64,000 nt of DNA from positions 347,030,799 through 347,094,798 of the forward strand of contig NC_135497.1 of NCBI RefSeq assembly GCF_052857255.1, in the 5' to 3' direction. The translations under genes were made by a program, and so were the position numbers. The notes below the pieces were generated by a model. That model saw only the letters and a list, made by a program, of their open reading frames with translations, did not search any database and had not been told where the DNA came from. This document shows, piece after piece, positions 1-64,000 of this stretch. Positions within the stretch are counted from its first letter, which is position 1; every line of letters begins with the position of its first letter. Origin of the DNA: Amblyomma americanum. Lineage: Eukaryota; Arthropoda; Arachnida; Ixodida; Ixodidae.

Positions 1-240
1 CATCCGCCTCGCACTCGAGATGTGCTGGGTTCGACTCCCAGTACCGTCAGGTACGCACCGGTTTTTTAAAGGGTACAAGATTACACCCGTCCTGGTGCTT
101 GGCTTATGTAGGGTGATATGCTTGGGAAAAGGGTCTTCGACGGCAAACCGTTGCCTGGACGGATCAGAGACATGCTCCGCCGTCAAGCAACCCTAAAGCC
201 GCCTCGTGCGGTAGAAGCCCACCCTTTTTTTTTAACAGTC
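1..240 (+). repeat. tRNA-headed interspersed repeat, cut by window start
   Basis: A polymerase III B-box-like motif (GGTTCGACTCC) lies at 28-38, as in a tRNA-derived SINE head. It is followed by non-coding sequence without a long open frame. The A box would lie before the window edge, so the 5' end is missing. The 3' limit is a guess near the homopolymer T run at 225-233. Confidence 0.45.
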
Positions 241-544
241 ATGCACACCTGCCGATGCGTGAGCCAGCCACAATCGTAGCAAGCAAATACCGCCGCACTT
301 TGCTCGTAGGGGGTTTGCGAGCGGTAAGTGCTACGGCACATCTCTCGTGAGGCTAGACAAGTTAACGTTTCATGAACGGTGTAAGTTTTGTAACTGGCAC
401 AAGGCGCGAGTTCTGGACTGCGGGTTTTAACCACGTGGAGTCGTTTTTGTGCCCACATTAGACGGGAAATTTTAGGCGCAGGCTATCCTGCCCACGCGGT
501 GCACCCCTGGAGAGCCGAGCACTAGGCTGGAGGACCGCCTGTTC

Positions 545-645
545 CTATTGGATTAACCGGCTGGGTTTACCGCAGGCCGCAGGAATCGAACCCACGACCT
601 CCCGTAGCCAAGGCGAGCACTCAAGCACGAGGCCACGGCTGCGTT
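545..645 (-). repeat. tRNA-like SINE head
   Basis: On the minus strand a tRNA-like segment has a B box (GGTTCGATTCC, plus-strand 582-592) preceded by an A-box-like stretch. The arms do not close into a normal acceptor stem, so it is a tRNA-derived repeat and not a functional tRNA gene. Confidence 0.5.
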
Positions 646-766
646 GCAGATGCTCTTCTTGTCACGGTTCAGACACTGAAAAGGCGTATGCCGTGATGTG
701 GCACTATTGAGAAACATAAGATGACAAAAAATCGATGACTAGCATCTTAAGCTTGGGGATTAAGGG

Positions 767-820
767 GATTTGCAGCCGTGTTTTCGATGCTAACGGGACC
801 TGCTCACATTTTGTAGGTGA
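767..820 (+). repeat. 54-bp direct repeat, copy 1 (5' region of non-LTR element)
   Basis: These 54 bp recur at 1071-1124 with one visible difference, giving a 304-bp period immediately upstream of the non-LTR element's open frame. Both copies end in TTTTGTAGGTGA. Such a layout fits promoter monomers in a retrotransposon 5' UTR, which is inference. Confidence 0.7.
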
Positions 821-1070
821 TCGACGCACTGTTCCCGCTTCGTTCGAGCATCGCCACCTTTCAAGAGCGGATGCCTGGCGCCTGCTTGTAGCACGCTCCT
901 GCTGATTTCGAGTCGTCGGCAATACTTGGCAGCCTCGTGCTGCTGTCACTATCGCCTACGCCTACCTGCGCAAGGAACCGTCATCATCCACTGCGCAGAA
1001 GACGCCATCAGCAACGACTACAGCGCCCCTGGACACCCTACAAGTCCCCATGAAGACAAGCGCTCATCGT

Positions 1071-1124
1071 GATTTGCAGCCGTGTTTTCGATGCTAACGG
1101 GTCCTGCTCACATTTTGTAGGTGA
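1071..1124 (+). repeat. 54-bp direct repeat, copy 2
   Basis: Second copy of the repeat at 767-820. It abuts the first open codon of the 2A-containing frame at 1125, so it probably forms the proximal 5' UTR monomer of the retrotransposon. Confidence 0.7.
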
Positions 1125-1454
1125 GTGTGCCCGCCTTGCGGACATTACTTTTTTGTTACTGGCTGCAAACCCCACCTGCGCATTGTTGACTGGGGCTTGG
1201 GTATCGATCTGTGCACCTATCGTGTCCGCATAGGCTCTTTTGTCGCACGCGATAGAGGGACGAGCTCACAGCCTCCTGCATGGTTGAGGTCATCAGGTCT
1301 GCGCCATTTGTGGAAACCGGGGGGGGGGGGGCGCCTACTTACTGTCCTGTTCTGTGTCACGTACCTACCGGTCTGTGCTGGCGACGTGGAAAGAAATCCA
1401 GGCCCGGACAAATCAGAGCACATTATATCCCTCGTGAAAGAATTAGCCTCGTAA
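1125..1454 (+). pseudogene. Leader with signal-like hydrophobic stretch and 2A-like motif
   Basis: The open frame carries the motif GDVERNPGP at 1380-1406, which fits the 2A consensus D(V/I)ExNPGP; in viruses and some retrotransposons this causes ribosome skipping between G and P. It is preceded by a hydrophobic stretch (LLTVLFCVTYLPVCA), so signal-peptide-like and 2A properties overlap, as described for some 2A sequences. There is no ATG at 1125; the frame is open from an earlier stop. The frame stops at TAA 1452-1454, but the same phase resumes directly into ORF1, suggesting the TAA is a decay mutation and the leader was once continuous with ORF1. Confidence 0.75.
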
Positions 1455-2285
1455 TGTGAAAAGTTCCAGAAGGAAACATCTAGCAAACTGAAAGAAATTC
1501 ATACGAACGTAAAAGAAATCAAACGGCGGCTCTCAACACTTGAGGATCGCCTTGCTGTCGTCGATGACCTGTGCGAACACGTGAACAACGTGAACTCAAC
1601 GATAAATGAATCTCAGGCTCAGTTAAAATCTATGGAGTCAAGGCAGACAGAGCAGGCAAATCTGGTCCTTGATGACCTGAATAACCGGATGCGCAGGAAC
1701 AAGCTGGTTTTTAAGGGCATTGCTGAAAACTCACAAGAAAATTGGAAGGACAGAGAAAAGGTAATCACTGAATTTATATCGGCAAATCTCGACATCCAGG
1801 CAGGAGAAATTGAACGAGCCCGCAGTGTAGGACAGCATAAACAAGATCGCGTCCGCCCTATAGTTGTAAAGTTCTTGAACTTCAAAGACAATTGTGACGT
1901 CTTAAGGAACGCTCACAAGCTCAAAGACATAGTTACGCCCCGGGTCTGGATTGAAGAAGATTTTTCACCAAGAATTCAATTCATACGAAAAAAGCTCCGG
2001 GATTTTTTGCGCGCGCAAGGGGAATCTGATATTAAAAAATATAAGCTTCTTTTTGACCAGGTTCTTTTCAGAAAGAAGCTGTATGTATATGACAGCTCGC
2101 AAGATCGGGTAGTTTTACTTGAGAAGCGTGAAACGGCCAGCCCCAAATGGAGTGGAAACGATAAAGTTGAAGGGGCACTGTCCATCATCGTGTCCAACTT
2201 CCGAAGCCTGTTAAACAAACAAGACAAGCTGTGCGCTCTCACTGAATGCTGTGCTGCCGATATTATCCTTGGCACTGATACTTAG
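1455..2285 (+). pseudogene. ORF1-like nucleic-acid-binding protein fused to start of endonuclease
   Basis: About the first 100 residues are heptad-like and charged (coiled-coil character). Next comes an L1/CR1-type ORF1p region with the recognisable RRNKLVFKGI segment and a C-terminal WIEEDFSP motif. Without any stop the frame continues into the beginning of an AP endonuclease (LSIIVSNFRSLLNKQDKL). The expected catalytic Glu of the ETWL box is Asp (GTDT) and the following Trp codon is TAG at 2283-2285. ORF1p normally coats retrotransposon RNA. The ORF1-to-endonuclease fusion in a single frame is unusual for this clade, where they are usually separate ORFs. Confidence 0.7.
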
Positions 2286-2846
2286 TTATCGCCTGATGTT
2301 ACGAACAACGAACTTTCACTATCAAGCTGTTTCACGTTGTTTAGAAAAGACAGGCTGACTTCTCGTGGTGGCGGTGTGTTAATTGCAATCAAAAACTGAT
2401 TTCAAGTTCGCATTGTGGACACCGGCTCCGGCTTGGAAATTTTGTGGGTTGTGGTGCACTTATCGACCGCTGTTACTTGTGCCATTGGTGTATATTACCC
2501 CCCGCCAGATGCACGGAATCCGTTTGTTGACGACCTCTGCGAATCACACAGTTTTCTTGCAAACAAATACCCGAACGCAGAAATAATCCTGGCTGGTGAT
2601 TTCAACTATCCCGGAATAGACTGGCTGGCGTGCGCACCCACAAGTGGTACAAGGCAACGCGAATGTATGAAATTTCTTGATTTACTTTCCTTGTTTAATC
2701 TGGCCCAAACCGTATCTTGTGCAACGCGTGGAACTGCCGTCTTAGATCTGGTGCTGACAACTGTGCCAGAAAATATGCATGTAAACATACTAGAGTGCAT
2801 TAGCGACCATAATGTCTTACACTGCGAGTACGCCCTACAAATTTAA
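2286..2846 (+). pseudogene. AP-type endonuclease domain of non-LTR element, broken
   Basis: The same frame continues through motifs of the exonuclease-endonuclease-phosphatase fold: SRGGGVLIAI, then after a stop near 2398 GVYYPP, AGDFNYPGIDW (the conserved GDFN box) and SDHNVL (catalytic SDH). In intact elements this domain nicks chromosomal DNA to prime reverse transcription. At least two stops interrupt it, so it cannot be made as a whole. The following 2847-3386 is the poorly conserved linker to RT and is out of frame in places. Confidence 0.8.
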
Positions 2847-3386
2847 AAACCTGAAATGCAAAATAAGGTCTTATACTATTTATTATACGCGAGCAAATGT
2901 GGACCAAATGTTGGACGAGCTTTCGTAATTTTCCGAAGAATTCTTAAACACATTTATTTGTCGTGAAAGCACGAAAAATTGGAGAACAGTCCATGACACG
3001 CTAATTGAACTGAAAGATAAATATATTCCAAAAATTACCATTACCCCATCAACGCACAATACATGGTTCACTTCACAATTAAAGCTATGCATCAATAAGA
3101 AGAAGCGTTTATACTCCAGAGCAAAACAGACTGCCTCGAATATTGATTGGGAGCGTTACAGGAATCATGCAGCAGCTTACAAGAGGGAGATTGAAGCAGC
3201 TTAAGACAAATTTTTTAATCATAATATATCGGATTTATTAAAAAATAATACCAAGAAATTTTGGAATGTAATAAATCCTAAGTCTCCAGCTGGAAATTTA
3301 TCAATTATAAAGGATGACGAACACCTTTAGCCATCACAAGCAGCAACAGAATTTATTTCATTTTTAGTTCCGTATTCACTGAACAG

Positions 3387-4966
3387 ATGCCAATCCCCCC
3401 TGATCTTAACTTCACTTCTATTAGTGCCACCATGAATAATCTTATCATCACTCGTGAAGGGATAGAGAAAGCTATTGACAGACTGCAAATTAACTCGTCG
3501 CCTGGTCCAGACGGTATATGCCCAAAACTGCAAAATTTACAAAAGATATTGTATCTCACATTTTTACTGCCTTGTTCCAGCAATCTCTTGACACTGGGTG
3601 CGTACCTGCCTTGTGGAAACTTGCTCGTGTTACTCCCATATTTAAATCAGGTGACCAATCCGTGCTACCAAATTACAGACCTATCTCGTTAACCAGTATA
3701 CCGTGCAAACTGTTGGAGCATATCATATCATTGGCCATAATGAAATACTTAACCAAGCACAACTTCTTTTCCCTTAATCAGCATTGTTTCCTGCATGGTC
3801 GTTCGTGTGAGACGCAGTTGTTTGAATTAATAACCGACCTTCATCATGATGTGCACGATAAATTAAGGATTTACGCTATATTTATGGATTTCGCGAAAGC
3901 GTTTGATAAGGTGCCCCATTATCGTTTATTACTGAAGCTAAGTTCTCTCAACATTAACAAGCATATTATCACCTTGACTACTAACTTTCTTACCAATCGT
4001 TCCCAATATGCCTGTGTAAACGGGTGTTGTTCTTCCCCAACCGTGGTAAAATCTGGCGTGCCGCAAGGCCCGGTGCTTGGACCAATTTTATTCCTGATCT
4101 TCATTAATGATAAAAGTCAATTTATTACCTCTACTACTAGATTATTTGCTAATGACTGCGTTTTATATAGACAGATTACCAACCGTGACGACACCAACTG
4201 TTTGCAGTCAGACCTGGACAGAATCACTACTTGGTGTGAACAGCGGCAAATGCAAATAAACGTGTTTAAAACAAAGAATATAACATTCACCAACAATATA
4301 CAGCTTCAAAATCACTTTTATTCTATGAATAGTATTCCCATTGAGAATGTCTCCACAGTCAAATACCTAGGTGTTCATTTTTCGTCTGATCTGACATGGA
4401 ATAACCATATCGATGCTATTGTCAGTAAATCATCTAAAGCACTTGGTTTCATCAGACGTCGCTTGCGCCAAGCTGATCCTGCCACCAAACTTTTAGCCTA
4501 CACTACCCTCGTCCGCTCAAAAATAGAATACGCATCCTTAATTTGGAACCCGCATCAATTGTACCTAATTCATAAACTGGGGTCAATACAAAATAAAGCA
4601 GCGAGATTTATATCTAAGAACTATTCACGTCAGTCCAGAATAACGGCAATCAAAGCATCGCTAAAGATACCATCACTCGAAAAGAGAAGAATACAATCAC
4701 TATTATCACACTTTCACAGATTGTGTCACCGTCACTCTTCATTCGCTTCATACTATATTACACCCGCTCACCGTATCTTTCCGCGCTTAGATCATGCTCT
4801 CAAAATCGAACCCATGTTTGCACGTACCCATCTCTTCAGTCATTCACCATTCTTTCTTGCCGTTCACCACTGGAACACGTTACCGGGTGATATTGTCTTC
4901 AGCTTAAATCATGACGCCTTTGTGCAAAAACTACATAAGTGTTTTTTACAAAAACATTCTGATTAG
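3387..4966 (+). pseudogene. Reverse transcriptase of CR1/L2-like element, frameshifted
   Basis: RT motifs in order are SSPGPDGI (motif 1), after a one-base frameshift PIFKSGD and NYRPISLTS (motif 2), FMDFAKAFDKVPH (motif A, catalytic Asp), SGVPQGPVLGP (motif B), and LFANDCVLY (motif C). In motif C the first catalytic Asp is replaced by Asn. The C-terminal domain ends with HHWNTLPGDI and a stop at 4964-4966. The second segment is open from ATG 3518. RT would copy the element RNA at the nicked target; the motif C change and the frameshift both disable it. Confidence 0.9.
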
Positions 4967-5542
4967 GAAGGCTCAATTCCTGCATATGCTCAAATTCGAA
5001 TTTTCTGTACTTTTTTTTCCCCAATTTGCCTGTTGTTCTGGATTTGTGTTGCTTGTATAGCTATGTGTAGAGTATTGTTTTTATGTAACTGTACACCCCC
5101 CCCCCCCCCCTATGTAATGCCTGAAAAGGGCCTTTAGGGTATGTGAATAAAAAAAAAAAGCTGCCACAAGAGTGCGAGCATTAACAAGACGACCTCTTCC
5201 ACGCTCCCTTGTGACACTTCCAGCCGTGGAATGCTGCACCACAGGCAGCATTCTTGACGGGACATGGCCCGCTTAATTCATGTGTATGGGTTTCACCACA
5301 CTGGAATCCCTGGCCGTAACGGACCCACAGATGCTGGCACATTTCAACTAGGAATCTGTGCATAATTTCAGCAGCTGTTTTTCTTCTCACCAAAAGAAAA
5401 GTGCCTGACTGATCCAGACTATTACATTTGGAAGTTTGTTAAAATTATGCTCACAAGTTCTTGCTTTCTTTTACTGGTTCATATGAGTGGTGGCTATACG
5501 TGCTGACATTACATGTGCTTTCACAGAAGAAACAAACAACTC

Positions 5543-5640
5543 TCATGGTGGGTGAACAGCGCAACAAAGGCGGAAATAAGGCAAGACAAGCGCTTGTCTT
5601 GCCTTATTTCCGCCTTTGTTGCGCTGTTCATCCATCATGA
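5543..5640. repeat. 98-bp near-perfect palindrome
   Basis: Two 49-bp arms meet with no spacer at 5591/5592. I count 47 of 49 pairs complementary, with mismatches at 5552/5631 and 5548/5635. It could extrude as a cruciform or be transcribed as a hairpin. It has no coding potential and lies just downstream of the non-LTR element. Confidence 0.9.
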
Positions 5641-6734
5641 ATGCTTACCAACTCTCTCAAATCTCAGCTTTACTCAACAAACAACTCTACTTTGAGAAAA
5701 TTCTGGGATATTCCTAAACGGAACATTCCGCATGCTTTCAGGGGCTTCATACACTGCTCATTGTACTGCAAAAGAATATTTCAGGCTTTCAAGAGAAAGA
5801 GGAAAGGCAAATAGCCGGTTTGCTACCCTGCGCGGAGGGAAAGGGGTCAGGGGAGAAAAAGATGAAGGAGAAAAGACAGTTGCAGGAAATTTAAGTCACT
5901 ATGCAAAGTCACAGTTTTCAGTAAAGTCACAGCCTATAGTGCAGGCCAGATGGCTTTCAAGAAGGAACTCTTGAGCAAGAGGGCTTACAAAGGTTGGCTT
6001 GCTCATCAGTGAGAAGCACTGCCTTTTACTGCCTTTCCAATTAAGGCACACTCTGGCACTCCTTTCGACAGCAGCAATGCCACGGGACAAGCACCAAGCG
6101 ATTTCCACAAAAAGTAACACCTTTTATGACGTCGTCATCACAGCTTGAACCGCACAGACACTATCCTCTATTTTTTCTGCAATAGCCTAGAAGATTGACC
6201 AGGCCTGAGAGCAAGATTTCTAGATCGATTTTGATGCCACGCTAGGGTGGCGTGGCACCTCGCATCAGTGCACTGAAAGTGCATGAAATCTGCACATTAT
6301 TATGACTACGGCTTATTCCACAGAAAACACTTTTGAACGTAGCTGTGTCTATTCACATGGACAAGCCCAAATTTAATGAGGAGTGTGGCAGCCTATAGTA
6401 AATTGAAAGTTACTGCATATTCTGAAGAAGGCCTGCGTTTTTTCCTTAGCCATTACACTGACCGCATTTTAATACCACTCACTGTTAACACCGACAGCCA
6501 AAAATCGCTCCAGCGTCCTAAAGGGAAATCGCCTTTCAACCTTGACGTGCTATGCAAATGTGCAGGAACGTTGGCTGCACAAGGTAATTCATACAGACTG
6601 CAGTTGCACGAAGTCCAGTCTACCAGACCGCTTTCCGCATCCTTAGGTCGACCGTCATAAACCCGTCCAGCCATGTGGAGCTGATCTGGGTCCTACGCAC
6701 TCTCGGAACCCCGGCAACGAAGCCTGAGGTATTA

Positions 6735-6805
6735 TCAACCGGGTGGCGGCGGCGGAATCGAGCCCTTACCGGGAGCGCATGAGCTCCTTCAGTGAGCTGA
6801 CCCAG
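6735..6805 (-). repeat. tRNA-like repeat head
   Basis: On the minus strand an A-box-like GGTCAGCTCACTGAAGG and a B-box-like GGCTCGATTCC occur at tRNA-like spacing. Pairing of the acceptor arms is not seen, so a tRNA-derived repeat is more likely than a tRNA gene. Confidence 0.35.
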
Positions 6806-6958
6806 GCATATCACGCCGAACGCCAGCTATAGCCTCCAACCCACCACCACTCCTCAGTCTGACAATTGGTAGTGACTAACAGTGACGGGGCCCATTACTA
6901 TAACAGAATTATAGCGAGGGGGTCTGTCACTATAACAGTACTAGTATAATTACCGGTC

Positions 6959-6963
6959 CTATT
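6959..6963. repeat. Target-site duplication (ctatt) of Ty3-like element, left
   Basis: The same five bases flank the element at 6959-6963 and 9556-9560, as expected of integrase-mediated insertion. Confidence 0.9.
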
Positions 6964-7177
6964 TGTTGTATCCCGTACCGTTGGGGAACTGCCCGGTCCG
7001 ACTGCCCGGAGCAGCCGGAGCACCACCACGTCAAGCACCCGCCACCTCGTCCAACTCCTCCTTTATTCCAGTTCAATGATGAATATATATACAGATGTGC
7101 GAGTCAGCTGACCAGATAGGGCGCATGCCTAGCGCCACCTAGTTTATACAAACATAACTACAGAATACAATACCACA
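6964..7177 (-). repeat. 3' LTR of Ty3-like element
   Basis: 214 bp beginning TGTTGTATCC and ending ATACCACA on the plus strand (TG...CA). It differs from the copy at 9342-9555 by one substitution. In element orientation it carries a TATATATAT stretch and a GGAATAAAGG polyadenylation signal. The purine tract CTTTTGAGGGGGAATAA lies immediately upstream of it in element orientation (plus 7178-7194), a good polypurine tract. Confidence 0.95.
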
Positions 7178-7230
7178 TTATTCCCCCTCAAAAGAGTTAG
7201 CAACTAACACTGGAAAAACACAATAAACAC

Positions 7231-9303
7231 TCAATGTCTTTCATAGTCTTTAAACCACACTGGTGGTCTTCTTTGTCTCGTCGAATGCCTCAGTCCTGGA
7301 ACGTCCCTTTCAACTGGCGTCTGAACAGATGGCTGCTGGGGTGGGTTGTGGTTCTCCTGCTGTGGTTCGCCAAGTGGTTTTGCTGATTCAGGCGAACAAC
7401 TTTTCGGAACTGTAGGTGGTGGAACTGGTTGGGGGCAAGGTACCAGCCGACTCCGATTCCATGTGCGGCCATCATTGAGCTTGTAGGTGTCTTGACCACA
7501 TTGGTCCACAATGGTGAATGGACTCGAGTAGCTCAGAGCGCCCTTAGGCACGTGACCAGGCAACTTGACTCTCACCGGTTGACCTGTTGTTAATGGAGAG
7601 TACTTTGCAGCTCGTCGACGGTCAGTGTAAGTCTTACTTGCTTGTTGCCTTTGTGCTACTCTGCTGTGGATGGACTTCATCGCTGCCTGCGGATCTTGAA
7701 AAAACTCTTTACCTGGCGCTCCTACAAGATCAAGTTTTGTTCTGGGATGACGGCCGTGAAGAAGGACGGAAGGCTTCACTCCTGTGGTCGCATGCGGTGT
7801 GAAACGGTAGACTCCCAGGTATTCGGTGATAGCTTCCTTCAAAGGCCGATGTTCTTGTGCGCAGACTTGAACGTACTCTTTGAGTACTCGATTAAACCTC
7901 TCTACCTGCCCGTTAGCTTGCGGATGATAGACTGCCGAATACGTATGAGCGATGCCACGTTCTTTGAGGAAACTGTCAAACTCCAAGGCTGTAAACTGAG
8001 CACCATGATCACTCACAATCTCGTCTGGATATCCTTCCCTGCTGAAGATGCTTCGCAGAAAGGAGATGACTGTTGCAGTTGTCACCCTTGCTGAGAAACA
8101 AACCTCAGGCCACTTGCTGTAGTAATCGATGGCTGTAATGGCAAAACGGCAATCTGCCGGCACTTCGGAAAAAGGGCCCACAATATCGATGCCTAGCTTC
8201 TGCCATGGTGCAGATGGGAATACAACTGGCTGCAGAGGTGGTGTCACGGGTTTTGCAGACTTGTCAACAGATTGGCGAGAGAAATCGTAGAGTGACGCTG
8301 ATGTTGGCTGCAAAGGGAAGCGTTTCAACCTTGAATACGTGGCGTTCGACAGAATGGAGACAGCAGAACCCGTGTCTACGAGGAAACGTATAGGAACATC
8401 TTGTACGAAGACTTCTGTGTGTATCCCTCCTTTGCACTGCCGGTCGAGAAGCAACACGTTGAGATCGCCGGATGCACTGCAGGTGTCGACTTCTCGGACA
8501 GCAAGGGCCCTTTCGTCAGGCATGCCGCTTCTACAGACACGCTGAAAATGTCCTCGTTTGCCACATTTGCTGCAAGTTTTACCCCGCGCCTTGCATGTCT
8601 TGGAATCTGCAAGATGCCCTGAAGACCCGCAACGGAAACAGGACTTCGGCTGCTGCGAACGCGGTAACTGCGTTTCTGAGCGGCATGGCATCCGATGTTT
8701 TTCGACCTTTTGAACGCTCGCAGCCGATGACTGCAGCTCAAGTGAGTATTTCGTGGCTTCTTCGATACTGTTTGCAATAGCCAGTGCGCGTTCAAGAGTG
8801 AGCGAAGTGCCTTCAAGCAGTAAGCGTTCCCGAAGAACAGGGTTGCACGTTTTCGCTACAAGTTGGTCACGAATAAAATCGTCAGCCTGCTTACCGAAGT
8901 CGCAACTTAATGCCAGCTCACGCAACGCCGTGACGAACGCTGTTGCAGTCTCCCCGGGCAGTTGGGTGCGTTGTCCGAACCGATGCCGCTCCACGACGAC
9001 GTTCGTTTTAGAAGTGAAATAAGCGTCCAACGTAGCCACCGCTGCATCGTACTCGTCGCTCGTACCGCTTCCTTCCTTTCCTGCTGTAGGCGGCGTCGAC
9101 GATTTCTCCTCCGGCAACGCGCAGTACAAGCGTTGGCCTTCCACACCCAAACAGTGTAGCAGCAAAGCTTTACGGCGCGCAGGTGGGTGAGCGTCGCTCC
9201 CGGACGCCAGGAGATAGTTCTTGAAAAGGCGGTGCCACTGCGTCCAAGGAATGGCGGGCTTCCCGGGCGTCGGCAGGAACTCGGGCGGTTGATGCAGGCT
9301 CAT
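7231..9303 (-). CDS. Gag-protease-integrase fusion polyprotein of Ty3-like element
   Basis: A 690-residue ORF starting with a true ATG. Residues 1-200 are Gag-like capsid. Two zinc knuckles follow at 222-257: the first is CX2CX4HX6C, slightly long, and the second is canonical CX2CX4HX4C. An aspartic protease active site LVDTGSA is at 308-314. After about 35 residues the sequence passes straight into the integrase core, with the catalytic triad D373, D432 and E468 in exact D-X35-E spacing. An SPFTIV box near 594-599 resembles the C-terminal GPY/F module, followed by a basic tail. RT, RNase H and the integrase HHCC region are missing, yet the junction is in frame with no stop, so the deletion is either selected or very recent. 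The protein would package and integrate but not copy RNA. Confidence 0.92.
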   Translation of the reverse strand: MSLHQPPEFLPTPGKPAIPWTQWHRLFKNYLLASGSDAHPPARRKALLLHCLGVEGQRLYCALPEEKSSTPPTAGKEGSGTSDEYDAAVATLDAYFTSKTNVVVERHRFGQRTQLPGETATAFVTALRELALSCDFGKQADDFIRDQLVAKTCNPVLRERLLLEGTSLTLERALAIANSIEEATKYSLELQSSAASVQKVEKHRMPCRSETQLPRSQQPKSCFRCGSSGHLADSKTCKARGKTCSKCGKRGHFQRVCRSGMPDERALAVREVDTCSASGDLNVLLLDRQCKGGIHTEVFVQDVPIRFLVDTGSAVSILSNATYSRLKRFPLQPTSASLYDFSRQSVDKSAKPVTPPLQPVVFPSAPWQKLGIDIVGPFSEVPADCRFAITAIDYYSKWPEVCFSARVTTATVISFLRSIFSREGYPDEIVSDHGAQFTALEFDSFLKERGIAHTYSAVYHPQANGQVERFNRVLKEYVQVCAQEHRPLKEAITEYLGVYRFTPHATTGVKPSVLLHGRHPRTKLDLVGAPGKEFFQDPQAAMKSIHSRVAQRQQASKTYTDRRRAAKYSPLTTGQPVRVKLPGHVPKGALSYSSPFTIVDQCGQDTYKLNDGRTWNRSRLVPCPQPVPPPTVPKSCSPESAKPLGEPQQENHNPPQQPSVQTPVERDVPGLRHSTRQRRPPVWFKDYERH

Positions 9304-9341
9304 TGCTTCCGCGTTCGGTTACTTCACCACTCGTCGCCAAC

Positions 9342-9555
9342 TGTTGTATCCCGTACCGTTGGGGAACTGCCCGGTCCGACTGCCCGGAGCAGCCGGAGCA
9401 CCACCACGTCAAGCACCCGCCACCTCGTCCAACTCCCCCTTTATTCCAGTTCAATGATGAATATATATACAGATGTGCGAGTCAGCTGACCAGATAGGGC
9501 GCATGCCTAGCGCCACCTAGTTTATACAAACATAACTACAGAATACAATACCACA
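9342..9555 (-). repeat. 5' LTR of Ty3-like element
   Basis: 214-bp partner of the LTR at 6964-7177. The single difference is in a pyrimidine run. It drives transcription leftward. Confidence 0.95.
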
Positions 9556-9560
9556 CTATT

Positions 9561-12500
9561 CACTGCACGCTACACGGATCTACACGTTTTTCGCCAGCCA
9601 GTCTTCTTCACTACGCGCTACATGCATCTGCCCATGTTTCGCCAGTCAGTCAGTCCTCTCTGGCGCCCCACCAAAACATTCGCCACTCCGAGGTACCTAG
9701 TTCGGTTCGCGTGTTCGAGAGATGTCCTTTCTTTGGTTTCCCGACCGTAGGAAGGGGCCACGTTAGGCCAGTCCTCGTCAAGTGCGCTTGATCAGGGGAG
9801 ACTTCGTTATTTTGCCGCGTGGCCCGTTCTACGTGGCAGCGACTTTTTCGTCGCAAGGCTGCCGTCCTCCAGAGAGACGTGAACCTGGCTCTCAAGCTTG
9901 CTGAGATAGAGAACGTTTTTACTGTTGGTGGTCGGAATTTCACTTCAATGTCAACAGGTGAAAGACCAGGTCAAAAGTGAGCATCGTGCCAAATGAGCCG
10001 TAAACTCAAACGACTTGCTTGGCGCGTGGCATTTTCTTATTCGCAATTTTCATCCCTACAGGACGTCGAAGATTGGCTGAAACGCCAGGATAAATTTACT
10101 GACATACGAGGGCGGCCATGCCCTTCAGGTTATGGGAATCTAGACAATGCATAACCACATTGTTATCAAGGTCAGTAGCGTGCTATCGTATATTGTTGTA
10201 TTGCTTGGACATGAAACAAACGAACATTACTGTAGCAATTTAAAGTGTTGCAACGCACCTCCTGCTAAGTCGGGACAAATTACAGTCGATCCCGGATATA
10301 TCAAACTCGCAGCGGTCGCGAAATGAGAGCTGGGGCTCATTTCAAAGCTGCAGTGGGTGGTGCTTTGGGAGAAGCCATCGCAGATTGTTAGAGGTTTAAT
10401 TCTGGCACTACTAGCTAAAGGCGCCGTAATAATGTAATTCAAAATAGATTACAGCTCATTTCTGTGTTGCCTTCAGCAGCGAAGCAGGTCAAGCGAGAGC
10501 CGCCTCAAGCCTTCAGTCAGCTAGGCTGGCTTCACTACACGACAACCGGTGCATCGAAAGCAGACCACTCTCCATGACAGCAATGATGCGATGGAAAAAA
10601 AGCCCGGCTGACCAAAGGCCACTTTCAAGCGGAGATTCAGATCGTCATGCGTTTTTTCAGCGTTACTGGAGCCAGCAGGTCCCAGGGGCCGCGCAACCGG
10701 TATCACTCCATGTGAAAAAAGTGACCGTGGGGGGCGCCATTAGGAGGAAAGCCCATTGCAAGGTGACGGTGCACAGTGCGATATATGAGAGGAGGAATGA
10801 GAGAGCGCAACCAAATTAAATAGACGCCATCTTGGATTCGAGAAACCGAAACTATGCCACCACTTCGTCCCCTAACGTCATACACACATAGTTCCACCTA
10901 TATCTACCATATTGGACCGTGACGTCATCATAGGCACGCGGCAGGTGGTTGCTTCTACAATGCTATTGTAGGTGGCGCTACAAGTACCAATGCGAGATGC
11001 GCTCTTTTCTAGTTGCAGCCACAAATGGCGCTTTGATCTCAGGGTGGTAAAGAAAAAGTAGCTTTTAAGCGGGTAGAAGTAACCTAGCGACGGTTATCTT
11101 GTTGGTGGCTAAAATCAAGACAAGAGTAAAATTTCATAAGTCTTGGCCAGGTGGCTTGAGCCCCCGCCCGATTTAAAAGGTTCAGCCTTATCCACACATG
11201 CATTCATCGGTAGGAGACCTCGCGAAATCTCGAAACGTGATGAGCAGTTGCTGCCACAGATTGCGCTGTGATCAAGGGTGGTAGCAGACCCCACGAAATC
11301 TAGAAACGTGATGAGTAAGAGCTAAAGCTCTTACAAGAATGGTTGTGGCAGAAAATACCGGGGCGGAACTACACGAACGACGGTGCAGGGTGAGGTCAAT
11401 GGATGACTGACGAATTATTATCGCAGGAATTGGAGTGTTCCTGAAGCCTTTAATTAACGCGTTATCAGGACTGACCAAAATACGCGGCACCGCAAGAAAG
11501 CGGAAACCTATAAACAACTCCAACACTGCAAGGATTGAATGTAGGACGACGCTTGACCTTACACACATCCATTTTACCACGCAGGCTTATGTCAGATCTC
11601 GTTTTCTAGAAGAGCGAGTTGACGGGCTAGTTGGTATTGCATGGTGAAGTAACAGATGCCACTCAACTTATTGGGTGCCGAAAAAAATCAACCTTCACGC
11701 CGTGTTTGCCCCATATCTTCTTTTACTTATGGGACAACTGATGGACGTACGGTACAACAGCAACCTTCTTTGGATCACTGGGAGTCTGTTGCTTTATTGC
11801 GGCACTTTTTCCCAGCCTAGAGATAGCAATCACAGCTTGTCTGAGCAGGTGGCTAGGCTGAAAATAAGTGGGTACCCGAATCACCTTATAACCAGAGCGT
11901 GTGAAGATGTGATAAGATTGGTGCCGACAGCTTTCTGACCGGACGCGTTGTATACGCTATCGAGTAATATATTTTAAGGCGCGACATCGCTGTCGACATG
12001 AGCTTACCTCGTCTTTTTGCACAAGTGCTTTTCGGATCCCTACTGATACCGTGACCCGGCGACGGTATCTTCGATGTGGCGGGGAACTTGCCACTTTCTG
12101 CGTGGCAAACGGACGCGTGCTTCGCCGCGTAATTATCGCCTTTCCCGGATATCAACGAACAGCCGCCCACTCTGGATACATTCAGTCATCTGGCCTGGCA
12201 ACCGTCTATGTCAACTGATACAAGGAGGGCGGAGGCACTACTAAAGAGGGCTCGCCAGCTACGAGGCAACTCAGATTTGAACTTCTTTTGTCGATAGATG
12301 GCAGCACTTAAGTACAACAAAAAGGAGGGAACTTCTATTACCCCTGTAGGTGTTTAAAGTCTACCGCGACATCTTCTCGACCGCGACACGAAAGTATTCG
12401 TTCTACCGGGAACAAAAAGTAGGGCCGAGGACTTTCTGTGTATATCCTGCCAAAGCAGGGAGACGGAAACACAAAAGAATAACCCGTCTCAAGGGGTGGT

Positions 12501-12719
12501 GGTCACAGAATAGACCTTTTTCCAGTAACCCACCACTCAGCTGCCACAAAGAAAAGTACGTTTTCGGGGTTTGGGTCCCCTAAGCTCCCTCGCACCTTTT
12601 CTGCGAAAATACATTTACAAAGATAGGGTGGGGTATACAGGCTGCAGTTGGAAGCAGTGTTGGCTTAGCCTAGCCAGAACAGATGAGTGTGAGTCATCTT
12701 TTGACACACCTTAAGAAGT
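9561..12719. other. Non-coding stretch, no gene recognised
   Basis: Short frames only, none with recognisable motifs. A diverged tandem duplication of about 30 bp (CGAAATCTCGAAACGTGATG-like) occurs at 11218-11243 and 11290-11316 with a 72-bp period. A minus-strand frame at 9650-9943 is open but unrecognised. Confidence 0.5.
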
Positions 12720-13735
12720 TTAAGTCAAGTTTATTTCAGCTTTTGTCTTACAAAAACTGTGGGTGTCGAAAAAAAAGCGGTTCGCAATGACCGCTTGACA
12801 AGCTTCGTAACCCATAGAAGTTGGCAACATTAGCAGACACAGTTACACATGATAGTCATTATACATTGTTAGACGTTATTGAGAAAGAAGAAAAAAAGAG
12901 AAATGACAGGTAAGAACATTCAACAGAGTAACAAAATACAACCTAGTCAATGAGCAGTTTTCTAAGTGCAGAAGAAGTCATTTTTGTTAAATTGATATAG
13001 AGAGGGGTGTTCAAACATTTCGGAAGAATATATTTTAACATCGCACAACCATAGTTTGTTCTGCATCTGGGTATTGGAAACATTACATGGTCTCTAGTTG
13101 CATAATGTGTGGCATATGGTACAAGAGGAACAAAGCGGCTCAAAAAAGGGTCCTTACGTGCACTAATTCTTTTATAAAAGCAGGCAGAACTGTAGTCAAA
13201 TTGCTTATTAACCGGAATAATTTTATATATTTGTCTTATGGGGCGAGTCTGGGCGTCAAAGGAAGCTTTTGTAATGATCCGTAGCATTTTTGTTGTAGTG
13301 TAAAATGTTTTTGCATATTTGACACAGTAGTATTTCCCCATACCAAGTAACAATAACCTATATATGAGAAAAAAGCGTATTAAAGCTCGAGCATCGTTTG
13401 CACGGGCAAAATATGTGTATTACGAGCGACGATACCTATGAATTTAGGCAGGGTGATGCCTATCTTGCTAATGTGGGCATTCCATGACATCTTGAGAGTA
13501 AAATCTATGCCAAAGGAGGTGAATGCCTCGACGTATTGCAGTTCTGTGCCGCTGAAAAGGATTGGTGGAGGATTCGCGACTACCTTGCCCTTGGAATGAA
13601 ATATTATTGCCTTTGTTTTCTCTCGGTTTACTGATAACGAATTCAATGAAGACCATTCCCTCAAGTTATCCAGTGCTGTGTTCGCGGTGTCTGTCAGTTG
13701 TTTCATAACACCTCGCCTTCCGCACTTTGGCCGGC
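12720..13735 (-). mobile_element. CR1-like non-LTR remnant (3' part of RT)
   Basis: Minus-strand frames at 13380-13735 and 12943-13353 read as the back half of a non-LTR RT and its C-terminal domain. The segments LNSLSVNREKTKAIIF and IDFTLKMSWNAHI are typical of the RT thumb region, and KMLRIITKASF of the following domain, separated by a frameshift. The RT catalytic box is not present, so the copy is 5' truncated. An AATAAA-containing 3' end lies near 12725-12740. It is from a different lineage than the element at 1-5 kb. No function is expected. Confidence 0.75.
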
Positions 13736-13796
13736 TATTCCGTATTCCAGGTATTCCTCCGTCGCCACACGCAATGCAAGCCTGGTGACCGTGCAC

Positions 13797-15990
13797 GAGT
13801 TTGGATGCCGGTTCGACGACGCGGCCTCAGTGAAAAGCTTTTTGCGCTCTCATTGTTTACACTGCCAGTGTCTATTTTGCATTGTCTTTGCTGCTGTTGA
13901 CCTCTCTTTTTGTTTAAGCATCAGGCCAATGGTTCTTTGACAAAAGGAGTTCCGCGAAACGGTTGTACCTTTTGTTTGTTCGAGTTCAAAACCGTTGGCG
14001 CGCGGGAATATCCCTTTGTTATGCGAGATGCGATCAGCGTTATCTTGAAGGAATGCAGCCAGGTGCGACTATTTTGACATTATTCTGGGCTGTTGCAGTT
14101 GTTTTTTAGCGCCTTATCTTGAAGGTTCCTCTTCGATGACCACCGAGCACGTTTGTTGCTATCGGCGTCGCCGAATTCTTCAGTTTGTTTATGGGCGATA
14201 GTCACTTCAGTAACTAAATTTCTGCTAAAATACTTCGTTTCATGTCTCCTTCACTGCTTATAATTTCACCATGGAACAAATCAGACTTGGGTAAAAGGGT
14301 GAGATGTGTGGTTTGCAAAAGCACTGAGATCGTCCTGTTGCTATTCGTGGTGACTTTGAGCACGAATTTCGTCATTGCACAAGCGACTACCAACTGTTCT
14401 GGACAACGTTGCTTGCTAGCAGTGGTTTGCTTTTAAACATAATTAAAATTACAATTTAATAGAAGATGGCCACTGAAGCCACGCCAATCGCGTGTGCTCT
14501 TTCTGAACACAGAAACGGCAGCGCACCTGAATTATCATGACGTCAGGGGTTTGAAAGCGAAAATTCCACCCCTACTATGGTTTCTGAAAAAGTCTCATTA
14601 TCAGCTCTGCTTTTTATGTTCTTTTATATATATTATATATTATATAATTTTATGTATTATATATTTTATATATGTATTTATATAGCGCCCCTTCCGAGCG
14701 TTTCTCTCAATCAAATGTGCGACTTTTAGAAGCATAGTGCAGGAGGTGCGACTACGTGTGGCGCATACCGAGGCGTATCTAAATGGGAAAATAAAGACGG
14801 CTGGGTAACGCTTGACACATGCTAAACCGGTTCAGGAGCAAAACTGGATGATTTTGCCAGCCAGGCCATCAACGTTTGACATCACGTTATTTACAGCACA
14901 GAGATGTCTATTCTGGAGTAGGGGGCTTGGAAATCCACGAGCTTCTTTCTGAAGATAAGGTGCAACCATGCTTACCAGCGTACAGTGGACAGCACCTGCA
15001 CTGATAACGCGAACATTCTGGCAGAGATATGCCTGGTCGCGAGGAGAATTGGGGGAAAGAGAGACGCTCGACGAAAGATTCGTTAGAGAACCGATGTTTC
15101 GATGCCGATCAGACATATTCTGGTTTCACTAGCTTGGAGCCAAAGCCGAACGTTGGCTTCGACCGGTTCTCATGATGTCGCAGTTGCAGTGCAGTAGGAG
15201 CTGAGCACCTAGGAAAAGGAAGGAGACGGTCCTTTCTCCCCTTGATGTGGGCTGTTGCACTGGCATACATAGTTGTCCGCGAGTATAGCGTGAAATTGCG
15301 GGTGATTGGCAAGTGACTCAGTGAAAGGAGGTTAATCGCTACGTCATGACAATGAGTCTACGCCATTAGCCATGTTTACATGAACCCTAAAGCGGTGGGT
15401 CGATTCGGGGGTCGGGGCGAGCATGGTCAATTCAACTCAACCACTGCGTGTTTACATGAACTCGAGTTTAGCGATTCGAGACCGGTTCAGTTGTAGTGAC
15501 ACCAAGCGTTGAGCAAGCAGTAGCAGCCTCCAAGATTGAGGCACGCCATCGCTGTATCGGAGGTGCGACAGCGCACGTGGAAAGCAAGTTCGCATTTATC
15601 CCCTTTCCTCTCAATAACCCTACTTTTCGACCGAACAGCGTTTACAAGCACATCGAATCAGGGTCGACTCCCAGCTCGGCGTACGTACCACTACCGGTTT
15701 TCAGACAAGCAGGCGTGTGGGTACATGTAAACGCCAGCTGCTATCGGCTCGAGGCCCTCCTATGAGGAATATTTGCAGCTTCATTAGTGAGTTGTATCGA
15801 CACCTCGCTCACTGCGCCCTTGCGCTGGGCAAGGAACAATGCTGTTCTCCCACACTGTCCTGAATAGGGAGCCCCCATCCTGTGTTTTGGCACTAACAAT
15901 GCCTTATTGTGTGGCTGCCGGGAGGGGAAGAGGGGGGGGGCACTTTTCGGTGTGGCCTTGTATTCCACTTCCTTTCCGCACCAAGAGCTC
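13797..15990. other. Non-coding, repeat-derived stretch
   Basis: No gene recognised. 14130-14165 is similar to 32185-32220 (shared TTCGATGACC-CCGAGCA-type segment), so both belong to an unnamed interspersed repeat. 14620-14690 is AT-rich low complexity. At 15371-15735 the motif GTTTACATG recurs at both ends in inverted form (GTTTACATGAAC near 15373 and TACATGTAAACG near 15722), possibly an old MITE. Confidence 0.45.
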
Positions 15991-16003
15991 GAGCAAAAAA
16001 CAA

Positions 16004-16268
16004 TAATAATAATAATAATTGGTTTTTGGGGAAAGGAAATGGCGCAGTATCTGTCTCATATATCGTTGGACACCTGAACCGCGCCGTAAGGGAAGGGATA
16101 AAGGAGGGAGTGAAAGAAGAAAGGAAGAAGAGGTGCCGTAGTGGAGGGCTCCGGAATAATTTCGACCACCTGGGGATCTTTAACGTGCACTGACATCGCA
16201 CAGCACACGGGCGCCTAAGCGTTTTTCCTCCATAAAAACGCCGCCGCCGCGGTCGGGTTCGAACCCGG
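16004..16268 (-). mobile_element. Ruka-like SINE, 5' truncated at the B box
   Basis: Minus-orientation copy with an ATT-repeat tail on the plus-strand left side, the CT-rich segment, the GTGCACGTTAAAGATCCCC body and a head cut at the B box. An 11-bp duplication (GCAAAAAACAA, 15993-16003 and 16269-16279) flanks it, confirming retroposition. Confidence 0.9.
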
Positions 16269-16590
16269 GCAAAAAACAAGCGCATAAATCCTTTCCAAAT
16301 ACAGCCGAAGCAAGAAAAAAGGAAAGAGCTCAGGTCAGTCCAAGTTGTGAGTAAAAACCTGCGCGAACGAACACAGACAACCAAGAGGCTGGTGGTAGAG
16401 TGTAGTGGTAACAAAATATTCTGACCCCAGATGGAGCCACGTCGCGCTTGTTGATTTTGGCGCGAATTTCAAATCCCCACAGAAAATGCATACAAAACTT
16501 TCAGAGCCTGTAAAACACAAAATACTACGCTCGATATGAATGAAAATTGTGGCTTGACAATCAAGAAAGAAAAAGGGAGGAAATGTTGCG

Positions 16591-17181
16591 GACGAAATTC
16601 TGATATTTGGCTTAGTTTTTTCACAACATGACATGAAAGACGGACATATCTAAAAGTGAAATTTTTCTCGATATATACCCCCGCCACGGTGGCTCAGTGG
16701 TTAGGGCGCTCGACTACTGATCCGGAGTTCCCGGGTTCGAACCCGACCGCGGCGGCTGCGTTTTTATGGAGGAAAAACGCTAAGCGCCCGTGTGCTGTGC
16801 GATGTCAGTGCACGTTAAAGATCCCCAGGTGGTCGAAATTATTCCGGAGCCCTCCACTGCGGCACCTCTTCTTCCTTTCTTCTTTCACTCCCTCCTTTAT
16901 TCCCTCCCTTACGGCGAAATTCAGGTGTCCAACGATATATGAGACAGGTACTGCGCCATTTCCTTTCCCCCCAAAAAACAATTATTTCTCGATATATACC
17001 TCTGATTTGTAAAAAAAATGAAACTTAAAAAATAGTATCTGTCTGCAACATTTCCTCCATTCATTGAAGAAGAAAACGGAGCCACAAACGTCATGAAAAC
17101 CGAGCCATTTTTAGACACGCTACAGCTTCTGAAGGTTCCCATGTATTTCTTATGAACACTGTCACTGGTGAACCCTCTTAA
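16591..17181. repeat. Duplicated segment, copy 1 (carries SINE insertion)
   Basis: Sequence from ATATTTGGCTTAG to GAACCCTCTTAA recurs at 20911-21180. This copy is split by the SINE at 16680-16984; the other copy is an empty site. Confidence 0.85.
16680..16984 (+). mobile_element. Full-length Ruka-like SINE with 16-bp target duplication
   Basis: The head has a polymerase III A box (GTGGCTCAGTGGTTAGGGCG) and B box (GGTTCGAACCC), then the conserved body and CT-rich 3' part. The target duplication TTTCTCGATATATACC is at 16664-16679 and 16985-17000. The paralogous empty site at about 20980-20998 confirms the insertion edges. Confidence 0.95.
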
Positions 17182-17367
17182 CAGACACCAGCGCCACGTA
17201 CAAGAAAGCGAGATTGAGGTTTCCACTTACCCACGCAGCTGGTTGTGCGCCTTTCCTTTCGTGGCAGTATTTACTAAATAAACAAATAAATAAATAAATA
17301 AATAAAATGAACTGCCTTTGCAAAGTTGTCAACGCCAATGAACTATATGAACGCCGCCGTCGGCTCA

Positions 17368-17497
17368 CTGGTTTTGTTTGGTTTTTGAGGAAAGGAAATG
17401 GCACAGTATCCGTCTCATATATCTCGGTGGACTCCCGAACCGCGCCTTAAAGGAAGGGATAAAAGAAGGAGGGAAAGAAGAAAGAGAAAACTGAAAA
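17368..17497 (-). mobile_element. Ruka-like SINE fragment
   Basis: Only the 3' portion of the SINE (GGAAAGGAAATGGC... to the GA-rich segment) is present, in minus orientation. It then runs into unrelated sequence at about 17498. Confidence 0.8.
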
Positions 17498-18271
17498 TAT
17501 AATATAAAGTTGGATTTTGAGGAAAGGCGTGGCGCTGCGCAGCGGCGAAACACCTGTGGCTCGGTTCTACTAGTGGCGCATGCGCAGTAGTGACTAGAGA
17601 GCGAGAGTGAGAGAGAAATATCCGCGGCAAGGCGCGCGTTGTGACGTCATGTGCCTCCTCGGAGTACTGCCACGGCGAAATCGCAAGTCCCCGGCCAGTA
17701 CAGCTTTCACATTAAAAAACACCATTCTAACTCAAAAAGCCGATTTTTAAAAATTGCGTAAAGTCTTAGGTGAAACACCCCGTATGTCACTACCGCCACA
17801 TAGCTCAAGGCGCGAATATTATTTTGATGGTAGTTAGCGAAAACTAATGCGTTTGAATTATATTTGGGGATATTTATAAGGTATTTTAAACATATTTTGT
17901 ATTCATGAATGCTCAAAATATATGCCGAGAATGGGTTCCTGAAATTTTATGCTTGGTATTCGAAATATATCCTTAAAATGTGCCAAAAATACGTCACTTA
18001 AAGCATGCTTCGAGCATATTTCAAATGTGGGAAAAAATATGAATACAGTTTTAGCATCTTGGCAATACATTTGGTATGGTTTATGGGGGTTTAACGTCCC
18101 AAAGCGACTCAGGCTATGAGAGACGCCGTAGTGAAGGGCTCCGGAAATTTCTACCACCTGGAAATCTTTAACGTGCACTGACATCGCACAGCGCACGGGC
18201 CTCTAGAATATCGCCTCCATCGAAATTTGACTGCCGGGGCCGCGGTCGAAAACGCATCTTTCGGGCCAGCA

Positions 18272-20003
18272 AGGCATCTCCCAGGGCATCTCCCAACAAG
18301 CCCCGCTGCGGCTATACAATGCCGCAGCTTTGGAGGCGGTGCTCTGTGCGCTGCAGCTTGTCACGGTGCGCAAACCGTGCTGGTAGAAACTCGAGCTCCA
18401 GCATCGCAAGTCCCTGCGCGTGTGCCTAGGCCTGCCCAAAAACTCTCAGTTCGCCGCAACGTTGGCCGAGGCAGGAGCGTGGCCACTTGAGCTCAAAGCA
18501 GCGCACAGGGCACTGAATCACATCAACCGGCTTCACCACGCACCGGACGGCGGCTTGCTGTTGCAGCGTATGCGCTCGCACCCGCGCTCACGAATGGGCG
18601 CGGCGCTGCTCGAGTATGAGCAATTGACACAATGCCCACCCCCCTACGGCTCCTGCGAGCCCTGGCCTGCTGCCTCGGAGGTACAGCGAGAGATCGTCGG
18701 CATTGCGGGAAAGCGGAGCACACCCCTCTGTGCTGTGCAGCAGCTGGCCAGAGCCGTCATACACGAGGGGGTCCAGGACCATCTCCTCGTGTACACCGAC
18801 GGCTCAGTGGCCCGCGAAAGCTGCTCCCTTGCAGCGGCGGCTACCATCCCCGCCCTGCGACTGCACAGCCAGCAACACGCAACCTTCCTGGGCTCCTCCA
18901 CCACGGCGGAGTTGACGGGGATCCGGCTCGGGCTGGACCTGCTGCTCACCCACGGCCGTCCGCCGCCCAGGAGTGCTCTGCTGTGCGACTCCCGCGCCGC
19001 CCTCAGCCGCCTGCAATCTAACGGCCGCGGTACCCCACTAGTGCGGGAAATTCGTTCGCGCATCGAGCGCCTCGCGCAGAGAGGATGCGCCGTGCGTGCA
19101 CAGTGGGTGCCCGGTCACTGCTGCATCGCCGGCAACGAAGAAGCTGACGACCTCGCGACCGCTGCACACCAACTACCTGCCAGCGATCTGCCCCTTGCGC
19201 TGGAGGACGTGCGTGCGGCCATCCACCACCATCTCCGAAAGCAGCACCCTGACCTTCGCATCGCAGGAGGTGAGCGCATCGACAGTATCACCGGCTGTCG
19301 CGCACTTACACGTCACTACGTGTAATGATCCTCCGCGCGCGCATTGGCTGCGTGTGGCCCGGGGAACGACGGGTGCGCCACGGAATCGCGACGAGTGATG
19401 TGTGTGACGAATGCAGTGCAGTGGAAACACTAGAACACCTGCTCCTTCACTGTGCCGCGTTCGCCGATGCTCGTCGCGATATGCTCGCGGCCTATATGGC
19501 GCAGGGCATACTACTAGACTCCGTCAAGATGCTATTGTGGCCGCAGGGCAGTGTGCGCACTCGTGAGCGAACTTTGGTGAGCCTCTGTGCATTCCTCGAA
19601 CACACGGGCATGACGTCCTGTCGGTTCTCCGTCAGGTAGTTACACGCAGTGATCGAATGCTCCGCGAGTTCTACCTTGAACGATTAATAACTGGACACGC
19701 CACTCCAGTTGTAGCCAACACAGTGCTGTGCGCGTGTGTTTTAATTCCTCTAAATTGAACTAATCACGCGCACAACCTGGACACATTTCGCCCTGCGTAA
19801 ATCAGTTTGTAAATATTACTTCTCTCCTTATCCTTTCTTCCTGTCCCATCACATCTTTCCTTTCATTTCTCCATTTTGCCTGCTATCCGTTATTTCCGCT
19901 GCCCCAGCTCAGGTGCTCCAGTATCGATGGCAGATGCAGGGGCTAGAAAAAAATCTTTTCCTTCCTTTTTACTATTATTTCACAAAAAAAACACTACCAC
20001 CAC
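18272..20003 (+). mobile_element. 5'-truncated I-clade non-LTR element with RNase H
   Basis: Flanked by a 10-bp duplication (CGGGCCAGCA, 18262-18271 and 20004-20013). It holds only the RT thumb, RNase H and C-terminal zinc-finger parts, with a 3' UTR and an A-rich then ACC-repeat end near 20003. RNase H on the same ORF2 is a hallmark of the I group. Confidence 0.88.
18309..19639 (+). pseudogene. RT C-terminal part, RNase H and CCHC zinc finger of I-clade element
   Basis: The frame from about 18309 reads LRLYNAAALEAV, is broken by TAG at 18384-18386, then continues to 19325. RNase H has its acidic residues in YTDGSV, TAELTGI, LCDSRAAL and GNEEADDLA, plus the WVPGH histidine, so this domain looks intact. 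A frameshift at the TAA near 19323 moves the C-terminal CDECSAVETLEHLLLHC zinc motif to the next frame (19325-19639). Base composition is markedly GC-rich against the AT-rich satellite around it. RNase H would remove the RNA strand during retrotransposition; this copy lacks EN and most of RT. Confidence 0.88.
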
Positions 20004-20281
20004 CGGGCCAGCAGCCGAGCACCATAACCACTCAGCCACCGCGGCGGGTCTTGTAAATATATAAAAGTGTAGTTTGGTAAATATAAAATTATTTCGTCTG
20101 GCGTATGCGTCACTTAAGGCATGTTTCCAGCAGGTTTCAAACACGTGAAAAAATATTAAGGCGGTTTGAGCATCTTGTCAATGTATTAAAAGAGTACCAT
20201 CGTAAATATGAAATTAATTCATTCGAAGTATATGTCACTTAAAGCATGTTTCGAGCACGTTTCAAACACGTGAAAAAATAA

Positions 20282-20549
20282 TCGTTAACGATCCCCAGGT
20301 GGTCGAAATTATTCCGTAGTGGAGGGCTCCGGAATAATTTCAACACCTGGGGATCTTCAACGATGTCAGTGCACGTTAAAGATCCCCAGGTGGTCGAAAT
20401 TATTCCGAAGCCCTCCACTATGGCACCTGTCTCTTCCTTTCTTCTTTCCTCCTTTATCCCTTCCCTTACGACGCGGTTCAGGTGTCCAACGATATACGTG
20501 ACAAATACTCCTCCATTTCTTTTCCCCAAGAAACAAATTATTATTGTTA
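20282..20549 (+). mobile_element. Ruka-like SINE with inverted partial duplication (hairpin)
   Basis: A plus-strand SINE body is preceded by a short inverted copy of the same segment: 20283-20316 pairs with 20330-20362 around a 13-base loop. The right part runs through the CT-rich region to an ATT-repeat tail inside the 125-bp satellite. Confidence 0.8.
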
Positions 20550-20865
20550 TTATTATTATTTTAGCATCTCTTCAATATATTAAAAGTGTACTTTTGTAAA
20601 TATGAAATTAATTGGTCTGAAGTATGCGTCACTTAAAGCATCCTTCGAGCACGTTTCAAATACGCGAAAAAATATCAATGCGGTTTTAGCATCTTGTCAG
20701 TGTATTAAATGTGTACGTTCGTAAATATTAAATTAATTCGTCTGAAGTATACGTCACTTAAAGAATGTTTAGGCCACGTTTCAAACACGTGAAAAAGTAT
20801 GTATATGATTTTAGCATCTTAATTGTTAATGTATAAAAAGTGTACTTTTGTAAATATGAAATTGA

Positions 20866-20910
20866 CCCGCCGCGGTGGCTCAGTCGTTAGGGTGCTCGTC
20901 TACTGATCCG
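20866..20910 (+). mobile_element. SINE head fragment
   Basis: CCGCCGCGGTGGCTCAG... up to CTACTGATCCG, the first about 45 bp of the Ruka-like head. It ends abruptly where duplicated segment copy 2 begins. Confidence 0.75.
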
Positions 20911-21180
20911 GACAAATTTTGATATTTGGCTTAGTTTTTTCACGAGATCACATGTAAGACCGACATATCTAAAGGTGTAATTTTTCTGGATATTTACCTC
21001 TGATTTGTAAAAAAAAATGAAACTTGAAAAACAATATCTGTCTACAACATTTCCTCTATTAATTAAAAAAGAAAACGCTGCAACAGACGTCATAAAAATC
21101 CAGCCATTTTTAGACACGCTACAGCTTCAGAAAGTTCCCATGTATTTCCTAAGGACACTCGGCACTGGTGAACCCTCTTA
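20911..21180. repeat. Duplicated segment, copy 2 (empty site)
   Basis: Paralogue of 16591-17181 without the SINE. About 270 bp align by eye at high similarity. Confidence 0.85.
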
Positions 21181-21256
21181 AGGCGCGACTGAGGTGTCCA
21201 CTGTCCCAGGGCGCCATTTATACACCTTTCTTTGCTTTCGAATAATGATAATAATG

Positions 21257-21478
21257 GCAGGTTTTTGGGGAAAGGAAATGACACATAATATGTCTCATAT
21301 ATCGTTGGACACCTGAACCGCGCCGTAAGGGAAGGGATAAAGGAGGGAGTGAAAGAAGAAAGGAAAAAAGAGGTGCCGTAGCGGAGGCTCCGAAATAATT
21401 TCGACCACCTCGGGATCTTTAACGTCCACTGACATCTCACAGCACATGGGCGCCTTAGATTTTTTCCTCCATAAAAGC
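21257..21478 (-). mobile_element. Ruka-like SINE, 5' truncated
   Basis: Minus orientation. Tail, CT-rich region and body are present, and the tRNA-like head is missing beyond TCCTCCATAAAA at 21475. Confidence 0.85.
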
Positions 21479-22049
21479 ATTAGGTGATGGCTGACCAAGT
21501 CTGCAGAAAGGAAGCCACTGACACCATGAAAACCGAAATGATTCTCTACGTTCACATATTTCATATCGTTTTGACTAGGTGAGACAACTCCTCTGTCAAC
21601 AGAAAAATGACGTCAATTCTCGAATTGGAGTATATCCTTTTTTGCTCTAATTCCTAAACAATTTGCAAGCCCTGTTGCCCACGTGTGCGCAAAATGTTTT
21701 CTTTTTACAAAACTGGTGTTACAGCCGCAGTTTCTAAAACGAAGGCCTGCATGTAAAGAATGTGGCGCAAGTGCTCTTTCTAGTCTGTGATAAACACCTG
21801 TTTGTTCGTCCAAATGCACCACGGCTCAGATTGAAGGGACTACACGAGAACCCCTTGTGGACATCTAAGAAATCAACAGTGCTGTTGCTTACAGAGCTCT
21901 ATGCCGTGTATCTAACATTCGCTACCCTGCGTATGCTAGCAAGCCGTTTCGGGGAGTGAAATGCTGTTTTCCCCATTTGCATCTCGCATGTTTCCCCGTT
22001 TACCTGCTGCAGAAGCTCGAAGCCTTTGGCCACCGAACCCACGGTCGCG

Positions 22050-22730
22050 AGATCAAATCCTGGCTGGTGCAGCCCCATTTTGATGGCGGCAGTGGTGGTG
22101 GTAAAACTTTATTGGATGCACTGGGGCTGGTTTTAGAGGAGAGTGGACGGTTTCACCGCTCCCTTGCCTAGGTGGTATACTCTTCATTCCGGGCCACCAT
22201 TGGTGGTAGCCGCTGCCAGCGCTCTTTGAACCACACAACTCTAGGACTCCAGGTCCCAGCAGCTGGACAAGGTTGCCTCCCAGCCCGCTCTCGTTTGCTG
22301 ATTTACTCTCTTTATTTGCGGATTTTTCTGGCAGGCCCATACCATATGAGATGAGTCTGTCCACATCTCACAGAATTTACAGTACCTCGAAAAAGTTCTC
22401 TCTCTGTGTTTTATAATCACAGGGATTAGAAACGATCCCGTTTACAGCCTTCTGAGGTGTCGTTCTTCAGTTCTATCCCGGCCCTTGGCATGCTCTAGGA
22501 ACCTCTGCCTACTGAGTCGCAGATATGCGGTAATGTACGCATATGTGGTAAGCGGATTTGGTACAGGCACAGTCCGGGAATTCAGTGGTACTCCGGGGCA
22601 GAGGCGCTCGGGCGGCTGTGTGAGCAGCCTCATTCCCTTATATTCACTGGTGTCCGGGTACCCATACCAATTGTTTTGTTCTCTGCATTGAGCTGTGTTG
22701 CGCATTTGCTAAAATTTAGCTGGAAAGCGG
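22050..22730 (-). mobile_element. I-clade non-LTR 3' end
   Basis: The minus-strand frame at 22442-22705 contains LTTYAYITAYLRLSRQRF and HLRRLQTG, which match the segment linking RNase H to the C-terminal zinc finger in I-group ORF2. Further on, YCKFCEMW...HMVWACQ is a CCHC-type finger in a broken frame. The AATAAAGTTTTACC end sits near 22105. No catalytic domain is left. Confidence 0.6.
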
Positions 22731-23139
22731 ATCTATTCCTGCCGTTATATAATTTCGACAGGCGTGTTGAGAATCTGAAATTACGTGCGTGGCGTCGGAA
22801 TGAGTGGCTGCCAGCGCTATCGCCACTTCCTCGGCTAACGCAACTTTACTACTTTTCACCGAGAGTCCATTCCCTCGCGTAAGACCGCAACGGATCAGAT
22901 GTCCTCTTGCGTAGGGCTCGCCGGGTCTACATAATACGTGCCATTTTTGCGGCCGTAATACTTCTCTATGGCTCCAGCTCTAACTTCTCTCCTACCTTGA
23001 TTGTTCTCGGCATGCGTGTTTTTTTGTTATTGATTTAACTCGTAGTTTATCACACCGGTCTCCACTCCACTCCACTCCACTCCAGTGCCACCTACGCTTC
23101 AACCTCCGTTGCAAGAGCCATAGGTTGGTCCCGAAGTCC

Positions 23140-25353
23140 ATGCGTCTACCAATTCTGGTATGTACCCCGTTTGGGAAAAATGTTATCGCTCGAGCCGAAA
23201 AACTTCTACTACAAGCGAGAATTCTGGAGACAAGATCAACGATTAAGCGTCTGGAGAACAACATCTTCTTCGCTCAACAGGCACTAGAACGTACCCTAGC
23301 TATGGACGCCTTTGATGTCCTGCTCTACGCGAACAGTGTGGCAGCGAACACTCAGGAACAAAGACAGCAGAATCAAGAAACGAAGTTCCGGTTGCTCCTA
23401 GGGCGGCAGACAGAAGAGACAGCAACTTCTTGCGTACACAACCTGTCTTCGTACAAGCGAGACCATGCTGAACTCTCGCTTCTTAACAAGGGACTCAAAT
23501 TCATTACTGGACCCGTCCCTGATGCGAAAAGCATGACATGTGCTGTTGAGCTAGCAGTGCGAAAGATTGACGCCAGCCTACGCGACCAAGCACGTTCTCG
23601 TGCCATCGGAGCACTTTCAAAGTTACGAAAAGAAAAAGACAGCGCACTCCCACGCCCTGAAAAGGAAGCCCTCAAAAGATTACAAAAGAATGAGGCAGTC
23701 GTGATCCTTCCGGCCGGCAAGGGGAACGCCACTGTGGTGCTAGATCGGACTGAATATATAAAAAAGATTTCGGCACTTTTGGAAGACAAAAATACCTATA
23801 CAAAGATAAACCGGGACCCGACCAGAAAGATAGAAGCTGAACTTCAGAAGCTTCTCGCTGATGTATTCAAATACGTCCCCCCGTCCGACGGTCAATATAT
23901 CTACAACAAGCTACTGTGTCACAATGGCGCCGCTCCTGCCATCTACGGCGTACCAAAAGTGCACAAGGAGGGCACACCGCTCCGTCCAATTGTGGACTTT
24001 ACACGGTCCCCGTTGAACAAGCTCTCTGGCTACCTTCACCGGGTGCTGGCCCCTCTAGCGGGAAAAACCGCCACGCACGTCCGGAATGCAAGCGACTTCG
24101 TCGAGAAGCTGAAGAATGTGCCCATTGACGACACCCAAGTAATGGCTTCTTTCGATGTGAAGTCTCTGTTCACATCTGTGCCTGTGGATTTTGCGGTGGA
24201 GTGTTGCAAGAAAGCCCTGAACGAAGACACGACTTTGCCTGAACGAACCCCGATTGAAGCCGACGACCTCTGCCGACTCCTAAAATTCTGCCTCTCGAAT
24301 ACTTATTTCACCTTCAACAAGAACTTCTACAGACAGACTTTCGGAACAGCCATGGGTGCCTCAGTTTCTGCAGTATGTGCTAACCTTGCCTTAGAATCAA
24401 TAGAATCCGCAGCACTTGCCTCATTCGACCCCCCACCGCAGTTTTTTGTACGCTATGTCGATGACTGCTTCTCTGTCATCAACCGGCCAGACGTACACAT
24501 GTTTCTAGCGCACCTCAACACGTTCCAGCAAAGCATTCAGTTCACCCTAGAGGAGGAAGTGGATGGTCACATCGCTTTCCTCGACGTCCTCGTGGAACGC
24601 TCACCGCATTCTCTGCAAACCACCGTCTATCGTAAACCCACTCACACCGGAAGGTACCTAAACTTTCAGTCATCTCATCCCATCGGGCACAAGCGCTCAG
24701 TCGCGGCGTCTCTGTTCAACCGCGCATTTAGGATATGCTCAAGTCCTAAGCGCAGAGCAGCAGAAGTGAAACAGGTCAGGCAAGACCTGATACGGAACGG
24801 TTACCCAGCCCAAATACTACGATCCCAGGAACTACGCGCCTCTGCTCCGACTATCCGAACTGACGTATGCGCAAAGAAGCGAGTGCCGATTCCGTATGCC
24901 CACGGTGTGGGTGAGAACCTTGCTCGCATCTTTTCAGATTATAACATTCATGTGGCCCACGTCCCGTCGTGCAAACTTCGGCAACGACTCTTGCGAGTCA
25001 AGGACCCTCTTGACATCGATATCTTTCCAGGCGTGATCTACAAGATCCCCTGTCATGATTGCGACGCTTCCTATATCGGAGAAACAGGCAAATTCAAGAC
25101 AAGGCTCAAACAGCACCAAAATGACGTCGCCAAAGGAAAATCTATCTCAAACGCTTTGGCGCAACATGATCAAGAAACTGGCCATACCATCGACTGGGAC
25201 GCAGCACGTGTAATTGCAAAGGAAAAATCATTACCAAAACGCCTTCTCATAGAATCATTGTGCATTCAATCCACGCCAAACACGATTAACCGGACCCGTG
25301 GCAATCTCCCAGAGATATACCTGCGCACCCTTCAAAAAACTGCCCATATATAG
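23140..25353 (+). CDS. Penelope-like RT with GIY-YIG endonuclease
   Basis: 737 residues, no stops. I take ATG 23140 because the frame is open upstream to 22984 but has no earlier ATG (23125 is TTG). RT motifs are SFDVKSLFTSVP (motif A, Asp about 339), GTAMGASVSAVCANL (motif B, about 402-416), VRYVDDCF (motif C, YVDD at 440-443) and HIAFLDV. The C-terminal GIY-YIG nuclease starts at about 632 (GVIYKIP), has the linker cysteines CHDC, YIG at about 645-647, a conserved Arg near 655 and a catalytic Glu in LLIESL near 705. The combination is diagnostic of endonuclease-containing Penelope-like elements, whose RT is related to telomerase. All catalytic positions look preserved, so this copy may be active. 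The upstream repeat CTCCACTCCACTCCACTCCA at 23061-23080 is simple sequence. Confidence 0.96.
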   Translation: MRLPILVCTPFGKNVIARAEKLLLQARILETRSTIKRLENNIFFAQQALERTLAMDAFDVLLYANSVAANTQEQRQQNQETKFRLLLGRQTEETATSCVHNLSSYKRDHAELSLLNKGLKFITGPVPDAKSMTCAVELAVRKIDASLRDQARSRAIGALSKLRKEKDSALPRPEKEALKRLQKNEAVVILPAGKGNATVVLDRTEYIKKISALLEDKNTYTKINRDPTRKIEAELQKLLADVFKYVPPSDGQYIYNKLLCHNGAAPAIYGVPKVHKEGTPLRPIVDFTRSPLNKLSGYLHRVLAPLAGKTATHVRNASDFVEKLKNVPIDDTQVMASFDVKSLFTSVPVDFAVECCKKALNEDTTLPERTPIEADDLCRLLKFCLSNTYFTFNKNFYRQTFGTAMGASVSAVCANLALESIESAALASFDPPPQFFVRYVDDCFSVINRPDVHMFLAHLNTFQQSIQFTLEEEVDGHIAFLDVLVERSPHSLQTTVYRKPTHTGRYLNFQSSHPIGHKRSVAASLFNRAFRICSSPKRRAAEVKQVRQDLIRNGYPAQILRSQELRASAPTIRTDVCAKKRVPIPYAHGVGENLARIFSDYNIHVAHVPSCKLRQRLLRVKDPLDIDIFPGVIYKIPCHDCDASYIGETGKFKTRLKQHQNDVAKGKSISNALAQHDQETGHTIDWDAARVIAKEKSLPKRLLIESLCIQSTPNTINRTRGNLPEIYLRTLQKTAHI

Positions 25354-25379
25354 CTCACCTGCCCGTCCTTCGCTTCTTT

Positions 25380-25413
25380 GTGATCAAGGCACCCGTACGG
25401 GCGCCGAAACGTC
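25380..25413 (+). ncRNA. Hammerhead-ribozyme-like motif downstream of Penelope ORF
   Basis: Box 1 (GTGATCA, 25380-25386, against consensus CUGANGA) is followed by a hairpin in which 25388-25394 pairs with 25399-25405 (seven positions, one A-C mismatch, loop GTAC). GAAAC at 25406-25410 and GTC at 25411-25413 follow. The order box1-stem II-GAAA-GTC and the position match hammerheads known in Penelope-like elements. Two core bases deviate, C3 to G and G8 to C, which are pairing partners in the hammerhead fold. Stem I is weak as drawn. Activity is untested. Confidence 0.5.
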
Positions 25414-25450
25414 AATTCATTCTTATTTTCTTTGAACCTTGGCGAGTGTA

Positions 25451-27234
25451 TGTTTTCTTCATCAGTACAGTCTTTGGGAATGTCCTCTCTGTCTTCAGTT
25501 GGTGGCAGTGGTATGATCATGATCCACGAAGTCTCGTATACCAGCTTTGGTCGCCGATGACCGCATTATTTGGGTTGTTTGGTTAGCTTCGAATAGTTAT
25601 TCCAGCTTGTAATGCATTCCTAGGCGGAGATGGTGATCATTGGACGTCTTGGAGTTGAATCCAAGCGCCTTCTTGGCGGTGAAACACATAAGCACTCGCG
25701 TATTGTCCAAGTCATTTTGCACGTTAAATAACCAGAGGTAGTCTAATCTAACCTGGAGCCGTCCATTGCTGCAGCGCACACAGCCGACATGCAGAACCAC
25801 AGTTTATCCAAACTAATCCGAACTCCTCCCATGCCCAATGACACAAAAAGCCCCCATGCAGCTTCGGGGCACTAAACTTCATTTGCTGTTCCTCTTTAAT
25901 TTTTATGTTTAACTCACAGAAGGCGACTTCAATGGTCAGATTCCGCCAGAGGCTGCGTATATCGATACTGCTACTTTTTTTCACAGCGGGAAAGGTGCTC
26001 AGTAACCTCAGTGAAGAAAATAGGGCAGACTTTCAATAACAAACGCATGGAGGAAACAAGGGGGTAATTCCGCACGTTGGGACCACTTCGCTCTTTTTGA
26101 AAAAGAAAGGGGCTAAGGAACCATAGCTTTTTCAGCACCACAGGGGCTTGCCAAAGAATGTGTAGAATAGTGAGGGTTACCATCACGCAATCCTTGGCAA
26201 GCAGCACGATTACAGGTTTTTAAAATTTCTTAAGATTTATGCTGTTCAGTTTTCCTGTGGCATGGCAGGTGTTGGCAAACAGCGGACAGTAAACTACTTT
26301 AAAAGATCAGTGACGCAGCAATAGAAACGGATTAATGGTCATCTTCGCTTCCACTCAGAAGCTGCACAGAGCTTTTGACTCGGAAGTTTTCAGAAGCGTT
26401 GGAAATTGAACATGTGGGCACTCCTATGTCACCTTACCTGCTGTTTTCCATTTGCTGAAGAGCATTCCCACCTTGCTACAACAATGTGCAATGTGCGAAG
26501 CATCTCTGCAGAGGCCTTTTGGTGGTTTTACTGGCGTTCTCAGTGTATATAACATAAATGCTCACAGTATTCGCCTGCAGACAAGATATAAACTAAGTTC
26601 GTGCGTTCTCGTGAGCATGTATTCTTCATGCAATAAAACTTTTTATGGTTACGTAGACGTTCACCTTGCGTGGTTGTTGCCTTTTGCAGCGCCTATGCGC
26701 TCAAGCAAGCGGCAAAGATTCGCTGTGAAAATTAAGCAGTTGCTACAGCCGCCTCCAGTGGCTTCCAGCTGTCGCATGGCTTGCTGGATTTGACTGGCAT
26801 TCAATATCGAGCAGGCCATGAGCCAATTACAGTCATTGGACGCGAGTGTGCATATATTGGTTATTATTCCCCGCGAAGCCCTCAAGTTCACAAGAGCAAG
26901 AAGGAGAGGGATCCAAGACAAAGCCGCATTAATACGGCTTGCCATCGGTTACCGGGGCAACGTCGGTAGATGGTTGGACAGAGGTCTCAAAGTGATTCGT
27001 TCTTACTTCGACTGGCGTTCGCACGTGATAGCGGGCCACTTAGCAAACAAATTCAAATTCGGTCTTGGCTTTGCATAGACTTCTGCTCGGCCCTACGTCG
27101 GGAACAAAATCGCCTGTGGCTACTGAGCACTTCCAAAAGCGATGTGGCCGCGGGGTGCGAACACCCAGTTTCTATTGCCCCCGTTTGAAGCTGGCCCGAA
27201 AAGTTGCTATGTCCTCGTCATCGCTTTCGTGATC
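25451..27234. other. Non-coding stretch, nothing recognised
   Basis: Short frames only on both strands, none with recognisable domains. A minus frame at 26661-26945 and a plus frame at 26818-27078 overlap and are unassigned. Confidence 0.4.
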
Positions 27235-27698
27235 GCCTTCACAATCAGAGAAGTGTACAACAGCTGCCTCTTACCGGTACTCACCTCCGGGGCAGAAACG
27301 TAGAGGCTCACGAAAAGGGTTAAGCTTAAGTTAAGGACAACCCAGCGAGCCATGGAAAGAAAAATGATTGATATAACGTTAAGACACCAGAAGCGGGCAG
27401 AGTGGGTGAGGGAACAAACGCGGGTTAATGACATCCTAGTCGAAATCAAGAGCAAGAAATGGACTTGGGCAGGCCATGTAATGCGAAGGCAAGATAGCCG
27501 CAGGTCCTTACCGGTAAGGTGAGTTGGTTCTAAGAGAAAAAGCGTAGCAGGGGGCGGCAGAAGGTTAGGCGGGCGGATGAGATTAAGAAGCTTGCGCTCA
27601 AAGGATGGATGCAGATGACAAAGGACAGGGCTAATTGGAAAGGCATGGGCAAGGCATTTTCGCTGCAGTGGGTTTAGACAGGGTGATGATGATGATGA
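27235..27698 (+). mobile_element. RTE-clade 3' end, copy 1
   Basis: Shares with 41500-41960 and 51185-51560 the C-terminal coding and tail segment (ATGACATCCTAGTCGAA... to GCTGCAGTGGGT) ending in a (GATGAT)n microsatellite, the usual RTE 3' end. The frame has stops; RT is absent. Confidence 0.85.
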
Positions 27699-28190
27699 TC
27701 CACCTTAGGACAAAGCTCCTGATGATGCCAAGAAGCGCTTAAATCTACAAAAACGGATGAGGCCCCAGCTTGAGCGTCTTCACTCCTGGGGTCAGGGCTC
27801 CGCACGTCCTCAGTGTCCGGCGCAAACTGTTCCGTTCCACCCACATCAGGCTGAAGCTGGTTGCACTGTTTTGACATTGGATCAGCACCAGCTTCGGTAC
27901 ACGCAGGGAGCTGCAGGCTAACGTCAACGCGTCTCTTCTTTGTGCGGCGAAATTTCTGCGCTTGACTTTCCGCTGACCTTGTGCATATCTACAAAGGCAT
28001 AACTCACTTTTTTAAGAATTATCCATCGTGCCACAACGCGCACATGCGAGTCGCTTGCTTGAGTCGGCGTTATAGTTAACTAGAACATTTGATCACTATA
28101 CCGGCGTTGCGGACGCAGTCTTTGGCTTGGCTTAAATGCGAATTGGCTACACACGGTAATGACGATGATTCTTATGCGCTCATAATACAA

Positions 28191-28993
28191 TGTGATGACC
28201 CCCATAATGCGCAGGTCCACACGGGACGGAGAGGCAAAGAGACACCGTATGGCTCAGTTTAAACAAACAGATATATTCAATAATTATACATGATTAAGAT
28301 TCAGAGGCTGGGGCGTCCGAGCTTACGTGCCGACGACTTCATGGGGGCGATGGAGTGGCTCCGGAGTTGGGCTCGAGCGGTTGCTGGTGGTAGCTGCACG
28401 CCGTCGGGTTTCGGCGCTGAAGGCCCTCTTGGCGAACGATGTCGTCCTGAGCGTCCTTCTTCCGTACTGCTTCTCGATTTTTATATCCTCTTCTCCACAC
28501 TCCCTAGGGTGAGGACGCCCACGCCGGAGGGGAAGGAGGGGGGCTAGGGCTTTCACTTGGGCGCACAAACATACCACCGCACTTATTGTCTCGCCCCCCT
28601 CACGTGTTGAGTCCGAGGGAAAGAAGGTTGTCTTCGAGGTACCGCATACCGTCGGCTGTGGTAAGGCGCGCTCTGGCCCGCTGACAGTTCCCGCGGGTCA
28701 CCGGCCTCCATTCTCCATCCATCAACTGACACTCGCTCCTCAAGGTAAGACGCGCTCTGGCCCGCTGACAGTTCCCTTGTCCTGGAATGTGCTCGGGAGG
28801 GCCGCCCCTGGAACCGCCACGCCAATTGGGGAGGATAAGCCCGTTTCCCCGCGGCGACGGCGGCGGGTCCCTTCGTTCTGGTCGTCACTAAAAGAGCATG
28901 GCTGGGTAATTGATGATGCCGCTGTCATCTGGGTCTCCGTCTACCCCGCGCCGTCGAACGCGGAACCTCGTAGCACACACAAGGAATGTCACA
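28191..28993 (-). repeat. LTR-like repeat, left (3' in element orientation)
   Basis: 803 bp, TG...CA. Contains an internal duplication of a 31-bp GGCCCGCTGACAGTTCCC segment at about 28659-28690 and 28743-28774. Confidence 0.75.
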
Positions 28994-29442
28994 CTCGCTC
29001 ACCCTCCAGAAGAATGTTCTCCGAACATTTGAGTCCACGCAGCTCCCCTTGTCTTTCTGAATCGCCTCGCACAGTGCGTCCGACAAAACACTTTTCGCTG
29101 CACTCAACACCACTGCACAACACCATATGCCTCCGCTGTCATAACTGGCGTCTCCAGGGGCAGCGCTGAGTTTCATGTTTATCTGTAAAAGAAGATCAGT
29201 GCTGCCGGCGCCCACGCCGGAGGGGAAGAAGGGGGGGCTAGGGCTTTCACTTGGGCGCACAAACATACCACCGCACTTATTGTCTCGCCCCCCTCACGTG
29301 TTGAGTCCGAGGGAAAGAAGGTTGTCTTCGAGGTAGCGCATAGCGTCGGCTGTGGTAAGGCGCGCTCTGGCCCGCTGACAGTTCCCGCGGGTCACCGGCC
29401 TCCATTCTCCATCCATCAACTGACACTCGCTCCGAAGTGGGG

Positions 29443-30241
29443 TGACCCCCATAATGCGCAGGTCCACACGGGACGGAGAGGCAAAGAGACACCGTATGGC
29501 TCAGTTTAAACAAACAGATATATTCAATAATTATACATGATTAAGATTCAGAGGCTGGGGCGTCCGAGCTTACGAGCCGACTACTTCATGGGTGCGATGG
29601 AGTGGCTCCGGAGTTGGGCTCGAGCGGTTGCTGGTGGTAGCTGCACGCCGTCGGGTTTCGGCGCTGAAGGCCCTCTTGGCGAACGATGTCGTCCTGAGCG
29701 TCCTTCTTCCGTACTGCTTCTCGATTTTTATATCCTCTTCTCCACACTCCCTAGGGTGAGGACGCCCACGCCGGAGGGGAAGGAGGGGGGGCTAGGGCTT
29801 TCACTTGGGTGCACAAACATACCACCGCACTTATTGTCTCGCCCCCCTCACGTGTTGAGTCCGAGGGAAAGAAGGTTGTCTTCGAGGTAGCGCATAGCGT
29901 CGGCTGTGGTAAGGCGCGCTCTGGCCCGCTGACAGTTCCCGCGGGTCACCGGCCTCCATTCTCCATCCATCAACTGACACTCGCTCCTCAAGGTAAGACG
30001 CGCTCTGGCCCGCTGACAGTTCCCTTGTCCTGGAATGTGCTCGGGAGGGCCGCCCCTGGAACCGCCACGCCAATTGGGGAGGATAAGCCCGTTTCCCCGC
30101 GGCGACTGCGGCGGGTCCCTTCGTTCTGGTCGTCACTCAAAGAGCATGGCTGGGTAATTGATGATGCCGCTGTCATCTGGGTCTCCGTCTACGCCGCGCC
30201 GTCGAACGCGGAACCTCGTAGCACACACAAGGAATGTCACA
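29443..30241 (-). repeat. LTR-like repeat, right
   Basis: 799 bp, nearly identical to the left copy except for scattered substitutions and loss of the inner TGTGA terminus, suggesting recombination at the internal border. Confidence 0.75.
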
Positions 30242-30980
30242 ACAATGTAGATTCTGGTCTGCGGGAGCAAAAGGAGCCTTCACTGTTTTTTTTTCTTTTT
30301 CGTCTATATGTGAATAGATAACCTGGTAGATGCTGGCCTTCGGAGTAAAAGAAGCAGCCCTTGAAATTTTTAAAATTATTTTTCGCATATAGGTAAATAG
30401 ATATATTCTGATCTCTCTCTTGGATAAAATTCTTTTAATAGGTCTGATTTATGCCGTTATCTAAGTGGCGCAGGAAGACACAGTTTTACTGTTTCTTTTC
30501 GCCCTGAAATTAAGCAAGTGGTGTCCATACCCATTCCTAATGCGTACCAACACATACTTTCTGGATGGAAAAGTGTGCTGCATTCATTCGGGTGTCACAG
30601 TTTACTGTAAAGTAGAGAGAATGCACATCGTTGTACAGGGAATCTGTCTACACTGGTTAAAAAGGAAGACCGCACTAATTAACCATAATTGTACGTTCAT
30701 GTGTTCATCGTATTGCAAACAGTGAAGCACAATTCCCTGTACAATGAACACTAACCAGCCAGCCCCATTCACGCCGTGTAGAATGCGCGTGACGACGTCG
30801 CCTCGGTAAGACGTTTGTTTATTACTTACATTGCGATACGGTACAATGTATGGCATAAAATCTCGACTCCCATGCCTCTTAGGCTGGTAATAAGAGAGTA
30901 ATTACTCCACCCAAGCGCTAACATACGCCTATAAAGGAAGGCTATTGTAAAACTTTCTGAGAAACCTCTCAGTTAAATTC

Positions 30981-31056
30981 GTCCCGGTCGGGGGTTCGAA
31001 CCTGGGACCACCGCTTCACCGGAGCAGTCGCTCTAACAACTGAGCTAACCGAGTCG
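30981..31056 (-). repeat. tRNA-like SINE head
   Basis: On the minus strand, GGTTAGCTCAGTTGTTAGAG (A box) and GGTTCGAACCC (B box) are at tRNA spacing, with a CCGGGACGA end. The acceptor arms do not match well, so a tRNA-derived repeat is preferred over a tRNA gene. Confidence 0.55.
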
Positions 31057-32640
31057 AAAATCTTATGATAGGGCGACAGTGGATGGTAGATGTAAGACAA
31101 GAAAAGACACCAAGTGTTGGAAGCTGCGCTAATTTCGGCGAATAGGCTTAATTTATCGGAAATGGCTCAGATCCTCCCAAAGCGTAGGCCGCTTTCGACT
31201 CTAGTTTCGCCTCCAAGGCTAGGTTCGCGGAGGTATCGCTACAATCCGCCCAGCTTTCTTTCCCAGCGGAGCGGATGTTACGAAGTCGAAACCCGGCCTT
31301 TCTTCTTACGCGGTGGAATATGGTCCTTTCTGGAAGTCATATCTGTAAAACAACCGGTAAACCTACAACCACAGAAAGTCAAGAAAAAAATTTTTTTATT
31401 ATTAAAATGAATTCGCTAGGCAGGTATCGTGTCAAGATGCTTCGGTAGATGACGCCAGCTACCCCATCAACTGTCTGTAGCTATCGAGCATAAAAGCGCA
31501 CAAACGGGCTAGGCGGCCAGGCGCACCCTCCAATGGCCGAATTATTTGACCGCGTGACAAACTTACGGAGGATCTAAGGACCTCTGAACAGGGGTGGAAA
31601 GGGGGCCAGTCACCCCCCCCCCCCCCAACACTTTTCTGGAAAGGGCAACGCCCTCTCCCTCCTTCTGTTTCCAGTTTCTTGCACATGGATCAGAATTCTG
31701 ACAATTGAAACACTTCAGTTTTTGGACTCTTTTCATGCAAAGCACAGTGGGGCTGAGATATTTGGTTTCGTAGCCAGTTGTTAACATTTTGTATATGACT
31801 AACCTAAATAAGTCATGTTCCAACAGAACTTGACTGTCTGTCCCGTGTACGTGATCATGATTAGCAGGAATTATTCAAATTACGCACAAACTTTTAATGC
31901 AACTGATCACACCTCGTGCATGATGCTTCCCGTCTATAAAGCGTCCCATTCCAATTCATTTTATATTGCCGTGAATCTTTGCACTGTTTTTTCGTCGGCA
32001 CTCAAAGCTGCCGGTTTGCGGCTTTAACATTATGCTTTGTGACGCCAGATGCGACCAGACTTATCTCTATTAATCATGGCCAGGTGCAAATGCTTCCACA
32101 TTTTTCCAGATTGTTGCACATGCTTTTGGTTCTTTATCTCAAAGATTCCCTGCCTGCCTTAATTTGACCGCGGCCAAGAACTGCAAGCAATTCGATGACC
32201 GCCGAGCAAGCTTGTCGGTATCGCCGCCGTCTAGACATTCAGTTCTTTGTGGGTGCGAGTTAGCCGCTTAAAAAGTTTCTTTTAGAAGCCTTTTCGTTGT
32301 CTTCCTGACTGCTGGATTGTCGTCACCACATCGTGACAATGCATCAACCTTTGCACATTGAAAAATAAACATAATAACAACCTATGAAAACGAGCATTAA
32401 ATAAATAGCAAAATAAGCTCGATGTCCTCCCCCCCCCCCCCCCCTAACCACACCAATCAAAATCAAGTTCCAGAGTGTTGGCAGACTCCACACATAACCT
32501 TCCCTTCATTGTCAAGACAGGCTGTCATCGGGTGTAATCACATTCAGGGGCCTTGTCTACGGCTTCGTCTTCTGCGTCAATGTTTGACTTCTTGCTTTGC
32601 ATTTGAGGTAAGGAGACGTAAAGTGTATGGCACAAAAAAG
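31057..32640. other. Non-coding, downstream of the PRDM-like gene
   Basis: Contains C homopolymers at about 31613-31626 and 32429-32443 and the 32185-32320 repeat related to 14130-14250. No gene recognised. Confidence 0.4.
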
Positions 32641-32643
32641 TTA

Positions 32644-32649
32644 TTTATT
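32644..32649 (-). terminator. Polyadenylation signal AATAAA of PRDM-like gene
   Basis: AATAAA on the minus strand lies 22 bases after the stop that ends the AT-hook frame, implying that the AT-hook segment is transcribed as part of the last exon. Confidence 0.65.
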
Positions 32650-32671
32650 CAGTAGAGAACGCTGCATCTCA

Positions 32672-32923
32672 CTACACCGTTGACGCATCATGCGCTACAT
32701 CTGCACGTGGTCGGCCTCGACGTGGCTTCAATCCTTGCTGCGGTAGTGCAAGTCCCGTAGGCTTCTGCGGTCTCGACGTTGACGCATCTTGCGCTTCTGC
32801 TTTACGTGGTCGACCTCGGCCCCGCTTCACTCCTCCTTCCAGCGGTGTTGTGTTCCTCGGTCGTACCTTTGGCGCACTTCCGTCTGCCCTTAAGCGTGGC
32901 CGTCCTCGGCCCGGCTTCAATGC
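32672..32923 (-). CDS. In-frame AT-hook extension after TAA (83 codons)
   Basis: Directly after TAA 32924-32926 the same frame stays open for 83 codons to TAG at 32672. It encodes three AT-hook cores in about 30-residue repeats: PGRGRPRLR, RGRGRPRKAE and PRRGRPRADV. AT-hooks bind the minor groove of AT-rich DNA. Exact frame continuity, repeated function-like motifs and the following AATAAA argue that this was, or is, the protein's C-terminus. Options are stop readthrough, alternative splicing past the TAA, a recent nonsense mutation, or a sequence error. TAA followed by G is not a classic leaky context. Confidence 0.6.
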   Translation of the reverse strand, partial: ALKPGRGRPRLRADGSAPKVRPRNTTPLEGGVKRGRGRPRKAEAQDASTSRPQKPTGLALPQQGLKPRRGRPRADVAHDASTV

Positions 32924-33176
32924 TTATTTACATTTAGCGGCATGCATGTGTGGGGCCTGCAGCGGGTACCGGCGGGAGTGTATGACCTGCTCGTGCCTCC
33001 TTGCATGGACGCGTTGCCTGAACCTCTTGCCACACTGGCCGCACTCGTAGGGCTTCTCCCCACTGTGGATCATGTGAACCTTGAGATTCTTCGGCTGGGA
33101 GAAACTCTTCTGACACAAAGGGCACACGGACTCTCGCCTGCCAACGTGGGTACGCTCGTGCCTGATGATATTAAAC
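32924..33176 (-). CDS. PRDM9-like: PRDM-like exon 11: zinc fingers 2 (end) to 4
   Basis: Acceptor GCACGCAG at 33177-33184. One base completes the Lys codon begun in exon 10, rebuilding finger 2 as an exact C-X2-C-X12-H-X3-H. Finger 3 (VCPLC...) has H-X2-H. Finger 4 (ECGQC...) has H-X4-H. The frame ends at TAA 32924-32926. Confidence 0.93.
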
Positions 33177-36100
33177 CTGCGTGCATGAAGGGTACACATA
33201 AGGAGAATTACGACACGACTACGAATTTCTGCTCCTGATGCCTCTGTTATTATGTACCTTTAGCATATCATGTACCGTGTCACCGTTACCGGTACCGTAC
33301 GGTACCGAGAACTTGCGCAGCCAATGCACATTCGCATATCGCCCTGACAGTGCCAGATGGCACAAGGTACCCGGCAGCTGCGCGTGTGCGTGTAGCATCA
33401 GGACTAATTAGTACGTGCTCACCGGCGGTGGGTGGGCTCCCGGTGATTTGGTAACGGTTACAAGGTACACAGTAGGCTAAAGGTGTCTAGTTATATGTGC
33501 ATACCTCTTCCAAGGTTAAGATTTCGCCAGTGACGTTCACACCTTCCATCTATATCACAGCCGCTGGTGTCAGGCGCATCTTTGGCTGTTTCTGACGCAG
33601 CTCTTCCTCATGTGCGAACGTCTCCTGTTGACGTTTCGTTCGTATGTCCTCCCTAAGGGAACCTCGGCAGACACGTACTTCAGTTGTAATGTGATCGACT
33701 CAGCAGTAATGCTAATCAGGCTTATTGAGGAGTGTCTGAGGCACCACTGCTCAGTTCAGCTCTGCAAGTACTGAAACTCACACGCACACTGTCGCACTAA
33801 ATTCTTTAGCGCCCAATAAAGGTCAGCGCTTATGATGGGCTGACCACGAGGCGACCAGATTGCGTGGGCGGCTCGTACACTTGCGCCACTCCTCGTGAGA
33901 GGCCGCTGTCAAAAGCACCAGCAGAGCCGTTTCGCACACGGCAGATTCACTGCATTCTGACACCGCAAGAGCGGCTTCAAACTACAAATTTCTATACAGC
34001 GGAGGCAGCAAATAACGGCCTTGGTTACAACGAACACTCGATTATTACGAATGATGGTGGCACTACCGTAAAAATGTGTATAAGAGGAATGGCACCGCGT
34101 CTCAGACATAACGAACGACTGCGCCGTACTTGCGCTAGCGTCACCGCCGCATGGACCCAGGCCTGGCAGACGACGGTGACGAACGAGGTGTTTGTGGCAA
34201 CGCGTCGTTATTGCCGAGCTGGCCGGCACGGGTGACTTCGTTAACGCCGATATCACTGAGTCACGAACTGATGAAGCATTGCAGGTAAAGTACGAGCACT
34301 CCCGGACTGCCGCGAACATTATGAAGACCACGAGTAGGAGGCGTACCTATTGCCGCCTGCCTTGAACGCTTCATCCTTAATTAGTTATGTCGCATCCCTA
34401 AAGCAGATTGTTGGCGGTAAGGTTCTCGGCGGGGAGCACATGACCACCGTGGACAGCTGAGAATGCACTTTCAAGTATCAGACGCACATAACTCACAAAC
34501 TCCCTTTTTTAAAATATATCTATTGTTCTTCTGACTTTATAATTTGGGTGTAATACTAGGAGTTCGCTTACTACGAACTTCGGATACAACGAATGCATTC
34601 AGTGCGACCGCCATGCTCGTTTGGACTGCAATTGTTATCTTGCTGGAAAAAGGTGGGCAGTGTTTCTTGATAGAAAATGAACAGAAAGCGCGCACAAGCC
34701 CGCAGGGACCCGTTCGAGTGCGCTACTGCTACTAGTGATGCTGATGACTGCGTTGTGCTCTGTCCAAAAATTGTGGCATTCTAGCAATCATTGTGTATTT
34801 GTACGGCGACTTCACGATTTGTCCCTCTCTAAAGTAATTACGGCTTGAATACCTGGCTCGTCATCAGGAAGGACATCGCTCCATTTAACTGGCCACAATA
34901 ACGCAAAGCAAGGAACGGCGCCATAAAACGATTTAAGACCTACTTGCGACTGCTCGTATAGGTGCAGTACGTACAGCGGCGGATTCCGTCCACGCTACGC
35001 CAGTGTTTCCGCCGGGTATGCATTTCCAAGTTGTACTGAGTAGAGAAGAGGTCACCGCACTTCTCACAGGCGAGGAAGAGGCTGTTCAAGGGAACTATAT
35101 CGACGTCCTCTGAAAAAGAACAAAGCAGTAGGAGGAGCGAATGAGCACATGTAAAGTGAAGAACTGCCCCGAGAATTCAGTGTTCTTAATGTGTACCGTG
35201 GCAGAGAGGAAAAGGCCAGCAGTAGTACTTTTTCGCATCAGTTCCTTGGTACCAATTCTGTACATGGTAGTGTCGTTAAGGTAGTAGTAGAATGGTATAT
35301 AATTAACCTGAATAGTACAGATATTAAACTCGCAGTCATATCAATTATTCAAAAAATAGAATGGCTGATGGCCCTGGCAGGAAAAATTTAGAGCATGAGA
35401 GAGAGTCCTAACTTCATATCTACGAAGTTCGGTGAATTTGAGGAAAAGCTCTGCAATCAAAAGTCTGACATTAAAGACCTTAAAAGAGGATGACTGAGTT
35501 TGAAGAAAAGGATGGCCTGAAACAGGTAGCCTAAGCCCAGCTAGAAAATGACGTACATGACCTCGGATTCAGGAGCAGGCAGATGCACTTAGATGTGGAT
35601 GGAATAAAAGAAGCACAGGGTGAGGACCTGACAGCCATAATAAATAACGTTGCTGATAAACTTCGAGTGCCTCATTTGACAGAACAGGAAATTGCACACG
35701 TTCATCGACTCCCATGCAAACGTGATAAGGTGCCGGGCATTATTGTGCGTTTCACGAGGCAAGCAATAAGAGAAAACTGGAATAAGAATAAGGAAATCAG
35801 CGAGGAAAGCGATCCACCCATTTTCATGCAAGAACACTTAACAGGCCGCAACAGACAAGTACTTCAAGGAACGAAAGACTGCGCCAAAGACAAAGGTATG
35901 TCAGCGGAAAGGTTTTCGGAAGGAAATGTGAGGGAATGAGCGCCATTCATGTGAGGGCAAAGAGTGACTTGGATCAGTTATAGCATTTTTGATCTTATCT
36001 TTTTTGTTTTCTTCTTGAAACGTAACCAAACTGCAGCCCATATGTTATTATCTGCCCAGCGACCTGAACCGCACTGCTTCGTTTGTTCCGCTGATATCGC

Positions 36101-39100
36101 TTAAAGCTGTTCACTTGAATGGACGCTGTGTAAAAAAACAAGGCAATGTATTTAGTGGAATTCTTTGGTGAATTTGGTTTCCTTTCTCTCTGATAATGCT
36201 CAGTGAAACAAGGAGCACAAATGATTCTGATATTTCAGGATGACCAACTATACAACTTGTCACTTGAACCGATGTGGTCTACGTGGTAGTGAAGTAGCCT
36301 TATTGGTGTCTAATGACATTGAATGCGACAGGCTGGACTCTGACAGTCTGCTTACTGATGATTTTGAGGTCCTATCTCTCTGTACCTACAGGTTTGTGTT
36401 TTCGGTTTGCTATTGTCCCCTGAAGCGAAATGTGGTTAAGTTTTTGGAATTGTACGACTGCTTTTTTTCGTTTATAACAGACGGCAAATGCACTCTAATG
36501 GCTGGACGAGATTTTATAATTGATATGTTGAGGTACTATTCTTTGGTTAAAGATTTTAACACTGTCTTGGCTTCGAACGGCTTCATTAACCTTGCAACCA
36601 CTCCAACTAGGATTATATAGGAAACCGAGCCTCTTCTCGGTCTGGTCATTACGAACTCCTGAAAACTAATAGCTGACTCAGGTGTAATATCATGTGCACT
36701 CAGTGACCATCTTCCAGTGTTTCTGTGTATATATAGGACTGGACCGGTAAAGTACCCAAAGGAAAAAGCTATGTATTAATATATAACTAATGCTATGCTC
36801 AATTTATTTCATTGTTCACTGGCACAAGTTAAATAGGAAAGCAATGAAAATAACAGTGACGTAAATGAGGCTTACAATAAGTTTCTCCAAGTAGTTACAC
36901 AACTATACCATTCATGCTTTCCATTAAAACTGCATAGATAAAAACCGTAAAACTCACAAAGCCTGGATAACGTCTGAGTTACACCGTGAAATTAAACTGA
37001 AAGAAAAGCTCTACGGGATCTTTTTAAACACACATTGAGCCGATGACTCAAGTATGTTTAAAAAATACAAGAATAGGTTAACAAAAAAGCTACGTCTGGC
37101 ACGCACAGAACACTACGCGACATTTCTCAAGTTAAAAATGGTCGCCACGATTTGCTGTGGTCAATATTAAATTGTTTACTCAGGCTCGAGCAACCACACC
37201 CAGCCCCACAGATATTAAGGCTTGATGCTAAAGATATATCTGGAGTAGACCAAGGAGATGCCTTTAACAACTTTTTTACAACCCTTTCGCATACCAACCC
37301 ATCACATGATTCCAATAGCTACATTGGTTCCTACAATAATAATACAATATTTTTGAACCCGTTTATGGCAGAAGACGTTTTATCAGTCCTACAGAACTTT
37401 AATAACCGCCGTGCCTGTGACATTGATGGAATTCAAGTTAGGCCTGTGAAGCATGCTGTAGCAGTTATTGGCCCTGTTCTGGTGAATATATTTAATTTAT
37501 CTTTTACTGCCGGTATATATTCTGACAAAATGCAAATAGCCTAAGTAACGGTTCTGTATAAGAAAGGTGACCGCAACTAATTAGGAAATTATAGACCAGT
37601 ATCTATACTCCCTATCTTTTCGAAGGCTCTACAAAAAGTCCTACATGCAAGGTTGTCTCAATTCATTTACAAGCATACTCTTTTGTCATTAAATCAATTT
37701 AGGTTTTGTAAAAATAAATCAAAGAAATTAGCGCTTTACGAGCGAAAGGAATATATACTAACACAATTTGAAAAGAAGGCTTTCGTTATTCGTGTCTTCG
37801 TAGACTTTTCGAAGGCATTTCATCTAGTGAACCACTGAATACTCCTAAAACACTTGGTTTGTTATGGTTTTCGAGGACACACCCAGATGCTGCTGAAATC
37901 ATATCAATCGCACAGAAAACATGCTGTACGCATACACTAAATGAAATCTGAACCAAAACGTATTACTTCTGGTGTCCCACAAGGCAGTATATTGGGACTA
38001 GCACTCATTAATATGTATCTAAATGAAATCTCTAACATTAACTCCACTGATAAATTTCTTATCTGCGCTGATGAGACAAGCATTTTTTTACTAGAAACGT
38101 TCTTGATCTCCTTGTTCAGGAATGCAATGACACTATGATTGAATTACAAGAATGGTCTGAATCTAAATGTATGTGTATTAATTATAAGAAAACACAAGCT
38201 GGTATTTTTCGTCCCGTAAATAAAGTGCTTCCTTCCTCCATCGAGATTTAACTAAGTTCGCGATGCATAGATTTCGTTGAAAAATTTAAATGTCTAGGAG
38301 TAGTTTTTTTCTTCCAACATGACTTGGGGTCACCACGTGAGCCGTATAGCAACGAAGTTGGCTCAACCAACCGGAGTCATTAGTCAGCTGAGATATGTTA
38401 TTGCAAGAAAAATAAAGCTATTCCTCTATAGTTTCATTTTCTACTCCAATTTAAACTACTAACACTTCGTGTGGGGAACATCCGCGGATAGCTGTCTTCA
38501 ACGTATCTATATTCTACAGAAACAGTTCCTTCGTCTTATTTAAAATGTACCCTGGGACTCGTCAAGCGCGGACCTCTTTCTACTAAGTGGCGTGGTAAAA
38601 ATTCACAACTTGCATAAATATCGCCTAAGTATTCCGTTTAGACTTCAAACTCATGAGAATGTAAACTACATACGTAACCTTGCTAAATTCCATTCCCGAG
38701 AAGCCAGCTAAATGACAAGATATGTGGAGACTTGCGTAGTGTCGACTCCTTGAAAAAATTCAGGTACAAAATGCCTGCAATCGATTTTTCCTTCCCTGTT
38801 AAATACACACGCACATAAAAATTTTGACCTCTTTAGTTCGCCAAAAAAATCTTTCGGTGCTATGTATGCTGGCATGTAGCATATGATTATTCTTTTTCTT
38901 TGGTATTGATCTGTGTTTATCGAGTGTCAATGTCAATTCAATATTTTGTAATGCTGTTTCACTTTACTTTCTAGTTTCAATATTGTATACCAGTTAAGAT
39001 GTTGACCAATTCCCTTGTTATATAAGCCTTGCTCTCAAGTCGCTGCCAAGCGAAATAATTGGTTTTGGGGGGAAGGAAATAGCGCCGTATCTGTCTCATA

Positions 39101-42100
39101 TATCGTTGGACACCTGAACCGCGCCGTAAGGGAAGGGATAAAGGAGAGAGTGAAAGAAGAAAGGAAGAAGAGGTGCCGTAGTGGAGGGTTCCGGAATAAT
39201 TTCGACCACCTGGGGATCTTTAACGTGCACTGACATCGCACAGCTCACGGGTGCCTTAGCGTTTTTCCTCCATAAAAACGCAGCCGCCGCAGTCGGGTTC
39301 GAACCCGGGAACTCCGGATCAGTAGTCGAGCGCCCTAAATACTGAGCCACCGCGGCGGGGCCAAGCGAAAGGGGCTGCGGCTTTTCTGCGCTTCCGCTGC
39401 CTGTACCTTTTCAAGGCAGAAATGGATTTGATTTGATTTATTAAATATTCTGCCTATTCGCGATACAAAGGGAGCGCGATGGTACTGACCCGCACTGATC
39501 TGTCAATTGGTAATATAAACATTGAATATAAAAAGGCAGTGCTTTTCTAGAAGCGCTATCGACCAGCTTTGCATCGGTGCACATTCATCAAATTCCGAGG
39601 TTCTTTTCATGCACTAAGTATATATACATAAAAAGCATGCACCCATCCCCTTTTACCCACAGTTTATTCTCCCTGCGATTCAGGCAATGTGTTGCTGTTC
39701 CTTCACTTTTCGCCCAGATGCCCTCGCACAAAAAGGTCCGCCGTCTCTGCGGACATTCATGGTGTTCATAATCAGGCATAATCGAATTAGCTTATTGCTG
39801 AAGAGGGAACGGATGAAGCTAGTGAAGAGTAAGTCCATTACCGAGTTAGCAGTAAGAGGGAAAACAGAGGAATTGAGGATATAGCTGTCGAACCGATATT
39901 CAGCTTTAACTGAATTAGACGATCATAACGTACATTAAATGAGTGATAATCTGACAGGTGTCATTACGGAGTGCGAAGTAGAAGTAGGCGGTAGGACGGT
40001 TCGACAGAATACCGGCAAGATATCTCAGGAGACAAAAGATCTGATTAAGAAACGCCAAAGCATGAGGAGGCCTAACCCTACAGACAGAATAGAACTAGCA
40101 GGGCTATCGAAGTTAATAAACAAGCGCAAGGTAGCCGACATAACGAAGTTTATAATGGAGACAATCTTGCATGCTCTAAAGAACGGAGGCAGGCTAACAG
40201 CGGTGAAGAGGAAACTAGGCATAGGTAAAAACCAGATTTGTGCGTTAAGTGATAAGGAGGGCAATGACACTAGGAATAGGGATAAGATAGTTGAAGCAGC
40301 TGAAGATTTCTATACAAATCTATGCAGTAGCCATAGTAACCAGAACGTTGATGAGATAGACAGTAGCCCGCACCAGTGCGTCATCGCGCCAGTAACGAAA
40401 GAGGATGTAAACAAAGCCTTAAGAACAATGGAAAGGAGAAAAGCAGCTGGGGAGGATCAGGTAACAGAAGATGTGTTGAAGGACGGTGGGGAGATCGTGC
40501 TAGAAAAGCTAGCCACCCTTTATACGCAATGCCTTCTGACCTCGACCATATTAGAAGCTTGGAAGAATGCAAACATTATTTTAATTCATAAGAAAGGAGA
40601 CGCCAAGGACTTGAAGAATTACAGACCGATCAGCTTACTCTCTGTTGCCTGCAAGATAATTACTTAGTTAATCGCTAATAGAGCCAGCGACATTAGACTT
40701 CAATCAACCAAATGATCAGGCAGGCTTTCCTAAAGAATACACCATAATAGATCATAGTCACACTATCAATCAGGTGAAAGAAAAATGCGCAGAAAACAAC
40801 AAACCCCTATATATAGCCTTCATTGAATACGAGAAAGAATTTGACTCAGTGGAAATCTCAGCAGTCAGACAGGCATTGCAGAATCGGGGTGTAAAAGAGC
40901 CTTTTATCAAAATACTGGAAAACATATATTGCAAGATTTCATTCCTCTGGGATAGTTGGTATGGATCCATCTTTGGGCCAGCGTGAATTTCGGGACGCAC
41001 TAACGTAGACAGATACATTGAAACAAAGAACAGCATCGCTACCATAGTCCTCCATAAAGCCAGCAAGAAAATTCCCATAAGGAAGGGCACCAGGCAAGGC
41101 GACACAATCTCGCCAAAGCTATTCCCCGCCTGTTTGCAGGAGGTATTCCAAGGCAGGAATTGGGAACTGTTCGGGATAAGAATTCATGTAGAATACCTAA
41201 ATAATCTGCGATTCGCTGATGACCTTGCCTTGCTGAGTGAATCCGGAGGTGAACTGCAAATCATGTTCAATGAGTTGGACAGGCTGAAACAGCCTAGCAG
41301 GAGAAATGCAGTTAACAACTGCCAGCAAGGTGCTGGAAGTGGTAAAAGAATACGTCCACATATGACAGGTTGTGACAGCTGATCCGGATGATGAGAGGGT
41401 AATAATTCGAAGGATATGAATGGGATAACTAGAAGGATATGAATGAAGTGGAGCACATATGCCAGGTTCTCTCATATCGTGAATGGCAGTTTACCAATAT
41501 CCCTGAAGAGAAAAGTGCACAACAGCTGTATCTTAGCGGCACTCACCTGTGGGACAGAAATGTGAAGGCTAACGAAAAGGGTTTCGCTTAAGTTAAAGAC
41601 AACGCAGCGAGCAATGGAAAGAAAAATAATAGGTGTAACGTTAAGAGTCCGAAAGCGGGTAGAGTAGGTGAGGAAACAAACACGAGTTAATGACATCCTA
41701 GTCGAATTCAAGAGGAAGAAATGGGCTTGGGCACAGAATGTAATGCGAAGGCGAGATAACTGCCGGTCCTTAAGGGTAACAAAGTGGGTTCCAAGAGAAG
41801 GCAAGCGCAGCAGTGGACGGCAGAAGGTTATGTGGGCGGGTGAGATAAAGACGTTTGCAGGCATAGGGCAAGCGTAGCTGGCAAAGGATAGAGATAATTG
41901 GAGAGACATGGCAGAGGCCTTTGCCCTGCAGTGGGTGTAGTCAGGCTGATGATGATGATCATCATCATCATCATCATTCAGGCGAGTTCGTAGCTTGTAT
42001 ACGCTATCAACCGATTATAATCTACCAGCTAAGGAGTGCAGGATAAGCTTCTGCTCACCTTCTTTCAACGCACCTCGTCCTCTTGGGTTCCCCAGCAAAC

Positions 42101-45100
42101 TTTCGGCGAACGAAACTGAATATCCAACGAGCAGTTCTTCGCCGGGGCCGATGTTCCTTAGTGTGCGGTAGTAGATGTCCCCGTTGAAGAGCAAGGCCAC
42201 GAGGTTTTGTCTGCGCTTGCTGGGCGAGTAGTTCACTTTGTTCATCCAGTGGTAGCGCTCTTGTTGGCGGCCGTCTACCACGAAGAACTCTGCACATCGG
42301 CGCACCTGCGCAACGCAACGGTTAAACCGTCTAAACGCTCAATTCATATTTTTTCGCTACCATACTCACTGGAAACAACGGACGCAAAAAAACGTGGCGT
42401 AAATATTAAGTGCCCGGAAACGGGCCAGTATTTTGTGTTCTTATCTGGTACCTCTGTCACATTGGCATTTCGAAGGCCCTCGAACCGACCAGTCTCTTCA
42501 GTCCAAGGCCACTGAGCGCTGATACACGGACGGTTTCTGTGGCCATCGAGACACCGTTAGCGTACCGTGTACCCTGTTACCGTTACCGAAGTACCAGAAG
42601 CCCGCCCACCTCCTGCGAGCACGCGTTGATTGGCCCGGATGCTACAGGCACGCGCGTAGCCTGCCGGATACCTGGCGCCATTTGGCACTTTCAGGGTGAT
42701 TTCACATCTGCATTGGTTGATTGCGGGCTCCCGATACCAGTCAACGGAGCAGCATCGAACTCTGGAGATTTCGAGGGCCTCCTTGCGGTGGACATGCGCA
42801 GTCTCGGACGCGATCGCTCGCAGCAACGCGTAGGGGAATAGAAGCAGGGCAGCATCGTTTTTGAAAATATGGAACTAAATATATAGCACCTATTTTGATG
42901 ATGATGGTGATGGTAAATTTTTTTATAGCGCATAGGCTTCTGAGGCCAATGAGCGCCATGCAACAAGGAATTTTGGTCTGCTGAAAACTTATTTTACGGA
43001 AAAAAAAGGACAGCCCGGGCTTCAAACACTGCGGCGCGCGTAGTGCCAGTGTTAGCGATATAAACTAACCAGATTCCTTATGTGTGCATGAATGCTACTG
43101 AATTCAGCTCGTCCAAGATAATGGAGTTCATTTAAAGAGTGATTATATTCCCGTAACGAATAAATATTTTGTTTTTAACCCTTTAGCTTAGCCTTCAGCT
43201 TATGCTAAAGCTTCGAGCTTGACCTGTGAGTGCGACTCTTGTACTGTGCGACTCTTGTAGGAAAATAAAAAGGCCCCTAATAATGGATCTCGTGACTGAG
43301 CGATGTCCCATGGTTTTGTCTCATGTTTTGCGTGCCAAAGAACTTTGGCGAAATGGCGAGGCACTTACAACCATAGGTGAATTATCGCTAAACATTTTTT
43401 CTGTTTTCCTCTAACATCATAATAACGCGGCCTGTCAGTGCAGCAGTATAGTATTATGCAATGGCTTTGGAAAGCGCGCATGTTCATTGAATCCTCGGTA
43501 TGCAATTTGCAACTGTAATCATCCACTGCAGTCTTTCCCTCTCACACAATAATGGCACCTATTGTAGCATAAAATATCGCACCGAAAAAACACCTCGAAT
43601 GCACTTGAAAGTATGGGATAGAGTAATAACGCGAGCAGCGTAGCGCAATTACAGCCCAGCTGTTTCGAACTTTGTCTAAAGGAGCCTTTACAACCTGAGT
43701 CTGAGTGTTCTACGCATTGGGCGGGCAAACTTACCGGCCAGATGCGGCCGCCATTTTCGATGCCGTCCACCTTGACTCCGTGATAGGGGCCGAAGTGACG
43801 TCCCTTGGGAAGCGCCTTCAACGTGAACACTCCCTCCGGGACACCCTTGACTGTGGACTTGCCCGAGGTCAGGAACTCGAGCTTGTTCATACCACCGAGA
43901 CTGGCGTCTTCCGGTTTCACCTGCGTATATTATTCAGCCGTGTTCACCAGCCGCTGTACTGCATACTGGGCCTTCGCATACACATCACATTTTCTGCGCT
44001 GGCTGTTAGCGCTATGAATGCAGCGTTTTGCGCCGTATTAACGGTCGTTATCCCGGCGCGTGTTTGCGATTAAGTGACCTGTAGCCCCCCCCGCCCCCAT
44101 CGAAAGAAAAGTGCGCGAAAAAATGGGTTGACTTGTGCAGCGCGCCAGAAGAGTGATGTTGGCGTTCGTGAAGTGTATTGCAGATAGAACCGGCGGAAGC
44201 TTGTGCCCTCCAAAAATGCTCGAAACCGTGTATACGGCGTACTTAATATGTAATATGTAACACGTAAATGAACGGGCCCTTGAGTTGGCGGATGATTTGG
44301 CACGCAAATGAGATGATGCATTTTTGGACCGAGTATCGCGCTCAAGGAGGTGTCGCCATATTTTTGAATTATACTCGACGTTTTCCTTTTTTAAGATTTA
44401 TCGGATTGGCATCATTCAAGTCACGAAAAAGCAATCAAATGCAGTCGAACCTCCTTACAGCGAAACTGCTTATAACGAAATAACGGATATAACGAAGTAA
44501 AGATGATTCCCGTTGGAAGTTCGATCAACGCGGTCTATAGCGAAACTATCGTTATAACAAGTAAACCACCGGGCACCTTCAACTTCGTTATAACGAGGTT
44601 CTATTTGGGACGCTAAATGTGCCGCACGGCACAAAACCTGGTGTCATTAACGAACGTTAATACGTTAAGACGTTACAGAAAGGCATGAAGTCCGGTTATG
44701 TATAAAAAGTCACATAATCTTCGGGCTGAAATGTTTTTCGTTATCCTCAAGTGGAAATCGGAGTCATTGAGGACAGGCCTGCCTCTTGAAGAACGCGAGC
44801 GCGCATTAGCGGAATTCCTGGGCATGTCCACAAAAGGTGGTGGACAGTGGTGTCAGAAGTGGGTGTGTCGCCGTGAGGGCATTTTTCCGGCGCAGGAATC
44901 TTCTCACTTTGCCACTTGTGCCGAACTGCGGTCGTCAGGCCACTCCGATGGGCAGCCGCCTGAGAGAGACCTCCTCCATCCGTGATAGGTTGGGAGGAAG
45001 GGGGTGGGTACATGGGGGAATAAGAGCACGTGTACGCCGCCTGAGGGAGGCTGAAGACGTTAAATGTGACAGAAGAGGATCTGGTGGCAAAGAGGCAAGG

Positions 45101-48100
45101 GGAGTTCGTGGAACGTCCGTTAAACAAGATATCATGTCAGGCGCGGTGTTATCGACATCGGTGCGCCCTTGAACCCAGTGGATGAGTATAGGCACCGGGT
45201 AAGACTTGCAAGCAGCATGTATGGCCTGGGATACCCGAAGGGTACCACGAAATTCCTTAAGATGCTTCAAAGCTCCTTGTGAGTCAGTAAAAAGGTGTAC
45301 CTGGTTATAAGGAGGGTCGTCCGGTAAATCTGCCATGGCATTTAAAATCGCTTGCAGCTCCAAGGGAAGAGATGATGAATTGTCAGTCCATCAACCGCCA
45401 TATTCGAACTTCTAGCTGCAGCAGCAGTGCTCGACACGGTGGGCACGTTGCGATAACGTCACAAGGTCGCATGACCTCTCTCAGCCAATCAACGAATTTT
45501 ATTACATCTGGGGTGGATTGTACTCACGTAAACAATAATGTTCTCATATTGAAATTTGGCCACATATATGCTTCAATTAACGAATGCCGCCATCCGCCGT
45601 ACAATGCCAGTTCTTTACAGCTTGGGTAGTTAATTCTGGACCGCGATTGAGCCTTTTAGAAATAGAGAACACCTGTCAAAGCTCTCCAAGAAAGGTGTTA
45701 TAAACGTCCGTGTTTGCTTCACTTACCTCGCTCCTCACGTCGGCCAATGCTCTGTCGCTGGTGGAGTCAGCACGCGCAACCATTCCGCTTCCGTCATAAG
45801 CTGGAAGACAGGATTTGATGCATATTTTTAGATGATGAAAGATAGCAAGCGTAGCAGCTTCGCTGGTAAATGACATAACGTGGCAGTAAAAAGGCCAGGT
45901 ATCTCCAAAAAATAAATACTGTTAAAATCACACTATTGCTTTTACTGAAGCGGCGGCAAATGAATATGCAGCTCGAAAATCCTGAAATTCACTATAGACA
46001 GTGAAATTTTACAGGATGCGGGTCAGAGGAGAACAATATTTTGGTGAAGGCGCGTCACCCAAACACAAGACTGATGTTGAGGGGAAACGTATATACTGTC
46101 GGCCACAAAAGTTTTCGGCGTGCGTGTTCTCGGAAAAAATATTACTGTTGCGCCGCCTAACGACCCAGCCTTTCAGTATCAGCTAATGACGCATGATCGT
46201 TTCCACACACCTTCAGACATTTCATGCGATTAGTGTACGTTGCTAGATCCAAAAAACCTTTTTCGCGCATAGCCGCAACCCGTAATCTGTCACCTTTCGC
46301 GGCCGATAGTACTTGATAATCCGCTGATACGAGCCAAATGAGCAGCAAGTCGTGCTACAAAAATAGTGATTCTTTTTTTCGAACAGATGCATCCTGTAAA
46401 CTTCTGTCGCCGATATCACAGTGTTCTAACCATGTACCAGAGCCATTCTTCACACTGAAAGCAACCTTCCCAAGCAGCACAGGTCATCGGCCCAATATTG
46501 CAACAGGATGGGCCCATCCTGGCCCTTTGTAGGGCCGGCCTTTGCCAATACGGTTCTAATGTTGGGCCAATCACTTGTGCTGCTTGGGAACTGTCGCATT
46601 GCAGAGAAAAGCGAGCACCCCGACTCCGCCCACACAACTAAAGTGTGCCTGTCACCGCGGCACCGGCTAGGAACGTCGGTCACGTGATGTGTGGTCGCCG
46701 CTGCATGGGAAAGGAAATCTCTCCGACGTGAATACGTCACGTCCCCTTCCACAGGAGAAGCATGAGCGAAAAGAACAAACACTGCTTCCTAATTACGTAT
46801 TATGTAGGTTAGCGAGGCAAGCACATAGAGGTCTTTGCATATGCTTTCGTCTAATTACTACGGTATCAATAATTACACGCCCTCCTCTATGCAGGCCTCT
46901 GTTCCAGTCTCATGTCAATCACAAGTCGTAAACTTACGTTTTTCTTCACGCTGATCTTCCCGTGAGAATGGCTCTTCGGGCTGATCCGGACCGCCGCTCC
47001 CAGGAGCCTCCCAGTGGTCCGGAAGCATATATTGGGGCGCTGGCGGGCATTCGCTCTGACTCTCCTGCGGTCGGATGACCTGCTGATATATTGATTGCTG
47101 TAGTGAAGTCTTACATTATACAAAAAAAAATGTGATCATAAACGGTTTATCGCTCAAAAATGCTTCTGTCCAGAATTTCTAGGTATATGAATAATTTTTT
47201 TAAAGCCTCTTCGAAAAAAAAGTAAATACGGCGATTCTGCTTGAACATGGTGCCAAATGTTCGAAAACTACTCGAAAACCTAAGAGCGCAGTTGATTCGT
47301 TTGGAAGCAATTTGAACACGTACTACTTGATTCGCTCAGCGAATCGAGTAGAAATTAAGGCATCAAATCAGCAATCTAAAGCTTTCAGATATTCACCCCC
47401 TCTACTGATCAGAAATGTTCGATGCACTGAGGCCGCACTAAGCAATGCCAATTGCAGCTAACAACTACAGGGTAAAATTAAAAATAATGAGGAAATTTTT
47501 GATTACAACGCGAGTTGATAATTTATCGCGCTCGTTTAATGACGTGCGCCAACGTAAACGGCATGACTGCTTATAAGCGATCACTGTATGTCGCAAAACC
47601 CTTTTTTTAAATCACTCACTTTACCCGCGAACAACGGGTAGTGAGCTATTCTTTTCTCTCGTCCGCAATGTCTACCGGCCCATTTAATGCGTGCACGAGT
47701 TTTCCGTTCCGCACATATACACAGGCTGGAACTCCGAATAGTCTGAAGAAAGTCCCTGCCGCACCAAGGATACCGACAATCTGAAATAGGGTAAAGGAAT
47801 TGAATATTTGCGCGCAGAATGTGCAGGTGCAGCACAAACACCTAGCGATGGATATGCCGCTGTGACGCATTCTTTGCGGTGGCAGAAGGCTGAGCAAATA
47901 TCCCCGGATCGTGTCATGCCACGTGTAGCGCCTTAAGGAAGCTGATGAAGTTCTAAACGCCCATCCGCCGAAATTTTGGTGCAACATATTAAAGCCTGAC
48001 TGTTCAACGTTAATCGAGGAGTTCAAACTGAACGTCTTCAAACCTGATGGCAATTTGATGACCCACACAATTTCCTAAGCGTGCCCCGCGGTGGCTCAGT

Positions 48101-51100
48101 GGATATTGCGCTCGGCTGCTGACCCGAAAGACGCGGGTTCGATCCCGGCCGCGGCTGTTGAATTTCAGTGAAGGCGAAATTGTAGAGGCCTGTGTACTCT
48201 GCGATATAAGTGCATGTTAAAGAACCCCAGGCAGTCAAACTTCCGGAGCCCTTCGCTACGGCGTCTCTCATATAGTCTTGGTCTCTTTGGAACTTCAAAC
48301 CGCAATAGAAACAAAATAAAACAAAATTTATTAAGCATTAAATACGAGCTCAGGCCATCAGGTTTGGTTATGCAATGCTGATCAAGGGAAGAGGAAGTGT
48401 GAAGACGGAATGTTGTCCTCACCTCATTGGGCTCGACAACCATAGGTTCCTCTTCTCCAGGGGCAACAGCACCTTGGACGAAATGCATGCGGACATGAAT
48501 AAGGTGTGGCGAAAAGCGCAGACGCATATTCTAAATGTGAGATGCTTACACAAAGCCCCTTTGTACAAAACACACTCGTGCATTTATCAGCTGTGTTGAC
48601 AAAATTCAGTCTATCGTGCTACACATGCGCGAAGCTCACCATCTCTAACTGGGTCCAGTTCGTTGCAAGTTTACGGAGCCTAATGTGTCATTCCTACATC
48701 GCGGACGTTAGGGCGGTATTTGCTAGTTGCCGTACCGTGCCTTCCTGGGGCAATTGTTAATGCAATATTATTGGAAGCCAAATAGGGAGCAAAAATGCGT
48801 CGTCGGTGCTAAAGTTCGCTGATTGGCTGGAGGAAGGTGATGTCACCAGGCCAGATATTGGCATTGGCTGGAGACAAGTGATGTCACCACACTGGAAATT
48901 ACGCCGCTTCCGGTAAAGGCATCATTAGCGTCCTTCCAATGCTATCGCATTGCCAATACTATGTGATTAGGGGTCGCTGTGAACTATCAATATAATGCTG
49001 CAGACATCTTAACCGCGTCCGGGAAGGAAGGGCACACAACAGAAAGAATTTTACATCTGCCATCACAAAGAGCCCCTAAACAACGGTAAAAACACCTGCT
49101 TACACATTGTAAGAGAGAAGGCCCCGTTAAAACAGGCAAAAAATAGAATGTAAATATTCACTTTAGTTGATATTCTGAAGAGTGATCTCATCACTCTATT
49201 CACAGAACGAAAATATTCTCCTCCCTAAGCCGTCAAGGAAAATAGAAAAATGAATTATTTTATAGGGCGAAATATGAGGCTATGCTGCATTTGAGCTGTT
49301 CGCTAGCGCTGTGCGTTAGTAAAATCTAAATTAAACGAGCGGGGACCTATGTATTTTGCCATTTATTACCTGTTAGCGGGCCACGGACCTTTACGTTAAA
49401 CACTAATAGGTTTGATTTTGTGTTTTTGCCATTCCTAAATTTGGGCAGCTAGTTCGTTTGTGACTATAAACTTTACAGCGTGCCGCTGTACATTGTCCAG
49501 TTGAGCTGTCCTCATCTTCTATGAAGATCCGACCTGATGGCACCAGAAAAGCGTGTCAAGATTCTCGGAACTTTTTCTTGGCAAGTGAGGCGCCCCTTTT
49601 TGGTTGAAGTAAAGACTGACTTGATCTGATACGACTCGGTTTAATACCCCTTTTCGGTTGAAGTAAAGACTTGACCTGATACGACTGAGTTTAATACCCC
49701 TTTTCGGTTGGAGTAAAGACGGACTTGATCTGATACGACTCGGTTTAATACGCCTTTTCGGTTGAAGTAAAGACTAACTTGACCTGATACGACTCGGTTT
49801 AATACCCCTTTTCAGTTGAAGTAAAGACTGACTTGATCTGATACGACTTGGTTTATCACCCCTTTTCGGTGACTGACGATCTGATATGACTCGGTTTAAT
49901 ACCCTTTTTCGGTCGAAGTAAAGACTGCCTTGATCTGATACGAATCGGTTTAATACCCCTTTTCGGTTGAAGTAAAGACTGACTTGATCTGATACGACTC
50001 GGTTTAATAGCCCTTCTCGGTTTAATTAAAGACTGACTTGATCTGATACGACTCGGTTTAATACCCCTTTTCGGTTGAAGTAAAGACTGACTTGATCTGA
50101 TACGACTTGTTTTAATACCCCTTTTCGGTTGAAGTAAAGACTGACTTGATCTGATAGGACTCGGTTTAATAGCAGCGAATTCACATTTTTGAGCGTGTAT
50201 GGCAAAGGACGTCGTTCGCCCACACCGGCCGTCCGCACCAGCTCCTGTTTATGCGACGGAGGTCTGCACGGAACTATGTCTCAGAGATAACCAAAACAAA
50301 ACGCTATAACCGTTAACCTCTTTGTTCTTCATTACGCTGTCGTCTCGTAACTATTGTCATGCAGTTGGGATGACAGCGCAGACGGATATGCGGATGTCAT
50401 CAGGCAAAAACTCTCGGTAAACTCGAAATGTTTAGGGGCGAAATTGCGCTGGCAAATACAAATCGGTGACGGTTAAGAGCAGCAGGTCCGTTCGGATGTC
50501 GACGTAGGTGAGAATAATCACCGCTCTAGGCCGCGCTGAAATTAAAAGGCTATGACGAACCTTCGAGATATGGTCCCTGAAACGTTAAGGAAAATTTACA
50601 ACATAAATAAATCGCCTTCGTGCGTCTACAGTTTTTTCAGGCGAGCCTGGTCAAGTCTCGTGTAAGAAAAAAAATGGCAAGACTAAGTGCTCGGGGCAGT
50701 GAGCACGGAGCATGAACAATCACAGGTTTTCAATCGTGCTCCCACTGCAATGACCACCTGTCAATCGTGCTCGCAACGCGTGCTAGATATTCGATGCTAT
50801 TCAACTACACCACAAGTAAAACGATGCTTCCACTGCACGCCTGATTTTACATATCCTACAATGATGATACAGCTCTCGACAAATCAGTCGTGCGCTAACT
50901 CAACTAAGGTTGTAGCAGCGACGAAAAATTATAATTAACGTGTTTTAACTTTTAAAACGAGTACAAATTTACCTTTTCTTTCCATTATTGATCCATCTTT
51001 GTCGACGTTTCCGTAGTGCTTCTTGGAGTCATCCGGTAGTTTACGCCACGTTTCTTCCGAAAAGTATGCAGGCTTCAAGCGATAGTAATCTTCTGTCGCC

Positions 51101-54100
51101 ATTTCTGCTGACACAATAAATAGAAAAGGTGTAGCATTGATAAATGTCGCACACGAGATTATTTCCTGAACAAAATGGGTTCATCTCAAGTTAAGGACAA
51201 TGGGGAGCCATGGAAAGGAAAATGATAGGTGTAACGGCAAGAGACCGGAAGCGGGCAGAAAGGGTGATGGAACAAACGTGGGCTAATGACATCCTAGTCG
51301 AAATCAAGAGGAAGAACTGGGCTTAGGCAGGGCTTGTGAAACGAAGGCAAGAAAAGCACTGGTGCTTAAGGGTCACGGAGTGAATTCCAAGAGAAGGCAA
51401 GTGCAGGGGGGGGGGGGGGGTGGAAGGAATTTAGGTGGGCGGATGAGATTAAGAAGTTTGCCAGGATACTGTGGTGCAGCTGGCACGGGAGAGGGTTAAC
51501 TAGAGAGACGTGGGCGAGGCCTTTACATTGCATATTTCGTGGTCAGGCTGATGATGATGATGAGGCGCAATGGCGGGTTCAGACAATAGTGGCGGAAGTG
51601 AAATGAAAAAACTGCATTTCTTTTGCAACTGGCTTGCGAAGGAACTCCATCGCAAATGGCTCGGCCATTTCGCGATGCAGCTATCAAGCGTCTCATAGAT
51701 AGACTGTATTGTCAACACTACACTCTTATCCGTACAATCCGGAGTCACTATGGCGACTGCCCTCACCTTCCTCCTCGCGCGATTGTCGTGGGCATGGCGC
51801 CTTTTGTTCCTCATTGGGGCTGCCTGTACCGGGAGCCACACACTGGACTGTAGAAAATCCAGTAGTGGAAATTCCCGATACGTTACTGGTCCTGGTCGGG
51901 GCACCTTGCGATGCCTGAAATAACTGCACCTGCAGAAAAACATCCGAAAATTATCGCGTTCTGTTTTCTTTCAAGGTATGTAGATACCGATTGCTGAAAG
52001 CTCAACGCTGCACGGGTGGTACAGTGTATTGCAAGCACAGAGCAACAAGGACATTTTGCATATTTGCTTTTATAGGCGGTACTTTCTGAACGTTGCTCGG
52101 TGTTTTCCTTGGAAGCCAATATGTGCTCAAATAATCCAGCAGGCGATTTCTTGCAGGTACCCATGTCCAAGATTTAAAACAAATGCAGAGAGGAATAACT
52201 TGTCCCGATTGCTATGTAGTGTTCGAATTCGGTATAAGCCTTATTCTCGTCAATCAGATGTTACACAGGCGTTACTAGGCACGCTGCTTTTATATAAGAG
52301 ACCGCTATCCCAAAGACCTCTTGTTCTGGCATACAGCGGATCTTTGGACAATCAGCTCCAAATAAGCAACGCAACGAGTTGAAATCACTTTAGACGGCGC
52401 GCACGAAAATTAATCTACATAAGGAGGGTAGGATGAGAACGGCGTACAACGCTTGTCAGTGATGAAAAAGTACTCTCAGGCTTTACATGCCCGGAATTTT
52501 TGCACAAGTTTCAATATTCAAATAATGTAACCTGCTGTTACGGAAATATTTGAGCTAATGTTGTATTCTTTGGAAGCAAAACAACAAAATATTTCTTTTA
52601 AAGTTTCTGCATTCCTGGAATCGCAGAATTTAAGAATGCCATAGAAAACCGGTGGGCAACGTTTTGGGCGATAGCAAAAAACGTTAAAAGCGAGAACTGT
52701 AATAGCTAAATCTTGCCCTATATGACAAAACTGGTTTCAAGAAACCTTCGTTCAAAATCGATTATGTGTAGACTTTCTGGCCAGGATTCACTTTGCGCCA
52801 AATAGCTGCACCAGCATGTAGTGACTTAGTGTGAAGTGGATCGTGCTCGCCTTGATAGCTTCAAAAGCAATCCCATAGGCCCGGAAGCACCCGTTTCTCA
52901 CATAACGTGCCCATTTCGATCGACCAGGTCAATTGAACTACAATCTGCAGTCAACAGGAAATGCCCGGAACTTGAATTTGCGATCTCATCCCTAGACATC
53001 ACAAACATTTCGAGCACTGAGGGTCACTCGCACGGCTTCCAAACTCCCTTTAATGAAACCTGGACAAGGCGCGTTCGCATTTCAAATGAGGCGAAATAAA
53101 AAGTGCGACTAAACTGAACGTTTCGTACTGCGCGAAAGACAAATTGGTTACTGTTTACCCACCTTGACGCTTCAATGTCGAGGGTGCAGTTTTTGCAGGA
53201 AAAGAAACTATTAACCTCTGAACTTCATTCATTTTTATAAGAGCTGTGCAAGGATTTCCATAACAGAGGGGAATGTGGCCCTTACCTGTCTGGCCTTTGG
53301 TCCGACAATAGGAGGCAATTGTTCACCTATAACGTACACTCCTGGAACGAAGTAAGAGTGCAGATGAGTCTGGAGCGTTGCAGACAGTGGACTTTCTTAA
53401 CAAGATGTGCAATGTTTCCACCTGCGCAAAAAACTTGTCGCCGGCCACGCTACAAGTGCCCCGCTCCATCTCTCCTCGGCCTCGGCCAGCTTAATATTTA
53501 TTTTACGATGGCAAAAGCGGCTTTAGAACCAAAAAGGTCAAACCCTGTTGCCAGTACCTTTAGGTTAGCAAACAATTTCATCAACGTGAATTTTGATCTC
53601 TAAGCTACTACTATTTCGCACGCATGAAGGGAAGTGCTAGAGATGCTACAAGCACAGAGTTTCTCGTTATTAGAGAAAAAGCTGACATCTGCCATGGAAA
53701 GCCGCAGAAATGCTGGAGACATGAGCTTTCGTATTTGGCTTGGCAATTTTTAGGCAGGGATACAGCTGCAACGACAATACCTTTCTCGCGCCGAAGCCTC
53801 GAAGAAGTGCTGTCAAAGGGGGACACGAAAGAACAGCACACGACAATACAGCATGCGACAAAACAGCGCACAAAAAACAGCGCAGCGACAAAATAGCGCA
53901 GGAAAAAAAACAGCACCGAGAAAAAATTGCGCAGGGAAAAAACAGCGCGCGTGAAAACGGAACGTCGGACAAAACGGCACAGCGACAAAACAGCAAAAGC
54001 AACCTGTCAAAGGTTCCACACGAGCCTGGCACCTAAGTGGCACTGGCGTTAAATTCATCGAAAAAGTTCAGGATTGCACGTTTGAAGTAATTTTTCGTGC

Positions 54101-57100
54101 GCACAGCGGTCAGCATTTCGACAAAGCCTCCACATGTATACCGCATCCGAGGCACAATGCACGTTTTCGGCCGAACACTAGCGAAGGCAGATTATAAGCC
54201 TCGTCTTGCGGCATTCTCTACGTGGATGAAGCTCTGCTCAATAAGCTCGCGCATATAGTTGTGTGAGTTTTCAATGTAGCTATCGGTGCGGAATTCTAGA
54301 GCGCCATGTATAATATACTGCGAAACATGGCGTCTCCCATTTGAGCTCAAGTCCTTCGCTTTCGTGTACATTTTTGTCAAGATGTACCATCAGTATCGCG
54401 TGCAAACGAAACAAAACTTTGTTCATTCAAAGCAGGTCTTAAGGATAAGAGTCTGCTTTTCTGATTGAAAACGCAGTGTTTTAAATTAATCGGCCCGAGA
54501 TTAAGTATCCTCCAATTCAGGGTGACTCCTGATGTGTCCCTGTCCAGCCCAATCACGACGGCTACAAAGCGCACCTGATCGTAACGGAGCGTGTTCATCG
54601 CCAGGAAAATGTATTGTAGTTTGGGATCATTCGACCGTGAGGACGCGATGGAAAGAGGGAGATACAATTATATCTGCCTGCTCCCGAGCAACACACGTAA
54701 CGTTATCCGACACTTTGTAATTCTAGAATGAATGCGTAAACATTGTCACAACTGCACATTCCTTTCTTGGCCAGCCAGTCCGAAGACGACGAAGTGCTCC
54801 TTTTTTGCAGTGGTCGGCGGAAAGAGTTTTCATGATATTAAGCTGCTCGAGTTGGGGGAACTAATCTTTTGTTGTTAATGTAGCACTCCCCGCAAGCGTA
54901 AGTGCATTTCTACCTTTTTGGATGGTAAAACACACTTCACCGAAAGGCTGGATACTTCAGTGAGCCGAGGCTGCCAGAGAGAGTCGGCGGGCGGCTGGGT
55001 CTCAGCTGCATCATCGTCGGCTGCATCAGGAAGAGCGCCTGTCTCGGCTGCATAATCCTCGACATACCCTATCTCGGCCTCGCCTCGGTGCTTTTTATTT
55101 GTTTATTGGGATGATTGGGATAGCATACTGAATGCCGAAACCACAGGTGAGGACAGAGACCAAGGAAGTTGATATGACAATCTGTACCCGCCCATAGATT
55201 CATTCAGGTAATTTGTCGGTCAACAGCCCGACTTCGGGCTCGCAGTCAGCATCGACTTGCGCAATCTAGTCACCAAAAGCAGAACAACAAGAGATAAAAA
55301 TCGCGGACACACAACCTACAACGCTTTTGGATATTCGTGTGTCACTGCACGCATGGTGGCGTAAACAACCTCTATTACGCTCGGCGCTGTTTCCAAGGGG
55401 AAACGATGAACCCTTTTCGGGATAGGCCTGGTCCGAGTATTTGGGTGATCTCCATATCAACGCGAACCGGAGGGTTACTCAGCGAGGATGTCGAAGTTGT
55501 CATGCTGTCGACAATATAAATTACGTATTCACCTGTTATGGAGTGCGCGAGATGCTTGAAGATTGCGGCTCCCACAGCAGAACCTGGCAGGTTTAATTCA
55601 CGCCACAAGTAGCCTCGGTTGCTTTATGTTCAGCGCGCCTTCGCTCTCCCGAGCTATACCTCTCGGAACTTTCGTTAAAAGAAGTTTAAGTTCATCAGAA
55701 GTAATCTATCGCGGCTATTGCTGCCCTTGAAGCAGCCAAATTCCACGCACACGCAAATACTGAAACCCCTCCACTGACGTCTGTGGAAGCTATGCACTGG
55801 TATCGCAAACGAAGATATGCGGGAAAAAATACAAACGGCAGGCACTCTTTTGGGTCACAATCTATAGGTAACGGCGCATAGGAAGGACGTGGTGTCGGTA
55901 CAAACGACTGTTACCGCTTATTTCAGTTCTGGTCGTCTTTAACAAGAGGAAATCTTCACGCGGTTCGTGCTCCTTGAAAGACGCCGCTTGGTTCCAGCGA
56001 TTATCCACACAACTAGCCGCTTGTCTCAGAACAAGAAGAAATCTTCACGCGGTTCGTGTTCCTTGAAAGACGCCGCTTGGTTCCAGCGATTATCCACATA
56101 ACTAGCCGCTTGTCTCAGGTCGGGCTGTCAGCACACTGTATGCTCGTGATGCTGTATGCTGTGTGCCGGCAGATGCATTAGACCGTCCCGGCCATCTTAG
56201 GGCGGGTTCCTCACGACAGCTTTGACAGAAAGAATGAAAGTATTTCCCAATAACAGTAGAAAAAAAAAGGTTCGAGAGGACAGCGGCAGCCCTGCACGCA
56301 CTGCTTCTACAATGACTGCCGTTTGAATAACAGCTAATATATATTTTTTAACGCGCGCATCTTGGTAGTCCAAAAAAATTGCTGATGGTTTAGCTCTGGT
56401 TAACCCTGGTCGAAAGCGAAAAGCTCCATCTCCCTCGTTACGTTTGTGGTCGAGGAACTGGCGGTCTCCGCGGCAGGCGGCGCACCGCATACACCTAGCT
56501 TTAGGCTAAACGCATAAAAGTTCACCGGTGCTTTATCCAGAACAAACTTTCATGCCCTGCGCATGAGATTCCAGACCCCGCTCTCCCGCTTTTCTCGGTG
56601 AAGGTGTGTGACGTCACGCAGGGAGTAGGCAGCATACCTTGGATCCCTCCTTTTCTCCTCTCCGCAACGCGGTCACGGCGAGCACATATGCCGCTCTCCA
56701 CGGCAGGAGTGGAATCGATCCCATCTAGCCTTCCGCTTAACGCATCAAAGTGCACCAGCGTTTTATGCAGAATCCACTTTCATGACCTGCGCATGCGATG
56801 CCGGCAGACGCTTTCCCGCTTTTTCCCTTGACCGAAAGGCAAGGTCAAAGGTCAAAGTCGAGATAGATAGTGAAACAGCCGCTAGTGTCGCCTGCTGTAG
56901 CTGACATCATGTGTCGAATCTGACCACCACCAGTTATGCTCATGGTTTCACCTCTAGCTACATTCAAGATCAAACTTGCGGCCCCGCTGTACTCTAGGTA
57001 CTTCCAAGTTCAGGCTTGCGGCCCCGTTGACAGCTGTAAAAGCTGGCGCAGCGAAGATTTTCGCTCGAAAAATAAAAACGCAGGTACTCACCTTCCTCGA

Positions 57101-60100
57101 AGCGCCACACTTCTCGCGAGGCTGGTTCCACTGCAGCACGCGGTCTTCCGTTGCCAGGGACTCTACTGCTCTGGCTCCTCGCTGCAGATTTGGGCACCTA
57201 AAATTCATGGGTGTACATAGAATAGGGGCGAAGTTATTGCCCTAGCTGGAATCTGATCGCTTATAAGGCGATGCGGCGCCATAAGAGGAGTGAGTTTAGC
57301 ATCGCAAGCAACGCTCCAGAAAGTCATCAGACCACGTGCGTGTTCCCAAGCTTACCGGAGCACACGGTTAAAGACCCCTAACTACCAACGAGTTCAGAGT
57401 TGGGAATTCAGGGAGCGAAGAAAATTGTGTGTGGGCTCTCGATGCTTTGAAATGATGTACAAGCCTGCTGCTTCCGCCATATAAAAGAAGGTGGCAATAG
57501 GAACAGGGTGCAAAGCTTGAAGGCATCATTTACCTCCCGCAAATCAGGCTTAAAATATTCTCACACGCATCCTATGTAAATTGTATTGGTAAGGGGAGGT
57601 GGTAAGTACCAAAAATTTTCAATAGCTCTTTCGCCTGAACAACATCGTACCATACACAGAGGAAATGCTCCAGGAGCTGGCAAAATTTCGGATAGATTGA
57701 TTTCGCTTCATTCAGTTCAAAGCCCTTTCTCAATAAAATTGTTTTCTTTTTCATGTCTTGGGGCAGTCGCGACGTCAGATCAACAGGAAATTAAGAACCG
57801 AGCATTTGCTCATCTATACCTTTCGGTGCCAAAGAGAGCACCCTGATTCTTCTATCGCCATACTGCATATCCCTACCTCCCCGCAACCACACGTTAATCT
57901 TAAACATATCCTTTATTCCTGCTGTGTAGCAATTTAATCCCATTTAATCCTCACTCCGCACCCCCTTCAAGCGCGCCTGGCTGACATCTGACCAGCTGAC
58001 AGACAAATTGGCCTTGGTATCTGGCGCAGTATGTACTCGACGCTTAATGCTTTCTTTGAAGCTTTCTGCTCCTCCGAGTCCACAAAAAATCTATAGTGCA
58101 ACATAGCATATAGCCTTAACAATCTTATGTCGTGGCACTCTTTCTTCCTAATGTTTCCAATAAAAGAATGTTCTTGTTTTGGGTGGAACATGAACGCTGT
58201 AAATAAACCACTTATAGACATTGTTTGCAAGAGAGTACAATCCCTCACAGTATAAAGAAAGTGTGAGCAACATAGGGCCAACGCAGAGCGGTCCATCGAG
58301 GAAAAAAATAGTGCTACACAGTGACCGATGCTAGGGCAAAAATAGAGCGTTGGTAACAAGAAATGAGTCACAACCACACCTTGATTGTGGTGCACTTGCC
58401 CTGTCAGTCGCATACCGAAGTCGCTGAGCCAGAGATCGGACAGAATCCAAAACTCCCCCTCCTCCTAAGTCTGCGCGTCCAATATAAGGCTCAGCGCCTA
58501 CACAGCTAAGTCCGGAGAACGCGCTGTCCATCGCAGTCACTCTGTCAGCATGACAAAAAGGGCCGGCCTTTAGCTTCAAACTCTCAGATTCTGCACATTT
58601 CGCAGGAATTGCATTTCGGGAAGTCATTCATTCTATGCACAATCATCGAATGAAACCATTTGCCATTAAAAATAGGTACCAAATCGGACACAACTAAATT
58701 TCAATATCTAGTCCGTGGTTTGGATGACATGCAACTTAACCCACAGCCCTAATGGTGTCTTCCTTTCTTTCTTACATTCTTTTTTTATCTGAAGAGGTGC
58801 CAGTTGCGATGATTGATTATGCACCCTAAAATTTTGTTCCCATGCATTTGTTTATTTTAAGCGATTTACCTGCCCATATCACTTTATAGTCTATTTATAA
58901 GACTAGCGTTGAAAAAAATTTAGCAAAATTATGTAGAAGATTTCGCGTATATGTTTGTTTAAGTATTCTTGCTTGTTGTCGTGTGTTTTTTTCAGTATTA
59001 TGTTGTGACGAATATTTGCTTTTCTTATGCTCCTCCCCCTCCCCCTTATGCAGTACCCTCGAAAGAGGGACTTAAGAAAACTTTAATCAATAAATAAACG
59101 CACGCTAATGTCACGCTAATGTCATGCTGAGTGGAAGTTCCCGCCATCAAGTCCTGCCCCGGACCACGGCTGTCGCATTTCAATGCATGCAATGTAGGAG
59201 CTGCAAGCATCTTGAAATTTCTGTGAGCGACAACTAGCCCGATTCACTGCTGTAAATACGGATCCTCCTTTATAACGTATCCAAAAGGTCAAACTGCTCT
59301 TTTGGGATGCAAAAGTTATTGGGCACGAACAATTCTCGTTGATACTTAAATCTTCACGTGACAGGCACAAGGCAATAGCAGTGGTCGTGGGCGATGCAAG
59401 GTCCGTACCTGAAGAGGTTTGAGTTCCTCGATGACCCAGCCAGAAGAAACAAGTGGCTCTGAAACAAAATGTGCACAATTATGAAAGCAGGAGGTGCTTT
59501 TTTCTAAAACGTGGAATTTGTAGAGTTAATGAGGCAAGCAGTTCCCAGACATCCGAACTGTGTTGTACAAAGGCCGTTCTTCCGCCTTGATATTCAGGGC
59601 AACACAGGTGCGTAAATAAAGAATATAAAAACTGAGTACTTCTCACGTATCACGTATACGCCTTCAAAATCCCTAACTGACACCGGAAGGATGGCGTTCA
59701 ATAGTGCCTGGCCTGACATTCTGGAGGTGAGAAGTAATGTACGGTGTGCTCATAGGCTGTTTGAGCTAAAATGATTCATTGACGATGACAGCAACGGAAT
59801 TGGCGGACGTTATAATCCATACATAGGCTCATAAACTTAGATATGTGAATGAACTTTTATGTATTTACTCTTGGGCTGTTCTTTTCATTTAGTGAATAAG
59901 AGCGATCCATCAGGGTATCTTGTATCAACTATCGGGTGTGGAGAAATATAAAGTTGCCCTTAGTGCAGTGGCTCGAGTAATTTCAGCTGTTCAGACGTAT
60001 CCAAGGGACACGTAAGCAGAGCGCATCCACGTCTACCTCTCTCCAACCCCGCCAGGGAAATGCCTCGCATACCGCCACTCGAACCAGAAGGAAAGCGCGG

Positions 60101-63100
60101 AAGGAGCGTTATGCGTCCACTCTGAGATACGACACTTCGTGGGAGTGAGTAAATATCAGCCTCGGCAGCTGCCCCACGTCCTTTGGATGCGTCTGCGCTT
60201 CCGAAATTCCAAGCGTCGTAGAGCCACGAGAAATTGCATCTTTGCACATCTACTGACTGGCAGTAGCTGCCCTGATAGCCCGCTACAATTCTCTAATTGC
60301 TACCAAGCGCCCAACGGTTAAAATTTAAACGTTAATTAGCAAATCTAAGTAACTTACTGTACAGTCAACTTCTATCACAACCGCTTCGGCGTCCATAAAT
60401 GCCGTCGCCATGATCGGGAAAGAATCATGACTTGTACCTAAAAATGGCTGTTTTTGAAAATCACTCATCTTCTCGTGAACACCCTGTACTTATTTGCTGT
60501 CCTGAACAGTTCCAAGAAAGCTTAATGCCTCATTAGGCCTTGACGCGCAGTGATCGAGTGCGTATTTAAAGCAGAGCGCACAGTGGTAGCTTGCACTTTG
60601 CTGCCAGTGCAACGTTAGCCGTAGCGAATGCCATCACCACTTGTTACGGAAAGCGCAGATGCGTTTTGTTGCTAAGTCTTTGGGTTTTCCTCCCTACGAG
60701 TCCTCTTCGCGCCGTTTTATCAATGCTGAATGACACGAGTACGACGCCCAAAAAGCCGCTTTAATGCTGCTAGCACAAACGTGTGCATCTATGTCCAACG
60801 CTAAATATAACACCTTGCTTTTCAGGCATACATCTCGGTGACTGCGGGCATATGTATTTATGAAATCATTGCATGTTTACAATGATTTATAATATCCTCT
60901 TTACGTGTATGCGGGGTTCCGCTGCCGGTCGGGCTCTGCCACTAAAGCCGTATGGAGCTTTGGCAGGTCGGAGGTCTGTGCATTGTGTTTATATTTGGCG
61001 CAGTGATGTATTATTATCAGCATATTATTATGCGCACATAATATACCGATTAAGCGGCAGTCAGAGGCTGTCCAGATGCGATTTGAATTTACAGACGCAT
61101 CTGTTTAGCAGAACACAGTGGGAAACACACTGCATCAATTCGCGCCGAAAACGCCCCTGATCATGTGACTAATCTCGCCCTCATAGCCATAGGTGCCAGA
61201 CTCCCGCTTATTGGTTATCAGGCGGGTCGCTGCGGTCGAAACAAGTCGGTGTCAAGTACCTTGAAACGCACTTCAAAATTACATCCTGAAACGACTGCAT
61301 GGCGCAGCATCGGCAGCAGCAGCTGCCACTGTTATAACCATTATGAGATCACTGCGGCACAAGCATTGGAGGATTCCGTAAGCAATGACGCTTCCTCGCC
61401 CCTCTTTGCACTTTTTTCCCCTGTTTGCCTGCATTAATCAAGCTTCATCATTGCCCATTTTGAGTATTCAAACTTGGCGCCACGCTTCGTTTTCAAATTT
61501 GGTGGCACGCTTTGCTCCGTCCACACAACCGGTTTTTCAAATTTGGTACCCCGCTTAAGCTGAGCCCACTTCCGGTGTTTTAAAATTCGGCGCCACTTTT
61601 GCTCCGACTCTGCCGTCTTTGTGGACATTTTTGGTTGTAATTAACTATTACCCCACATGCACCTCATGATTCCCACTGCAAGATTTTTTGCTCCTCGATC
61701 TAATGTAACCATTTTTTTCTTACAACTCAATCCGTTCTAAAGTTATCGTGATGCAAGCTCTTGGTGACACGAAACCTCAAACATAGCCATACAAAGCGTA
61801 CGCATTAATAAAGCCATCAGCATTGAAGTGACACATGATTTGCGCTACGAGAGCGCCAAGAATGTGCCGAGGCAAAGCGTCGAAGTCTGAACGCTTCACG
61901 TACGCCGGAGCGCACGAGGCACCGTTTCTTCCGCGTCGCGCCAGCGTCTCGTCTACCGGCGTTGTCTCTAGACGCCCGCAGGACAGGGCGACCAGACACG
62001 TGAGGGCATTGGGACGTCTCCAGAGGAGGATGTCTGGAGATCATAGAAAAAGCCGCTCAATTATCCTCTCTTTAGCTACTGCAGGGGAAAGGGGAACAAT
62101 AGCACGGGGATCGCAGGGGCGGTGGTGCCGTCACAGCTATGTGGATCGATCTTCAAACCGCTGCCAACGAGCGGCTAGGCATTAGTTTTCACCAATCTTC
62201 ACCTGCGAGGTATTTCCAGTGTCGACGCTGACGCCTGGCCTAGCCAGGTATCTGCGACTCCTCGCGTCAGCGTGCACAAAGCGCCGGAATTTCGCATCTG
62301 GCGATAATAACAATAAAAGTAATAATTTGTCTTAGGGGAAAGGAAATGGTGCAGTATCTGTCTCATATATCGTTGGCCGCCTGAACCGCGCCGTAAGGGA
62401 ATGAATAAATTCGGAAGTGAACGAAAAAAAGAAGTGCCGTTCTGGAAGGCTCCGGAAAAATTTCGACCACCTGGGGATCTTTAACGTGCACTGACATCGC
62501 ACAGCACACGGGCGCGTTACCGTTTTTCCTCCATAAAAACGCAGCCGCCGCGGTAGGTTTCAATCCCGGGAACTCCCGATCAGCAGCCGAGCGCGCTGAC
62601 CACTGGGCCACCGTGCCGGTCTTCTGGCGGCGCCAGTAGACGAAACTCTGACGCGACGCCGAAGAAACGCTGCCTTGCGGTTCGGACTCGAAACGCTCGG
62701 CTGGTCGAACAAAAGCCAAACGCTATTGGAAAGCTGCACTGTACGGCACTAACCTGCCGGAGTGGCAATGGATGATACGAGAGGTAGTCACTATAGCGCA
62801 TGCCTAATTATGGCATATAAGCATGTTTATGCGTGTGGGCTCGATCAACGCAAGCGGACACCTCACCAGCGCCTCAATGCAGCTTTTAAATGTCTGTTCT
62901 TATCTAGATGAGGGCGCTCGAGGTATAGGCGTCGCACGATAATATGCTCAAGTCCGTTCCACTACATTTTCACCCTACAAAGCTCTCGTAACTCCGCCAG
63001 AGCGACAATGCAAACGTCACCAAATCATCTTAGAGAGCCCCAATAAAATCAAGTACAGCAAGTTCAAAAGCAATGCTGACAAGCTAGCACTCATGTGCTC

Positions 63101-63693
63101 GAACATAGCGGTGATCATCATTGTTCGGGTTCACGTGCACCCGCCGTGAACACAAATGATCTTTCTTTTCAAGTGTTTACGACCTTGGTGTGGTTTTTCC
63201 TGGACATATATAGCATTTCACACCACATTGACCGTAAAGAAATAAAGTCCAGCACAGAGCTTGCAAAGTTTTATCATGGAGCCCTATATATATCCCGCAA
63301 ATGAAAAGCGCTTTTAACAGAAACGCGCTTTTTTCGCTATGCGCCGAACGCCGAACAACCCGCAACATGCTTTGTTTGGAGGACGACTCAGGCAGAGCTG
63401 TTCACTTAAGTTCCAAAAAATGAGGTTCCCGGTGCAGCCAGGGGGAAAGTATATGCATGGCGTCCTGCAAAGTAGTTATACAATCATGCCTTCCTTTAGC
63501 CGTGAGCAGTACTACTGAACGACTAACGCTTAGAAATAACTAATAGAATAGGTGCAGACTTACCATCTGCTGCCGTTGGAGCGCCATGGTGTTCGAAGTT
63601 CAGCAGGCAGTTCCTGAAGTGCTGGGAGGGTGCGCGCCATGTTTCTTGTGTTACGTCGGGAGGCTTGCACTGTAATGTTTCTTCTGAGTTCAT
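32924..63693 (-). CDS. PRDM9-like: PRDM9-like histone methyltransferase, 11-exon model
   Basis: Joined exons: 63693-63564, 59458-59409, 57197-57092, 51107-50973, 48472-48423, 47079-46938, 45800-45727, 43920-43735, 42305-42059, 35109-34944, 33176-32924. All introns are GT-AG and all ten phase joins agree, giving 512 residues. Layout: degenerate KRAB-like 14-36; KRAB-like 108-135; acidic/proline linker; PR/SET about 254-355 with Tyr in FGPYHG (275), IYYRT (337) and LLVGY (353), the counterparts of PRDM9 Y276, Y341 and Y357; four C2H2 fingers at 388-409, 419-439, 447-466 and 474-495. PRDM9 trimethylates H3K4 and H3K36 at sites chosen by its fingers in meiosis. Here there is no long minisatellite-like finger array, SSXRD is not visible, and finger 3 has H-X2-H. 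The start exon is likely but not proven. Confidence 0.85.
33271..33469. mobile_element. MITE, intron 10, about 199 bp
   Basis: Terminal inverted repeats of 20 bp (TGTACCGTGTCACCGTTACC, and GGTAACGGTTACAAGGTACA at 33450-33469) pair with two mismatches. The interior matches 42568-42740 in the opposite orientation. No coding capacity. Confidence 0.75.
34944..35109 (-). CDS. PRDM9-like: PRDM-like exon 10: zinc finger 1 and start of finger 2
   Basis: Acceptor TTCTTTTTCAG, donor GTAGGT. 166 nt; two bases complete a Glu codon, then 54 codons and two bases of Lys. Finger 1 is ACEKCGDLF...HTRRKH (C-X2-C-X12-H-X4-H) and the exon ends inside finger 2 (RCTYCTYTSSR). Confidence 0.93.
35400..39440 (+). 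mobile_element. CR1-like non-LTR element, heavily decayed, in intron 9
   Basis: Pieces in order on the plus strand are an ORF1p-like frame (35583-35939, L1/CR1-type RNA-binding, with FMQEHLTGRNRQVL), an endonuclease-like stretch (36240-36620), RT fragments (37152-37544; FVDFSKAFHLVNH near 37795; SGVPQGSILG near 37970; CADET near 38065), a C-terminal part, and a TTTGATTTGATTT 3' tail near 39427-39440. Many frameshifts and stops are present. A SINE sits in its 3' UTR (39056-39359). The 5' edge is approximate. Confidence 0.8.
39056..39359 (-). mobile_element. Full-length Ruka-like SINE with 11-bp target duplication
   Basis: Minus orientation, with the head (A and B boxes) at the right. The duplication GCCAAGCGAAA flanks it at 39045-39055 and 39360-39370. 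It is nested in the 3' UTR of the CR1-like element. Confidence 0.95.
39780..41965 (+). mobile_element. RTE-clade non-LTR element, copy 2, 5' truncated, in intron 9
   Basis: The open frame at 39939-40667 carries the end of the endonuclease-to-RT linker and RT motif 2 (NYRPISLLSVACK). Later frames give FIEYEKEFDSVE (motif A), RKGTRQGDTISPK (motif B region near 41085) and NNLRFADDLALL (motif C with catalytic Asp pair, near 41205-41240). The end is the RTE-type tail shared with copies at 27.2 and 51.2 kb plus a (GATGAT/ATCATC)n tract at 41946-41978. Stops and frameshifts separate the parts. Confidence 0.9.
42059..42305 (-). CDS. PRDM9-like: PRDM-like exon 9: second half of PR/SET domain
   Basis: 247 nt, phase 0 to 1; acceptor TTGCGCAG, donor GTGAGC. 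Holds MNKVNYSPSKRRQNLVAL, matching the PRDM cofactor-binding region (N...QNLVA), then IYYRT and PGEELLVGY with two of the three catalytic tyrosines. Confidence 0.96.
42568..42740. mobile_element. MITE, intron 8, same family as 33271-33469
   Basis: Starts TGTACCCTGTTACCGTTACC. The interior (GATGCTACA, GCACGCG, CCATTTGGCAC segments) matches the reverse complement of the copy at 33.3 kb. The right end is degraded. Confidence 0.6.
43735..43920 (-). CDS. PRDM9-like: PRDM-like exon 8: first half of PR/SET domain
   Basis: 186 nt, 62 codons, phase 0 to 0; acceptor ATACGCAG, donor GTAAGT. GVPEGVFTLKALPKGRHFGP is the PR-domain entry motif, followed by the YHG tyrosine (residue 275). The exon ends RIWP. 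Confidence 0.96.
44442..44606. mobile_element. Tigger/pogo-like MITE remnant, intron 7
   Basis: The left end CAGTCGAACCTCCTTACAGCG and the right end TTCGTTATAACGAGGTTC form imperfect inverted repeats, with GATATAACGAAGTAAA inside. This is the sequence style of pogo/Tigger terminal repeats. No transposase. Confidence 0.6.
44745..45375 (-). mobile_element. I/R1-group RNase H and zinc-finger remnant, intron 7
   Basis: Minus frames give the RNase H motifs MELQAILNAM and LFTDSQGALKHL, then HWVQGRTDVDNTAPD where the usual GH...GNE-AD residues are altered. After a frameshift comes CPHGDTPTSDTTVHHLLWTC (CCHH-type finger) and the C-terminal end. RT is absent. Confidence 0.75.
45727..45800 (-). CDS. 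PRDM9-like: PRDM-like exon 7: linker
   Basis: 74 nt; acceptor TGTCTTCCAG, donor GTAAGTG. Two bases complete a Pro codon, then 24 codons beginning YDGSGMVARADS and ending VRSE. Phase 1 in, 0 out. No recognised domain. Confidence 0.8.
46467..46590. mobile_element. 124-bp MITE, intron 6
   Basis: Ends TTCCCAAGCAGCACAGGTCA and its imperfect inverse (TGACTTGTGCTGCTTGGGAA-like) form about 34-bp terminal inverted repeats with five mismatches. The centre contains the perfect 16-bp palindrome AGGATGGGCCCATCCT. Confidence 0.8.
46938..47079 (-). CDS. PRDM9-like: PRDM-like exon 6: proline/acidic linker
   Basis: 142 nt, phase 0 to 1; donor GTAAGT. The acceptor is a tandem CAGCAG, so the exon may also begin at 47082 and add one Gln. 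It reads VIRPQESQSECPPAP... and ends DQREEK. A second frame is also open, but only this frame joins both neighbours in phase. Position and phase equal exon 3. Confidence 0.78.
48083..48290 (+). mobile_element. Second-subfamily tick SINE, intron 5
   Basis: The head CCGCGGTGGCTCAGTGGAT... with B box GGTTCGATCCC, then a body with TGCATGTTAAAGAACCCC and a CTCTCATA segment. Same subfamily as 18073-18261. Confidence 0.85.
48423..48472 (-). CDS. PRDM9-like: PRDM-like exon 5: 50-nt linker exon
   Basis: Acceptor TTTCGTCCAAG, donor GTGAGG. 50 nt, phase 1 to 0, reading AVAPGEEEPMVVEPNE after the joined Gly. It has the same length and phases as exon 2. Confidence 0.78.
49593..50172. repeat. 54-bp minisatellite, about 10-11 units, intron 4
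   Basis: Unit CCTTTTCGGTTGAAGTAAAG... through GATACGACTCGGTTTAATAC, about 54 bp, with small indels; one unit near 49860 is shortened. The unit length is a multiple of three, and a minus-strand frame stays open through the last units. Confidence 0.93.
50973..51107 (-). CDS. PRDM9-like: PRDM-like exon 4: KRAB-like segment 2
   Basis: 135 nt, phase 1 to 1; acceptor TGTGTCAG, donor GTAAAT. The core KPAYFSEETWRKLPDDSKKH followed by YGNV has the KRAB spacing F-S-x-E-x-W-x2-L...Y-x2-V seen in PRDM9. KRAB-type boxes recruit partner proteins. Phase-1 borders are typical of KRAB exons. It contains its own ATG (codon 2), so a shorter isoform could start here. Confidence 0.88.
51175..51566 (+). mobile_element. 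RTE-clade 3' end, copy 3, intron 3
   Basis: Same tail segment as 27.2-27.7 and 41.5-41.96 kb, with a 17-base G run near 51408 and a (GATGAT)n end. It lies 68 bases upstream (in gene sense) of the exon 4 acceptor. Confidence 0.85.
53820..53995. repeat. Low-complexity CAGCGCA/GACAAAA tract, intron 3
   Basis: Irregular repeats of ACAAAACAGCGCA-like words, which also produce spurious frames on both strands. Confidence 0.75.
55941..56118. repeat. 89-bp tandem duplication, intron 3
   Basis: 55941-56029 and 56030-56118 are adjacent copies (AACAAGA-GAAATCTTCACGC ... TTGTCTCAG) with three visible differences. Confidence 0.93.
56505..56830. repeat. Diverged direct duplication, about 225-bp period, intron 3
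   Basis: The segment with AACGCAT-AAAGT-CACC-G...TTTCATG-CCTGCGCATG...CCCGCTTTT occurs at about 56508-56595 and 56737-56825. Confidence 0.65.
57092..57197 (-). CDS. PRDM9-like: PRDM-like exon 3: basic linker
   Basis: 106 nt, phase 0 to 1; acceptor AATTTTAG, donor GTGAGTA. It reads VPKSAARSQSSRVPGNG... and ends EVWRFEE. An alternative frame is open but does not join its neighbours. The start V-x-x-x-x-x-SQS resembles exon 6. Confidence 0.72.
59409..59458 (-). CDS. PRDM9-like: PRDM-like exon 2: 50-nt linker exon
   Basis: Acceptor TTTGTTTCAG, donor GTACGG. 50 nt, phase 1 to 0, reading PLVSSGWVIEELKPLQ after the joined Glu. It matches exon 5 in length and phases. Confidence 0.7.
61440..61630. 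repeat. Degenerate tandem repeat, intron 1
   Basis: Three to four units of a TTCAAA-TTGG-ACC-CGCTT word about 50-60 bp apart. They also create a repetitive minus-strand frame (KRGTKFE, KRGAKFE). Confidence 0.6.
62320..62625 (-). mobile_element. Full-length Ruka-like SINE, diverged, intron 1
   Basis: Tail with AAT repeats, body and complete head (ending GCCACCGTGCCGG) in minus orientation. More diverged than other copies; the target duplication is not evident. Confidence 0.88.
63564..63693 (-). CDS. PRDM9-like: PRDM-like exon 1: start codon and degenerate KRAB-like segment 1
   Basis: ATG at 63693-63691 is the only Met in the frame, which is open back to a TGA near 63811. It reads MNSEETLQCKPPDVTQETWR ... 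ending TAAD, with donor GTAAGT leaving phase 1. ETWR aligns with exon 4 but the KRAB Phe/Ser and Tyr are lost. A CAG at 63686-63684 after a pyrimidine run is an alternative acceptor, so an upstream exon cannot be excluded. Confidence 0.75.
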
Positions 63694-63849
63694 TTCAAAC
63701 AGAAAAAAGTCAGGAAATCCGCAGACGAAGCGAAACTGCCCTACACACTGCACCACCTCGTCCTCCTCGAAATAATGCCCACGCTTAGACCTCACGCTGA
63801 CTTCTCGGCGTCACTATGCACTGAGAGCGCCGGCTCCTTTGTCACGCCA

Positions 63850-64000
63850 ATGGTGAACTGTTGCAGTGCATGCGGCGAACGCTCGTCGAACTGCTTGGCA
63901 CAGAAACGCGTCGCCCACGCGAAACAGTTAGAAGAGGACGCGTCTAAACGTCGGCATCGGCTTGCGAGGCTTGGACGCTACCAGACGATTCTCCGAGGTG
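63850..64000 (+). CDS. Possible first exon of a divergent gene, cut by window end
   Basis: ATG at 63850 opens a frame with no stop to the window end (50 codons), rich in Cys at the start (MVNCCSACGERSSNC) and basic afterwards (SKRRHRLARLGRYQ). It lies 157 bases from the PRDM-like ATG on the other strand, consistent with a shared promoter. Product unknown. Confidence 0.25.
   Translation, partial: MVNCCSACGERSSNCLAQKRVAHAKQLEEDASKRRHRLARLGRYQTILRG

Follow-up and report, generated by a model that had tools for sequence, protein, structure and literature searches.

A PRDM9-derived gene copy belonging to an expanded family in the tick Amblyomma americanum

The minus strand of the window (the whole 64,000-nucleotide stretch analyzed here) carries 11 exons with GT-AG borders, read from the sequence between positions 63693 and 32924 and joining in phase at all ten junctions (phases 1, 0, 1, 1, 0, 1, 0, 0, 1 and 2; Table 1). 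The joined model encodes 511 residues plus a stop, one residue fewer than the 512 counted in the sequence-only reading of this DNA. Coding ends at a TAA (32926-32924); position 32672, previously taken as the end of the gene, instead closes an in-frame stretch lying 3′ of this stop, which codes for AT-hooks in relatives. The genome, described from its letters as chelicerate-looking, is that of a tick, A. americanum. In tblastn searches, three annotated A. americanum proteins (P0001, P0002 and P0015) jointly cover all 11 exons, in the same order and on the same strand; none covers all 11 singly. Because homologs match the exons co-linearly, chance assembly is ruled out, and the earlier view that the exons belong to one gene holds. 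P0001 matches the second SET exon (SET2) with E = 2.4e-48 and the last exon with E = 2.6e-52, the latter alignment extending beyond the TAA of the window copy. For the short exons 1, 2 and 5, support comes from matches with E of 0.4 to 0.001 together with co-linearity. Finger 2 (CTYC...HERTH) arises solely from the joining of exons 10 and 11. No exon or splice site of the window copy is damaged, and its reading frame stays open up to and including finger 4. The exon observation is thereby confirmed. The start of the model is unsure: the NCBI model of P0001, a near annotated copy, begins at the methionine of exon 4, and exon 1 may belong to the 5′ untranslated region or be an alternative exon. 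Two further exon-like stretches between exons 3 and 4 match P0036, and the one nearer to exon 4 joins it in frame.

Table 1. Exons and related features of the PRDM9-derived locus, in window positions
Feature	Positions	Strand	Evidence
Exon 1	63564..63693	-	ATG, GT donor; weak match to N-termini of P0002 (E 0.37) and P0007 (E 0.21)
Exon 2, putative coding	59409..59458	-	AG/GT borders; P0002 E 0.10, P0015 E 0.001
Exon 3, putative coding	57092..57197	-	Two open frames, matching annotated P0002 and P0036
Extra exon-like stretch, absent from sequence-only model	53286..53341	-	P0036 E 0.013; AG/GT borders
Extra exon-like stretch, absent from sequence-only model	51767..51929	-	74% identity to P0036 residues 194-250, E 1.7e-20; AG/GT borders; in frame with exon 4
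Exon 4, ancestral-KRAB-like motif YFSEETW...YGNV	50973..51104	-	Profile match E 6.7e-5; no Pfam KRAB match
Exon 5, acidic linker	48423..48472	-	Borders; P0001 E 0.036
Exon 6, proline/acidic linker	46938..47079	-	79% to P0001, E 9.9e-18
Exon 7, linker	45727..45800	-	74% to P0001, E 1.3e-6
Exon 8, PR/SET first half	43735..43920	-	Tyr274 at 43785-43783
Exon 9, PR/SET second half	42059..42305	-	Tyr336 at 42170-42168, Tyr352 at 42122-42120
Exon 10, zinc finger 1 and first half of finger 2	34944..35109	-	P0001/P0002/P0015 matches, borders
Exon 11, second half of finger 2, fingers 3 and 4, TAA stop	32924..33176	-	Borders, comparison with relatives
AT-hook tail remains, 3′ of stop, translated in relatives	32672..32923	-	Comparison with relatives

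Sequence comparisons support descent of the PR/SET domain from PRDM9, as had been surmised. In the tree, the PR/SET half of the window copy falls within the tick PRDM9 clade (support 100/99), and PRDM9 is the best PDB match to this domain by sequence. The motifs FGPY, IYYRT and LLVGY align with solved and with mouse and macaque PRDM9, so that the three PRDM9 tyrosines noted earlier in the SET half-exons are residues 274, 336 and 352. The PRDM9 rows taken all together are not separated with confidence from PRDM1/PRDM14 in a tree of 117 columns (AU 0.245, 0.252). A fold search with the relative P0001 supports the presence of a PR/SET domain. Fold alone cannot pick PRDM9, because PRDM12, PRDM3, PRDM5 and PRDM4 equal or exceed it in Z.

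The N-terminal region is less clear-cut. A profile from 32 PRDM9-like N-termini ranks the exon 4 ORF first among the 1390 in the window (E = 6.7e-5; the next one, 2.3), and one from 9 invertebrate N-termini gives 1.5e-4 (next, 0.44). Pfam KRAB is absent from the window model up to E 10. The KRAB-like part claimed from the sequence is weak, with the profiles speaking for it and Pfam against it. Pfam SSXRD is not listed for the window model, a comparison of low power, since it is also missing from canonical Ixodes P0053 (all 21 rows; P0057, P0098 and P0055 were judged among the matches listed, best 25 each). Pfam lists the zinc knuckle PF18445 neither for the window model nor for P0001 and P0002; it is listed for P0014, P0017, P0018, P0053, P0057, P0098 and P0055 (E = 0.0069 to 9.3e-6), with P0098 alone reaching the curated cut-off and the other six below it. 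Pfam AT_hook gives no usable support (E 9.9 in P0002). The gene resembles PRDM9 of ticks (such as P0057, P0053 and P0098) and vertebrates in its PR/SET descent, three tyrosines, weakly KRAB-like N-terminus and a finger 1 soon after SET, and it shares an intron inside finger 2 with the canonical PRDM9 copies of A. americanum. Unlike PRDM9, it has few fingers, no zinc knuckle was found in it, and an SSXRD-like YPxR stretch was not seen.

The window gene is a member of a side branch derived from PRDM9, here called family B, which among the proteins listed contains only A. americanum and which differs from PRDM9 in having dozens of copies and, in relatives of the window gene, an AT-hook tail. Near-full matches in the genome number 75 for the second SET exon of the window copy, 103 for its zinc-finger exon and 81 for its KRAB-like exon, and there are another 51 looser SET matches (all 12 of those fetched resemble canonical PRDM9). 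This is a genome with PRDM9-derived loci on the order of a hundred, some of which may be uncollapsed haplotypes. Copies cluster on C1 and C10. They are not retroposed, because splice borders AG and GT are retained in 82 of the 90 exons fetched. Of eight sequences scored as holding stops, some (L079, L082) may have been scored so merely because a short match was extended.

P0001 (LOC144128053), which is 72% identical over the search query, shares the exons from exon 4 onward, in order, with the window copy, as do other annotated proteins of family B. P0001 continues into a fifth finger and a tail of AT-hooks, whereas the window copy does not: it ends before the tail found in relatives, has four C2H2 fingers (the sequence-only reading was right to see fingers here) against five in most of the relatives fetched, and its finger 3 is one residue short. 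Several of its nearest relatives, at C1:3.9-5.2 Mb, have stops or shifts.

The locus is probably one dispersed, PRDM9-derived copy of family B, spread at the DNA level; its exon structure, descent, copy number and lost tail are observed. The copy is more likely failing or relaxed than an important gene, given the damage in several of its nearest relatives. Against decay, the intact exons and open frame also fit a working short form, and not all kin are broken: SET2 is intact in L010 and L014, and the five matches to the KRAB-like exon at C1:3.9-5.2 Mb are stop-free. Family B would have arisen from tick PRDM9, being known here from A. americanum alone, and would have spread by DNA-level duplication, introns included. 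As for protein action, we infer that a typical member binds DNA through five C2H2 fingers and AT-hooks. Its PR/SET domain keeps the PRDM9 tyrosines and therefore may methylate histone H3, and its KRAB-like segment may bind partners, so that the protein would mark chosen chromatin. The window copy would yield a shorter form, in which finger 3 is shortened and both the AT-hooks and the last finger are missing.

PRDM9 chooses recombination sites in mammals, and the PRDM9-type interpretation of this locus is partly supported. That the window gene is itself a working tick PRDM9, placing meiotic double-strand breaks, is very improbable despite its descent, tyrosines and KRAB-like motif. It is one of 75 near-full family B matches, without the knuckle, the relatives' tail or a fifth finger, and the same genome contains canonical copies that have the knuckle (P0057, P0014, P0018), the KRAB-like motif (P0057) and fast-changing contact residues. 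Excess change at contact residues, a pattern of PRDM9 and of the canonical tick copies, is absent from the window subclade (0.050 contact versus 0.117 other replacements per column, p = 0.78, in a small sample of five finger exons). The hotspot role proposed for this copy is thus not supported. It is quite unlikely that family B is entirely neutral debris of segmental duplication. Stops occur in 11 of the 75 near-full SET2 matches, and in the SET2 tree constraint is not clear on terminal branches (omega 0.63-0.83, p = 0.033-0.27), as debris would have it; but 64 matches are stop-free within the match, inner branches are constrained (p = 1.2e-5 to 0.0099), splice borders are kept, and omega for the rest of the finger is 0.33-0.44, with intervals below 1.

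The family may alternatively be a tick counterpart of the vertebrate KRAB zinc-finger (KZFP) genes, derived from PRDM9, copied in clusters and targeting transposons or satellites, a reading that we regard as unlikely. Both show a KRAB-like segment with C2H2 fingers and a clustered radiation. The tick genes differ in retaining PR/SET and in a KRAB-like part of the ancestral, PRDM9 type; the modern KRAB box of KZFPs binds TRIM28. Canonical copies show excess amino-acid change at DNA-contact finger residues (column test p = 1.8e-8 and 1.1e-7, six copies each; contact omega 1.69 and 1.72 versus 0.51 and 0.55). However, with local dS the contact omega intervals span 1 (0.74-4.65, 0.73-5.45), and the value for all 12 canonical copies pooled is 0.93. 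In family B the excess is weaker (p = 0.0013-0.0022) and the interval includes neutrality; conserved contact residues are nonetheless ruled out there, with more change at these positions than elsewhere. Against the KZFP comparison, contact positions are also structurally free.

Discussion of PRDM9 mostly treats it as one fast-evolving gene of vertebrates, and KRAB zinc-finger genes are seen as a radiation within vertebrates that has ancestry in common with PRDM9. Databases hold PRDM9-like proteins, some so named and others called zinc-finger or uncharacterised, from other ticks, a horseshoe crab, a spider, barnacles and molluscs; in the literature searched, no paper was found that links PRDM9 to Ixodes, Amblyomma or tick genomes. 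The surprise of the present analysis is the radiation of PRDM9-derived genes. It is possible, as a tentative proposal, that PRDM9 in this tick became a large family of DNA-targeted chromatin regulators that continues to grow, with a canonical branch whose contact residues are positively selected and a second branch that has lost the zinc knuckle and carries AT-hooks, forming either an independent invertebrate counterpart of the KZFP radiation or a many-gene hotspot system. About a hundred PRDM9-derived tick loci, some with an arms-race pattern at contact residues, provide an outside test of current views of PRDM9 and KZFPs. The tick thus poses two questions: whether PRDM9-directed recombination occurs outside vertebrates, and whether a KZFP-like radiation can restart from PRDM9.

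Read on the minus strand, the window gene has eleven exons (E1–E11) with GT-AG borders throughout, compatible phases and a product of 511 residues. Its exon order is matched by three annotated A. americanum proteins, P0001 (LOC144128053), P0002 and P0015, in combination, which confirms the eleven-exon gene proposed in the sequence-only reading. Finger 2 is complete solely through the E10-E11 junction. The model is unsure upstream of E4, because the NCBI model P0001 starts at a Met in E4 and another annotated protein, P0036, suggests two additional exons between E3 and E4.

Coordinates of features in the window and in the A. americanum genome (C, contig)
Feature	Location	Strand	Remark
Window	C1:347030799-347094798		
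TAA stop of window gene	window 32926-32924	minus	
54-bp minisatellite	window 49593-50171		11 copies; intron after exon 4
ORF with retroelement RNase H-like text	window 44938-45390	minus	intron before SET exon 8; by eye
Frame with LINE endonuclease-like text	window about 2490-2831	plus	chance tblastn match; by eye
Clusters on C1	3.9-5.2, 21, 26-33, 44-54, 57-60, 70-71, 367, 501-504 Mb		
Clusters on C10	71-72, 85-86, 106-108 Mb		
Family B SET2 pairs	C1:44.2-50.2 Mb	opposite	five places; the two exons of each pair about 100 kb apart
Tandem array of KRAB-like exon	C5:122260658-122263809		eight matches, spacing about 431-440 bp

Exons 8 and 9 encode the PR/SET domain (Pfam PRDM2_PR, 1.5e-22; SET, 6.9e-5), for which the top solved structure by sequence is PRDM9 (4ijd, 2.1e-17). 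For the PR domain alone, PRDM9 is narrowly ahead of PRDM2 (62.3 vs 57.9 bits). The three PRDM9 tyrosines previously noted in the SET exons are indeed present, at residues 274, 336 and 352. The predicted structure of P0001, a relative, combines the PR/SET fold with a series of fingers (mean pLDDT 63; 58–94 in blocks of the SET part). In a fold search with this model, chains of PRDM12, PRDM3, PRDM5, PRDM4 and PRDM9 were close (Z 14.0 to 12.5), PRDM9 having the highest identity among them (34–36%); Foldseek placed zinc-finger arrays and the PRDM9 structure 4ijd in its top rows. A PR-domain tree of 32 rows, with PRDM1/ZNF683 as outgroup and two short PRDM1 rows left out, unites all 18 tick rows in one clade (support 100/99); in it, the A. 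americanum families group as A+B+C (88/80), B+C (100/99) and B (100/100), and P0001 is the row closest to the window. When PRDM2, MECOM, PRDM14 and PRDM1 were added, support for the tick clade stayed at 100/99, and was 100/100 once two long rows were removed; the enlarged tree does not settle the order of the PRDM families, nor does it reject a constraint that unites all PRDM9 rows (AU 0.245 and 0.252). PRDM9-type ancestry of the window gene is confirmed, within a derived side branch, family B. A middle family, C (L083–L086 and P0169), is intermediate between family B and canonical PRDM9; P0169, an annotated gene model that contains an RNase H fragment, is probably mis-joined.

The KRAB-like exon 4 carries the motif YFSEETW...Y.NV. 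With 32 PRDM9-like N-termini as a profile, its ORF, which extends beyond the exon, ranks first of 1390 window ORFs (E 6.7e-5, compared with 2.3 for the next ORF), and with nine invertebrate ones it scores E 1.5e-4 (next, 0.44); the corresponding values for the joined model are 7.2e-4 and 0.0016. Pfam KRAB gave no match to the window model.

What we had not looked for is that genes derived from PRDM9 have radiated on a large scale in a tick. Searching the genome (2.56 Gb, 429 contigs) with SET2, the exon 9 half of PR/SET, gave 179 candidates, of which 150 were scored: 75 have at least 71% identity across at least 71 of 82 residues (11 with internal stops), 3 belong to middle family C (56–58%), 21 are fragments and 51 show 42–53% identity. 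The 12 of these 51 that were fetched (L087–L098) are all of canonical, PRDM9 type, and the third tyrosine is lost in 6 of them; in L093–L095 and L098, LLVSC replaces LLVWY at its place. For the finger exon (3824 candidates), 103 of 150 scored matches have at least 59% identity; the KRAB-like exon gave 88 matches from 102 candidates, 81 with at least 66% identity. Matches to these three exons are clustered on C1 and C10 (coordinates in the table). We fetched 74 of the 75 near-full SET2 exons; 68 are full-length, representing 56 distinct sequences, 48 of them stop-free. Across all families, AG and GT stand at the expected places in 82 of 90 fetched SET2 exons (three lack AG, four have GC for GT, one is shifted by one base), and the spread was therefore at the DNA level. 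Haplotype duplication may account for some copies, as C73 and C100 hold matches that look like repeats of C1 segments, but the full-length exons comprise 56 distinct sequences. We read the five opposite-strand SET2 pairs as large segmental repeats or assembly duplication.

Is the window copy itself decaying? Its closest SET2 relatives, L010 (98%), L014 and L025, all lie at C1:4.1-5.2 Mb. Among ten aligned finger exons, one small deletion is common to the window, L099, L100, L101 and L102, and a second is shared by L099, L101 and the window; between them the two deletions take out the last finger without breaking the frame. A stop codon where the window has its own, ahead of the AT-hook tail, occurs in none of the other nine, and only in the window is the inter-histidine spacing of finger 3 one residue shorter. 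In L103, L104, L106, L108 and L112 the frame stays open across a fifth finger and repeats of the GRGRPR type, the core of an AT-hook. Damaged kin include L025 (acceptor lost, plus a stop), L040 (shifted) and L099–L102 (stops or shifts); undamaged are SET2 of L010 and L014 and, at C1:3.9-5.2 Mb, five matches to the KRAB-like exon. On balance, the lesions in the copy and its kin lean towards decay, short of proof, and the PRDM9 role first inferred for this copy is not supported.

The DNA-contact positions of a C2H2 finger are -1, 2, 3 and 6. Our comparisons used 12 of 18 canonical-type exons (omitting L123–L128, five with two recognised fingers and L124 with four) and 18 of 21 family B rows (L115, L116 and L118 having been dropped beforehand). 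Contact omega was 1.69 vs 0.51 elsewhere in the canonical cluster on C4 (6 copies), 1.72 vs 0.55 in the remaining 6 and 0.93 vs 0.40 in all 12 pooled; it was 1.18 vs 0.44 in the 18 family B copies and 1.48 vs 0.33 in the 13 outside the window subclade. A column test gave p 1.8e-8 and 1.1e-7 for replacements at contacts in the two canonical sets and 0.0022 and 0.0013 in the family B sets, with silent changes at 0.36 and 0.17, and 0.19 and 0.54, respectively; the window subclade (5 copies) has no excess of contact replacements (p 0.78). By column bootstrap, local contact omega spans 1 in canonical (0.74–4.65, 0.73–5.45) and family B sets (0.45–3.19, 0.80–3.62). Dividing contact dN by all-site dS gives 2.07 (1.47–2.86) and 2.35 (1.65–3.16) in the canonical sets, and 1.35 (0.78–2.03) and 1.17 (0.71–1.66) in family B. 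Since the canonical all-site intervals lie above 1, positive selection at contacts is supported there, provided that silent rates are even. At family B contacts no positive selection is demonstrated, the intervals including 1 under local and all-site dS.

According to earlier papers, Prdm9 fingers evolve fast in Nematostella, Lottia and Capitella (PMC2779102), fast finger evolution accompanies KRAB and SSXRD in vertebrates (PMC5519329, which also treats the three tyrosines), invertebrates have an ancestral KRAB (PMC8835667), and arthropods were assigned three PRDM genes in 2007 (PMC2082429; see also PMC10538959). We found no open-access paper on PRDM9 in ticks (Ixodes, Amblyomma) or chelicerates. 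The best 120 of 5742 matches to a canonical tick PRDM9 profile include proteins from Ixodes, Dermacentor, Rhipicephalus, Hyalomma and Haemaphysalis, as well as horseshoe crab, spider, barnacles, molluscs, coral and lancelet, some named PRDM9 and others zinc-finger or uncharacterised proteins; chelicerate PRDM9-like genes are thus already in databases. Among the best 120 of 720 matches to a family B profile, every match with at least 50% identity to P0001 is from A. americanum, and proteins of other ticks reach at most 43%. Within the protein collection searched, family B looks confined to Amblyomma.

The 48 intact distinct SET2 copies have a pairwise median dN/dS of 0.51. The SET2 tree carries 188.7 replacement and 108.3 silent changes, giving omega of 0.56, 0.65 and 0.74 at transition bias 1, 2 and 4 (p 2.2e-6, 3e-4 and 0.0098); on terminal branches by themselves constraint is not clear (p 0.033, 0.11 and 0.27). 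The family was therefore constrained during its growth, with recent copies relaxed.
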